Both the position numbers and the translations under genes were made by a program. Positions 1 to 64,000 of a stretch of DNA of 64,000 nt are shown here, piece after piece. The notes below the pieces were generated by a model. It ran no database searches, was not told the DNA's origin, and was given only the letters and a program-made list of their open reading frames with translations. The stretch's first letter is position 1, and each line of letters starts with the position of its first letter. Source of the DNA: Clavulina sp. PMI_390 (taxonomy: Eukaryota > Basidiomycota > Agaricomycetes > Cantharellales > Hydnaceae); NCBI GenBank assembly GCA_015039315.1, contig WIDE01000119.1:1-64000 (forward strand), given 5' to 3'.

Positions 1-493
1 ACAGGATCAGGCAAGGCTGATTCGCGCGTACGATACTTCACAGTCCCACCACCGGCCGACTGGGTTATAGATCGCACTTCGGACTTGCATTTGTTCATAT
101 TATCATACCTTTATCATCCCAGGTTTTGGCTCGTATCCGTTGACGCTCGGACCTGAATTTTGTGACCACAAGACGTTGAGGCCTGAAATAAGTGCGTCAC
201 TTGGTGTGGGGTCTTGCCGTAACAGATTAGTCCATCTTCAGCATCCTTCGTATTTCAGAGCGCTATTATAATGGTGAAGCTACCATGAAGATTAAAGCTC
301 TGAACTTGTGTTATGGGGCGAATGAAGCTCCAAGCAAAAGGGTGATAAGCATTTATACTATACAACTTGGACATCAAGCTCAGACGGGACTGTAACCTGA
401 CTCGACTAATAATACAAGCAATACAAAGATAGAGCAATGTCCCAGAGATATATGAGATTGTTAGGAAGCGGTAATGTCTCGTTTAGGCTAGTC
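1..493. other. Region downstream of giant GTPase copy A
   Basis: This stretch follows the stop codon of copy A, which is read on the minus strand. Only short unsupported open frames are present and no conserved motif is visible. It probably holds the 3' untranslated region of copy A and intergenic sequence. Confidence 0.5.
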
Positions 494-3400
494 TCAAGAA
501 CGAAGTAGCGAAGATCGAGTCTGGCGCATGGACTCTGCAAGGCCGAGGAAAGTCTGCGACAATTGGATCTAGAAAAACAGTTTAGATTAGTCAACCCCTC
601 CTACAGCAACAAATTTCTGTACGCACTGTGTTGATCGCGTTGGTATAGGTGCACGCCGTCGCAGGCGAGTCAAGATCCCGATGCCCTCGCATAGCAGTTG
701 TGTAAACTGATCGAGCTATGTCGGACATCTGAGCCAAGACAGACGGACTACTATCGCGGCTACCGAAGAAGACGGAGTGGAATGGAAGCGGTTTTCTATA
801 TCATAACAATTCTTATCAGCATCCCACAACATCACAAGCAAAACCAACAGCATACCCAAGTTGCGCAGCCTTCTTGCAGAGTGAATGCATCTCATTTTCA
901 GGCATGCTCCAGATACCGTCAGACAAGAAAATGACGACGGGAGTCCTATATGAACAATAATCAGAAGAGGAATTACCCATCAGGCGCTCAGCAAACACCA
1001 ACCTTTCTGTGCTCCAGTACAGCTCCATCAAGCGCTGAGATTCACGAATCGATCCAGCGAAATCGTTATTGTGATTAAGATTGACGCTGATGATTCTGTT
1101 GAGTAGGTCATCTGCCGTCATATTGAAATCATTTTCCAGGACAGTCTAAGGAGAAGTCAGAGGCGCAGATCTGAAAAATTATGACCAAAGCAAATTACAT
1201 ACCTCTGGAGCACTCCCTTCGAGGATAATAGAGTACGCGTCACGACGGATATGGCCACTGTGGGAAGCAGCAGTCTCTCTGGCAGACCAGAATCCGTACA
1301 AGGCGGTCAACACTGCGCCGTAACAATTGTTGTTCACTGCTGAGATTCGGGCCGTGACTGGAGTACCAGCAAGGGGGCGACAGTGATCAGCCATCATAGA
1401 GCCAGAGCGATCGACAATAAATATCCTAAATAAGAAGCGCCATTTAGTAAACCCCAGAACAGAAAAATAGGCCAAGACTTACACATGGAACGCCGATTTG
1501 CTAACGGCAGGGTTCTTGCACTCAAACACATGGCCATCACCAGAGACATATCCCACTGCCCGCGGTGCTGCACGAGCAGGCGCGTGGAACATAGGAAGGG
1601 TACAATACGAAGGTTTTGCTGGCGTGGTCTCATGCGCCTGATGCTCCTCGCCTGCACACTCAGAATCACACTTGGCGAAGTCAGCTTGCTCTTCTACTGC
1701 ATAAGGATCCTTGAAGCCTGGATTGGATTCTAAGTTAGGCAGTGATTTGTGGCATATTTCATCGCTTGAACTCACCGGCCCGTGCCCAATAAAGGTTGTG
1801 TGTGATCCAATCCTTGGCACGATGTGGCTCTGGCGCCATCCGTTTGGTGATATGCTGAATTTCCCGATCGGAACAAGCACGTGGGTTCGACGAACGACAG
1901 TATGCTATGTGGGCGTGGCGACCGAGCTCCTTGCACACCATTGAGCATAGCATAGGTGCTCCTGAATCACCGCTACTGAACTTTCTGCCTTGAATCTCAC
2001 GAACAGCATCGTCATCTCCATCAAGCGTCCAAGTTGTCTGCTCCATCGAGCCGTGACTAGTAGAATGCTCCTGAGCATGACCAAGAGGAAGAGAGCAGAC
2101 ATAATCGCAGTAAGGGCAACGGTTTTCACAGAAGTGGAAAGCATCCGCTTTGAGTGAGTGAGTGTGCGGACCATCGTGGCGCAGCTTGTTCTTCGGAATA
2201 CGCTGCACACAGGCAAGACGGTTCGCAACTTGGGTATACTACAGGCAAAAAGGTCAGAGAGTTGGGTCCTTGCTTCATAAGCTTAGGGTAATACCTTGGT
2301 AAACTGGAATCGTTCCCGTTTGCCCACGAAAGTTGACTCCACAGACTTCGGTTCAGTGGCGACATGGCAGATCCCCGGAGAAGCACACAGATCTTCACAG
2401 GAATGTTCTTGCCTAATCTAGCAATCAGTGACATGATGTTTTTGAGTCTCTAGCTGAAGCACTCACCCGCAAAGATGGACAGCTCCGTTCTGAAGAGCGT
2501 GCCCATGGTCCGCAGTGGAGCATAAATGGGGACATAATTGACACTTCACTGGGCATGTTAGACGATTCTCACATGAGTGCTTTGTGTGTTCCTTGCGGCA
2601 GTCGATGACACAAGGAAGATCGCAGAGTGGTGCGCCGTCTCTTTCGACGGCGTTGAGATGGCAGAGCTGTCCACAAGCGTGAAGATCTGCGTTGCACATA
2701 TGTTCACCATCCTCGTGTTGAGCGGACTTTGTGCAGGAACCTTGGCACCCTTGCTTATCGCTCAGAGAGCAAGGTGCTCCACAAAGATGGAGCTTGACAT
2801 CACAGATATGATCGCCAGGATGGCCAGCGTTGAAGCCGCATCCGTTCTCCTTGTCCATTGAGCATTGGTGGATGCAACGATGAGTTGTCCCGCAATCGTG
2901 TTCGCCATCGTGCCGTTTTCCCTCCACACAGCGCAGGCCACAGCTGGTACATTTCATACCACAAATCTCTACGCCAGTTGTAAGCTCACGAGATAAGGTT
3001 TCAAAGTGCCTCCGCAAAGTGCGAATTTCAGCGTGTTCCGCGGAGAATCGGGAAACGTTCGAGTCAATCCATGTCCGCACATGAAGAACTCGAGCGACCG
3101 CAAGCTTTTGAAGGTTTTCAGCGAGAGAAACGATATAGTCGGCCTCGGGAGCGTGCTGGCGTTCTAGATCGGTGGACCATGATTCTCGTAGTTTGAGGAG
3201 AGCGTCCCGGCGAGCGTAAGGGTTGCCTTCATCTTTCAGGCTAAGCCAGAACACAGAGGTGCTATCTTCATGGGGGATAGCCTCATCGGTGTCGAGGTTC
3301 TAGATTCATTTGTGTCAGCACAGGTACCTCCAAACTACCAATGTAACCCACTTTGAGCTGGCTGTCTGTAGACTCCATATCTGTTACTCCATACATCAAA

Positions 3401-6400
3401 GCATTCGCTAGCATGTTCTGTAGCGTCTGAGCACGGTATGACGCCAGATTCTCTGTTGCCAGAAGGCAAAATAAAAATAAAAATTGGAAAACAAGAGTGA
3501 ATTTGGGAGGCTGAATAGACCAATGAAAATCCTTACGGTCAAGAGCTCCCCAGTCACTTGCTTTCAGTTTTGCCATAAGTGTCTTAAGAGTTTGTAAAAA
3601 CATTGACGCGTTGCCATGAGAAGGCTCCTGATCATCCAGACGGTCCTTGAGGAGAGTCATGAGGTCATAAAACTCTCTAGATTGAATAACCGGCCAAGGA
3701 AGAATGTCCAGCTTGCCCCGATGAAGTTTCGAGATGAAGTTGTCCTCTTGCTCGTCGGCCACGATGCGCTGGAATTTTCCAAAGAATCTGAAAATGTCAT
3801 CAGCATATCACTTCAAGTGAATAGCATGTTGGCGTACTCTCCAACTATCTCATCCGAATCGCCGTCAGTAACATCCTTGATGATGATACAAAGGATGCTC
3901 TGGAAGAGGGTGGGGTTCTGGTCTGGGTTGATAAGGGAGGTGGACGACTGGAAGCTTGTGAATAAGCCTGTGTAAATAATCATGAGATTGGTGTGCTATG
4001 AAGGTCAGAGCATTGGCGAGAAACATACCAGCCAAGTCACGGGAGAGAGCAAAGTTGTTACGGAAGAGAACCAAATTGGAGATGGCAACGTTCAAGAGCA
4101 CCAGCAACATATCCTCCTGGGCACTGCGTTCGATTGAGTGGATACCTATGCATCAGGTGTTAGGTGAAATACATCGTACAAGAGCTACAGGGCATACCTT
4201 CAAAATCAAGAGCTACAACGAGCTCGTCATCAGTTGGTGTGACCGATAGCCAGGCACCTTCCGTACAACGCATGGCTGAACCAGCGAAGGAAGTGTCAAC
4301 AAAGTGGTTCAGAGCATAACTCTTGCCCACAGACTGCTCCCCCATAGAGGAGACAACTTTGACGGGCTATTCGGGGACGAACAATCAGGTGAATAATATA
4401 TAGTCACTTGCCGAGAAACATACCTTGGTCGCCATGTAGGAAGCAAAGATACTCTCGTACCACCCCAGGGTAATGCTACAGAAATGGATAATTACGCAAT
4501 GAGTGGAGCTCCTGAAGACAATAGCCTGTCCTTACCTATTAGCGATCTGCATCACATCGGCACCAAGAAGTGAGCGCTCGAACTCCGCAGAGTTGACTCC
4601 ATTGGCCAGGGGAATGAAGCGGTTTCCAGACGTAATGGCGAGATGGATAGGAATGAGGCAAAGGAGCTCTACAAGCCACTTTCCAGCAGGGTAACTCGTA
4701 ACTTCAAATCCATGGCCCTCTGCGTGAAGGCTGGCGAAGCTAACAGCTTCGATCCTTAGCTCCTCTAGCTTGCCTTGGGTCGGCTTTTGCGTGCTCTTCT
4801 CGAATTGCTGAATGAGCTTTGCGAAATATGCCGCAAATGGTTTATCAGGAGAGTCGGTAATAAATTGAAGCAGAGGAGTCTCTCGCTGAGCCGCAGGCGA
4901 AGAGCGTGTGACAGTGCTTGCTACGGGGAACTTGGTCCAGATCTCAGAATGGATATCCATGAGGCTGTTGTGGCGGGTCTCACGACCTCCATTTTTCTGC
5001 CTGGGACGGTCTTGGGCCTTGAAAGAGAATTCGCTGATGCGAGTCTTAATCTCGAAACGAACGGAGGTCAGCTGGGTGTGCTCCATAGACCATGCAACAA
5101 GATATGCGTTAGAGCGAGGCCCAAATGAGGTAAGAGTGCCTTGAGACCAAGCGAGGGAGCCGACGGAGAAGGATGTTCCTTCTTGGTTTGTCCCGAATGA
5201 GGCAGAGTGATACACTCGAACATCCATCGAATTAGTCTCTTCGTTTGCGTGAAGGAAGAAAAGGCAGGAGCCATCGGGAGCCGAGTGGGTAGCCTCGGGT
5301 ACCCAAGGTAGCCGTAACGACGCGGGTCTATACTGGTAAGTGAGCGAATAGTTTCCAGGGTTCCAGCTGTAGAGTATGGGGGACATACCTGAATTGCTCC
5401 GTGACGAGAGAGAAGACCCTGGCGTGACCTTCGCTGTCAGTAATAGCGAGCTCCTCAGAGCCAGTGAGGAACGATATCGAGCAGATCGAAGCTTCTTCGT
5501 GCTCCTCGCCCCCACCAAGCCATCGGCGTAGATCAATATCGCTACGTGACTGAATACCAAGGAAGTGCTCGTCGATCACGAAAGTGTGGAGTCGATTCTG
5601 CAGGCGAATCGTTATAAGATGTTGCACTAATGCCAAAAGCCGAGCCTGTCAAACTTACATTCAGCTTCGAGTACAGGGCAAGCAGGCGTTTAGGCTCGTT
5701 AACAGTGAACATATAATCCTCTCCAACTCTAGGCATGTCCCATCTCTTCTTCGTCTTTTGTGAGTTGATCGCATCGGCCATATAATTGTCTTCCTCAAGG
5801 AATACATTAACCTTGCCAGCCTCAAGGTCGTCGATGACCACGAGGCATCGACCATTGGCGAAAAGTTGAATATACCTAGCAGTGGATAAGTCAAACCAGC
5901 AGGAGTTTACAACAAAGATCCCTCACCGAAGAGAAGCGGTTAATGGGACAGCAAAGTTCCATCGACCCATAGGGCGGACGACTGGCTTGGGAACGTGAGC
6001 TGAATTTGCGTTGAGTGCCTGAACATCCTCAGCAGCAAGATTCATGGGGTAGACAGTGTATGCGACATGCGCTGGCTCGCGAATCTGGGCAGTCTCGACA
6101 ACATTGTACACTATTGAGATGAAGTCAACGACGATGCCAGATGAGTACAAGCCTCACACTTACTTTTAGGGCCGTGGATCCATCCCGGCCGCGTCTCGAC
6201 AATAGAGTGAATCTTCCAAATCCGAGCACTAGGTCACAGCATCAGGTTAGATGTCAAGTTGATGTAGATCCTCTAGCTAATGACTCACCCAGTGCCGTTC
6301 TCTACTTCCTCCTTATTGACTGCGGCCTTCATCTTCGCTAAGCGACTGGTGATCAACGGTCCGAACGTGTGCTCAACCTCGGCACGATAGGTCGGCTCCC

Positions 6401-8827
6401 CGGCTCTGAACTGTTCCTCGCTCATCCGGTGAGCGAAGCTGTTGCTCTGCACTTCGAGTTTCTCGAGTACCCAAGAAGTCGCCAAGCTCAAGATCTCACG
6501 AGAAGACCTTGGAACACGTTCGCCCCAGTCGTTCGCCACCATGTCGAGCACTGCAGGATCGGGGTTTCTGGAGGCACGGCGCATGAGATTCTGTATCTTG
6601 GCTTCGCCTTCGTCATATCCTCCCATCGCCCATGTGCTAGCACTTTTAACAAAGGCCCCAATCATCGACATGGACGGATCAGCGTTAGGATTTGCTGGTG
6701 GCTGTAGACCAAAGTATGTCTTCATGAGGTCCATATAACCCACGCCAGTAACGACCGCCTCGTCGAGTTGAGCATATTCTTCCACGGTAGGATCTTTGCC
6801 TTGTAGCGCCTCGGAGGCAACAATCAGGCGCTGCTTCATTACTTGATAGTTGGCGTTGGTGACATCGTGGAACCCGGCGCGACGGAATAGATCGTTAGAA
6901 AGAGCATGCAGATGATGGGCACCCTCGACTACGGAGTACAAAAGAGAGATTAGAAACGGCGGGATGATAGTTGATGTCAGACATACCCTTTTCCTCTTTC
7001 TCCTTCTTTTCGTCCGGGTTTGTAGGAAGGCTATCTGCGACGAAACTATTTTGAAAGCTCTGGTTAGTGCCCCAACGAGCATCTCAAACGGCGATCTGTA
7101 GGACGTACGGGTACATCGATACTAGTCGTGCGATCATCTGATCGCGAATATGAGTCTTTAGGCGAGGCAGGTCTGCATCAAACGCATGTCGAGCTTCGTG
7201 CCTGGTCTTTGAGAGTTGTGCATCCTTAGCCTGCTGCAAATCCGCCAAGTCTTTCTTCCACGCATCGCCGAGCTTCTTGTGCCGGTTCCGGAGACCCAGC
7301 TCAAGCAAATGGTTGATACCATCGACGCTCAGGTCCGCCTCGAGCTGCACCATAATATTTTGCTCCCTTGAAACATAGTTAGCGTGGCATAATGTCTGAG
7401 GAACAAGGTCACACGCACTTCAAAGTCGACTGTAGAGCAAGTCTTGCGGCGGTGCGACGTGATGTGTGCTCCACGACACGCTCAGGGATGTTGACTCCGG
7501 CAATGAGAGCCTGTCGAGCCTCACCCGCAACAACTCGAGGAGCGAGGTGAGCTTCCTCAGGAGTGGGAATAAACTCAGAAAGGAGAGGAACAGCAGTCTA
7601 TAGCATCAATGGTTATGAGAAAGCTCAGTCAAGAAGGAGAGATTGTCAAGGTGCTCGCCTTGAATCCATCATGGATCGTAGCACTCTCCTCCTGTTCCTT
7701 CGTCTTTTGGACCGCAAAGGTGTAGAGACGATTATGGGTGGCGGCTTTCTTTCCTGCAGGTTTTTCTTCCTTCTCATCGTCCCAGACGAGGGTATCGGAA
7801 TGTTCCTTGGCCATCAAGCTCACCACTTGGTCAGCTAGCTTAGTCAGATACCTGTGTGAGGAGTCCACGAATAAGTGTTTCTTGCATGGAGGGAAATATT
7901 ACAGGTGAAACGCGAACCTCATGAACGTCACCCGATTGCGCTTCACGGTCGATATCGCGTTATCGTCCCAGGTAGTATACTCTGGCCAAAAGATAACATA
8001 GCCGCCTCGGTGCTTCGACATCGGCTCAGCGGAGTCTGGAAGGAAGTATATGCCAGTCTTGAGGCTCGGTTGAGGCCGGCCCATTTCATTCGGAGGTGCC
8101 AAAAGCAGCTGTTTGCTATTCATAGTTTCATTGAATCAGCATTCCATGTTACTGCAGATGCTGATATGCAAGCAGCTCACATTTCAGGATCGACTGCACC
8201 CAGCACCTCTAGAAAGTCAACAAGAGGCGGAATACTCCCATACACGCCGATAGGTTGCAGAATTACTTGGTCGAGTGAGGAGAAGTCAATCTACGAGACC
8301 AGAGTCAGACGAAGGGTACACGTGTAAGCATAATAAGTGGGTTGGGCGTCACCTTAGTCAATGAAGAGTATGCTCCGGGGTAGAATTGTTCAACAAGCTG
8401 GCTGACAGACTCTTGGGAGATGATGATCTTGTCGACAACACCACCCGAGCCTTGTTCGGAGAAGAGCTCTAGGAGTCGATACATCCCCTTGATGCGAGGA
8501 AGTAGATCTAAATCAGGAATAATTGGCCCCGTCATGGGGACTGAAACAGGCTCTGAGGGGGAACGCCACTGGTCAGATCGCTTGGTCCTCGGCATAACGA
8601 TCGCACGTCAACATACCATTCCCTGGCTTCGGCGCTGCGGCATCAGGAGCGGCAGCTGGTACAGTTCACGATGAGTAGGTTTGTAAACATTCGAGGGAAG
8701 ATGCTGTACCTGGAGTTGGTCTCGGGTTGGCAGGAAGTCCCACTTTGGGCGCATCGGCAGCGGCTTTGCTCAGAGGTGGTGGAGGCTTCATCGGCGGCGC
8801 CGACTTCTCGGGAACGGTAGGAGCCAT
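494..8827 (-). CDS. Giant GBP-like GTPase with Cys-rich repeats and vWA domain, copy A
   Basis: A multi-exon gene of about 2,300 codons by analogy with copy C. The chosen start (8827) opens a Pro/Ala-rich leader (MAPTVPEKSAPPMKPPPP) joined by phase-compatible introns to a long alpha-rich N-terminal half. The G domain lies near 4345-3850: P-loop GEQSVGKS, a Thr-bearing CTEGAWLSVTP segment, ALDFEG (G3) and an IIIKD in the G4 position. This matches the G1, T-x-GIW, DxEG and RD layout of guanylate-binding-protein and VLIG GTPases. Next come Cys/His repeats (about 3000-2000; CG..C...CNADLHACGQLCH type), which probably bind zinc. The C terminus is a vWA domain with MIDAS motif DRSGSM (near 1412-1395) and FLSDG (near 920), ending SMRQTRSSLLRS and stop. 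That tail is conserved in copy C in the same reading frame, which fixes the last introns. One intron (7598-7658) appears to be GC-AG. The product is likely a cytosolic, nucleotide-driven assembly; its substrate and role are unknown. Confidence 0.85.
7598..7658 (-). other. GC-AG intron in giant GTPase copy A
   Basis: On the minus strand the exon reads GAT GGA TTC AAG and then gcgagc; the next exon starts ACT GCT GTT after a tag acceptor. Copy C has a GT donor (gtgcgc) at the same position, and without splicing the frame stops shortly after. Confidence 0.65.
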
Positions 8828-9324
8828 GTTGGAAAACGAGGCTCCCGGTACAGTGGAGGATTAGGACGTGCTGGTCAGAGACGCTGGTGGTAGAGAGGCA
8901 AGACGCGCCCAATTGAAATCGTGTCTGTGTTCCTGCAACTCAGTTTCTTCGATAACAAGGCATCAACTATTCCCGCTGCAGCGCCTCGTTGTTGAATTGG
9001 ATATAGTTCTTGGACCCGAGTTATCACAAAGGCCAATTATTTGAGATCTTGGTTTCAATGGCCAAGAGCACTGCTATCTCGGTGTTGCATCGCTTTCGGG
9101 AATCCGGAACGCATATATTTGTGGGGGATGCCAAACAGGTGTAGTCAAAAATGAATTGCAAGGTTAAGGATAGTGCTGATGTGGAGGAAGATCAGGAAAC
9201 AATGATGGGTATCGAGCGATGCAATACAAAGTATTCAAAGCGTGCTTGGCTGATGATGCAGCTCAGGCAAAAGAAGAGTAAGGTAATTGTCCGATCAATA
9301 AAAGCGGAATCAGGGCGGGAAGTC
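8828..9324. promoter_or_regulatory. Spacer between giant GTPase copies B and A
   Basis: About 500 bp separate the end of copy B from the start of copy A, both on the minus strand. It must hold the promoter of copy A. I see no vWA-like coding remnant here, although copy B lacks that domain. Confidence 0.5.
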
Positions 9325-12300
9325 TCAAGAGAACCATCCACGGCCCCAGGACGTGTCAGTGGATTTCGAAGCAGGCGGTGATCGAGTTGCGGGAGAAGAC
9401 TTTTTGGCCCAAGTAGTTTGCTCGAATGTCCCATGGCCCGTACTGTGGTCTTGCTTGTGCCCATATGGCAACTCGCAGACGCACTGGCAACTTGGGCACT
9501 TTTCACCACAGAAATGGAATGGTTTTGCGTCCAAAGAGTGAGTATGTGCGCCATCATGCTTGAGTTTCCCAGGAGGAATCTTCTTCGCGCAGACTCGAGA
9601 ATGGGTTTGTTGCGAGTGCTGGAAGGTAATGATAAGCGTCCGCCCCTTGATAATAATCGCCCTGATAGCTAAACTCACTTTACGCGGCGGCCGTCCATTC
9701 TTGGGTTGATTTTGAGCAGTGGGACTGACGTCGCATGCACCATCGCCTTCGCACCATTTGTCACATGGATGTTCTTGCCTAGAATCAAGGAATGAGGCGT
9801 GAGTAGCTAGCCTTCAAGGCGATGAGCGGAAAAGCAACACACCCGCACAAGTGCCGAGCCCCAAGCTCCAAAACGTGATCGTGGTCTCGCGTAGCACAGG
9901 GCCGCTCGCATAATTTGCATTTAGCCGTGCATTGGTTTCGGTCCTTGCACAGATGACGATCGTGCTTCTTTCGGCTGGTGTAATGGCCAGTTAGGATCGA
10001 TCGCTATGCGCCTTGAATGGGATGAGGATACTTACAAGTCGACGGTGCAAGGTTGCGAACAGTGACCTTGCGCTGATAGATGACAAGGAAGACCACAGGC
10101 GTGGGTGATGGATTCGCACATATGTTCCGAGTCTTCGTGGCCAACATTCTTTCGCAAGCAGGGCGATTTAGCCAACAGGCAAAGAGAGGAGTGAGCGAGG
10201 TTAACAAACCTTAGAGCACACAGCCATGCAACCGGCCCTGCCCTTGTGTGAGCAAGTCTTGCCACAAAGATGAGCCTTGACGTCGCAGCTAGAGTGATAG
10301 TTCGGGCTGTTAGCGCTATTCGATAGATTCAGCACCATCAAGTGCTCACATATGCCTCCCGTCATGGCCAGCGCTGTGAAACAAATGATGTGAGGACATA
10401 GTGTGCGTTGCTGAATAGGGTGCCACGTACTTGAATCCACAGGGTACTTTCTTGTCCAATACACATATTTGAATGCATCGATGGTCAGTGGTGCAATTGT
10501 GCTCTCCGCCATGGCCCTTTGGTCTCAAGCAAAGTAGTGCACAATGCTCGCATGAGCTGCCGCACACCTCGACGCCAGCCATCATTTCCTTCTTGAGGGC
10601 CTCAAACTGTAGTCTCAGTTTGAGAATATCTGGTTGATCTGCCGGGAATCGTGCAATGTTCGCTTTGATCCAATCTTGCACGCGGCGCTGCCGAATCTTG
10701 ACGATAGTGCGAAGGTGTTTGTTGAGAGCTTCCAGATAATCCTTTTCGCTCACTAGCTGGCGCTTCGGTGGAGATGGCCAATTGGCTCGAAGGGCGCCAA
10801 ATTTGAGCTCTTTGGATGTTGCGTCCTCGCCCTCGTCTGAGGCGAGCGCGAAGACGTGGCCGGTATCTCTTAAAGTCTCAATGGCTTCTTTCGTATCGAA
10901 GTTCTGCATGAAATATCACGGAAGATTGACTGTAAGGATTCATCCAGATTATGAAGCAAATATTTCTCTAACCTTGAGCTGGCCTTCCTCTGCATCTTCT
11001 CCGGTGAATCCGTGTTTGAGAGCTTGGGCGAGCTGGTCCAAGATAATGGAGACACGGCCCTCCGCTAGATTAGCTGTAAGGGTGAAGAACTTTATCAGTA
11101 TATGACTCTTGAGCAGTCCTGTAGCACGTACGATCCAGTGATGCCCAATCACTTGCTTTCAGCCTTGCCATGAGAAGCTTCAGCGTCCTTAGGAAGTTCA
11201 GGGCGTTCCCATGCGTAAAAGGCTTGCTATCAAGTCGTTCCTTGAGGACACCCATCTCAGTGTAGAATTGACGAGATTGGATGACGGGCCACGGAATGAT
11301 GTCGAGTTGTCCGCGATGAAGAGTCGTGATGAAATTCTTTCCCTGACGATCATACACCATCCGCCTAAACTTGTCCGCAAACCTACACCATGAGATTGGT
11401 TAGAGTTTTGGCCATCTCAACGCTATTTAACGTTAACTTACTCAGCTGCAATTTCGTCAGCATCGGTTTCTACCACATCCTAAATGAAGGTCAGCTTCAG
11501 GAACATTTCCGGGGCAGAAAATATTATCCACCTTGATAATGATTTCCAACGATGATCGGAACAGGTTAGGGTGTGACGCAGGGTCACCTAGCAAAGCAGC
11601 CGACGATTGGAAGCTCTGTTGAAGATCATATCTTAGCACTTATCAAATTAAGAGCGAATCCCTAACGCACGTTGAACATCCCGGCGACATCTCGCGAGAG
11701 GGCAAAGTTATTCCGGAACAATACCTGGAAGGGTGTCAGTCAGCAATCCATGAGTGCATCAGCTTCAGCTCTTACCAAGTCTGAGATGGCCACATTGAAT
11801 AGAACCAGGAGCATGTCCTCTTGGGGAGTCCGCTCGATCGAGTGGATACCTGACAACGATAGATATCAGCTATTGAACGAAAAACATAACGGAACATCTC
11901 TATGTTACCTTCGAAATCAAGCGCGACAACTAATTCCCTATCAGTTGGCGTTACTGACATCCAGGCCCCTTCCGTGCATCTCATCGCGGATCCAGCGAAG
12001 GTAGTATCGATGAAATGGTTCAAAGCGTAACTCTTGCCAACGGATTGTTCACCTGTATAACATATCATTCAGAAGGGAGTTTCGGTCAGCGAGTGAGTGG
12101 AACAACATACCCATTGACGAAACGACACGGATTGGCTAAAATAAGAAGATTAGTTGGGTCCTTTCCAGTCCCAGATGGCAGAAACGTACTCGGTCAGCGA
12201 AGTATGTACTCAGAATACTTTCGTACCACCCAATGGTGAGCCTAGTAGCAATCGTCGTTAGAGGTAAGACTAACGTGAGCAAGTACTAATGTGGTTACTC

Positions 12301-15300
12301 ACTCCTCGGCTACTTCGGTGTGCTTGAGGCCTAACAGTGACCTTTCGAACTCTGTCGACCTAATACCATCTTTCAACGGCACGAAGTTGTTCCCGTCCGC
12401 CACAGCGAGATGAAGTGGTATCAAGCACAGCAGCCCAATCAACCATTTGCCCACTGGGAATGTGGACGGAGTAGGGAACTGTGCACTGAGCACGGCACCC
12501 ATATTCGGGAGCGTCGAGATGACAATATCGGAAAGACTCGTGCCAGTCGGCTTTTGTGTCTTGTGCTCGAATTGCTCGATCATGGTCCGGATGTACTTGG
12601 TGAATCGCTGATTGGTATGTTGAGACGTGACAAAGTGCAAGGACGGGCGCTCTGAGGCAAGCTCAGCACGAGCATGCTGGATCGTCGCTTGAACAGGGTA
12701 TCGACTCCATACATCGGCCAAGCAATCAATCAGCGAGTTGTGCTTCGGTTTATTGGGCGACGGTAGAGAAGCTCCAAGGCCGGAACCCAAGGATGACTTG
12801 GACGCCGCATTGCGTGCCGCGGAGAACTGGGCTTTGATCGCAAAGTCGCTTGATTTCGTCGTGACGAGGACCTTGATGCTGTGCAGGTTGCTGGATTTCG
12901 GAGACGAGTAAACGAGGTATACGTTGTTTCGGGTGATGAAGGAGGTGAGTTGCGGGAAGAAGATCATGTCCGCCGAGATGTCAAGATCAACGCCAGGTGC
13001 CGTGCCGAATGATTCAGTGTGGCATGCTTTCGCGTTCACAACTTCTCCAGAGGCATTGGCAGTAAGCAGGAATACGCAATTACCGTCAGGCGAGCAAAGC
13101 ACCGAATGAGTCCCTTCTGAAAGCCGAATGGACCCATTTCTATGGAAAGCAAGGGTAAGAGACAGCGGTAAGTATGTATCAGATCAAGTTGCTTACTTGA
13201 ACTTCTCAGTGACCAAGGAAATAATCTTCGTGAGCCCAGAGTTGTCGACGAATACCACTTCCTCTCGACCAGGAATGAGGGCTACAGTCTCAATCTCCCC
13301 AAGCGGATTCTCAGAAATCGAAAATAGGTCTAATTCACCGCCCTTGGAACGGAGGGTGGAGAATGTCTCATCCATGGCATAGGTGAAGAGACGGTTCTGG
13401 ATCAAATATGTGAGTGATCATCCTCATCCATCTGGTCAGGATGCCAACAACTTACGTCTAGTCGCGAATATAAACAGACGAGTCGTTTGATCTCATCTAC
13501 GGTCATGATGAAGTCGGCGCCAACCCGAGCAAAGTCAATTTGGCGAGTAGCCTTCCGCTCCCGCAAAGCACTAGGCATCGTCGTCTCCGTCTCCAGATAG
13601 AAGCGGACCTTTGAGTCCACTTCGTCCATGATAACAACGAGATACTTTCCGTTCGGGAAGACGTGAGTTGCTCTAGATAATATAGGCCATGGCGTTAGAT
13701 AGAAGGTAGATATCAATTGAACGGAAGGACAAACTTGAGAGTTGATCCCGGCTGGAGACGGAGCTCCCATTGTGCGCTTGACAACACAATGGGAGTGGGG
13801 ATATGCTCCAAATCGGCTGTCACGCCCTGAACATCAGCAGCTGTGAGTCCTATGGGTTGAACGGTGTATTTGATGTGTGCAGGATCCTCTTCAGAGAGAG
13901 TCTTAGAGATTGCGAAAACTAAAGGTGCTAGAAGTGAGCCATTGTCGATGCGTAGATAGACATCCCGAATTACCTTCCGTTGAGGGCGACTCTGGTGAAG
14001 GCTGTGGACCAGCAAACGAGTGAATTTCCTCAAGATGCACACTACGCCACAAGAGTCCAGATTCAGTTCAACATATCCATCTCAAAACGGCAGGCTTCAA
14101 AGATCGCAAATAAACCCACCACTCCTGACGGGTCTGCTCAGCTTGGTTCAGATCCCTCACGAACACGTCCAGCCGTGGCTTCCTCATCTCGAAGAATCTC
14201 ATCTCCACCACCGAGTCCGACACCTCTTTGATAACAGCATTCTGTTCTGCGCTAATCGCCTGTGCAATCACTGTCGTCTTTGAGTCAATCTTCGCTCTAA
14301 GCCAGCTCGTCGCCAAGCGATTCAGCTCCGCCACAGAGCGCGGGAACGACGAGCCCCACGCTGGCTGGAACAGCTGCTCATTCAAGAAGACCAGGTCATC
14401 GACTCTTGCACTCTCATCAACCCTCTGCTTGACGACATCGTGCCCGGTGCCGAACATGTGCCGGAACGACTTCTTCATCTTGTGCATAAAGCCTCGTGAT
14501 CCAGACGCTTCAACTGATGCTGTGGCAATATCCTGATTCAGATCAGAAATGACGTTGTAAAAGGTATTGCCACCAGCGAGGATAGCAGCATCGAGCCTGT
14601 AGAATTTGTGTGCATTGAGCCGGAGCGCGTTTCGGGTGATAATGTCTGTGACGACGGAGAAGCGGGCTTTGAGGGATTGGAATTGCCCTGGGTCGACACT
14701 GGCAAACTGATTGATGCGAAGAATCGTGGACGGATCTAGCTCATCGAGCTCATGGACATGTTGGCCTATGGGTTGGGTTGGTTAACGAGGTTCATGCACG
14801 GACTGGAAGAAGAGTTGTGCGTGCCTTGAGGTGGACCTTGGGCGACTAAATCTATTTCCATGGCTCGGAGAGGGTTTTCAGCCCACCTGGATAACGATCA
14901 GTTTGTTGAGCTCACACGAACGATATCGCTCGGGAGGCTGCAATATAAACATACCTGTGCATCCCCGAAAGTGCACCAATGAACTGATTCTTGACGTGAT
15001 CCTGGAGTCGCGGATTGTCCAGTGCCAACGCGTCATCAACTTCCATGCGACGGAAAGTTAGTTCATCTTGCTTCGCGACTTCCATTCCAGCCAGATCGCT
15101 ATGATAGGCGTCAACTAGAGCTTCATGACGTTGCACCAGCCCAGCGTTAACCAGCGTGTTGATTGCACTTTCAGTTAGTTCTGAGCCGAGGGAGAAAGTT
15201 CGTGTCGAGTCACTACAGAATAGAGTTCAGTCAATAGGCATTCATGAAAATGTCGAGAACAAAGATTCGTACCGAAGGAATGCTTTGAGCTGAAGAGGGG

Positions 15301-16442
15301 TCAGGAAGACGTCTGCTTTGGTTCCCAGCCATCTTGCCGGCACCTCAGCACCAGTGATGACGGCCTGGCGCTCGTCTCCAGGGATGAGGCGCGGTGACAT
15401 GGGCCCTAGCTGACTAGCCGTTCCTGCCACGCCATTGAGCAAGTTGATCTGAGGAATGTCAGGGGGAGTTATGAGTATTCTAATAATAGTTCGCGATAAA
15501 AGTGCCCAAGCGTACCGTGGAACCAGGTCGAGTCGACACGCTCTCCCGCTGCTCCTTTGTTCGTTCAACACCAAAGCTGTACACCCTCCGCGCGAGCTTG
15601 GCTGGTTGATTGGGTCGTAGATGGTTGGCGGAGGCAGCCTGAGGAGGGTCTTCTTTCTCCCATACGAGGGCTCTAGCGTGTTCATCCGAAATTAAAGAAA
15701 CGATCTGGCGAGTAATCTTGGTGAGGTATCTAAGACAAAACGGATTAAAGGCCATTAACTTGTACAGATTAGGAGGGGGCACCCACCTCATAAAGGTTAC
15801 TCGATTCCTCTTGACGGATGCATTGGCATCGTCGTCCCAAGTATTTGGCTCAGGCCAATACACGACATATCCTCGGTGCGCTCCGCTATGCGGTTCAGCC
15901 TGTCCTCGGATGAAGTACAGGCCTGTCGGTAGCCTCGTTCGCCTAGTAAACATTGCATACCAGTTAGCAGCGTCATAGATGAGTTTCGAGGTGGTTGACA
16001 TACATCTGGCGCACATTGACACCGAATCGCCCGAGGAAAGCAACGAGCTCGGACTCGCTTCCGTAAATGCCCACAGGTTTCAGCAGAATGCTATCAAGCG
16101 CAGCAAAGTCGATCTGTGATTTTCACAATATGAATACATGTGAGACGCGAATACTAATGAGAGAGAGAGAGACCGCGCGCGTACGTTCGTGATAGATTCA
16201 TAGGCACCGGGAGCGATGGACTGGATCAGCCTGCCTACAGAGTCTTGCGAGATGATAAACTTGTCAACTATCCCACTCGAGCTTCGTTCCGCGACGAGTC
16301 CGAGTAATTGATATATATTCTCTGGTTCGGCCACAGTGGCGGAATCTCGTCGGGAGGATGCACTCCTGCGTACGGATGTGTCGACGCTGACAGGGGAGGA
16401 GGGCATGGGAGGCATGGTTGACACAGAAATAGCTCCTGCCAT
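9325..16442 (-). CDS. Giant GBP-like GTPase with Cys-rich repeats, copy B, lacking the vWA domain
   Basis: This is the tandem paralogue of copy A on the same strand. It starts at an ATG at 16442 (MAGAISVSTMPPMPSS) and shares the N-terminal module (..IYQLLGLVAERSSSGIVDKFIISQDSVGRL), the helical middle, the G domain and most of the Cys/His repeats. The G-domain motifs are GEQSVGKS near 12050, CTEGAWMSVTPTD and ALDFEG, so GTP binding should be intact. Sequence is clearly more divergent from A and C than those two are from each other. The homologous frame runs through HTHSLDAKPFHFCGEKC and GTFEQTTWA, where A and C continue for over 300 residues into the vWA domain. Copy B instead reads a short unrelated Ser/Thr/Pro-rich tail and stops at 9325. 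It is therefore either a truncated gene or a natural vWA-less form that might act together with a full-length partner. No internal stop was noticed, but exon borders were not all verified. Confidence 0.78.
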
Positions 16443-17173
16443 GATGGGTGGTCGGGAGAGCCTACCGGACGGATGTCGGTGTCCTCAGATGTGCAATTGG
16501 GGGGTTGGGTAGGTGGATGATGATAAGTGGCCAAAGCCCCCCCTTCAACTTGACTCGAAGCACAGACGACCTGACAGAGCACCTGGCTCGTCAAGAGTAT
16601 GCTCGATGGTGGTGGTGGTGAAGACAACAAAGGCGGCTAGCGGGGGGACGCTGCTAGACGCCAAGGGTTGGAAATGGGCCGTGTCAGGTAGACGGGTGAA
16701 ATGGGCGAGAGCAGCTGAGAGCGTGTCCATGTATTCGGTTCCTAGCGTGCACCGCCTTTGGACTTGTTGGAAACTCGCAATTCAGTGTGGGGGCCAATTA
16801 TTGACAACAGTATTGGCAAGTGATAGCGAGTGTTCCAATTCAAATCCTTGGCACAGGTCATCATCGCAATTCCGAGCTTTTTTCGCCCACGTCGTGCAGC
16901 GTCTTCGTGATTTCGAGAGAGAGAAGAAAAGGAAATCGATTAGATACCATCCTCGCTCTCGAGCCTTCGCTCCATGTGGTCCGAGTCCTTGAAAACTCGG
17001 GACAAATCAAGCCAAATACCACCGAGGCCTCAGGCAATCATTACCCAGGTCAACAAGAGACAATTTGATGGGGGGACATCAGGAAAAAGCAGTACAGGAA
17101 GCAGCCATATAAGATATAACGTAATAAAGATACGCATTCATGCATCATAGGATTTTCAGGATTGGCCGGCCAC
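16443..17173. promoter_or_regulatory. Spacer between copy B start and WDR59 end
   Basis: About 730 bp of non-coding sequence containing the promoter of copy B and the 3' flank of the WDR59 gene. A GA microsatellite lies just inside copy B near 16158-16171. Open frames here lack family similarity that I can recognise. Confidence 0.45.
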
Positions 17174-20100
17174 TCAGCGACGCGGCAGCCCAGCAGTACT
17201 CCGAGAAGACGAACTGTGGGCATGTCGATGTCCGTGTCCCGAGTGATGACGATGGACATGTGGCGGCGGTGGCGTCCTGTCCGCTTCAAACCATCCGCCA
17301 ACTTCTGCGCAACGACATCCGCACCCTGAAGGGCACAACGCCGCAATTTTTGAAGGCAGTGTACGAAGGCATGACTGATGTGAGACATGCGTGCAGCGCA
17401 AGCATGTTCGACCGAGTTCTGGAAACAGAACAAAGGTAAGAAACTTGACGCGAAGGAAGCTTCGAGCCATATGTAATACGCACTTTTGACTGGTAGATGG
17501 CACACTGTGCATCTTGGTTCTGGCGTGCCACCAGTCGTTCTCGTCGCACGACATTTCATCCCACGGGCATGAGCCTTGCGGCCACAGGCTTTGCACAACG
17601 AGATCATCGCTAGAAATATCGTCAGTACCTCATCCTTCTAGTAGCCTCTCAATAAGCTTACTGATGTTCTTTTCAGCATCGAGTTCCCAGTCTCTCGAAA
17701 AGTTCATGAGCTCGGCACGTTGAGTCAACATTCCAAGCTGGCGCAAAGCTTCTCCATAAGCACGGAGATGGCTCTCTAGCTGCACTCGCAACTCGGGTGT
17801 CAACAGTCTAGAGCCCCAAAAGAGTCGTCAGCTCTAGCTCGTGTCTATAAATAGAGAGGCCGTAAATTAAGGCACGTACGGGGGGATGTTGGTCGCGGGC
17901 TCAGAGAACTCTGCCTGGATTTTGGCTGGCCGCGATGAAACAATAGGCATCGTAAGGGATATAGTCTGCCCTCCTCCACCGCCCCCTCCTCCTTGGCTTC
18001 CCATCGATAATAAACGCCCATGTCGATGAGTGTGTAATGGCAGTGTCGTGGAATGTGTCGGGGGGATACGCATGCTCATCATCATCGCCCCCATCCCGGG
18101 AGGAGAGGTCGCGGCCTGCATCTGCGCGTGCACCGACTCTGTCCGTCTCGAATGGATCGATGCAGGCGACGGTGTGCTTGTATTCCCTGCAGAGTGGGAG
18201 CTGATCGGCGGCCCAGCTCCTCCCGACTCAGGTATCTTGGACAGCACGCCTGGAACGGTCTGAGGCCGCTCAGGCTCAGCTCGTGTCATTCGTCTTCGTT
18301 TCAATTCTGCTAATGCAGCTGCGATATTGGGTGGAACATTTGCTAGTGCTGCTTCATCCGCCGTCGTCGAGGTCGATCCTCTACGAGGATGCCCGCTGAA
18401 CGAAGTCTTTGGCTTTCGGGCACCACTAGACCCGCTACTACCCCCAAGGAAAGTCGGATAATTGGCTCGGCTGAGGATGCTGGACCATGAGCCCTTGGAT
18501 GTAGATGACGGCCCCGAGTGTGGGGTATGCGGAGGCGATGTGGAATTTGTGAGCGCAACGGGCTGTGATGGGGCACGAGGAGTGGGTGGCTTGGGTGGAG
18601 CGGGTGCGTGAACGGTGGCTGAGGATAAGCGATGTGAGTAAAAATCAAGTTGGAGCCGGATACTCGGCAAATTTGCGCTTGAGGCAGGAGCCAAGGAAGA
18701 CGCAAGCTTTTTCTGAAGCGAGCCGAGCGCTGCCAAGCGGAAAGTCAGTTGAGGATATTGCACATCGAGTCATGGAGATCAAACATAAAGGCGGTGAGAG
18801 CTGGTACTCACATGCTTTTGAAAGTGCTGTGTCGAGCTTGAGAAGGAGAACAGAGAGCATAGCCAGCATTTGGATATCTTTTTGTCGCAGAAGCTCGTCG
18901 TAGCTACAATACCGCGGAGAGCACGTCATTATATTTACAGGAGCCAAGAACAAGAACAAAGTTACTCACACAGCCCCGATAACTTGCATCAAGTCTCTTT
19001 GGATGATCGCCCTCAACTTTGGGTTAATAGGGCGATTCGTCATCAGAGGACCTGTGACCTCAGCAGGTTCGACGGCTTTGGAAATGACGGATAGAATCAC
19101 GTTCCAGACTTGGGCAATGTCAGGTCGCAATGGTCGACACAATTCAAGTGCATGGGCGGCGAACTGTGCAACAGAGGTAGAAGGGGCTAGGTCGAAGGCT
19201 GAGGTGAGGTCCAAGTCGATGATTCCACCATAATCAGCTGTTGAGACAATGTCAACATTGGTCAGAGGAGGCGCGGGGCGGGTATCTCGAGTTCTCGGAC
19301 GCTGCCAAATAAAATATTCATGAGTTAATCGCACATATACAAAACGCTGCCAGATCGCTCACGATGTATGGCTTCAAGATCAAGCTGTCTGTAAAGTTCG
19401 CTCGCCGCGGGCGTCCCACATCAGCGAAATCTCGCTTGATGTACTCTCGATCGACAGCCAGCCTCGACAAACCCCACATGGCGTCCAGTAATGTCCCACT
19501 TGTTGAAGGAACTACCGAGGAGAAGTTGCTGATTGAACCAGATGGGGAGTCTGGACGGGATCCAGGCGCAGATAATGGGCTAGCGCGCCGTGACAGGATG
19601 ATCAGTTTCCCTGTGCCGCGAGTGATAGTTAGACAACAAATTACTTGTAAGGCGGTTGTAATAGCTTACCGTTGGGCCCAAAGATTCCCTGTGTATGTCG
19701 GTTCTTTGGCAGAGCGTAGTGGTCCCTGAGCAGTGGGATAGGCAGTCCACTATCATCTGGTAGCCCTGGGATCAACGAAGTTTCATCGTCATCCCATCCC
19801 GGAACCGTCCCAGATCCATTCAGCGCCGCATCGGGATCCTGAAGCTCGTACTTTCCCAATAGGTAGAGCAAACAGAGTTCCAAGGCCGGTGCTTCCTTCT
19901 CAAGGATCTTCTTGAGATCTCGGAGAAGTGCATGTCGCTTGCTCCGGGGAATATCACTGGACCCTTTCTCAATCTCAACAGAAGGCCGTGACTTCCGAAG
20001 GAGTGAGGATGGACGAGGATAGGTCGATGGGAAATTGAAGAACGTGACTCGAATGAAGGTTGGCGCCATGTGTGAACCCCAAGGGCCACGCAGCGAGAAA

Positions 20101-22845
20101 ACACATTTTTTGCTCTTGGTGGTGTCCGTCTATAGGCACGGTCTTAGAGTAAAGATCTTGAGAGCTCACAAGTCGTGGCGTACCTTTTCATGCTGTACAA
20201 GGCCACCCAACTTTTTCACGACCTGCGCAACTCTAGCAAAGCGAGGATGATAAGACCAACGTAATGCGGCGGTGATGGAAAAACATACTCCTCTGCAAGA
20301 TCCTGTGGTGCATCATGAGGCAACGGGCTGTTGCTTCGACTGTCCTTCCCTCCGGCCCCAATGCTCCCGCTACCACCAGTTCCAGTTCGCGAAGTCTCTG
20401 TTTCGATCCTCGTCATGCTCCTCAGCCGACTGCGTGACCTCATATTCCACCCCGTACCACCCGTACTCGCGCTGATAGCGCTGTGACTCAAGGCTCTGCT
20501 AGTAGGCCGACTCTGACTCTCCAGTCCCCAGCTTTCGGATCGGTCATTCTCATCAGCATCCGAGTCCCCGTCGTCGTCAAATACATCATCTTCATCATCA
20601 ATGTTATCCCGGTCGAGTGGCCCTACCGAAGATGGGTCACGATCAAGACGAACTGAAGAGAACCAGCTGAGTTGATCCACGCCGCGGCGTTTGTTGCGAG
20701 CGGTCTTTGTCTTTGGGGCGAGGGTCATAGTATAGCGGGGCGTCTGACGGGGAACGACGGTAGACTTGATCGTTTTACCATTTGCATGAATAGTTGCGGT
20801 GGCATTTGGAGTAGCCGAACCTCCCTTATCTACTCGTGAGTTCTGTGTTGGAGTAGTACCTTCAGTGTTGGTTATGTCGATCGGCATAGTGGGGGGTGGT
20901 GGTGGGGGTCTGACAGCTGGGCTAGCGTCAGGGGAGGAGGACAGTGTGGCCTCGGCAGCCAGCTTGTACCGTGTAAAAGGAGCCGTCAGCAGCGATCCCA
21001 GTTGTGGATTGGAGCCTACGACAGTTCGCCGAGTTGCGGCGGTAACAAGTCGCTCATCGAGAAGGAGGAAGTTCTGGTCCGTGGTTTGCGCCGGGGGATC
21101 TCGATAGGTTGTTGACTCTCCTGCGCGACGAGGAATCCAAAGCTGTACAGAGATTGTGAGCTCGAGTGACGTGTAAATTGTGAAATGCACTTACGGGGAT
21201 CGTCCCGCCTCTCTTCCAACCTGTGCGCTGTTTGAAATCTTGATCAGCTCAACAGCGGATATTGAGGACGATTATAGTTTCTCACCTCGAGAACAGTTGG
21301 TGGAATATACTCAAGCTTGACAGTTCGATCTGTAGCCAGCGTCACCAGCTGGAATTCCCGATCATCTACCAGAATCCACGGCTTGAGTATAATGTGATAA
21401 TATTGAGAAGCCCCGTACGTACCAAAGGACGGATCAGTGCCACCGCGACTTCTCCATACGTACTCCTTGACAAGCGCAGTCCGTTCAAAGTCCACAACGC
21501 TCTCCTCCTCATTCCCAAACTCGTACATTTCCAGAGTGTAACTCCCTCGATGTGGCAGGCTCAACACTCCACGGCCGAAAGGGAGATGCCTAGCTCTCCA
21601 GACCGGGTTTGCTGTCTGAATCACCCCAGAGGGAGGGGTTAGAGTCTGGGAATCACTGTCATCTTCAGGGCGAGAGGTATCAAAACGCTTGATAGACGAG
21701 TCAAGAGAGCATGTGATGAGTTCGTCAGGTGCGACACGGGACCAGTCAATCCCATAAATCTTCGAGTGGTGCGCATAAATCGTCTTGAGGGGGACTGCTC
21801 CTTTCTGGGGGGGAGAAGAGGGGTAAGAACGAGTTCGAATGATGTGATATGGAGTATATGTTGACTGAGGAGCAACGTACTCGGTCATCCCAGAGTTGGA
21901 CGTGACCCTTGTGAGCGGAAGCAAGGATGTGAGGGTGTTTATAGTTCCATTTCACTTGTGTTCCTGCGTCTAAACAAGGGGGCCGGTAAGAGAAGAGTGG
22001 TCTCTCTTCAGACCCATATTCACTCACCTTCCCATGTAGTCATTCGCATAACATCTTTCTTCATCCTATCTCGCACGTCCCATATCATGGTCCATCCATC
22101 GATAGAAATGCTTGCTACAGCACAGTTTAGAAATCTAAGGCATCTTTGAGGAAAGAACACATCACGTACCGACGATATTCTCTCTCAGAGGATGCCAATT
22201 GATATCAGTGATAGCTCTGAAGTGCCCGTGAAGAATGTGTTGGATGGAAGTCATGCCCGTGAGCCGAAGGTTCCATATCACAAGCTTCTGATTGGAAGTA
22301 GAGACTATCAGTTCACTGTTAGAGTGATGGGGGCTATGAGAGGATGTTGTTCATTGGTTAGAGCGGGCCAACAAAGTATCTTTAGGCTAGACTACTCACT
22401 TCCATTGAACATCGGCCACTTCCCAGGTTGCACCCTGCGGCAGGAATCGAGGAGTATCGCGGGTATTCTCGAGGTCAACGATGTACATTCCGGCTCGTCT
22501 GGAAATAGCATAACTTAGAGGCTATGGGTGGTTCAAGCATTATAGCGGACTCACGCAGCGAGTACAAGGTCGCGTCCTGAAGGGGAGATACTCATCTGCT
22601 CATCAAATCGGATAGTCAATATTTTGATCATAAAGAATCAGAGTCGAACGTGGAATTCATACGTTGGCTACCGCGTCATTGAGTGCAATGCTCTTCTGTT
22701 CGCGAAACGCATCTTCGGGCACGTCAGAATGTCCAGCGAGGAGTCCCTCAGAGTCTCCGGCTGAATCAGTGCCAGCGTGCGCATCATCGTCTACAAGTCT
22801 ACCACCGCTGTTCACTGCACCTCCAAACGGAGCCTCCGACGCCAT
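17174..22845 (-). CDS. WDR59/Sea3-type subunit of the SEACAT/GATOR2 complex
   Basis: Role in the family: this subunit of SEACAT (yeast) or GATOR2 (animals) activates TORC1 signalling at the vacuole or lysosome by opposing the SEACIT/GATOR1 GTPase-activating complex. Evidence: starting from ATG 22845, the first third reads as WD40 repeats (for example WNYKHPHILASAHKGHVQLWD followed by IYGIDWS..DELITCSLDSSIK). A mid-protein RWD domain lies near 20130-19840 (KKCVFSLRGPWG, then FNFPSTYP and a C-terminal helix ending LLYLLGKYE). A low-complexity Ser/Pro-rich linker follows. The C terminus is a RING-like finger (CTVCHLPVK, then C..C..VSHQSC and CPSGCGCRC) that is diagnostic for WDR59/WDR24 proteins; the WD40-RWD-RING order favours WDR59. 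The extreme tail is His/Ser-rich. The gene is intron-rich and sits head-to-head with YIF1. Confidence 0.88.
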
Positions 22846-22966
22846 GTTGACACCGAGAGGTGTGAGTTGACTATCACACAACAAGTGTCAACAAACGGTG
22901 CTTCCGACGTGTCTGCGAAACGTTGAACTCATTCTTTGGAAAACTAGGCGTTGTTGAGCGGGACTC
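22846..22966. promoter_or_regulatory. Divergent promoter of WDR59 and YIF1
   Basis: The two genes point away from each other and their candidate start codons lie only about 120-335 bp apart, depending on the YIF1 start. The space is too small for two independent upstream regions, so a shared bidirectional promoter is inferred. No clear TATA box was seen. Confidence 0.45.
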
Positions 22967-24476
22967 ATGAACCAACGATATGTCTGTGGCCCTGGAAACT
23001 TCATCATTACTTCCTCTGGCTGCTTGCTGAGATTTCTCTCTCTCTCTCGTTTCTTATAACAGCGCGGCGCACCTTCTCGTTCGCCAGAATTGCACCACCC
23101 CGTCCCGACCCATCCACCTTATGAAATCCCAGAGCCTCCAGGAACGCCCGTTATAGGCTCTTCTTCAGGCATGAACGAACACGTGGGGATGCAGCAGCAA
23201 CAGCAGCCTGGCGGATACATGCGTTACACCAGCCCTCCTCCTCCCCACCAGCAGCTTCCTCCTCACCTCCAACAACAGCAAAACTCGTCACCCTACGCAC
23301 CAGGGAGAGGCCAGCCTGCCTACAGTGTCCCTCCTCCTCAAGCTTACCAGTCGTTCAGTGGTGGTGGTGTTCCTTTACAAGGCTCGATGGCGGTTCCTGG
23401 TGCAGCTGGGCTGGCGGGACAGGGCCACGTGCCACCGCCCCCGCCTATGATGGTACCGAATCTAAGCGCATGGGGCGTGAATGATGCGACGGCACAGATG
23501 GGGATGCAGCTTGGGCAGAGTGCGCTCGCTGCGGGCCAAAACTACATGGAGAAGAATGTGAGTTTGTGATTGATGAAATGTCTCGCGTGCATGGTTTTCG
23601 AGTACTAAGGAAACGTCCTGCAGGTGGCGGCCTTCGTCCCTGTCTCTAGCCTCAAGCACCAGTTCAACGTGTCAAATGCCTACGTGCTCCAAAAACTGCG
23701 GCTTCTACTATTCCCTTGGAGGCACAAGCCTTGGTCAAGGCAAGTGCGGAGGTCAGATACCACTGGTCAGAACGAGGGCTTCAAGCCTCCTCGGGAAGAT
23801 ATCAACAGCCCTGATCTCTACATTCCTTGTGAGTATGCACGGACTATTGATGGAGAAATCTGATACTAACTATGCACGCACAGCAATGGCAATTGTCACG
23901 TATATTTTACTCTGTGCGCTCTACGCTGGCCTCCAGAAACGGTTCAACCCGGAGATGCTAGGAATAATGTCTTCCAAGGCGTTTGGAGTGATCCTGTTCG
24001 ATTTCTTGGTCGTTTGGATTGGCTGCTATTTGCTGGCAATTCAGGGCCAAGGGCAAATTGTTGACCTGTTTGCCTATTCCGGGTATAAGTTTGAAGGGTG
24101 AGCAGTACCTGACAGCGTTCATGAAAGTGGCACCGCTCATGTTGTCATCTCCAGGGTCGTCGTGCTTCTGCTCGGACGCCTAATTGGTCTGCAGGGAATA
24201 CTGTATGGCGTGTTGTTTGCGTACGTGTGGTTCGCAAATGGTTTCTTCATGGTATGTGGCATTTTCCGGATAATCTCCCAGTTGGCAGTTCCTCATTATC
24301 GCGTTCATTGTCCCCAGATACGCTCCCTTCGATATGTTGTCCTTCCAGATCTAACACAATCGCCGAGTAACGTGTCAGTGGCGAACTCACAGCCATCACA
24401 GCGAAGCGCGAGGCGGAATTTCCTGTTCATTATCGCCTTTACCCAGGGCCTGTACATTTGGATACTTTCAGTATAA
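22967..24476 (+). CDS. YIF1: Yif1-family ER-Golgi membrane protein
   Basis: Yif1 binds Yip1 and Ypt-type Rab GTPases and works in vesicle traffic between ER and Golgi. The N-terminal part is Pro/Gln-rich and cytosolic (near 23093-23540). The conserved core follows: FVPVSSLKHQFNVSNAYVL, then FKPPREDINSPDLYIP and several hydrophobic segments (YILLCALYAG, FGVILFDFLVVWIGCYLL, LIGLQGILYGVLFAYVW, and FLFIIAFTQGLYIWI at the stop). The start is unsettled: the main exon opens at an acceptor at 23061-23062 after a CT-rich tract, so a tiny first exon is needed. ATG 22967 and ATG 22980 both give a phase-0 join. Introns also interrupt the core near 23565, 23830, 24097 and 24251. The identification is firm; the first exon is not. 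Confidence 0.87.
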
Positions 24477-25101
24477 TGCTTTATGATAGCTACCGTAGAG
24501 TCCCAGCGTTAGGCTGAATTTATCTCGATTTCTCTCCCTTTTTGGGTGGAGGGATGGGCGCCAAAGCACGTAAAAAATGAATTGACCCTACCTCAAAAGC
24601 AATTCAAAGTTATTTGTCATTGTTTGCTCTCCTCTTCTCCTCATCTCCCACCTCATTTCTCCCCCCCTCCTCCTCCTCTGCCTCCCCCCGCCTTTAGGAT
24701 CTTCTTCCCCCGTCGTCGTCGTTTTTCGCCGCCGTCGCCACCGCTGATCTCGTCGTCGTCGACGCTGCCTTGCTTCTTGGCCGCCGCCGTCGCCTGACCA
24801 GTGTTTCTTCCTCGTTCGTTTTCGCTGTTGGGAGTGCCTTGCTCCTTTCTCCTCTTTCTTCGAACGTTTTAGTGTGCGTGGCCCCTTCCGCTCGTTCCTG
24901 TCGTCGCCGGCGCTTGTGCACGTGGTGCTTTGCCGGTGTTCTCGACGTTGCACTCGTTTCTCATAGTCTCTCCTTTATAATCGCCCTCCTTTGACCTTGG
25001 TTTGCTTTTCGTCCTTTGCCCGCCCGCACCTTTCGTTCCTTTCCCAAATCCCCTCTTTCTCTATCCCCTCCCTATCCCTCCCTCTCTCTCCCCTTCACAC
25101 A
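24477..25101 (+). promoter_or_regulatory. Pyrimidine-rich promoter/leader of the Nrd1-like gene
   Basis: About 600 bp between the YIF1 stop and the next start codon are strongly CT-rich, with runs of TCC/CTCC near 24630-24700 and 25030-25095 and CGTCGT triplets near 24710-24790. The last CT block ends directly at the ATG. CT-rich tracts before the start are typical of well-expressed fungal genes, so this is likely the promoter and 5' leader. Open frames on either strand here are low-complexity artefacts. Confidence 0.5.
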
Positions 25102-27868
25102 ATGCTGGACGAAATGGACCAATACTCGACCTTTTCAAACCCATACGGCCTCTACAGTAGCCACTTGGACCCGTTTGATATGAAGGTGTGTCCAAATACC
25201 CATCGTTAACTCATTGATATCTGACCTCCTATCTCCAGCGTACCCAAGACTCTATTGGAGGACCTGAAACCGTCAAGAAAGCTCGTAAGTATTCTTCCCA
25301 CTGTGCCGCGCCACGTCCACCACTGACTCGCTCACCTCTTGCTTATTCCAAATCCTCCCTCCGCATTCGAACCGGACTCCTCAACGCACTCCTGGCAGGC
25401 TACGATCTTCAACCCCAGTCACAGAACGCCCAAGCATTCTACCAGGCCGGACCCCAGCTTAACTCCGCTGCCTCCGCCGTCCCCTCTTCTCCTGCTAACA
25501 TCTACGCCTCCTCCCTCAACGGCAGCATCGCAGCCCCACCCGTCCTCAATACCATGGCCATGAATATGAACGGCATCCCCATGAACGGCCTTAACATGAG
25601 TGGCCTCAACGGCATGAACATGAACTCTCCACTCCAGCAGCAGCCGTCCCCGCTCGTCAGCTCGTTCAGCGCGGCTCAGATGAACGGAAGCATGGGCCAA
25701 AACAACATGGCTGGCATGATGCCTCCTCCCAGCCCTAATCCCGCTGGACTCTCGAGCCAGCAGCAGCAACAGCTTTTTGCCGCGGCCCAGCAGCTCCAGC
25801 AAGGCAGCCAAACAACCCCTAGCCCGAACAGCCAGCAGCAATTCCTCCAGCAGCAGCAACAGCAAATGCTCGCCGGTGGTATGGGCTTGGCTGGCGCCAA
25901 CGGTATGGGTATGGTGCCTGGCATGTTTGGCGCCATGCCCATGGGTCTGGGCTTCCCCTTCGGGCAGATGGGCTTTGGTCAGGTTAGCCGCCCAATAGTT
26001 TACCGCTTCACGATAGAGCATGTGCTAACATTGCGCCTTGTCCCACCTCTAGACCTCTGGAATGACCTCCATGATGAACCCCATCCAAGCCGCTGCTGCC
26101 GCTGCCGCCGGTACTAGTTTACCGCTTCATGATAGAGCATGTGCTGACATTGCGCCTTGTCCCACCTCTAGACCTCTGGAATGACCTCCATGATGAACCC
26201 CATCCAAGCCGCTGCTGCCGCTGCCGCCGGTAACCAGACTGGACGCACGGTCTACATTGGCAACCTCCCTGCTGACGCCTCGGTCGATGAACTCCTCAAC
26301 CTCGTTCACTATGGACCTATCGAGTCTGTTCGTGTGCTCCCCGAGCGATCATGTGTTTTCATTTCGTTCCTTGATGGATCGACCGCCGCGTCCTTCCATA
26401 CCGAAGCCACCATCAAGAAACTCGCGCTTCACGGCCAGGAGCTCAAAATCGGTTGGGGCAAGCCGAGCCCCGTACCGAGCCAAGTGCTTCTCTCAATCAG
26501 CCAGAGCAATGCCTCCAGGAACGTGTACCTTGGTGGCTTGGACGAGAACATGACCGAGGAGATGCTGAGGGACGACCTCAGCCGATTCGGTTTAATCGAC
26601 CAAGTCAAGATTGTCCGCGACAAAAACATCGGCTTTGTGCATTTCTTGAGCATCTCTACTGCTACCAAGGTAAATTATCATTTTTCAGCGGGTCACGCGA
26701 TTTTTTTTTTGGTTTGACAGCCTCGCTCATTTTTTTTCCCTTTTAGGTTGTCGCGACCCTTCCTACCGAGCCCCAATGGGCTGGCAAGCGTGTCAACTAC
26801 GGCAAGGACCGTTGCGCGTACGTTCCCAAGTCGCAGCAGTCTCAGCCACAGACCCCTGCCGCGATGGCTGCCCAGGGCGTTCTCCAGCAACAGGCCGCTA
26901 TGACCCCTCTTGGCATGAACTTCAACCCCTTTACTCCACTCACGTCGACCTTCAGCCCTATTCCCAACATCTACGCATCTCCAGACCCCAGCTCGATCCT
27001 CCCTAACCCTGCTGCAGGCATGACGTTCGGTCCCACGGCGAACAGGACTGTGTACCTGGGGAACATCCACCCAGATACCAATATCGAGGAGCTTTGCAAT
27101 ACGATCCGCGGAGGCGCTATCCAGAGCATCCGGTACATGGCTGACAAGCATATTGCTGTAAGTGGTCATTTGAGATTTCTCTGATACTTGGGATATTGAG
27201 GATTTTTTTTTCCGTTTAGTTCGTGACCTTCATCGACCCTGCTTCCGCCTATGGCTTCCACCATCTGGCGTCGACTACAGGTCTCACGCTCAACAACCGC
27301 CGTCTCAAGGTTGGCTGGGGCAAGCCCTCTGGCCCTCTTCCCTCGAACCTTGCGTTGTCTATCCAGGCGGGCGCGACGCGTAATGTCTATGTGGGCAACA
27401 TCGAGGACTTTGAGAAGTTCAGCGTTGAGAAGCTCAAGAGGGACTTTGGAGAGTATGGCGAGATCGAGCTTGTCAACTACCTGAAGGAGAAGTACGTTGC
27501 AGCTCAACCCTATATACACTACGACAGGAACTGACCTTTTTCCTCTCACTTGCAGGAACTGCGCGTTCGTCAACTTTACCAACATCTCGAACGCTATCAA
27601 GGCCATCGACGGCATCAAGAGCAAGCCCGAGTATGCTAACCTCCGTGTCGCCCATGGTAAGGATCGCTGCGCCAACGCGCCTCGCCAGGGTAGCGGCTCT
27701 GGTATGCGCCGCACGAGCGGGAACAACAACGGCCAGGCCTCACCTCAGCCTCCTCTCACTCCCAACGATATCTCCGCGATCGTTGAGGCTGATGAGGGTG
27801 CAGACGGCGAAGGTGCTCAGTATGAGGATGACGCGGGCGTGCCAGAGGACGAAGGCAACACTGCGTAA
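25102..27868 (+). CDS. Four-RRM RNA-binding protein, Nrd1-like
   Basis: S. pombe Nrd1 is an RNA-binding negative regulator of sexual differentiation; the basidiomycete relative is assumed to bind and stabilise or repress mRNAs. The start at 25102 lies at the end of a CT tract. After a Met/Asn/Gln-rich region (NGMNMNS, QQQQ blocks) come four RRMs. RRM1 is near 26240 (GRTVYIGNLPADASVDELL), RRM2 near 26518 (NVYLGGLDENMTEEML), RRM3 near 27040 (RTVYLGNIHPDTNIEEL) and RRM4 near 27382 (RNVYVGNIEDFEKFSVEKL). RNP1-like strands such as CVFISF, IGFVHF and CAFVNF follow in their proper places. Each pair is linked by the typical VGWGKPS or GKDRCA segments of this family. The C-terminal tail is acidic. Introns lie near 25186, 25286, 25983, 26670, 27159 and 27491. 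The intron at 25983 is enlarged by a 119-bp tandem duplication described separately. Confidence 0.9.
25996..26232 (+). repeat. 119-bp tandem duplication of an intron 3' half plus exon 5' end
   Basis: Bases 25996-26113 recur almost perfectly at 26115-26232 (two differences noticed, at 26011/26130 and 26027/26146). Each unit holds the 3' half of an intron, its acceptor (AG at 26051-26052 or 26170-26171) and the first 58 bp of the next exon. Splicing from the donor at 25983 to the second acceptor keeps frame (..MGFGQ then TSGMTSMMNP). Using the first acceptor creates a 58-bp exon that ends at a GT and shifts frame; reading straight through meets a stop. Confidence 0.9.
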
Positions 27869-29073
27869 AAGTGTGTGGAGGGAGGGACTGTCCACGAACC
27901 CCTTCAGATAACCCCACCGGGCGTTATCTGTTTATACCAACTTTTTGGTCTCCTCCCCCTACTACCTAAATCCCCCCGAATATTTTGATTTCCAACCTTT
28001 TGAATAATCTCCATAGCATTCATCTTTAGTTGTTGTTCTCCGTCTATTCGTCCTTTCCTTTCCAAGTTCTTACTATGGCGTTTCTTCTTGTTCTCCGGAG
28101 ATATTGCATGGACTCAAAACTCGTGGGGCTCTCTCTATCAATCTTTCAGCTTCGTTCTCGTTTTCTTTTCCTTTCTTCTACTCGGTCTGCGTGCCATTTT
28201 TTATTGCTCATCCTCATCCTGAAAACACACCCCAAACCCTTTTCTTTCTTTTGAACTTTTTCTCGCTCGATCCCCCTCCTCTACTGCACTACTTTCTTTG
28301 TTTTCTGCCAGTAACCTCCTGCAGTCATATATTTATTCCATCTACTCGCCCTCACTTGCTCGATGGCTCATCCTTATTCAGTCCTTCTAGCACACGTTTG
28401 TATCGGTGTCAGACTTGATTATTGAAGCTTGGACAGGATTTGGGCTGCCATTGCCGCCCACAATCTTTCGCTGTGTATCTACTGCGACATACATTTTACC
28501 GATACTCTCTCACTGACTGGCTACTTCATTGAATGTTCATCAGCTCCACCAATTGCTATCGGTATCATATGTCCTTTGGATTGTCTCAGCGGGTGATGTA
28601 TCCTATAAGAGTACCGTCAACGTGCCGTTTGTTACCACTTTTTGTGTATGTGAACTCGCGGGGTCCGTTGCGACCCATAGCAATTTATCGTGCAGAGCGG
28701 ATCCAGTGTTCGGCTTTCGCTCGATGCTCGTACAAGTTACGACATTATTGGAAGACTAGGCGGAATGCAAAATAACATAAGCTAACCAACGCGCTCGGCG
28801 CGAGTAACTATGTGCCAGCCACCCCAGGGTTCTAAACCAAGCTATTCTACACAGTACAATAGTAGGAATGAACGAAGGAGAACAGAAAAATATGAAAGTC
28901 CAAACTAGCACGGCTAGATACTATGCTGCACAGCAGTAACATCGGACAAGCGAAAGCGAGGATGAATCGTAACAGAGGAAAGAAAGCGAAACAAGTGAGA
29001 GGAGCAAAGTAAAAAGCGAGATTGCAGAAACAATGCCTGCCCGACCCCGAGAGCTGAATCAACGTTCCTGCCC
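27869..29073. other. 3' flank of the Nrd1-like gene and gene-free interval
   Basis: About 1.2 kb with no supported coding region. The first several hundred bases are T/C-rich and probably 3' untranslated sequence. A diverged copy of bases around 28322-28475 occurs near 31411-31545. Confidence 0.4.
28322..28475 (+). repeat. Diverged dispersed repeat, copy 1
   Basis: The stretch beginning cagtcatatatttattcc aligns by eye, without large gaps, with a stretch beginning cagtcacgtatatattgc at 31411. Shared landmarks in order are a CTCGCTC/TTGCTCGA block, TCCTTAT, CCTTC(T/C)AG, TTTGTAT and TGATTATTG. Neither copy has a convincing frame. Confidence 0.5.
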
Positions 29074-30378
29074 TTACAACCGGGCGAGGGCTACCACGGC
29101 GCTGATGATCGCAGCGATCGAGCCAGCCGCCGACACGGTTTTGAACCACTCAATATTACGAAGACGGGTTCGCATTCGCTGTCGGAATGAAGGACGATGG
29201 ATTTCCGGGGCGTGTGGCTCAACTGTATTGGTGAAGGTAAAATCAATTCAATATTGTGTGAGCGCTATGACTCATTATGCACCACATAACGTACCATGAG
29301 GCGCGACGTCTACGTTGGGCGATGGTGGAGCCAGTGGGTTGCTCGAGGCCGGAGATGCAGGTGGAAACCTATTTCGGAGGGGCTGAAGATGCGCGGTGAG
29401 CCTTTGAGCCTCAGGATCGATGGGATCTGCAGCATAAACAAGGCGCCGAGTGGCGCGGCCGTGACCCGTGAAAACAGATCCTGACGGGTGGCCGTCTTCG
29501 GGGTCGGTGTGTGGTGAGGGTAAAACGTAGTGGTCATGCTCTGGTACGCGATAAGAATCGACGGCCTCTTGCGCACTGTGGGCCTCGTTTGTGAGAGCGG
29601 TTACAAAAGATTGTGCGTCTACGACGCAGTTGCATTCAGGGATTTTGTGAAAGCAGCAAGATGAAGCACCTACCAGACTGGCTGTCGTGTTCATTATGAA
29701 GGGGCAGAGGGAGCTCGGATGGGAAATTATTTAGGGTATCAAATGTCGTATGTGTTCGATGTGGAACGCGTGTCGTGCCCTACGGCAACGGACTTGTGTT
29801 AGTACATCGACGAGACTGACCAAGGGGCCACAGGGCTATTCGAGACTACCCAAGCCATCGCTTCATTGAAGTGAGAAACGGGAAAACGCACAGTCATGGC
29901 ATAGGAATCGTCACTCATGGCAACTATGCTCTGAGTGTCTCGATGGAAAACGACGAGGCGGTATGTAAGGATTGGAATGTGCAAGGCGTGCTAGTGGTGG
30001 TAGGGATCGTGAAGGGAGGGAGGGGGGGGAAGGGTGCTCCTTGACGGAGGACTGAGGAGCTCGAAACAGCCTGCTTACTCTTTTATAGGACGGCGGTTCA
30101 ACCCATCCTTTTTCTAACGTACAACGCCAAACATCGAACTCACTTAATAAGGCAGGAAATGCACTGAGGTCAGTGGTCCCCACGGTGATGATTTGCAAAG
30201 CCGCGAACTCGTCCTCGAGCTCATCGCCAAGGGCAATACCAGAACAGAGAATGGCCAACAGAGTGTAAAGAAAAAGTAACTGCTCACTTTTTTCTTCCAA
30301 TTTTGCGATCATATTGTGCAGTGCGTCCAGCCTCTGGTTCAATCCAAACCTTGCTCTGGCCGCAATGGGCACGCCCAA
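29074..30378 (-). CDS. Hypothetical protein with a C-terminal hydrophobic tail
   Basis: I do not recognise the family. Exons on the minus strand can be followed from about 30378 (..ARFGLNQRLDALHNMIAKLEEKS, which looks like a short coiled coil) through DVWRCTLEKGW and YRLVVFHRDTQSI. A Pro/Ser/His-rich section follows (DSYRVPEHDHYVLPS, RRLVYAADPIDPEAQR). The last exon encodes a basic stretch (FRQRMRTRLRNIEWFK) directly before a hydrophobic Ala/Ile-rich segment (AAGSIAAIISAVVALARL) and the stop at 29074. Such an arrangement fits a tail-anchored membrane protein. The N-terminal exon has no good ATG and appears to begin at a splice acceptor, so the true start lies further upstream and was not located. 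Two plus-strand loci near 36.0 and 37.9 kb have a similar end. Confidence 0.5.
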
Positions 30379-31817
30379 CCTGTTGCCAGCTTCTCGTAGC
30401 TGTCACAACCAGCAGACCCTGACTTTTCGTAACCAGTTGTCACAGGAACAAACTAATTTCAGCCAATCACAATGCATCCTCAACTTGTACCTATTCGTCT
30501 CTGCTCCCAGTAATTTGGGTTGCGATGCAACTCCAACATTTGTCTTTCAAAAGTCTATATAACGTAAATATATGGCGCCTCTGCGCAGGCCAACTATTTG
30601 CTCACCTGCACGTTGATGAGTTGTCCGCCTCATACAAACACGAGTAGAGTTACCCCCAGGCCGATCGCCGATCGACGAATGTAAGCAGAAGTCGAAAACA
30701 TGGGTCGTCCAGTTATCACTATCGCCTATCTTAACGTATGTCTTCGTAATCAAGGTAAATGACTCCCTGTGATAATAATAATAAAATCCGCCCTAGAAGC
30801 TCTGTCCCGCGTATAATGAGGGGTTTTTTTGTGATCTCGTCCCGGCCTAAACACGCATGTCACGGCGAGCATATTGTTTCGACTTGTGGTCATCGTGGAT
30901 AGTCGAACTTCGTTTTCATCAGCTACCTCACGGATACATGGCTGCTAATACTTGGTCGCACATCATTCGAAGCGCGTCACACTGTGTCCGAGCGCGATAT
31001 CTAGATCGCCCACGTGGGCTACTTGGCGCTATGCTGACAAGCCAGGTGGACATTCTCGATGAGTGGTCTTCAGACAAAGAGACCGAAGTGGAGTCAACCC
31101 CAACTCTATAGCTCTGGGCCAAATCAAGGACCGTATCGGTCCACTGGACAACTAACGGACATTCAGGCGAGGGGGATTGCTGATGTCTTTAGTGAACTGT
31201 GATATCTACCCCTTGGTCGGAAGCAAGATAATTCACCGAAGGCATTTGGAACCTGGAGCACCAATACTCTTTGGTTGACATGACACAACTCTCTATTCAA
31301 GATTGCGATGCTCAGTGTTCTGCGACCTCTTGGCGAATTTTTGCGGTTGGGCGCCTTTGGACGAAGATATCAGCAACAACAGTGATAGTCTGTGCAATAG
31401 AACATCATTACAGTCACGTATATATTGCATGTGCTTGCCCTTCTCTCGCTCAATGACTCGTCCTTATCCAAACCTTCCAGCCCGCTTTTGTATTGACATT
31501 GATTATTGGAACCACACTTGAAACCAGATTATCAGCATGGCCCACCGAGCTTCATCAGGTGTTACTAGATTTCCCTACCTTTCTGCGTCGTACCGCAATA
31601 TTCTACCATTCCCAGCCATTCCGCAGATACTCTGCTTGAATGCATGCGTATACCATAACTGACATGGAATATTTGAACGAGCTTAACTACCTCATCTTTT
31701 GCCGCCATTGCATCTACCACTGTGGTCACAAGAATGTGAGATGAATGCACTGTATAATATGTGGACTAATGTCACAGATTATGTGTACCCGAAATAGTCA
31801 GAAATGTGTATTCAGTC
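30379..31817. other. Gene-free accessory interval
   Basis: No supported gene. It contains the diverged repeat copy at 31411-31545 and short unsupported frames only. An upstream exon of the minus-strand membrane-tailed gene may lie within its first few hundred bases. Confidence 0.35.
31411..31545 (+). repeat. Diverged dispersed repeat, copy 2
   Basis: This copy pairs with the stretch at 28322-28475, about 3.1 kb away and in the same orientation. The alignment by eye shows many substitutions, so the duplication is old. No terminal repeats were recognised around either copy. Confidence 0.5.
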
Positions 31818-33796
31818 CACGCTATTGGGAAGGAGTCCACATCTCTCCCAATAGTAAATAATGTGTATACGGTCCACAGATTATAAGCCGAATCCGCACA
31901 TACGGTTTTTCACCCCTCCTCGGCATCAGGAAACCACATTATGCTCGATGTCGCTCGATCGGGTCGGCAACCAAGATCGACGGTGCCGAAGGGATCGACC
32001 AATCGAGCACAACGGAGTTTAGCTATACACTGTATTTAAAAGTAGCGCATTCCGCATAATCCACCTGTGGTAGTCTTAGCAGTGGATACTGGCAGTAGTT
32101 TTGACGTGTATATACGAACCCAAGCGGTTAATTTGACGTTGCACGGATCCTACTGCCCAACCTGACGCCAGGAGTTATTAGCTTTGAGCACTCCAATCTG
32201 GCGGAGCTCATATGGAATCACTTAAAAGATTTCTGTGGCATTGTATCGGACTGATCTCCGAGTCCTTATTTGGTTTCTTAGTGAAAGTGATACAGCGCAA
32301 TTGCGGAACTAGAAGTCCCGATCGATGGCACACGGAAAATAAGTGTCACCATGCTGTTCTAACCTTTCTTCTTTATTTTGGGATACAGGATAGGCATAGC
32401 GAGAGCCGTGGAGCTGCTTATGGGTAGGGGAGTCAACAATACAATAATTATTCAAATGGACCTCAGAATGATATCCCTTTTGATGTAATTTAAATCTAAG
32501 AAATTGCGATAGAGAGAGGAACAGGAATTGTGACTGTGGACTGTATGATTTCAGGGATACTGGATGCAGAAAACAACGGAAAACATTCGTACTGTGCCAG
32601 TATATGAACAGCTCAAACTCACGGGAGCGATGGGTTTGGAAGCCATTATTCTCTCCGGGTGGTCGGGGAAAATTATCTCGGACAGTCAGGAAAGATCCTT
32701 GAGCAAATAATACACCCGCATACACGATATCGGCGATGGCGATGTTACTCTTGTTTGGTCTTGCTTTGAAGCCAGACAAGACAAGTTGTTGGTTGCCAAC
32801 ATTTCGACAAGTCTACCACCACCATGCAGGACGGGCACAGCGAGACACAGTGAGTTGTCTATCCTTACGTTTGCGGACTCTGCGCCTATTCTCCCGCTGG
32901 ATGCGTAGTTGTACAACCTTCCAGCTGCGTCGCTCCTCTGTCGCCACCACAACGCGCCAGCTTTGGCTGAGCTTCAACCTTCACTGATGCTCATACGCTT
33001 CAAAGTCTGGTCATGCACCATCCTTCACTCCATCCACTTCATTCTCTTATCATGTGGTTTAATTTCACGCCTCGCTTGCCCGCCGTGTTGGAGTACTCCA
33101 GCTGAGGTCGCACTAACACAGTCTTTGGAATTTAGAGTCCCCAAATACCCAAGAGACGTTACGATAAGGATACCCCATTGTGAGCACCAATATGACTTAT
33201 CTACGTCTTCCACCGTTTATCTAGCGCAACGGTTGTTGGGGACCCTGCAGTTGCCGCGGCACTAAAGTGAGTAACTTGAATTTTTTCCGTGTTGCCCCGA
33301 AGCTACTCTGACGCGCCTCCCTGTCACTTCATCATCCCCCTTGCCTAGTTTTCCCTATCGCGACAATACGCTCCACCCCCGCCATAGCTTGTCCTTGACC
33401 ACCTCTAGATTGCCACTACACGGCTTCATGAACATCCATCAAGGTTTTCCTCGACAAAGTAGCAGGATGGCACCAAGGTCTAGAAAGGTAAGTCCCTGCT
33501 TCAGTTTACTTTGCTCTGTATCACCCCACTCCTTCGTTGTTCCTCTTATGCTAATGTTTGGTTTCAAGATGTAGACCTCACTTCTCGTGCTATAACATAT
33601 TCCATACTAAGGGTATGTGCCGTGCCATCTAACTCGTTGAGAAGACCTTGTTCGCATTATGCTATCGATTGTACGGTGTTACTGGCTGTCATCTGTACAT
33701 ACACGAAACGAACATGAAATATATTTGCATTTTGGCTTGCGTAATAATCTATCAACGAGCCCACCAAAGTGAGCAAGCCCGATTGCTTGATAGACT

Positions 33797-33855
33797 CATC
33801 GAGCCGTCGAGCCATCGAAAACCTTCAAGGATGGCTCGATGGCTCGGAAGCTCGA
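33797..33855. repeat. Imperfect palindrome with GAGCCATCGA arms
   Basis: The arm ending GAGCCATCGA at 33809-33818 is complementary to TCGATGGCTC at 33836-33845, and the match extends imperfectly outward by about nine bases on each side. Further GATCGAGC words follow to 33892. It sits within the putative transposon and may be part of its subterminal repeat structure. Confidence 0.6.
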
Positions 33856-34060
33856 TTTGGCCAGATCGAACACGATCGAGCAGGATCGAGCATAAAGAGG
33901 TTCCCTGATGCGAGCCATCCCTCCTCCTCGAGTCAATTGCATGTAGCTTGTCATAAACGTAGGCAACGAGGTCCAAACTTCGCATAGCATTGTATAGTGT
34001 ACGTTAGAGGCCGCTACCGATATCTGAGGGTCGATTGCCATCTAGGAAGCCGCGCGCGGA

Positions 34061-34249
34061 GGCACGAGGCATGAGGTGCCAATTGATCTAGTGAAAATCT
34101 TCAGTGAAGCCGGTATAATAACCAGATCTCTCTTCCAACGTCTTCTTAGCACCTCTCCCGACGGTCTGGACCCTACCTCAGTGAGTTCTGGGATGGATGA
34201 TGTCATCATCTTCCGTCGAGTGAAAACCAACATAATATTCTATCTTTGA
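34061..34249 (+). pseudogene. Possible hAT transposase C-terminal remnant
   Basis: An open stretch of 62 codons reads HEVPIDLVKIFSEAGIITRS and later FRRVK before a stop. The order hydrophobic-D-x-V-x-x-x-F-S-x-x-G resembles the dimerisation segment of hAT transposases (for example VDVERxFSxxG). No DDE residues or zinc-finger part is visible upstream, so if it is a transposase it is only a fragment. The call rests on one short motif and on its place inside inverted repeats. Confidence 0.3.
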
Positions 34250-34610
34250 TCATTGTGGGGGGCAGAGACACCTATGTAAGATGCCTCGAGTCATATCTCC
34301 AAGTACAAAAGCTTCGTGGACGCTGCAAGCAGCGGCGCTGCAGACCGACTCGAGGAGGGGTGAATGCTCACGAGACCCTGATGTCCGCCACCGCGCTTTC
34401 TGCTGGAACCTCAATCCGACTCTCAAAGTTTCTGTGCCTATATAGATACAGTTGACCACCTGCGCATGCTGTCAAAGCTTGGTGAGAGGTTTTATATGTA
34501 AAAGTCAAATTTTCACGAGAGTGGCCCGAGGAGGGGTGAAAAACTGTAAATTACACATTAGAATCCACATTTTCGACCCACGACCGTCCGCTGCCCATAC
34601 CAATAGCGTG

Positions 34611-35186
34611 CACGCATGATTCACAAATACAACAGAGAAGAATGATTATTTGATATACTAGCGATGGCTGAGGGTACATGGTTCTATGGAAGATGGGCAA
34701 TCCATGCGATTTACAATCGGTCCTACTTAATGAATCGGAGTTAGAGGTGGAACTGCATTGGTATTACAAAAAGATTTGGAGAATCACGTCAGCTGATGGC
34801 AGGACAGGTGACAGACCACACAGGCGCGAAAGGAAGAACGACCTAAATCGGACTCCTCAGATATTGAGCCATTTAGTTTCATCACAGTTTCATCCATGAA
34901 AGCCCGTTTCATCTCTTCTGTGCACTACCACACAGCGCGTTCTACGCACTTCCTATCGCATTTCAATTGTATGTATCATGTATGCGATCAGCTGAGGCAA
35001 GGTTTCATGCCCCCTATTTCGTCCCCCCATCTCATCGCCTTGCCCATCGAGCGATTCTGTCGCTTTCACGTGTAATTATCCAGCTGCCTGAATTTTGAGC
35101 CATCTCTAGCCACCTTGAGCGTTCTCGAAAACAGTGAGCCAACATGGGTACCCGGTGATTTATTTTCCTCCATTATCTGAATATTT
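34611..35186. other. Interval without recognisable features
   Basis: No gene, repeat or RNA was recognised in this stretch between the transposon and the next possible exon. Confidence 0.35.
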
Positions 35187-35199
35187 TTGCAGAACATCA

Positions 35200-36029
35200 C
35201 ACATACGATGAGGCCTCAACTGGATCAGACGAGTGTTCCGACGGCGGAAAATGTCCGCAGCCCCCAGGTAAGTGACTGTCATTGGATAGGCTGTACATAT
35301 ATTGAGCAAATCATCTCACTTCTAAGCCCGCTTCGGGAGTGGAAGGGAGGACAAATGCAATGTCTCATATTCCTATCGACAGCCAACAAACCCCCCTACC
35401 TGGCACCCAGGCCAATGAAGAGACACGCCCCCATTCTGTAGATGCTTCGCGCGGTGGTAGGCACACAACGGCATCAAATATCCCAACCCTTGCTACTCAA
35501 ATTAATTAAGATATCATCACAGGTATCTACTATGTAACAAACCCTTTTTTCCCGCTAGCTCCTCCAAATTATCCAGAGAACTACTCTGTGCCGTATGTTT
35601 ACCAAGAGGCAGCGACTATCAGCCCACTTTCCTTTATGACGCTCCAACTTCATCACGTACACCCATCTCTCCGCAACCTTGCGACTCATTTACCGCAATA
35701 TTTTCCGTCCGTAAACAGGTTACTCCCCGTTGACATGGTTATGGCATGTTCTCCCACCTCTGAACCAATTACTGCTATGCAGACAGTCCTTGATGGTATG
35801 TTCATCATATTCTCGGTAGAATTTTCAAAACATCTCAATCTATGGAACTCACTTCTTCTACATGATGAAAAGCATCGACCTTTCAGCTCCATTAAAAAAA
35901 AACAAGTGGCTCCGAGTAAGCGAATGGTGTTGGAACGGAGCTCAGACTTGGAGCTGGAATGGTATCCTTGGCGAAGCTGCTGCTATTAGCACTATAATCA
36001 CAACGGTGCTCGTGATCGCAGGGAAATGA
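35200..36029 (+). CDS. Possible membrane-tailed protein, weak relative 1
   Basis: The supported part is the last exon (from the acceptor at about 35886), which reads APLKKNKWLRVSEWCWNG, AQTWSWN and then a hydrophobic segment containing AAAISTIITTVLVI before the stop at 36029. Upstream, plausible exons lie near 35200-35270 (donor gtaagt) and from about 35382 (DSQQTPLPGTQANEETRPHS), but the joins were not resolved. The WSWN-x-ILG-x-AAAIST core is shared with the locus ending at 37892. It could be an intact gene or a decaying duplicate. Confidence 0.35.
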
Positions 36030-37271
36030 GATGGGCCGGTACAAATAGAAAGGTGCAGGGCTATGCGAGGCTAGCGTAAACGGGCCGTCCACTCCTCCAA
36101 CGCGCTTTCATATGTTCTTATGCGCTCGATTTGTTGATACTGTCGTGCTTTCTCATTGCTTTCTCGGACCATTATGTCGTTAGTAACAGTTAATCGGTAC
36201 CCGACAACCCAGAATATGAACTTGTGTAGGAAGATATTTAGCCTCACTCGCAGAGAATAACTGGGCGATTCTCTCAAAAATATATCGTTCGGGAAGGCTC
36301 CGTAGATTGTCGCAACGGGGCTTCGACTGCAACTACAGCAACACTGGTCAGGTGCTATGTCGTATGCAAGAGATTAGGAAAGGTAGGTTACTAGTAATCA
36401 CTTCATGGACGGAAAAGTGCCTACCCCTTACACACTCCATTGGCTTCGATTTGTCAATCCTAACGGGTCCCCGAGCACAGGACCATGCCTTTCCGTGATG
36501 CTATACCACCGCCCCAAATCTTCATACATGTGTAGGTTGAGTTCAATTGTCGATGGAATCTTTCGCAAATTGCTCCTAATTTATGAGCTGGCCAATTTGA
36601 AATACATGTACTGACCAGAATGATTCTCACGCCACGACTTGACAGGGTGGAGAGTAATATTCAAATTGAGCCGGCCCCCCCCCGTTCAAGGCAACTCTTT
36701 CGCAGAAGGTTACCGTAAATACTATGATTCTGGGCTACCGAGTTTCGTTGAAATGTGATCCAGGGCACATTCCAGTCCAAGGGTATAAAGGACCCACCTC
36801 AGGTTTTGTAATCCCCTTCACCTCCTCCGATCACTTCTCATATCGATTCCCCATCCACAAACGGGCTGCCATAACGCAAAAGCACTGAAAGGGACTAGCA
36901 TAAATCGCCTTCGCTTCGCTTCATAAGGTAAATTCTGCGCGCGATTGTCCACCTTACCTAACTCTGAGGGATCATCGGATCCCTTACTCAATATTGGGAC
37001 AATGAGCTATGTGCCAGTACATGGACGATTATCTGTCTCATTTGGCTCCCTATGTTCATAGAATTTTGAAGGTCGGATGACGAATAATTTCCGGGAAGCA
37101 TCCTCTTCAACTGACGCGATCACTTGCGGCCAACTAGTGGGTGAACATTATGGTTCTAAGTGTCTCACGCTGACTAGTACTAAACTCCTTAGGCCCGTGG
37201 TCTGGGGGCTGAGAATAGGCCGGGCTCGGCCTGTATACTATCCCTTTATACTCCTCTTCTTCTCCATCCCA

Positions 37272-37892
37272 ACCCTGTTGGCATTCAGGTCATCGAGGAG
37301 GAAAGACCATCTCACCACAGTAAGCACAATCCGACTGATTGCATTGTATTCTTGTTCCTCGATCTCACACACATTTACCCACAGATATCGCCCCAGTGGC
37401 AGATGTGGTCTTTCAGCAACATCAAACCATTCTCACTTCTTTAGAAACCGAGCCCATCACGCAACCATTACCCTTTCGACAACACAGATCGCAGCCCAGC
37501 CCAGTTCAGATTATGCCGCTCAAATATCATCTTCAAACTCCCACAAACGATACCCCGAGGAACGCAAGTGTAAAGTATCCTTCCCCGCCCGGGGATGGAT
37601 CACTTCCACTCTACATGATTCTCGCATATCCTCCCTCACCGACACCCACCACACAACCAAAACCTGACGGTACGTTTCCTTTCAGTATACACCGCTTCCT
37701 GCTTCCCTGAGACAAACTTTCTTTGGCACTGCCTAAGGTTTAGAACATCTGGCACCGCCAAGTAGCCAGCCGCTCCAAGCTAGAGAACGGTTTCGGGACA
37801 GATTTCGGACCTGGAGCTGGAATAGTATCCTGGGCACAGCTGCCGCCATTAGCACCGTGGTTGCGACGGTGCTCGTAATCATCGGACGGTGA
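37272..37892 (+). CDS. Possible membrane-tailed protein, weak relative 2
   Basis: Three exons join in consistent phase. The first runs from the acceptor before VIEEERPSHH to donor gtaagc at 37320. The second, 37385-37671, reads IAPVADVVFQQHQTILTSLE and ends PTPTTQPKPD with donor gtacgt. The third, 37744-37892, reads HLAPPSSQPLQARERFRDRF, RTWSWN and a hydrophobic segment containing AAAISTVVATVLVI, then stops. The phase fit and the similarity of the last exon to the locus ending at 36029 support coding. The first exon and the start codon were not found. The order of Pro-rich part, basic stretch and hydrophobic end also matches the minus-strand gene at 29074. The function is unknown. Confidence 0.45.
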
Positions 37893-38906
37893 GGTGGATC
37901 AGTGTCAATAAGAACAGTCAAGACCAGAGTAAGGTGGTACCAAGGGGTCCCTTCCATTCCTCTGGCACGCTTTCGAACTTTTTTCTTTAACTGCTTTCCT
38001 TTCTCTCTTTGTGGCTATCCTGCCTCTGCGTTTGTTCCCAGAGCTCGGCGCCGTATACCTATTAATCATCAGCCGATACCCATTGATCAAGAATATACTT
38101 CGTGTACTAAAGGAGCATAAGATCACGCGCAGACGACACCTAGGCCACGTTTGCCAGGGCAACATGATAGATTGTTCGAAAGGGCGTGGGCGTAAGCAGT
38201 AGCAAAAAGCTGGATATCGTGTGATAGTTATGGGAAGATACAATGGTAGCCTTGTTGAGGGGCAAGTGAATCGTTGCCCAAGTTGTTGGCTACTACACAT
38301 GGATGCATTTATCCGTCGTCTATGGAGTCGGAAAGCGCAGGTACGATAAAGCCAATGAGGATTTGGTCGATGGTTAGCAGGTCGAGCATGGAAGGATATT
38401 GACGATAAGAACGCACAAGCACACATCTGGCAGCACTCCTCAATCTCGCAGCACTAGATATGTTGAGAACAAGGTTAGGAAAAAAGTTCCATCATGTATC
38501 ATAGAGACCAAAGGCGGTGCAACTTACGCAGATATCCTCGAGCGCGCAGCAGCATACGCAGCAGGCTGCATGGCGCAGCGAAGGTGGGCGGGGAATATAT
38601 TACGCGACGTGCATTCAGATGAAGGGGGTAGGGTCCAAATTAGGCAATTTGAAATTAGAGGGTCTGTCGTCATGGTCCATTGATGCCGTCACTTACCGAG
38701 GCAGTCAACTAGAGGATAGGCGAACACAAAATGTGCATGAGCAAGGAGAAGAAAGCAAAAATCAAGATCGAGACGTACCACTGTCAGCGCCGTATCAATC
38801 GACCCGAGGACACATAGCGAGGTCGCGGGCGTAGGCAAGGGACCCAAGATTCACACACGTTTATAATGAAATCATGGTGAGGGAGAGCAAGGAGGGAGAG
38901 GTGAGA
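37893..38906. other. Interval without supported genes
   Basis: A hydrophobic frame near 37940-38110 (FELFSLTAFLSLFVAILPLR) follows the possible membrane-tailed gene. A weaker hydrophobic frame follows the first relative near 36085-36180. This may mean the duplicated unit extends past the stop codons, but no exon structure could be supported. Confidence 0.3.
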
Positions 38907-39293
38907 TCATTCGTACCAGTAGTTACCTATCAAGCAAGGGGGGAAGGAAAGCGCCCAGGAGTTAATGCTTCGAGATAACCTAATGGGGTACTCAAGTGCA
39001 CTCACCTCCACCACGGAGACGGAGAGCCTTGTTTTCTTGGGTTTGCTGCTGAACAGGGGCAGCCTGGCCAATGACTGCGACGTTGAGCCCGATCCCGCGT
39101 CGAGATTAAGGGTGCATGGTCAAGTGGAGCGAGTGGAACAATGTTGATTATCAGCACGCGCACACCAACAACGTTGCCTGAGCGCCTGATACTTACCCAT
39201 CTGGTTGGTCCCTGTGGGCTGAGCACCGCCAGCGGGCTGCTGGACTTGGGTGTCAACGGTCTGTTGCTTGGAGGAGAACCAGGAGGAGAACAT
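38907..39293 (-). CDS. 61-residue protein carrying an LRLRGG motif
   Basis: Three small exons join in frame: 39293-39197 (MFSSWFSSKQQTVDTQVQQP ..), 39074-39006 and 38926-38907. The donors are gtaagt and gtgagt. The second exon reads VIGQAAPVQQQTQENKALRL and ends RGG; the last adds only GNYWYE before the stop. The product is Gln-rich and, near its end, has ALRLRGGG, which resembles the C-terminal LRLRGG of ubiquitin, but no ubiquitin fold precedes it. Short fungal proteins with an RLRGG-like end are, as far as I recall, common in basidiomycetes and uncharacterised. A longer alternative last exon is possible. It lies head-to-head with the Pol X gene. Confidence 0.6.
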
Positions 39294-39822
39294 GGTTGAG
39301 ATGATGGGCAGGTGTGGTGGTGGAGAGATGGGGGTGAGGCAGTGAAGATTCGCTTGGCAGGTCTTTTTATATAAAACCGTGGGACCATTCATGATTCGAA
39401 CGCATTTTGCCACCCTCCAACGTGCCCAGGGCGATAAACCCTGGATGTGAAAATTCGAACTCTGACTTTCGACGACCGAGAAGGAGAAGAAGAAAACTCC
39501 CGACAGACAGTTATTATAATTGCTGCCGTGAGCCTCTCGATCGATGTCGACATCGTTAATGACCGTGCACGAAATCAATTAGGTTTTGTTCATACCCCAG
39601 CATGAATCATCGAGCCTGGCCCATGATTCATAGATAACAGTGATAGCAGTTCATTCGGCTTTCCTGGGCGGCCGTGCACCGGGGCTTGGGAGCCGCTTGG
39701 CATGCCCCACGTGCAGTGAGTGACAGGCCCCGCCGTGAGCTTTCTTGGTTGGTGCTTATGCCATCATATGAAACTCGTCGCGCCATCATATCAACTTGAC
39801 TCTCTCTCTCTTTCTTGCCACC
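39294..39822. promoter_or_regulatory. Divergent promoter of the LRLRGG gene and Pol X
   Basis: About 530 bp separate the two start codons. A CT tract (tctctctctctttctt, near 39800-39816) directly precedes the Pol X start, and the sequence gccaccATG is a strong initiation context. Confidence 0.45.
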
Positions 39823-42322
39823 ATGCCCAAACGACCACGAGCAGATGTTGACTCGTCATCGTCGTCAGATGTTCCTGACTCCCGAGCCCCTGACGAGTCT
39901 GCCCTCTCTGATGCAACACCCGACCATCGACAGCGCGGTCCACTAGCTGGCCTCCGCATACACATCATCGATGCGAAGCTCAGGCTCTCTTCATCGTCAT
40001 CTAACGGCAGCACTCTCGATTCTGAAGCTGCTCAGCTACACTCTTTGGCTGAGAAAATGGGCGCAGCTAGCGTAAACGAAGGTCGTATTGAGGACGCGGA
40101 TGTCATCATCACTCGAATATCAGCGCCTAAGAGGCTAGCACGACATATCTCCCTGGACCAAGCGGTTCGTATATATGCTCCTTCGAGCGCATGAACTCTG
40201 CCCCCTTCAACATCAACGGCCCCATCACTGAATGCCGCTCGCTATCTGCCTTCCTGGATGCATAGATAATGAAAAATATCGTGAAACCTGAGTGGCTCCT
40301 CGAATGCGAACGCACCAGTTCATTCATCTCCCCAGATGATTATGCTGCCATACCTTCTTTGTTATCTGAGATCCCGGTAGCTTCGACCTCCAGGGACACC
40401 CCGAGTCGAATATCCAATGGCTTGGCCCCTCCGATACAAGTTACCCCTCCTAATCGCAGTCCCACCCCTTCAGCACCTACACCATCGTCTCAAGCTGCAC
40501 CCACGGATCCTCGCATATCTTGGAAGGCACCCTATGCGACCCATCGAATCAGCCCTCTTGCCTGTCCGAATCAAGAGATCGTCGCCCAACTCGCTATCAT
40601 CATGCGAAGAAGACATCTTGATAGGGAGCAGACGGGCGAGCTGGCGTATGCGAGGGCTATCGCTGGAATCAAAGGTCTGTATTTCTAGCTCTGCAGCTGT
40701 TCTCGCCAATGCTTATAGTTCCTGCAACTACCAGCGTATCCCAAGAAGATCACATCGGCGGAAGAAGTGGCCAAGATTCCATACTGCTCTGAGAGCATTC
40801 AGACCAAAGTGGAAGAGTTTCTTGAGGATGGTGTGATGGCTCTCGCAGGTCAGTCGTGCAACGTCGTTACTTTGGTCATGATCACTAAGAGATGTTGATA
40901 CCAACATTATCCAGAAGAGACGCAGCTGTCATCAAAATATCAGATTTTGGCGTTATTCGTCGGGGTATATGGAATTGGTCCCAAGAAAGCGAACGAGCTC
41001 TACAACGAAGGGCACAGATCGCTAGACGACTTGCGGAGGCGGTTCAAGGGGAGCGACGAAGCCGCTTCAGGACACTCTCCTTCTAGCACTGCCGTCAAAG
41101 GTGCCTCGAAAGGGAAAAGAGTCAAAACGGACCGAGAGCGCGAGCCGTGGACTATCGAGGCTGCCCTAAGTGTTCATGACGAGCTGCAGCTCAAGTTCAG
41201 TTGTTGTCATTATTTACTGTCCCTCGATGCCTCAAGCTGACTGACACGATGTGTAGGATCCCACGTGCGGAGGTGGAGGAGATAGCGCACGAGGTGTCTC
41301 TGAGGCTAGCACGAATCGGCCGAGGGTTCGAATATACCATCTGTGGAGGGTAATTTTCTTATTCGTTCTTGGAGTTGGGCATGCAGTGGTGACATGTACT
41401 GTTCACGTAGTTATCGCCGCGGCAAGGAGTTCTCTAATGACGTCGATATATTGATCAGTCGTCCTGGCTCGGATGAGAAGGACATGGCTCACTGCTGCCA
41501 AACTCTTGTCGGACAGCTACAAGACTCAGGTGTGTAGCTGTTATTTCGGCAACCTGCCTACCTCAACACATTGCTCTAAACCAATTTGTTCTCCCCTAAA
41601 GGTCTTATCACACATTTGATTCGTAAGCTCTATTTTTGACCAGCCGTTCCACGCTTATCGTCGTTCCATTCCAGACCTTTCTACATACACATCTGATAAT
41701 GGAGCTTTCTACGCTGCCAAGCGCGTCCTAGGAGGGAAAAACGAGTATATACTTCCCCGCTTCCTATACATCACCTGCTCATTGCTTACCACCTGTCCGA
41801 TTATTACTAGAACATGGGGATTCGACTCGCTTGATAAAGCTCTCACAGTATACAAGATGACAGACCGTCCCGACCGAGTTCATCGACGTGTGGATTTCAT
41901 CTTTGCTCCTTGGTCGGTCTATTGGACCGCAGTAGTCGGTTGGTAAGTGCAGCATTCGATCAATGAGTGGCTATGTCACTGACTTGACCCATCGACAGGA
42001 CTGGGTCCACGCAATTCGAGCGTGATATCCGGCGGTGGTCCAAAGATCATTGGTACGCTTCTTTCTTCAGCTTTGCAATTCGGCTTCACAAGTCTCTCAC
42101 AAATGCAATCGTCGCCAAACAGTGGGATAAAGTTTGATAGCACGGGAATGTGAGTACAGACTTCCAGACGTCGGATCCAGATTCTTTCAATTAAGTTCCA
42201 CTAGGGTGAGGATAGCAAACGCCCAACCCATCTATGCGCGAAGCGAACGAGAAGTGTTTGAGGTTCTGGATTTGCCATGGATAGATCCAACAATGCGGAA
42301 CGCCGACTATGCACCTGTCTGA
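39823..42322 (+). CDS. Family X DNA polymerase (Pol lambda/Pol4 type) with BRCT domain
   Basis: Pol X enzymes fill short gaps in base-excision repair and non-homologous end joining. After the ATG at 39823 and an acidic Ser-rich leader comes a BRCT domain (LAGLRIHIIDAKL to IVKPEWLLECE). A Ser/Pro-rich linker follows, then the 8-kDa dRP-lyase-type domain (NQEIVAQLAIIMRRRHLD). The thumb/helix-hairpin-helix reads VYGIGPKKANELY. The palm carries GGYRRGKEFSNDVDILISRP, which holds the first two metal-binding aspartates (DVD), and RRVDFIFAP, which supplies the third. The fingers/thumb motif is WTGSTQFERDIRRW. The stop at 42322 follows DPTMRNADYAPV, the usual R-N region of the family. An intron splits GGYRRG, and several others are short. 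The order and motifs identify Pol X with confidence; lambda versus Pol4 naming is a matter of species. Confidence 0.9.
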
Positions 42323-42562
42323 GCATGAGGAGTTTCTCAGGTGTATTGCTGTTGCTTGGGTGCTGTCAGGTAGGGCGGTTCTTAAACAGAAGCTTATTTT
42401 GCCTGTTATGAAAAAAAAACTTCAAGCGGGTCGACTGAAATGGGGGGGATGGGATAAGCAGTGGTTTGATATGATGGGCTCCAGAAACGATCCCATAATA
42501 TCAACATTAGTTTGGGAAGATAGGAGTAACATAGCTGTACTAAGGATGCGCATGATAGCACC
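42323..42562. terminator. Convergent 3' ends of Pol X and mitochondrial uS4
   Basis: Only 240 bp separate the two stop codons. Both polyadenylation signals must fall here or overlap the neighbouring gene. An AAAAAAAA run lies at 42411-42418. Confidence 0.4.
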
Positions 42563-43696
42563 TTACTTCCTAGTGAACTGAGGATTCTTCCACCTCGACA
42601 GGATTCCTCCCTTCCTCTCCCGACTTCTCCTCTTAGCATACCATTCCCACGCGAACCGCATCACCTCACCACCAGCGTCGTACGGCGAAGGTACCTCGCT
42701 GTACCCAGGTCGGGCGGTGGGGTGGCGGACGTACACGGCTGAGCAAGTCGCTGGGTTTGCCTCAATGTAGGCGGGAAGGAAGAGGAATGGGCTGGCGTAT
42801 GGCGGGAACTCGAAGGTTGGCTTAGGAGTGGGTTTGGATGATGTGGAAGGGGTTGGTGAGGAGGGCGTTGAGGCTTCTTCGACAGCCTCGCCTTCAGGTG
42901 CTGCAGCTGACTCGGTTGCAGCATCCTCAGAAGCGGCAGAGGAAGTTTTTTGGGCTGCAGAAGGCTGGTTCAGGATGATCATAGCTTCTGGGTCGACAGT
43001 CACCATGTCGCCAGGGCTGAGACGGAAGTTCGCATTGGTTTGCTGAGGACAGAGAGCAAAGTCAGATTAAGAGGCCCACGCAGCAGAATGTATGCAAGAA
43101 CGATAACATACCAGCTCCCCATTCACGCGCACATTACGATGAATCACCATCTGACGCGACTGGTACACGCTAGGTGCAAAACAGCACCTGAAGAGGAACA
43201 CGTCTAACCTCCTCTCCAGCTCCATAAACATCAACGTTCCCAAAGGAGTTTGAGCAGAGTGCGCTGCTGCGTCCTCGCGCTTCCGAAGGAAACTCTGTGC
43301 CAAGTCAATCCTCCCACTATATTTGTCAGTGAGATAGCTTCGCTCAGCCTTCTTTCCAGCGTCCGTTTTGTGCGGTCGCACGTCGGGAAGTCGCTGGGGA
43401 AGGAACCAGCGTTTGAAGATTTTCTCGGGGATGTGGTCTCCGTGATAGCCACGGACGAAACGTTTTGAGCGCCACCGTTGCTGGAAGAGAGTCATTTCGG
43501 AACGCGTGAAAGTGACTTCGTCCTTCACTGGACCAAGAGAGCGTCGCCAGAGAATGTACAGATTGAGTGGCCGCCACGACTGTGCATACCATGAGAAGGA
43601 TTAAGCAAAACGACCGAGATATCCCAGAAGCAGAGCGTTTACCATGCGTGGCAGCGAGCGCATTACATCGAACGTTGGGCGTGCAGGACCAGGCAT
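42563..43696 (-). CDS. Mitochondrial small-subunit ribosomal protein uS4m (Nam9-like)
   Basis: uS4m is an early-assembling protein of the mitochondrial 37S ribosomal subunit. The start at 43696 opens a short first exon (MPGPARPTFDVMRSLPRM) joined in phase to SWRPLNLYILWRRSLGPVKD. The core follows (RRLDVFLFRCCFAPSVYQSR, then VIHRNVRVNGEL) and is the S4 RNA-binding domain with its typical RLD and VNG motifs. After the intron it continues with FRLSPGDMVTVDPEA. The C-terminal extension is Ala/Pro/Ser-rich and then basic (WEWYAKRRSRERKGGILSRW), as in fungal Nam9 proteins, which are longer than bacterial S4. Introns lie near 43583-43643 and 43045-43110. Confidence 0.85.
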
Positions 43697-44061
43697 AGCT
43701 GCAGGCGACCTCCAAATTTCTGGCCTGTTCGAGTTGTCACGTGCCGGCCCCTCGACACAAACAGCTCTCAATCCAACCTCTCATTTAGTCATTGAGGTTC
43801 AAGTAATCTAACATTACTAGGCTCTCAAAGTAAATATAACCAGTCCCCGTGAGATAGGGATGGGATTTATTCAGACATAGTAAAGTTATCGTCCTGCCTG
43901 AGTCGAGCATGAGCACGGACTAGCAACCACATCTGCCTCATGTGCAAAGTCCTCGCAATTTACACATTTTATTCATGTCTAGCATACGCATACAGGCACT
44001 CGGCAATGGCGGATCAAAATTGCAGACGGAATCGGGAGCGGAATCAGAAAGCCGAGAAACC
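43697..44061. promoter_or_regulatory. Upstream region of uS4m and 3' flank of MFS gene 1
   Basis: This 365-bp spacer between two minus-strand genes holds the MFS 3' end and the uS4m promoter. No further feature was seen. Confidence 0.4.
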
Positions 44062-46243
44062 TCAATCAGTGCGTTGCTGGATCGACGGCACCAGGAACCA
44101 GATACCCAACAAGCAGCTCAGCAACGCTACGACCCTGGATAGATAGAGATACAGACTGGTTAATTTTGTTCATCCAGATGAGAGTAGAATCATTACCAGG
44201 GCTGGAGAACTTGGACACCATACTGTACGATTCAGAAATGGTAAAAGCATAATAATCAGATTTTCGTTCGGCCCTGGAGGTGAATGCTGTTAACTTGCCT
44301 TTGAGGCCATCAGAGCGAAAGCGAAAGGGAACGCTGCACTTCCTATCCTACCAACACATGAGATCCAACCAATTGCCCCGGCAAGTGCTCTGATGAACAG
44401 GACATCAACCACCGTCCGAACATTGATGAAGATGGTAGAAAAAGAAGGACCCACCTGCGCGGCACTAATACTGACGTGACTCGCATCGCGATTGGGTAGA
44501 AAGGTCCAATCACGACACCTACAAAAGCCACCGCGACTGCGTTCTCGTACAGGCTCGGGACGAACCAAACCGTAAGCTCCAGCCTAGATCATAACCAGTT
44601 AGGAGACGCCAGGAACCAAGTGGGCGGGCTCACGCGATGGCGGCAAGTGAGTAGATATAGATAACTCGCTGAAGGCCAACCTTCCGATTCACCCAAATGA
44701 GGCCCATCCGGCCAACAGCCACCCCTCCAAAGAAGCCACTAGAGACATAACCAGCACCACTTCCAGCGCCTCTCGTACGTTGCATGAAAGTGACCGTCCA
44801 TCCACCTACAGGCAAAATAAGGTCATTCTAGATTGAAGTACGAGGATTGTAAGCGAGGGAATGGAATTTACCAACTGTGACCTCCATCCCCACATAAAAA
44901 AGAATGAAGGCGGCCATAATGTGAACAATCTTTAGTTCCATGACTTGACGGATCAGTGGAGCGCGGTTTGTGTCTTCTTCTGGATGAACGCCAATCTCAT
45001 GTAGTAAGGCTTTGGAAGCAGCGAATCAACACCAGGTCCCCACTTGAAGCCCACCAGCCATCCTGATGTGGGAGCCACTTACCATCTTGATGTTTGAGTC
45101 TGGTCACCCATAGAAGTATTCCCAGCGCCGCGAGTCCCAAGCCTAAGCTAACCAAATAATAGCGATGCCAATTGGTTGGCATGTTCGAGAATTGGGTCGC
45201 GATGAGGGGGCTCGCAAATGCCCCCACTCCGTAAAGGCCATGCATGAAGCTCAGCTTGGCATTCGGGTTTGTCGGGAGAAGGGCGACTAGCCCATTCGTT
45301 TGGGCCTCGAAAAGCCCCTCACCAAAACCATTGATGGCGAAGGAAATAGCCATGAGGGGGAAGGGAGGCTTAGTGGCTTGAATTGCATATGAGAGGCAAT
45401 GGGCTGCTGCAGCAAGTGCTACCGTCTAGAGTGATGATAACAGATGGTCAACGCGTGTTCATTGGTAGTTCGAATTATCCTTGGAATTCACTCACAATCC
45501 CTAGTCCGAATCTGGTAGTGAGCCACATGTTGGTGAGTGCGGCGGTGATTGCACCCTGGATCACGAGATGAGGACAAGAATTCGATAAAGAGAAGGATCA
45601 CTAACAATACAGTTGGCGACAAAGATCATGGAAACTACAATGTATCCAATCTAGAAATAATGGACAAAGGTTAGCTCCTGAGATATGTCATAGTGAGGAG
45701 GGTTGAGCGGATCCACCTCGTAATGAGCCTGCAACCGAGGCAACAGTGGGCCCGCAGACGCGCTGAACGTGGATGTAGTGAGATAGAGTGGCCGGGCGAG
45801 GGAACGAGGGACAGACTCAACTCGGTCCAGCCGTTCAAAAACATTGGCACACACATCGCGACGAAATAGGCAAACTCTTTTCGCCTCAGTGTCAAGGATG
45901 GTGTCGTCCCTATACCCATACCGCCACTAGAGGGCGAGGATTCGGACGTTGGGTCTCCGATGCTAATGCCATCAAACGGTTCCAGATGGCTGCTTCGCTC
46001 AGCTTCGACACTTTGTCGTTTTCGTCCTGGCTCGGATAGGACAGCGTCGGGTTTGGATGCGCGTGAAGATAGAACACGTGCTGAAAGGATGGAGCCGTTA
46101 TCGCTATTTTGATCAGCGAGAACGGGGCTCGGGATCGGGGAAGAGAAGCTCTTAAGGGCAAGCGATTGCAGACCCGGCAGAAGAGTGGTGCTGCCATGGC
46201 GTTGTTCGTGCTCGATAGCTTGGGGTGTTGGGATGATGCTCAT
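44062..46243 (-). CDS. Major facilitator transporter, paralogue 1 (FHS-like)
   Basis: The protein is a 12-helix-type MFS permease, probably at the plasma membrane; the substrate cannot be told from sequence. The ATG at 46243 begins a cytosolic N-terminal region with RRKEFAYFVAMCVPMFLNGW at the first helix. A long hydrophilic leader of about 140 residues precedes it. The most typical segment is GEGLFEAQTNGLVALLPTNP, followed by LYGVGAFASPL; this resembles fungal relatives of fucose:proton symporters. The last exon reads VVALLSCLLGIWFLVPSI and stops at 44062. The last-but-two intron (44223-44298) uses a GC donor, whereas the second paralogue has GT at the same place. The gene is divergent from copy C of the giant GTPase. 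Confidence 0.85.
44223..44298 (-). other. GC-AG intron in MFS paralogue 1
   Basis: The exon reads GCC TCA AAG, then gcaagt, with the acceptor just before TAT GGT GTC CAA. The homologous intron in the paralogue at 61 kb follows GCC GAG AAG with gtaagc. No GT donor that keeps the frame is seen at this place. Confidence 0.7.
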
Positions 46244-47249
46244 GATGGACGCAGGATGAGGGCTTCGGCCCTCCAGGTTTTACGCGTGATTAGAAACGGG
46301 GAATGAATAAAGATCAGCTGACGAAATTGGCGTCGACACCGGCAAGATCATCCTCGAGGCATCCACCCACAAATCGAATAGCTAGAGAAGAAGAGCTTTG
46401 GCAAGTTTTTGTCCTTGTTTTTTATGTCGAATTTCACAGGCGCCATTCATGCGCAACCCTGCTCCTCTCCATACGAGAGGATGATGATAAGGGCAAGCCC
46501 AACGGTGAATGCATAATGCGGAACTTGCTACTCGTCAAACTCACTCAAGAGCAGTTGCAGTTAAAGTGACTGCAAAGAAAGAGTGCAAGAAGACCTCGAG
46601 TTCGCTGACAGAGCCCAATGCAGTGGAGCAAACCGACGCTCCGGTCCGGTAGTATGGTACCGGTGAGGAGCTGAAATGACGAGAGAACACGAGCAGGATG
46701 TAAGGCTCTTAGGATGAGGCTTGGCCGCAAGGGAAAGCTGAAGGGTAAATAGACCTATCGATTGCCTTCTGCTGTTCAAAGTCATGCAGTGAGTGCATCT
46801 AATGTGGGTGTTGTGCGTGCTTTGTTTGGCCATGGTCGCTCGTCTCCCATTGGTTGGCTGTTAGGCTCCTCTTGCTCTTGGTGACCACGGCTCCATGGCC
46901 CATTCTCACTGAGATGAGGTTCCGCCATATTGAATCGCCTATACATCGTTTGCTTACTCTGGTGCTAGACGCCGCAGATCTAAGAGCGAAAGTTATCCTC
47001 CTTGGCTTTGATATGGACCCGCCCTAAAGCTTGGCATACCCCTCGGCGTTCAGTATTCAATAAATTGCGATAATTGAGAACGACTGACAGAAGCTGTGCT
47101 GCCACTGATAGAACAATGGCCTGAGTTGCATGTACCTGGGGGAATTGCAAATACAAAGATAATATCTCCAACGACCGCGTCTCTTTCCAGACCCCCGCAG
47201 TTCTTGCTTCTTCTATCTTCCAAATCACTAGAAACCCTCAGTCTTCATC
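46244..47249. promoter_or_regulatory. Divergent upstream region of MFS paralogue 1 and giant GTPase copy C
   Basis: One kilobase without supported coding sequence lies between two start codons pointing away from each other. It must contain both promoters. No repeat or RNA gene was recognised. Confidence 0.45.
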
Positions 47250-50200
47250 ATGCCTCCCAGTGTTTCTGGGACATGGGCGTCGGTGAAGTCATTTCTGCCT
47301 ATGAACAAGTTGGGTGATGATCGTAGTAACAAGGTGCAGAAAACACCGATCGTGGCCATTCCCGCCCCTCGAGGCTCGATGATACCTACCACTCCCCATC
47401 CAAGTTCCCGACTTTCCGCGGGCAAAGCGGGAACGACAGCACAGAACCCGGCCCATAGGGTCACAACAGGTGGGTAAACGAGCGATTGAACAGCAAACCA
47501 TTGGGGAGTACTGACGCCGAGGTCGCCTTCTAGAACCGGCTGTGGTCTCAAAGAGCGCCCTGGCAGATCCTGACTTGGATCTCCTGCCTCATATCAAAGG
47601 GATGTATCGATTGCTGGAGCTATTCTCCGAACAGGGCTCAGGCGGCGTTGTGGACAAGATCATCATCTCTCAAGACTCTGTTGGGCGGCTTGTCGAGCAG
47701 TTCTATCCTGGGGCTTATTCGTCGGTGACCAAGGTGCGGCGTATCTATGTTGAAAGAGAGTTTGTAGTTTTTGATTGCTTTCCAATCGCAGATCGACTTT
47801 TCCGCCCTTGATCAAGTCACCCTAAAGCCAATCGGTCTCTACGGTAGCATCCCTCCTCTTGTTGATTTCATGTTCGAGCTAGGGGTATTTGATGCCAAAG
47901 TGTAAGTGGTATTGAAGCCTGCACCATAGTATATCTTCTGACGAATGATAATAGTAAGGCCCTTCTCTTAGCTCCCCCCAATGAGATGGGTCGCCCCCAG
48001 CCCAGCCTCAAGACTGGAGTATACTTTCTTCCAGATATGGCTGGCCCCAAGTCAAAACATCGGGAAGGTTACATTGTATACTGGCCAGAATACACTACAT
48101 GGGATGACGGTGCCACATCCACTGTAAAACGAAATCGAGTGACGTTCATGAGGTACCGTATTCACTCCTCTGATGGCCGCAACCCTATTCATTCACCTCT
48201 CGCTCAACCCTCTAGGTATCTCACAAAACTGGCCGACCAGATCATAAGTCTCATGTCAAAAGAGCACTCCGACGCTATCATTTGGGACGAGGAGAAAGAA
48301 GAGAATCCGACCAAAAAGAAGGCAGCAGTGACCCATGATCGTCTGTACACATTTGCCATTGAGAAGACGAAAGAACAAGAAGAAAGCGTTACAAAGCATG
48401 ATGGGTTTAGGGTGCGCACAGTTAATTACATTATTTTGTCTCGGCTGATGGGTACTGGTCGCGTCTTAGATCCCAGTTCCAGCCCTTTCAGGAGTTAGCC
48501 CCGCTCCTGAGGAAGCCCATCTTGCACCTCGGGTTGTGGCAGGTGAAACTCGGCAAGCCATCATCGCTGGATTAAACGTTCCTGAACGCGTTGTCGAGCA
48601 CACTTCGCGTCGCCGCGCATCAAAACTTGCGCTGGAGCCAGCTTTCCAGTGCGTACTATATCACATTACTATGGTCTTCTTCTGTCACTGAATTTGCTCT
48701 CGAAGAGAGAAAACTTTGAAGATTCTGCTAGGCGCGGATCTCGATTTTGACGGGATCAACCTCTTGCTAGGGCTTGGCCTGCGTAATCGGCATAGAAAAC
48801 TAGCCGACGCGTGGAAGAACGACTTCGCTGATTTGCAGCAGGCCAAGGAAGTGCAACTCTCGACAGAAAGGCGTCAAGCTCGTGACGCTTTCAACGAAGA
48901 CCTCCCTCGTTTCAGGGCTCATATTCGTGATCAGATGATTGCTAGGCTTGTGACGATGTATCCGTAAGATTGACGCCATGACTCTTGGGTAAGATGTCAG
49001 GCTGCTTACTAGAATTTTGGGTAGCTTTCTGGTCGATAGCTTTCCTAGTGATACGGAGGTTCACACCGCGAAGGGATCACAGACAGAAAACAGTAGGAGT
49101 CTTGTCGCCTTTAGAACGACCGTAACTTGATCCCCTCTTGGCTTTTAGATCAGGGGGCCCATCGGCTCACCCTTCTGTCTGACGAAATCTTTCACCGCAG
49201 CTCGTTCCACGTGATAGGTTTTCTGCCGTATGAAAACATGAAGCAGCGAATGGTTGTTGCATCCGAAGCTCTTCAAGGAAAAAATCCCACTATGGAAGAT
49301 TATGCCGAACTCGACAACGCAGTCGTCACGTCTGTGGGTTATATGGATCTTATGAAAGCCTACTTTGGCTTTGCGCCTGTGGACCCCTCTTTCTCAATGA
49401 TGGGTGCGTTCAGGGGCTCCTGGGGGAGAGGAGCTTTTGATGAGGGCGAGTTCCACGTGCAAAACCTCATGCGAAAGGCGTTGACCCATCCGGACACTTT
49501 GGTCCTCGAGTTGGTGATCAACTCTTGGGCCCAATACCTCCCGCGCTCCTGCAGTGAAATCGTCAATTTGGCGACCAGGGGAGTGCTCGAGAAGCTGGAG
49601 ATACAGAGTAACGCCCTAGCGCATAAGCTAAGTGAGGAACAACTTCGAGACCGAGAGCCTGCATATCGTGTTGCTGTGGAGCGCACCTTCACACCTTTGG
49701 TTACGAGTCGTGTGCAGCAAATGAAAGCCGCAATGAACAAAGCGGAGGAGAATAACGCAACTGGGTGAGTAATTGGCGTTGTGTCTGATTCATCACTAAC
49801 GAAAAAAAATTGAATCTCAGCACTCGCGTCTGGAGGATTCATTCTATAATGTACGCTAGGCAAGGTCCAGCATACGGCGTTAGATCAAAGAGTAAGTAAT
49901 ACGACTATCAGCTAAGTAGGATGGAGACTAAATTTTATCACAGTGTATGAAGTTAAGGAGACCGCAGAAATTCTTGAGCCCACTCATGTCTCGTACACCA
50001 TCTACCCGGTCAACCTTACAGCCGATGACCTTCGAGCCCTGAATACGGATGTCAATCATATTCCCAAGCCCATTGTGCGCCATGCAGCGTTGTGGAAGTT
50101 TTCTATTCCTCTGACATCGTCTCTGCGGTGAGTGTCGAGCATTTCGCTAACTTTCTTTCCTAATTCGGACGCCATCCATGGTAGTTATCTCCAGCTATTC

Positions 50201-53200
50201 GGGAACGGTCGATGTCTGGCCGTTGTTGACGATCTCCTTGAGGGAAGAGTCAATCTGTTTCTTGAGGAGGACACATACTTGCCAGAGGCCATTAGCTCGC
50301 AGAAGAAAAAAAAGCAATTTTCTATATCACGAGTGGGGGAAGACTACTTTTTCTCTGTCAATGAGTCTAAACGCTTGCTTGCACTATATTCCAAGTTGGA
50401 GGTGGGCGCTGGTCTTCGCTACGAGTCAACTGGAGGCCCTACTCATATCGCTTTTAGACTCGACTATACACATATGCGATTGACGAGCACTTCCTGAGCA
50501 TTCAAGGCCGTGGGGATATTGACCTTCGCCGATGGCTCGGAAATGGCCAGAACGACTCTCAAGTGCACTCATTGGTATTCCTGGCGGGCTCTGACGAGCT
50601 TGTAATCACAGATAAGACGGGACATGCAAGGATATTTTCTCTGGTCACAGAACAGTTCAGGTGTGCACTTCCCTCTCGGAAGCGCTATACAGCCGCTCTC
50701 TGACCCAATTTGTAGACCTGCGTCCGTGCGGTTACCTTTTGTCCCTGACGCTACAAGCTCGAACGCGGATGGCTCGTGTGTTTTGTTTTTCAAGATGAAC
50801 GAGAACAACTCCACAACCGTCAGAATATATCACTGTGCATCCTTTGGGACGCGCCAGGAAGGGATTTCATTTACATTCCCTTCTCTCTCTTGGTGTCAAG
50901 CTTCTCTCACTTCATATGGTCCTCGCTCCAACGCATACCTAGTGGCCTGGTCCATGGATCACACTCAACTGATTTCGAGTCGTTTTGACATCAAGACGCG
51001 GGTTAGTGAGGTCTCCATCAAAACGGAAGGTCGTCCTCTCCAGAAGAATAGAGGCCGTGAGACTCATCACAATATTATCTTGGACATCTATCCCGAGATT
51101 TGGACTAAGTTTCCGGTCGCGAGCACTATCAAACGATCGTCACCAGCATCGCGGCGAGAACCGCCACTTCTCCAGTTCGTTACGGAGTCTCCTGAAAAAC
51201 CGTTCAGAGAGTACTTCACGAATGTCATTCGCCAATTCAAGAGAAGTACTCAGAAGCCAACTGGCGGGAGATTGGAAGATCTTCGAGTTGAGGCGGTCAG
51301 CTTCCACGATATCTACAATCTGGGTCTCAACTTCGAGGCTACAAGCTATCCTGCCGGGAAGTGGCTTGTCGAGCTTCTCTGTCTGATACCTATCCATATT
51401 GCCATCACATCAGGGAACCGTTTCATACCTCTAGCTAATGGTGTTGCCAGTGCAGAGTTCGAGCAGTCTTTGCTCGGGCTCGACGTTATGCAAATTGCAA
51501 ACAGGTGTGGATTCTTTTGAGGGTCTTGTATATGAAGCTAAAATAATTGGCCCTTGCGCCTGCTCAGCATCACCCTTGGATGGTATGAAAGCATATTTGC
51601 TTCCTACATGGCGACAAAGGCATGTTTTTTCATGCCATAGCCTCAGAAATCCCGCCAAATACCTATTAATAGTCTTTCTCAATAGCCTGTCAAGGTCATT
51701 TCGTCAATGGGAGAACAATCTGTTGGTAAAAGCTACGCTCTGAACCACTTCGTGGACACCTCCTTCGCTGGTTCAGCTATGCGATGCACCGAAGGCGCTT
51801 GGCTTTCCGTCACTCCGACGGATGATGAGCTCATTGTTGCCCTCGATTTCGAAGGTATGCAGCGCTGTTCGGTTTTGGTGCGGATGTGCTGTTCTTATGT
51901 TGTTTGGCAGGGATTCGCTCGATCGAGCGCAGCGCTCAGGAGGATATGCTCCTTGTAGTCCTCAATGTGGCTATTTCCAATCTGGTACTTTTCCGTAACA
52001 ATTTCGCTCTCTCTCGCGATCTGGCCGGTGTGTTCTTCTAGCACTTGTTTGGCACAATATGGATTGACCTTTTGTACCTGTGGATAGGGCTGTTCACCAG
52101 TTTCCAGTCATCAACTTCTCTCATCAACCCGGAACAGAATGCGAACCTCTTCCAGAGCACCCTTTGCATCATCATCAAAGATGTCACTGACGGCGATGCT
52201 GACGAGATTGTTGGAGAGTGCGCCAACACCTATTTGTCTGCTGTTACTCCTTTTTAACCTCCTTCCCGGCAGATTCTTCGGTAAATTCCAACAAATTGTT
52301 GCTGAAGAGCAAGAAGGCAACTTCATCTCTAAACTTCACCGCGGAAGACTGAATATACTCCCATGGCCCGTGATCCAATCCAAAGAGTTTTATGGCTTGA
52401 TGACTACGCTGAAAGCCCGTCTTGACAGCCAACCACCCACTCATGGGAATGCCTCAATGTTTTTGCAGACGCTGAAAGCTTTAATGGCGAAGCTGAAAGC
52501 GAGTGACTGGGGAGCGCTCGATCGTGAGTGACGCTTGCTGCCTTGTCCAAATCACTGCACCGACGATCATTCACACACCATAGAGAACTTGGCGTCATAT
52601 CGCGCCCAGACTTTACAAAATGCACTCGCAAATGCCTTGATATACGGTGTTACTGAACTAGACTCTATGAATAATCAACTCAAGGCATGTGATACACGAT
52701 CTTCTGATATTCAATTCACTTATTTGTCCTGCACCAGAATCTTGACACAGATACGGTCATCGAGCACGAAACTAACGGCTCAGAATTCTGGCTTAGCATT
52801 GACGATGAGGTCAATCCTTATGCCCGCCGCGACAAACTAATCAAGCTACGAGGCTCGTGGTCAACAGATCTTGAACGACAACATGCGCCTGAACAGGACT
52901 ATATTCTATCCCTGACGGAACATCTTCGACGGCTCGCAGATGCCCGAGTGCGCCATGTACGCTTGTGGATCGAATCTAATGTAAACCGTTTCTCCTCTGA
53001 AAATGCGGAAATACGGAGTCTACAACGACGCTTTGAGGCACTTTCCCGCGAGCTTACTAGTGGTGTCGAGATATGTGGATTGAAATGCGCATCCTGCGGT
53101 TTATTGTGCGTGGAGGGGAAGCGACATGGTGAGCAGCAACATCTGTTGAATCGCGCTTGATGTAACCATGTTATGTTTCAGAGGGAGACCACGATTGCGG

Positions 53201-55836
53201 GACCACTCATCGGTGCATCCATCAGTGTTCAATGAACGACGTTTCTGGTTGTGGCTTTCATGCAGGTCACGCTGGAAACCACATGTGAGTCCACCTGAGC
53301 CCGGGTATCATTACAACGTCTAATTAATACAATTTCTAGCTGTGATGTTAAGCTGCACCTTTGTGGTGTTCCTTGCTCCCTTAGCGACAAACAAGGGTGT
53401 CAGGGTTCCTGCACGAAGGTACAAACAACATAAGTTACGTATAGATGCTCCTAACACTCCCATTGGTTTAGGCCGCTCAACATGAAGATGGGGAGCACAT
53501 GTGTAACGCTGAACTCCATGCCTGTGGGGAGCCTTGCCATCTCAATGTGGTCGAACAAGATGGCGGCCCGTTGTGTAAACTTCCTTGCGTGATCGACTGG
53601 TGAGCTTGAGCAGATGGCTGAAGCCCACAGAAACTAACGCCTCATATTTGATACTAGCCGAAAAGAACATAAGAAGCATACCTGTGAGAACCGGTCGGTA
53701 CCTCAGACGCACTCACTGTTTGATGTCGATTCTAAACCATCTTGATAGGCTCACATGCCCAGTCAAATGCCAGTTGTGTCCACATATTTGCTCGACTGCC
53801 GATCACGGCCATGCTCTTCAGAACGGGGCCGTCCACTTGTGCGGGTGAGTGGTTCCTTCCCCAAGCTCTACTAGTTTGAGCAGTTGTGACATACTATTCC
53901 CAATGAATCAGGCAAGAACATCCCTGCAAAGAGCTTTGTGCCTCGCCAGGGATTTGCGAGGTGGCCGTTGAACCCAAGTCTGTGGAATCAATGTTCGTGG
54001 GCAAATTTGAACGGTTCCAGTTCACCAAGGTATCCATAAGTGCCCTTTAATCGGTATTGGGTATCTAAAACACATTTTTAGTTCACCCAAGTTGCGAACC
54101 GCCTTCCTTGCATTCAACGTATCCCGAAAAACAAGTTACGTCACGAGGGAGCCCACACTCACTCGCTCAAACCTGATACCTCCCACTTCTGTGAAACACG
54201 TTGCCCTTATTGCGACTATTTCTGCACTTCTCCTTTCGGTCACGCCCAAGCCATACATTCGACGAGCCATGGCTCCATGGAGCAGACAGTTTGGTCGATT
54301 GACGGCGACGAAGACGCTGTTCGAGAAATTGAAGGCAGGAAGTTCACCAGCGGCGATTCTGGTGCTCCGATGCTGTGCTCAATGGTCTGCAAGCAATTGG
54401 GCCGTCATGCTCACATTGCCTATTGTCGATCATCAAATCCTCGTGCTTGTTCAGATCGTGAGGTCCAGCACATTGCAAAGCGTATGGCACCAGAGCCACA
54501 CCGTCCGAAGGATTGGATTACACACAAATTACATTGGGCAAGAGCAGGTAAATGGCCCCGTAAAACTGCTCAAGACAGGCTACCTATCTGAAACTCGTGT
54601 TTATTCTGCAGGGTTTGAGGACCCGTATCCTGTGGGTGACCAAGCCGACTTTGCGAAATGTGACTCGCAGTGTGTAGGCGAGGAGCACCAGGCGCTGGAT
54701 GCCACTACTCCAGCAAATCCCTCGTATTGCACCCTTCCGATCTTCCATGCGCCCGTGGCGGCAGCAACTCGAGCCGTTGGGTATATTTCTGGAGATGGTC
54801 ACGTATTTGAGTGCAAAAATCCGGCTATCCCCAAGTCCATGTTCCATGTGTGCGTATTTAATCTGTTACAATAGCGAGTTCATGTTAACGAACCTTCCAC
54901 GATAGTATCTTCATAGTGGATCGCTCTGGGTCCATGTCAGATACTCATTGCCGCCCTCTCGATGGAACTCCAGTCACATCTCGCGTTAAGGCGGTGAACG
55001 ATAACTGCTACGGGGCAGTTTTGACTGCAATATATGGATTCTGGCATGCTCGTGAGACGGAGGCAGCGCACCGCGGGCATACTCGCCGCGATGCGTACTC
55101 AATCATCCTTGAAGGAGATGCACCAGAGGTATGAATATACTTTTCGGGAGATGGAATACAATAGGTCATCTAACATCCGCGATAGACTGTCGTGGAAAAT
55201 GACTTCGATCAGTCTGCAGATGCTCTACTCGAGAAAATCCTTGATGTTAGTCTATGGCACGGTAATGATTTCGCTGCCTCGATCCAGGAAGCCCAACGAT
55301 TGATGGTGGAATATTGGAGCACGGAAAGGTAAAGTAGTGTAGAGAATGATCTATGCCCTTCTAATCGTCACTTTCCAGAATTCCTGTCGTCATCTTTTTG
55401 TCAGATGGCATCTGGAGTATGCCTGACGATGAGATGCATCAACTCAGCAAGAAAGCTGCCCAACTCGGGTAAGTATCACCATTCGTCCTAGGTTGATGAA
55501 CGACATCGAGCTCAACGGAATGGATTTATAGCATGCCGCTTGTCTTCCACTCTGTATTCTTTGGCAGCCAGGACAGCAGTCCTTCCGTGTTGGCGCAGAT
55601 GGCCGACATAGCTCGATCGGAATACACTACCGCTATGCGATCTCATCGTGACCTTGAACCGGCATCCAAGGCCTGTACTTATACAAATGCTATCGATACG
55701 GTGCGTTCACCACGCGTAGAGTTTCTCAACCTTTATGAGGCTGATTTCCATGCTCCCTCAGATTCAACTTTCCCAGACTTTCCTTGGTATTGCGGAATCG
55801 ATGAGGCAAACTCGATCTTCCCTCATCCGTTCCTAG
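47250..55836 (+). CDS. Giant GBP-like GTPase with Cys-rich repeats and vWA domain, copy C
   Basis: This is the best-resolved member of the family, about 2,300 residues. It starts at ATG 47250 (MPPSVSGTWASVKSFLPMN) and no frame break was found. The N-terminal module (residues 75-480) contains LLPHIKGMYRLLELFSEQGS. A helical and mixed region follows to about 1,200. The G domain starts near residue 1,230 with GEQSVGKS (51710-51733), then CTEGAWLSVTPTDDELIVAL, DFEG, and IIIKD in the G4 position. Cys/His repeats span about residues 1,590-1,980 (examples CNAELHACGEPCHLN and CPVKCQLCPHICSTADHGH). The vWA domain covers the last 240 residues: IFIVDRSGSM near 54919, FLSDG near 55400, ending SMRQTRSSLIRS. 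Most introns are 50-70 nt. One, 51620-51685, is GC-AG where copy A has GT. It is closer to A than B is. Expected to be soluble; the job is unknown. Confidence 0.88.
51620..51685 (+). other. GC-AG intron in giant GTPase copy C
   Basis: The exon ends GCG ACA AAG before gcatgt and resumes at CCT GTC AAG GTC just upstream of the P-loop. Copy A has gtatgt at the homologous site, so a T-to-C donor change is inferred. Confidence 0.7.
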
Positions 55837-56292
55837 TTACCCGCAGCATCCCATGTACTGACTGCTATGCTCTTTTCTTGTTGTATGATTTACGTGGTTC
55901 TGGAGTTTCCGCTTTGAGCGCCGTCACAAGCTTTGGAGCCGACCCATGTATTATTGTTGCTAGGGTCCTTTGTAAGAGAATGTACATTACTGTAGCAGTT
56001 CCATATTCTGTTTCCACTGGTTAGGTGGTCGTGTGCAGCAGCATGGCTCAGATGCGTCACGACAGTCACAAGAACTTCAGTCGGGGCTCGACTAACGACG
56101 ATCACCTCGTCAAGTTTGTTGCCATCAACTCAGAAACATCCATCTTTCTTTGGAACATTTTCTCTCCCCTCCCCCTCTAATCTTTAATTACGCTTCTTGG
56201 TCCTCAACTATTGTGCATCGCCTCCCCACCGCCCACAGTGAACTCAAAAGGCTGATCCCCACAAAGTTGTGAACGTTCCTTGAAATCCGATA
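55837..56292. other. 3' flank of copy C and upstream region of tRNase Z
   Basis: About 455 bp with no supported coding region lie between two same-strand genes. CT-rich sequence near 56159-56185 precedes the tRNase Z start. Confidence 0.4.
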
Positions 56293-57950
56293 ATGCCGAA
56301 GAGCATCAGTGTAACGTTCTTAGGCACCTCTTCGGGGGGTGGTCCTAGCTCTTCTAGAGCGTGTTCGTCACTTGCGATCTCGCTGGACAGTGAAATCTGG
56401 CGTATGTACGGAGCAACCCTTGCACCCACTGCGCCCCCAACACCACCGGATACTCACCTACAGATTCTCGATTCTATACAGTTATAGACTGTGCGGAAGG
56501 CACTCAGGTACAGCTAGCGAAAGCTGGTCTTAAACACACCAGGATAACGAAAATATTCGTGTCTCATCTCCATGGTAAGCACTGGCGCCACTCCTCGACT
56601 TTGACATCACTGGAATTCGTTTGACTGGTTACTCCTGCTGCCCATAGGCGACCATGTGCTTGGGATAGTCCCTCTAATGTGCACGATGATGTATGGCTTC
56701 TCCCCAACCGCTGTGAGTTTCCGTACCTCTGCACTCGAAGCCACTCACCCCTGACTCGTCTTCTGTCATCTCAGCGTCGAGTGGACCTATTCGGGCCGAG
56801 TGGTCTTAGACAACTAATAAGAACTACTTTGACTATTACCCAAGCTAATTTGATGGGACGCTTCGCCATACACGAACTGTTGCACCTAGGAGAGAACCCT
56901 TCCTGCTCCACAGAACCTCGGTACCTCCATCCTAATGAGCTTCCAGGGATGGATATTCATTGTGATGCTGACGGTCAATGGAAGGCAATAGACCCCACCA
57001 GCACACTCGTACGGATTGATGCTGGGCCCATCCTTCATCGAGGTTAGCAGGGATTCCCCAACAGAGTTGGTTTGCCCAAATTTGTCGCTCATATCCATTT
57101 TGTGCACAGTACCTTGCATAGGATATGTTTTCACAGAACCCCCACGCCCCGAGCCCTATACTCAAGAATTCTTCGAGCAACTCGACCGCAACGGACCCGC
57201 CCTGCTGGCCCAAGGGATCCGCAACCCTCGTGCACTTCTAGCACGCTTCCGCTCCGACGGCTCAGGGTCGCGAGAACCTATTTTACTCCCAGACGGGACC
57301 CTTCTCCAGCCTCCTGTGCTCTCGATCCCCGGGCGGAAGCTCGTCATGCTAGGAGACACGTCTGATCCAAGCGGTGTGGTGAGTCTTGCAATGGACGCGA
57401 GCCTGCTTGTACACGAGGCAACAAACGCATATGTCGACTCGATGGGAGACGTGACCACGGACGAGGACGAGAGGCTCGAAATCAGGGACAAAGCCATCTC
57501 CAGAGGCCATAGCACAGCAGACATGGCTGGCACATTTGCGAGGTCAATTCATGCAAGGAGGTTGTACCTGAACCATTTCAGTACGAAGTGAGTGCTCCCC
57601 TCTAGTTTCCTACTTCTCTCGAGGATCTGTCTAACCTTCCCCTACTCGCCCACAGGTATCCTGCCCCCTGGCCCAAGACTCCAGCTTCCCCAACGTCGGG
57701 GAAAAACGGATTCACGAACGGCAACACGAACGGTAACAGCAGCAACACTAACGGTAACAGCAACGGTAACGGGAGTACCATCAACGGTACGGGCAAACCA
57801 CTGTCGCCCGCGCAACGAGCCATGACAGCGATCGAAGACGAAGCGACTCTAGCATGGAACCCTCCTTCGGGGGTTCGGGCCATGGCGGCGTACGATTTCA
57901 TGACGGTCGATATCCCGTCGCACGAAGTCGTTGACGGGGTAGCTCTTTAG
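56293..57950 (+). CDS. Ribonuclease Z (tRNase Z, short ELAC1-like form)
   Basis: tRNase Z cuts the 3' trailer from precursor tRNA using a two-zinc metallo-beta-lactamase fold. From ATG 56293 it reads MPKSISVTFLGTSSGGGPSS, then after an intron VDCAEGTQVQLAKAGLKHTR. The key motif is HLHGDHVLG, split by an intron after HLH. Other conserved points are LFGPSGLRQLIR, GRKLVMLGDTSDPS, LLVHEATN, GHSTADMAGTFA and LYLNHFSTKY, each carrying a zinc-binding His or Asp. The protein is of the short class. A Gly/Asn-rich insert (NGNTNGNSSNTNGNSNGNG) separates the catalytic part from a C-terminal helix region, and the protein stops at 57950. The insert looks like slippage-derived low-complexity sequence. Localisation was not determined. 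Confidence 0.9.
57719..57795 (+). repeat. AAC/GGT-rich low-complexity tract inside tRNase Z
   Basis: Imperfect repeats of ggtaacagcaac and related words encode an Asn/Gly/Ser run. The frame is kept. It lies near the C terminus, past the last catalytic motif. Confidence 0.75.
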
Positions 57951-58539
57951 ACTGAATGGGATCCTCGTGTTACTTAATACAATTAGACTAGTCATCTATA
58001 CATGCGCCGCTACGATCTTAATCTACCTGTTGGGCACAGTACACATGTTCGTTTACATATTTACTTGGGATGAATAGATTTTTACGTATCTTTCAGTCTT
58101 GTAGGACAAATAGGATCGACCATCTGCAGGTAAAGCTCAGGGAAAGCAAGAAACCAGTTGATATAATCAAGCGAGTGTAATATGTATAAGATGTAGGTGT
58201 ATACGTCTATGGCTGGGCTGGATCGATAAAGGAGATACGCTAGAGGTGACACACAAAAGACAACGAGGACGAGATGAGAGACGAGGCGAGCAAGACCAGC
58301 ATGAAGACCACAAGAACGTGAAAACAAAAAAGCGCGGAGGGTGAAAATGGGGGAGGGCGAAGAAAGTCAAGTGGACCCAAAGAGATGAGGGGACTGGTCA
58401 AAGATAGGGCAGGGGTGGGGGTGAAAAGTTGCCTTGCGAATGTGTATGAAATAGGCAAGCATGTCGACGTAGGGAGTATCGGAAGAGCTAGTATGATTGT
58501 AGAGATAGGCGAAACGAAGGCACAGGAACCATGAATCGT
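57951..58539. terminator. Convergent 3' ends of tRNase Z and the TPT-family gene
   Basis: The two genes face each other across about 590 bp with no supported coding region. Both 3' untranslated regions are expected here. Confidence 0.4.
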
Positions 58540-60163
58540 CTACTTCTTGTTCCCAGATGTCTTGAACACAACCAGCCCTACGAGAGCAACAGAGTACCCT
58601 ACAAGAACGCAAGGTCAGAGCCGCCACCAGAGTAAACGAGGCCGGAGAGAACGCACCGAAGATCTGGATAGGCATGATTGCCTTCCCGAATAGAATCACG
58701 GAGCCCGTGATGAGAAGAATGTCCTAAAGTGATAGGGGAACACATGGGCGTCAGTATGACATATTCAAGCATGCAGCCACCAAAACGAATTGCGGCTGGT
58801 ATGAAAACGCCAAAAAGTGGGTGGCATGCGTACCTTGAGGACACCTGCGAGGGTCAAGATCAGCCCACTCCCTACGCCGATCAGGAACACAGCTGCGATG
58901 TTGAGGAGGAAAGCAACGCTTGCGTTCGAGAGGAGGATAAGCGGGTTGAGGTTGGCGAGAGCATAGAAAGGCTCAAGACCCTCAGTGAAGGGTAGCACAA
59001 GCAGGTTAATCGCAGCGCAGACCTGATTGAAGGAAAAGACAAGCCGAGTCAGCCGGAGGTTGTAATGAACACACCGAGGCAGCGGTGGCGGCGGCGGGCG
59101 TGTGACAGAGATAAGAAAAAGACGCTAGTACTCACCGGAGCGTAGTAATGCATAGAGACAAGGGGATCCATCTTCATGCCCTTGAGGAGGACCTCGATCA
59201 TGACGAGTCTCGAGGCTTCAAACTAACGTGAGACGAGGTGAAATACGACGGATGAAACGTGGATACAAAATCAGCTCCGGAATCAGGTCCCCGACAATCG
59301 TGAGAGAAGACGTACAAGCACAGAGCTGGCCTGGATAATAAAGCCGGTCATGCTGAAATCCATCTCGCCGTACGAGGCCAGGGAGACACCAAATGAAATC
59401 ATGAACACGATGGCGATGAGTCTCTTGTTGGGGTCTTGGATACGCGCAGCAAAGGAGACGAGGAGAATGGCGACGGGGACGAATGCCTGTATAGCACACA
59501 AGCAACGAGGGTTAGCGATGCACGTTTCTAGCCAAACTGCAAAAATGAGTTGCTGACCTTGAGCATCTGAATGAATGGGACGGAAAGATAAAGGTAGGCT
59601 TTGTTGCCCAAAATCAGACTGCCGCTGAACAGGAAGCCGATGGGCAGAATGGATCGGAGGAAGACATCCTTTGTGATATTGACGTCCTTTGTGCCGTCCA
59701 GGAGGTTGGTTGTGCGTTGGAGAACGCGAGTGCCAATCGACTAGGGAGGGGGAAATTCACGTAAGTACTCGGAGCGCCCATGCCTCGCTTTGAAATTATC
59801 ACGTACAGCAAAGATCAAGTGCCAAGTTACGGTGAAGACAGGGTAAGGGAAGTCGAGGGTGTTGTACAGATAGTTGTTGTAGAGGATGACCGTCGCACTG
59901 AGTGCCATCCAGATGGGAATGATCATTGCTGCTGACAGCTTTGGCTTCTGCGGTGGGGTCCGCGCTGAGGTCGCGGGGTTGGGGAGCGCCTGGTCGTCGA
60001 GCTCGACCTGGTCGGCCTTCTCATCGTTTGATACGAGGGGGATGCTGACGTCCTTCTCTTGTGCGTCGGCGGGCATGTCTGCTAAATCAGAATATTTCGA
60101 AGAAAGAAACGGAAAGCTGGTAGCGGACGCCGGTGGGGAAGTCCTGGTGAGACGGTGAGACAT
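58540..60163 (-). CDS. Triose-phosphate-transporter (TPT) family membrane protein
   Basis: The protein belongs to the drug/metabolite transporter superfamily, TPT branch, which in fungi mostly works in the Golgi or ER on sugar nucleotides or related substrates; which substrate cannot be told. A hydrophilic N terminus precedes IIPIWMALSATVILYNNYLY, followed by DFPYPVFTVTWHLIFA, two signatures of this family. Further helices include KAYLYLSVPFIQMLKAFVPV, MISFGVSLASYGEMDFSMTG, VSMHYYAPVCAAINLLVLPF, and the end SVALVGLVVFKTSGNKK. The KxxGNKK end may be an ER-retrieval-like dilysine, although the second lysine is the last residue. The start may be 60163 or the internal ATG at 60076; a CT tract and CAG just before the second could be a splice acceptor. 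Introns are about 60-80 nt. Confidence 0.82.
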
Positions 60164-60973
60164 GGGAGCAGCGGGGTGGGTCTGACTTACGAGCGTCGGT
60201 GGTTGGTTTTAAGAAAAAAGGGAGCCTGGGCGAGATGGGCGGATATGGAAGTCGCGGTTGAGAATGTGTGATCCACACAAGCGCTGGACCAAACAACCCA
60301 CAACCGCACCTCGATCACATTTATTTCTTTTCGTTTTTCACGCAGGCACAATTCGAGGACTGCCGTCATGATGGTCACATTGGCTGTCTTGGACAAATAG
60401 CCCGGTCGATCAGAAGCATCAAATGTCCATCCAACGCGTGTGCCTGTCGAGATACTTGGTGTCCTGGCCAGCTATATGCCCTTTGGCAGGTGCCTGACGA
60501 TTCCCATCACTGGGCCAAATCATGTCTATGCTTTCGATATTCCGTCCCTATCGTCACCTCATCCGGTCCCTCTTGACAAAGCCCCTCAGAGTCATTATTT
60601 GAAAAATCTGATTTGCCTTTGTGTCTTGCAATCGCCAATTAGTGTCCCCACGTGTCATATTGTCTTGTCTTGGTCGACATTCAAAGTCAAGCTTCATATG
60701 CTGTATTTGTACGTCAAACTCTTACAGTCTCAAGTCAATGCTGCGACAATGCGGGCAAATCCCACAAGGTCAGTTGTGCGATGTTGTGCTGTCGGCTCAT
60801 CGGCCCTTGGGTAAACCGTGGACCCTGCTGCACACTTTACTAGTCAACTGATCAGTCAGCACTAGCATATATTGGAGCTTATCTTTTGGTGTGTCTGGCC
60901 ACTCGATCGCACGCAAGACTTTTTCGATGGGGTCTCAAGCTCTCAGGCTCTTATCCCAACCACCACTACTACG
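60164..60973. promoter_or_regulatory. Divergent upstream region of TPT gene and MFS paralogue 2
   Basis: About 810 bp between two divergent start codons; no supported gene in it. Short open frames were judged spurious. Confidence 0.4.
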
Positions 60974-63181
60974 ATGAGCCTTGTTCCAACCCCTCAGGTC
61001 ATCGACCACGACCAACGTCATAGTGTGACTCATCTGCAGGGGCTCCAGGCTCTCGCGGCTAAAAGCACATCATCCATCATACCACCTGCTGTTCCAAGAG
61101 ATCAGAGCAGTGACAAAGAATCTATCCTCTCAACTCGTGTTCCGTCTCTTCGTGCTTCCGAATCTGCGGACGTCCCCTCCGACACACCGAGACGGCGAAG
61201 CATCGAGGCCGAGCGAAGCAGCCATCTCGAACCATTCGATGGAATCCACATCGGCGAAACGACGGCCGAACTTTCGGGACTTCCTGCCGCTGCAGGGTTG
61301 AGCACGGCACCGTCCCTGGCCATCCGACGAAAAGAATTAGCCTATCTCTTGGCGATGTGTGCGCCAATGTTTTTGAATGGTTGGAATGAGTTGAGTCTGT
61401 CTGGTATCCCTTTAGTGAACTGTCTTGTTAAATGAGGACATAGTTCATCTCCTGGGCCAATGCTACCCCGCTTACAATCTCATTATGGGGTAAGAGAGCC
61501 TCACTAATCTCCCATCTCGTAAATACCCTCCTCTATTGCGAACGCTCATACTTGTTACACAATATTCAGATTGGATACGTTGTGGCGTCCACAATCTTCC
61601 TCGCCAATGCCATCGTGCGTTCCTAAGCATTCCATTTCTGGCTACTACTTGAATCTAATGAGGCAAATCCACAGGGAGCCGTCACCGCCGCGATCACCAA
61701 CATGTGGCTCTCGACGCGGTTTGGACTCGGAATCGTAAGCTAGCAATTGTCTTCAGCAGCAGCTCTTCAATCTGACATGCGTGTTCATATAGACAGTAGC
61801 ACTCGCCGCCACATCCCATGCTATCTCCTACGCTATTCAAGCCACAAAACCGCCATTTCCGATCTTCGTCTTATCCTTCCTGTTCACAGGTTACGGCGAG
61901 GGGCTATTTGACGCTCAGACCAACAGCCTCGTTGCGCTTCTCCCTACGAACCCCAACGCCAAACTGAGCCTCCTACATGCCTCCTATGGTGTCGGAGCGT
62001 TCACGAGTCCTCTTATCTCCACGCGGTTTTCTAACATGCCTGTCGCGTGGCATTATTACTTTCTGGTTAGTATGGGGTTGGCTATTGCAGTCTTGGGCAT
62101 TCTCATATGGGTGACGAAGCTGAAGCATCAGGATAGTAAGTCTCCCGCCGTCTCCTGAGGGAAGGGTTCCTCGGTGGGTCGACCTCTGAGTGACGAATGT
62201 AATCGGGATATGACTATAGCTCTGCTGCACGAAATTGGTGTTCACCCCGAGGAGGAGACGATCCGTGCACCGATGATTCGTCAAGTCATGGAGCTCAAGG
62301 TCGTTCACATCCTAGCATTCTTCGTCCTGCTCTATACCGGGATGGAAGTGACAATCGGTAGGTCTTATTCACTTCCCTCCTCCACCAACTCGAGCAGCCT
62401 CTCAAACCTCTACAGGTGGATGGATGGTCACGTTCGTGCAGCGCCGACGACACGGTGGCAGTAGTGCGGGATACGTATCAAGTGGCTTCTTCGGCGGACT
62501 CACTGTTGGCCGGGTCGCACTCATCGGTATAACCCGCAAGGTGGGGTTGCAGCGAGTCCTATATTTCTACACCCTCATTGCGATCGCGTGAGTCTCTGTT
62601 AGAGATTCTCTCTGTGAGGACCATGAACTAACTGTGAGCCGATGTCCTTGCGATACAGATTGGAGTTTACCATTTGGTTTGTTCCGAGTTTATACGAGAA
62701 TGCGATTGCTGTCGCGCTTGTAGGTGTCGTGATTGGCCCCTTCTTCCCGATTGTGGTCAGAGTCATGTCCATACTTGTGCCGCGCAGGTAGGGCTCCCCT
62801 TTCTAATCTTTTTGTGGTGTACCCATTCATCACGTTACTGTTCAATAGGGTGCTTACTGGAGCAGTCGGCTGGGTGGCGTCGATTGCAAGGATGGGGAGC
62901 GCAGTGTTTCCGTTCGCTCTCGCCGTCATGGCCGAGAAGGTAAGCTGTACCTCATTGACGTTAGGACCACACTGAACCTTAAAAATCCGCATGCTCCTTC
63001 TTCATCATAGTATGGAGTTCAAGTCCTCCAGCCATTGTGAGTTATTATCAAGATATTTCATTTCATCCCTGTGTTGAGGCTGAGGAATGTCGCTCTTTAA
63101 TTCTATAGAATTGTTGCAATGCTCAGCGCCATGCTTGGAGCTTGGTTCTTTGTTCCGCCGATCCCTCGTCACAGCGACTAG
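60974..63181 (+). CDS. Major facilitator transporter, paralogue 2 (FHS-like)
   Basis: The ATG at 60974 gives MSLVPTPQVIDHDQRHS, which aligns closely with the start of paralogue 1 (MSIIPTPQAIEHEQRHG). The hydrophilic leader includes ERSSHLEPFDGIHIGE and is followed by RRKELAYLLAMCAPMFLNGW at helix 1. The signature GEGLFDAQTNSLVALLPTNP and ASYGVGAFTSPL is shared. The last exons read RMGSAVFPFALAVMAEK, YGVQVLQPLIVAMLSAMLGA and then FFVPPIPRHSD before the stop at 63181. Introns align with those of paralogue 1, and here the last-but-two donor is GT. It is probably a plasma-membrane proton-coupled permease; the substrate is unknown. Confidence 0.85.
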
Positions 63182-63594
63182 ACGAGCTAAGTGCAATCCA
63201 TCTTCCTGCAGGAATATCTTCGGGATATCAATGCTCCCACGCTTTCGAGGACTGTCTGCTCCGGCTCTAGGTACCCTTTAGAGAATTTACCTAAAGAGCG
63301 CTAAATGTAATCAGGCTGTAGTCAGTTCAGTCGTGTTAGGGCTGTGGGGATGCCGTTAAGAATACGTGTCAGTTGACGCTTGTCTCGCGAGAGCAAATTC
63401 AGAGGGCAAGGGCAGGGCAAATCTCACTTACTTCAGCCAGCAGCGGTCATACGCTCTGCCGATCAACTATTTATTTTACCCTCGGCTTCCTGTATGACTC
63501 CTGCTGCCGTCCGTCTGGCTTTCTTCTCACTCGTTAGCGTGTCGTCGCCTTGCATCCTGCATCTGTAGAGCTCGTCACCGTACCGTGCTGCATC
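63182..63594. promoter_or_regulatory. Spacer between MFS paralogues 2 and 3
   Basis: About 410 bp separate the stop of paralogue 2 from the start of paralogue 3, both on the plus strand. No other feature was seen. Confidence 0.4.
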
Positions 63595-64000
63595 ATGAGC
63601 GCCACTCATGTCATTGAGCGATCGGCGAGCACGGCATCACAAGCCCTTTCTCATACCACCCTCTCCACAGGAGCCTCAATCACTCACAAGCCTGTTCGAG
63701 GATCCTCTACCATCTCTAGACCAATATCCCTCCGTAGTGCTGAAGACCCAGTCAACAAAGATTCTCCCAATGCCTTATCAGCACGCACCCCATCCCTGCA
63801 TTCTCCTTCTGCGGCTCATCCTCCCAACGCTGACTCACTGCCATCAAAATCGGTTGTTGATGCACCTATAGAGAATGCTATGCAGCCTTTTGATGGTATT
63901 CTAGAAGCTACCGCTGTTCCCTCGATCGCTGGAGCGGGTGGTGGTGGGATGACTCCGGCCATGAGGCGAAAAGAGTCATGGTATTTCATTGCAATGTGGT
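63595..64000 (+). CDS. Major facilitator transporter, paralogue 3 (cut by window end)
   Basis: The ATG at 63595 opens MSATHVIERSASTASQALSH and a Ser-rich leader that includes MQPFDGILEATAVPS and MTPAMRRKESWYFIAMW. The order of a Ser-rich leader, QPFDGI and RRKE(F/L/S)(A/W)Y before the first helix matches paralogues 1 and 2. The frame is open to the window edge, so only the first 135 or so residues are visible. It diverges more in its leader than the other two do from each other. Confidence 0.7.
   Translation, partial: MSATHVIERSASTASQALSHTTLSTGASITHKPVRGSSTISRPISLRSAEDPVNKDSPNALSARTPSLHSPSAAHPPNADSLPSKSVVDAPIENAMQPFDGILEATAVPSIAGAGGGGMTPAMRRKESWYFIAMW

What the first reader, a model, noticed from the sequence alone, without database searches (positions are those of the whole stretch)
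494..55836. Family of giant fungal proteins joining a GBP-like GTPase, Cys/His repeats and a vWA domain
Seen directly: one polypeptide frame holds GEQSVGKS, CTEGAWLSVTP, DFEG and IIIKD, then a long series of CxxxC/CH repeats and a MIDAS-bearing vWA. Established: in animal guanylate-binding and VLIG GTPases the G1, T-x-GIW, DxEG and RD motifs come in this order, and these act in cell-autonomous immunity; vWA domains mediate metal-dependent protein contact. Inferred: this could be a fungal GTP-driven assembly or sensor, maybe for defence or self/non-self recognition. I know of no named system with this order of domains.
Basis: partly seen in the sequence, partly recalled or inferred. Interest (0 to 1): 0.88.

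Follow-up and report, generated by a model that had tools for sequence, protein, structure and literature searches.

The report
Giant mushroom GTPases with vWA tails
Mushroom-forming fungi carry unstudied giant proteins that join a GTP-driven switch, related to one used in animal immunity, to a long cysteine- and histidine-rich arm and an adhesion-type domain; they look like real, conserved genes whose job is unknown.

Summary
Confirmed, with corrections. The window (Clavulina sp. PMI_390) holds three copies of one giant, intron-rich gene: A and B (- strand) and C (+ strand). The finding's limits, 494 and 55836, are the stop codons of A and C. A and C encode about 2,100-2,200 aa: N-terminal alpha/beta domain, helical region, beta-rich region, large GTPase (LG), helical bundle, about 70 conserved Cys/His positions, vWA; B lacks the vWA. 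Predicted folds match GBP1/atlastin (LG plus bundle) and the vWA of a TFIIH subunit and Rpn10. 638 relatives score E <= 1e-3; those listed and named are Agaricomycetes, and a second search adds Glomeromycotina. Near full-length ORFs on contigs too short for the introns indicate one spliced transcript. A-C comparison shows strong purifying selection, and the gene tree roughly follows species, which argues against a fast-diversifying recognition gene. The GBP/atlastin P-loop arginine, a CaaX end and a conserved transmembrane segment are not found, so it is neither a canonical GBP nor Sey1. The N-terminal domain may be a degenerate second LG domain, as predicted for human GVIN1; only topology and a weak fold match support this, and a profile test does not. 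Best reading: a GTP-switched assembling scaffold; defence is plausible but unshown.

The parts
494..8827 (-). Copy A, full-length gene (deposited as DL93DRAFT_2172249, P0001); stop 494-496, ATG 8825-8827
7644..8517 (-). Copy A: conserved N-terminal alpha/beta domain (candidate degenerate LG domain)
3352..4366 (-). Copy A: LG domain; G1 4319-4342, T-E-G-A-W 4250-4264, DFEG 4196-4207, IIIKD 3873-3887
1490..2963 (-). Copy A: Cys/His-rich array and linker up to the vWA
494..1490 (-). Copy A: vWA (DRSGSM at 1412 downward, LSDG at 926 downward; MIDAS Thr replaced by Asn) and C-terminal tail
9325..16415 (-). Copy B: diverged copy without vWA; LG motifs at 12053 to 11543; ends after the Cys/His block (end coordinate from the open frame read, models vary)
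47250..55836 (+). Copy C, full-length gene (deposited in pieces as P0241 and P0121); stop 55834-55836
47569..48408 (+). Copy C: N-terminal domain
51686..52523 (+). Copy C: LG domain; G1 51710-51733, T-E-G-A-W 51788-51802, DFEG 51845-51856, IIIKD 52168-52182
53074..54842 (+). Copy C: Cys/His-rich array and linker up to the vWA
54842..55836 (+). Copy C: vWA (DRSGSM at 54919, LSDG at 55398; MIDAS Thr replaced by Asn) and C-terminal tail

Best explanation
A separate fungal subfamily of giant large GTPases on the GBP/atlastin/VLIG branch of the dynamin superfamily. Shown by sequence or structure prediction: an LG domain with conserved G1, T-E-G-x-W, D-F-E-G and I-I-I-K-D motifs, a GBP/atlastin-like helical bundle after it, a Cys/His array of no known family, and a vWA. 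Inferred: GTP makes LG domains of two molecules dimerise and the bundle swing, as established for GBP1 and atlastin (recalled); the metal-stiffened array carries the vWA arm, which grips a partner or the next molecule, so that GTP turns single molecules into a scaffold or coat on an intracellular target that the N-terminal half selects. Most likely setting: cytosol, in cell-autonomous defence or quality control, as for GBP1 and GVIN1. The confidence given is for a GTP-switched assembling scaffold; defence itself I put at about 0.3.
Against: No assay, localisation or expression response is in hand. The P-loop arginine of GBP and atlastin (recalled as catalytic) is absent. The window copies lack the MIDAS Thr, and copy B lacks the vWA, so the vWA may not be needed by every copy. 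Metal binding by the array is inferred only. Sequence identity to GBP1 and atlastin is 10-15% in the structural matches.
Confidence: 0.5

Rival explanations
1. Membrane or ER shaping enzyme of the Sey1/RHD3/atlastin kind that gained extra domains; GTP-driven tethering or fusion of membranes.
For: RHD3 is the Pfam family that most members match (31 of 32); atlastin-1 is the top Foldseek hit.
Against: No conserved transmembrane pair: a 19-residue window with mean hydropathy of at least 1.8 occurs in 18 of 117 deposited proteins (crude test; P0124 itself has such a window at 471-479). The genome has a separate gene with Sey1-like motifs. Multi-copy and about 2,200 aa.
Confidence: 0.15
2. Ubiquitin ligase or ubiquitin-linked scaffold: the Cys/His array transfers or binds ubiquitin and the LG domain switches it, as in the RING-LG protein RNF112.
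For: RNF112 is among the best fold matches of the LG part and Rpn10 among those of the vWA; the array is rich in Cys and His.
Against: No RING, RBR or other Pfam family matches the array at E <= 10, no PDB chain either.
Confidence: 0.15
3. Self/non-self (heterokaryon) recognition gene family.
For: Copy number varies: at least 8 LG loci here and seven Imleria badia proteins among the 120 listed. vWA appears in a legend of domains of fungal incompatibility proteins (PMC12881547, passage).
Against: Every region is under purifying selection between A and C; the tree roughly follows species. Within-species polymorphism was not tested.
Confidence: 0.07
4. Gene-model artefact: the GTPase and the vWA are separate genes or transcripts.
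For: Deposited models of B and C are fragments; exon joins in my models are predictions.
Against: P0060, P0083 and P0089 (2291, 2254, 2322 aa) leave 255, 349 and 239 bases on their longest contigs, P0028 and P0076 900 and 1287, while my model of copy C has 2,081 intron bases; deposited proteins of many genera span LG to vWA.
Confidence: 0.03

Closest known systems
Human GVIN1 and the VLIG/URGCP giant GTPases
   Same: Very large, LG domain late in the chain, Pfam URGCP_GTPase in 26 of 32 relatives (best 1.1e-11); GVIN1 is predicted to hold LG, helical linker, second LG (PMC11974893 passages), an order that the N-terminal domain here may echo.
   Different: Copy A scores 25.9 bits against the curated cut-off of 55. 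Cys/His array and vWA are not mentioned in the GVIN1 passages seen; fungal; no interferon.
Guanylate-binding proteins (GBP1)
   Same: LG fold and helical bundle; order G1, T-x-G-x-W, D-x-E-G, (K/R)-D.
   Different: No P-loop arginine, CaaX-like end in 1 of 117, about four times longer.
Atlastin, Sey1/RHD3, RNF112
   Same: LG plus bundle fold; RHD3 Pfam match; G1 of the Q-S-x-G-K-S type as in the genome's own Sey1-like gene.
   Different: No conserved transmembrane segments seen; RHD3 score under the curated cut-off for A and P0124.
Intracellular vWA proteins: TFIIH subunit (p44/Ssl1 by recall) and Rpn10
   Different: 12-15% identity in these rows; other setting.

Membership tests
Large GTPases of the GBP/atlastin/RHD3/VLIG branch | LG domain with G1, T-x-G-x-W, D-x-E-G and (K/R)-D in order | tested here: met
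Large GTPases of the GBP/atlastin/RHD3/VLIG branch | helical bundle directly after the LG domain | tested here: met
   predicted structure only: GBP1 and atlastin matches run to model residue 480
Guanylate-binding protein (GBP) | P-loop arginine (GxxRxGKS; role recalled) | tested here: not met
   Ser in 200, Arg in 1 of 205 proteins where the pattern matched
Guanylate-binding protein (GBP) | C-terminal CaaX box (defining only for some GBPs) | tested here: not met
   CaaX-like end in 1 of 117
Sey1/RHD3/atlastin | two transmembrane helices after the bundle | tested here: not met
   hydropathy window of at least 1.8 in 18 of 117, by a crude scan
VLIG/URGCP/GVIN1 | Pfam URGCP_GTPase at the curated cut-off | tested here: not met
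   A 25.9 and P0124 18.3 bits against 55; other members' scores against the cut-off were not listed
VLIG/URGCP/GVIN1 | two LG domains | tested here: inconclusive
vWA | vWA fold with MIDAS D-x-S-x-S, T, D | tested here: met
Cell-autonomous immune GTPase | induction by infection and action on a microbe | not testable with these tools
   no expression or infection data in hand

The most novel reading that the evidence does not exclude
Mushrooms and arbuscular mycorrhizal fungi have their own giant tandem-LG GTPases: a degenerate LG domain, a helical stalk and an active LG domain as predicted for GVIN1, extended by a metal-bound Cys/His arm and a vWA, which on GTP build coats around intracellular invaders or damaged cargo. 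This would be a cell-autonomous defence layer that the two fungal-immunity reviews I term-searched do not name.
Probability: 0.22. Interest if true: 0.88.

Novelty: new variant of a known kind. Interest (0 to 1): 0.6.

Why it matters
GBP and VLIG-type giant GTPases are known from animal immunity. A conserved, multi-copy fungal family with the same GTPase module, a Cys/His array without a Pfam or PDB sequence match at E <= 10 and a vWA gives a directly testable case of GTP-driven assembly in fungi, and a candidate layer of fungal immunity outside the NLR-centred view. It also shows that deposited models split or misread these genes.

Full report
What is there. The window lies in contig C23 of a 39.4 Mb genome. 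Its copies match deposited proteins of Clavulina sp. PMI_390: P0121 is 99.3% identical to copy C over 1023 residues, P0141 99.8% to copy B over 553, and P0001 97.6% to copy A over its last 500 aligned residues; all lie on a contig of 97,503 bases, so I take the window to be that fungus (Agaricomycetes, Cantharellales). Three homologous genes are present: A and B on the minus strand, C on the plus strand. My models have 25 introns in A and 32 in C, of which 29 in C are 44-67 bases; the first and last exons of the models are unreliable and were read by eye.

Domains. In the model of A (2,200 aa): conserved N-terminal domain from about residue 14, helical region, beta-rich region around 690-960, G1 at 1141, Cys/His array from 1529, vWA from 1964. 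Pfam gives URGCP_GTPase 5e-6, RHD3 1.9e-5, GBP 4.7e-4 and VWA_2 0.013 for A, all under the curated cut-offs. P0124 scores VWA_2 6.8e-10, VWA 5.4e-7 and GBP 2.9e-5, these three above cut-off. Of 32 relatives that I chose from 240 then in hand, RHD3 matches 31, GBP 29, URGCP 26 and VWA_2 8; many of the 32 are fragments that stop before the vWA.

Distribution and evolution; 638 proteins at E <= 1e-3; the 120 listed are Agaricomycetes where a name is given (class by recall; Clavulina and Serendipita looked up), six have no name; proteins named Rhizophagus, Funneliformis, Entrophospora, Cetraspora, Gigaspora, Acaulospora, Racocetra and Dentiscutata (Glomeromycotina; Rhizophagus looked up, the rest by recall) at 32-59% identity over 13-98% of the query. 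Tree of 82 chosen proteins, 717 columns: Clavulina joins Cantharellus; Suillus (11), Serendipita (5) and Lactarius (3) are each monophyletic; boletes and Mycena are mixed; of 19 taxa with two or more rows, 8 are monophyletic. The five Glomeromycotina rows did not test as one clade after rooting on them, which I take as an effect of the rooting. So: old duplications plus recent ones, roughly along species lines. Own genome: at least 8 LG loci on six contigs; vWA proper at five loci (A, C, C258, C34, C222), with only the stretch before it at C79 (contig end) and C40; N-terminal domain at eight places, one of them (C291) without an LG match among scored candidates. A separate Sey1-like gene lies on C154 (named from its motifs).

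Selection. A-C: pN 0.155, pS 0.776 over 2,124 codons; pN is 0.055 in the LG domain, 0.091 in the Cys/His array and 0.274 in the helical region. A-B: pN 0.397, pS 0.798 over 1,664 codons. Synonymous sites are near saturation, so ratios could be formed for few regions (0.07-0.10 for A-C).

Single transcript. Of five near full-length lgn proteins, three leave 239-349 bases on their longest contig and two leave 900 and 1,287, against 2,081 intron bases in my model of C. I did not see the contigs; intron-poor genes in those species are not excluded.

Literature. Eight searches of an open-licence library listed no paper on such a family. Term searches of two fungal-immunity reviews found no guanylate, GBP, dynamin or GTPase (PMC12881547, PMC10197012); the first names vWA in a domain legend. 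The Mx survey (PMC11789081, passages) covers fungal dynamin relatives but has no guanylate or GBP. PMC9804665 (passages) treats Sey1/atlastin and has no GBP. PMC1550239 (passage) lists one Blastocladiella transcript similar to an interferon-induced guanylate-binding protein, so GBP-like genes in fungi are not unheard of.

Judgement. The architecture is real, the class call is right, the function is open. A GTP-switched assembling scaffold is the best reading; defence is plausible; self-recognition is the weakest.

Noticed in passing
window 44065-46261 (-) and 60956-63178 (+): A second pair of paralogous genes flanks copy C in opposite orientation; one exon matches MFS_1 (1.8e-6, under the cut-off). 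Suggests local segmental duplication.
   Followed up: partly
window 25996-26232: Tandem pair of 118-base units, 98% identical, at the start of a gene with RRM domains (26172-26714).
   Followed up: no
window 23577-24098, 40899-41237, 43070-43600: Ordinary neighbours: YIF1, DNA polymerase lambda fingers domain, S4 domain.
   Followed up: partly
G000:C291:290286-291114: A locus with the N-terminal domain but no LG match among scored candidates: a diverged copy or an N-domain-only gene.
   Followed up: no
window 9325-16415 (copy B): Copy B has lost the vWA but its remaining codons still show constraint against A (pN 0.397, pS 0.798); it may work without the vWA.
   Followed up: partly
P0001 (deposited copy A): The deposited model reads part of the Cys/His array in another frame, and the models of B and C are fragments, so keyword surveys would miss these genes.
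   Followed up: yes
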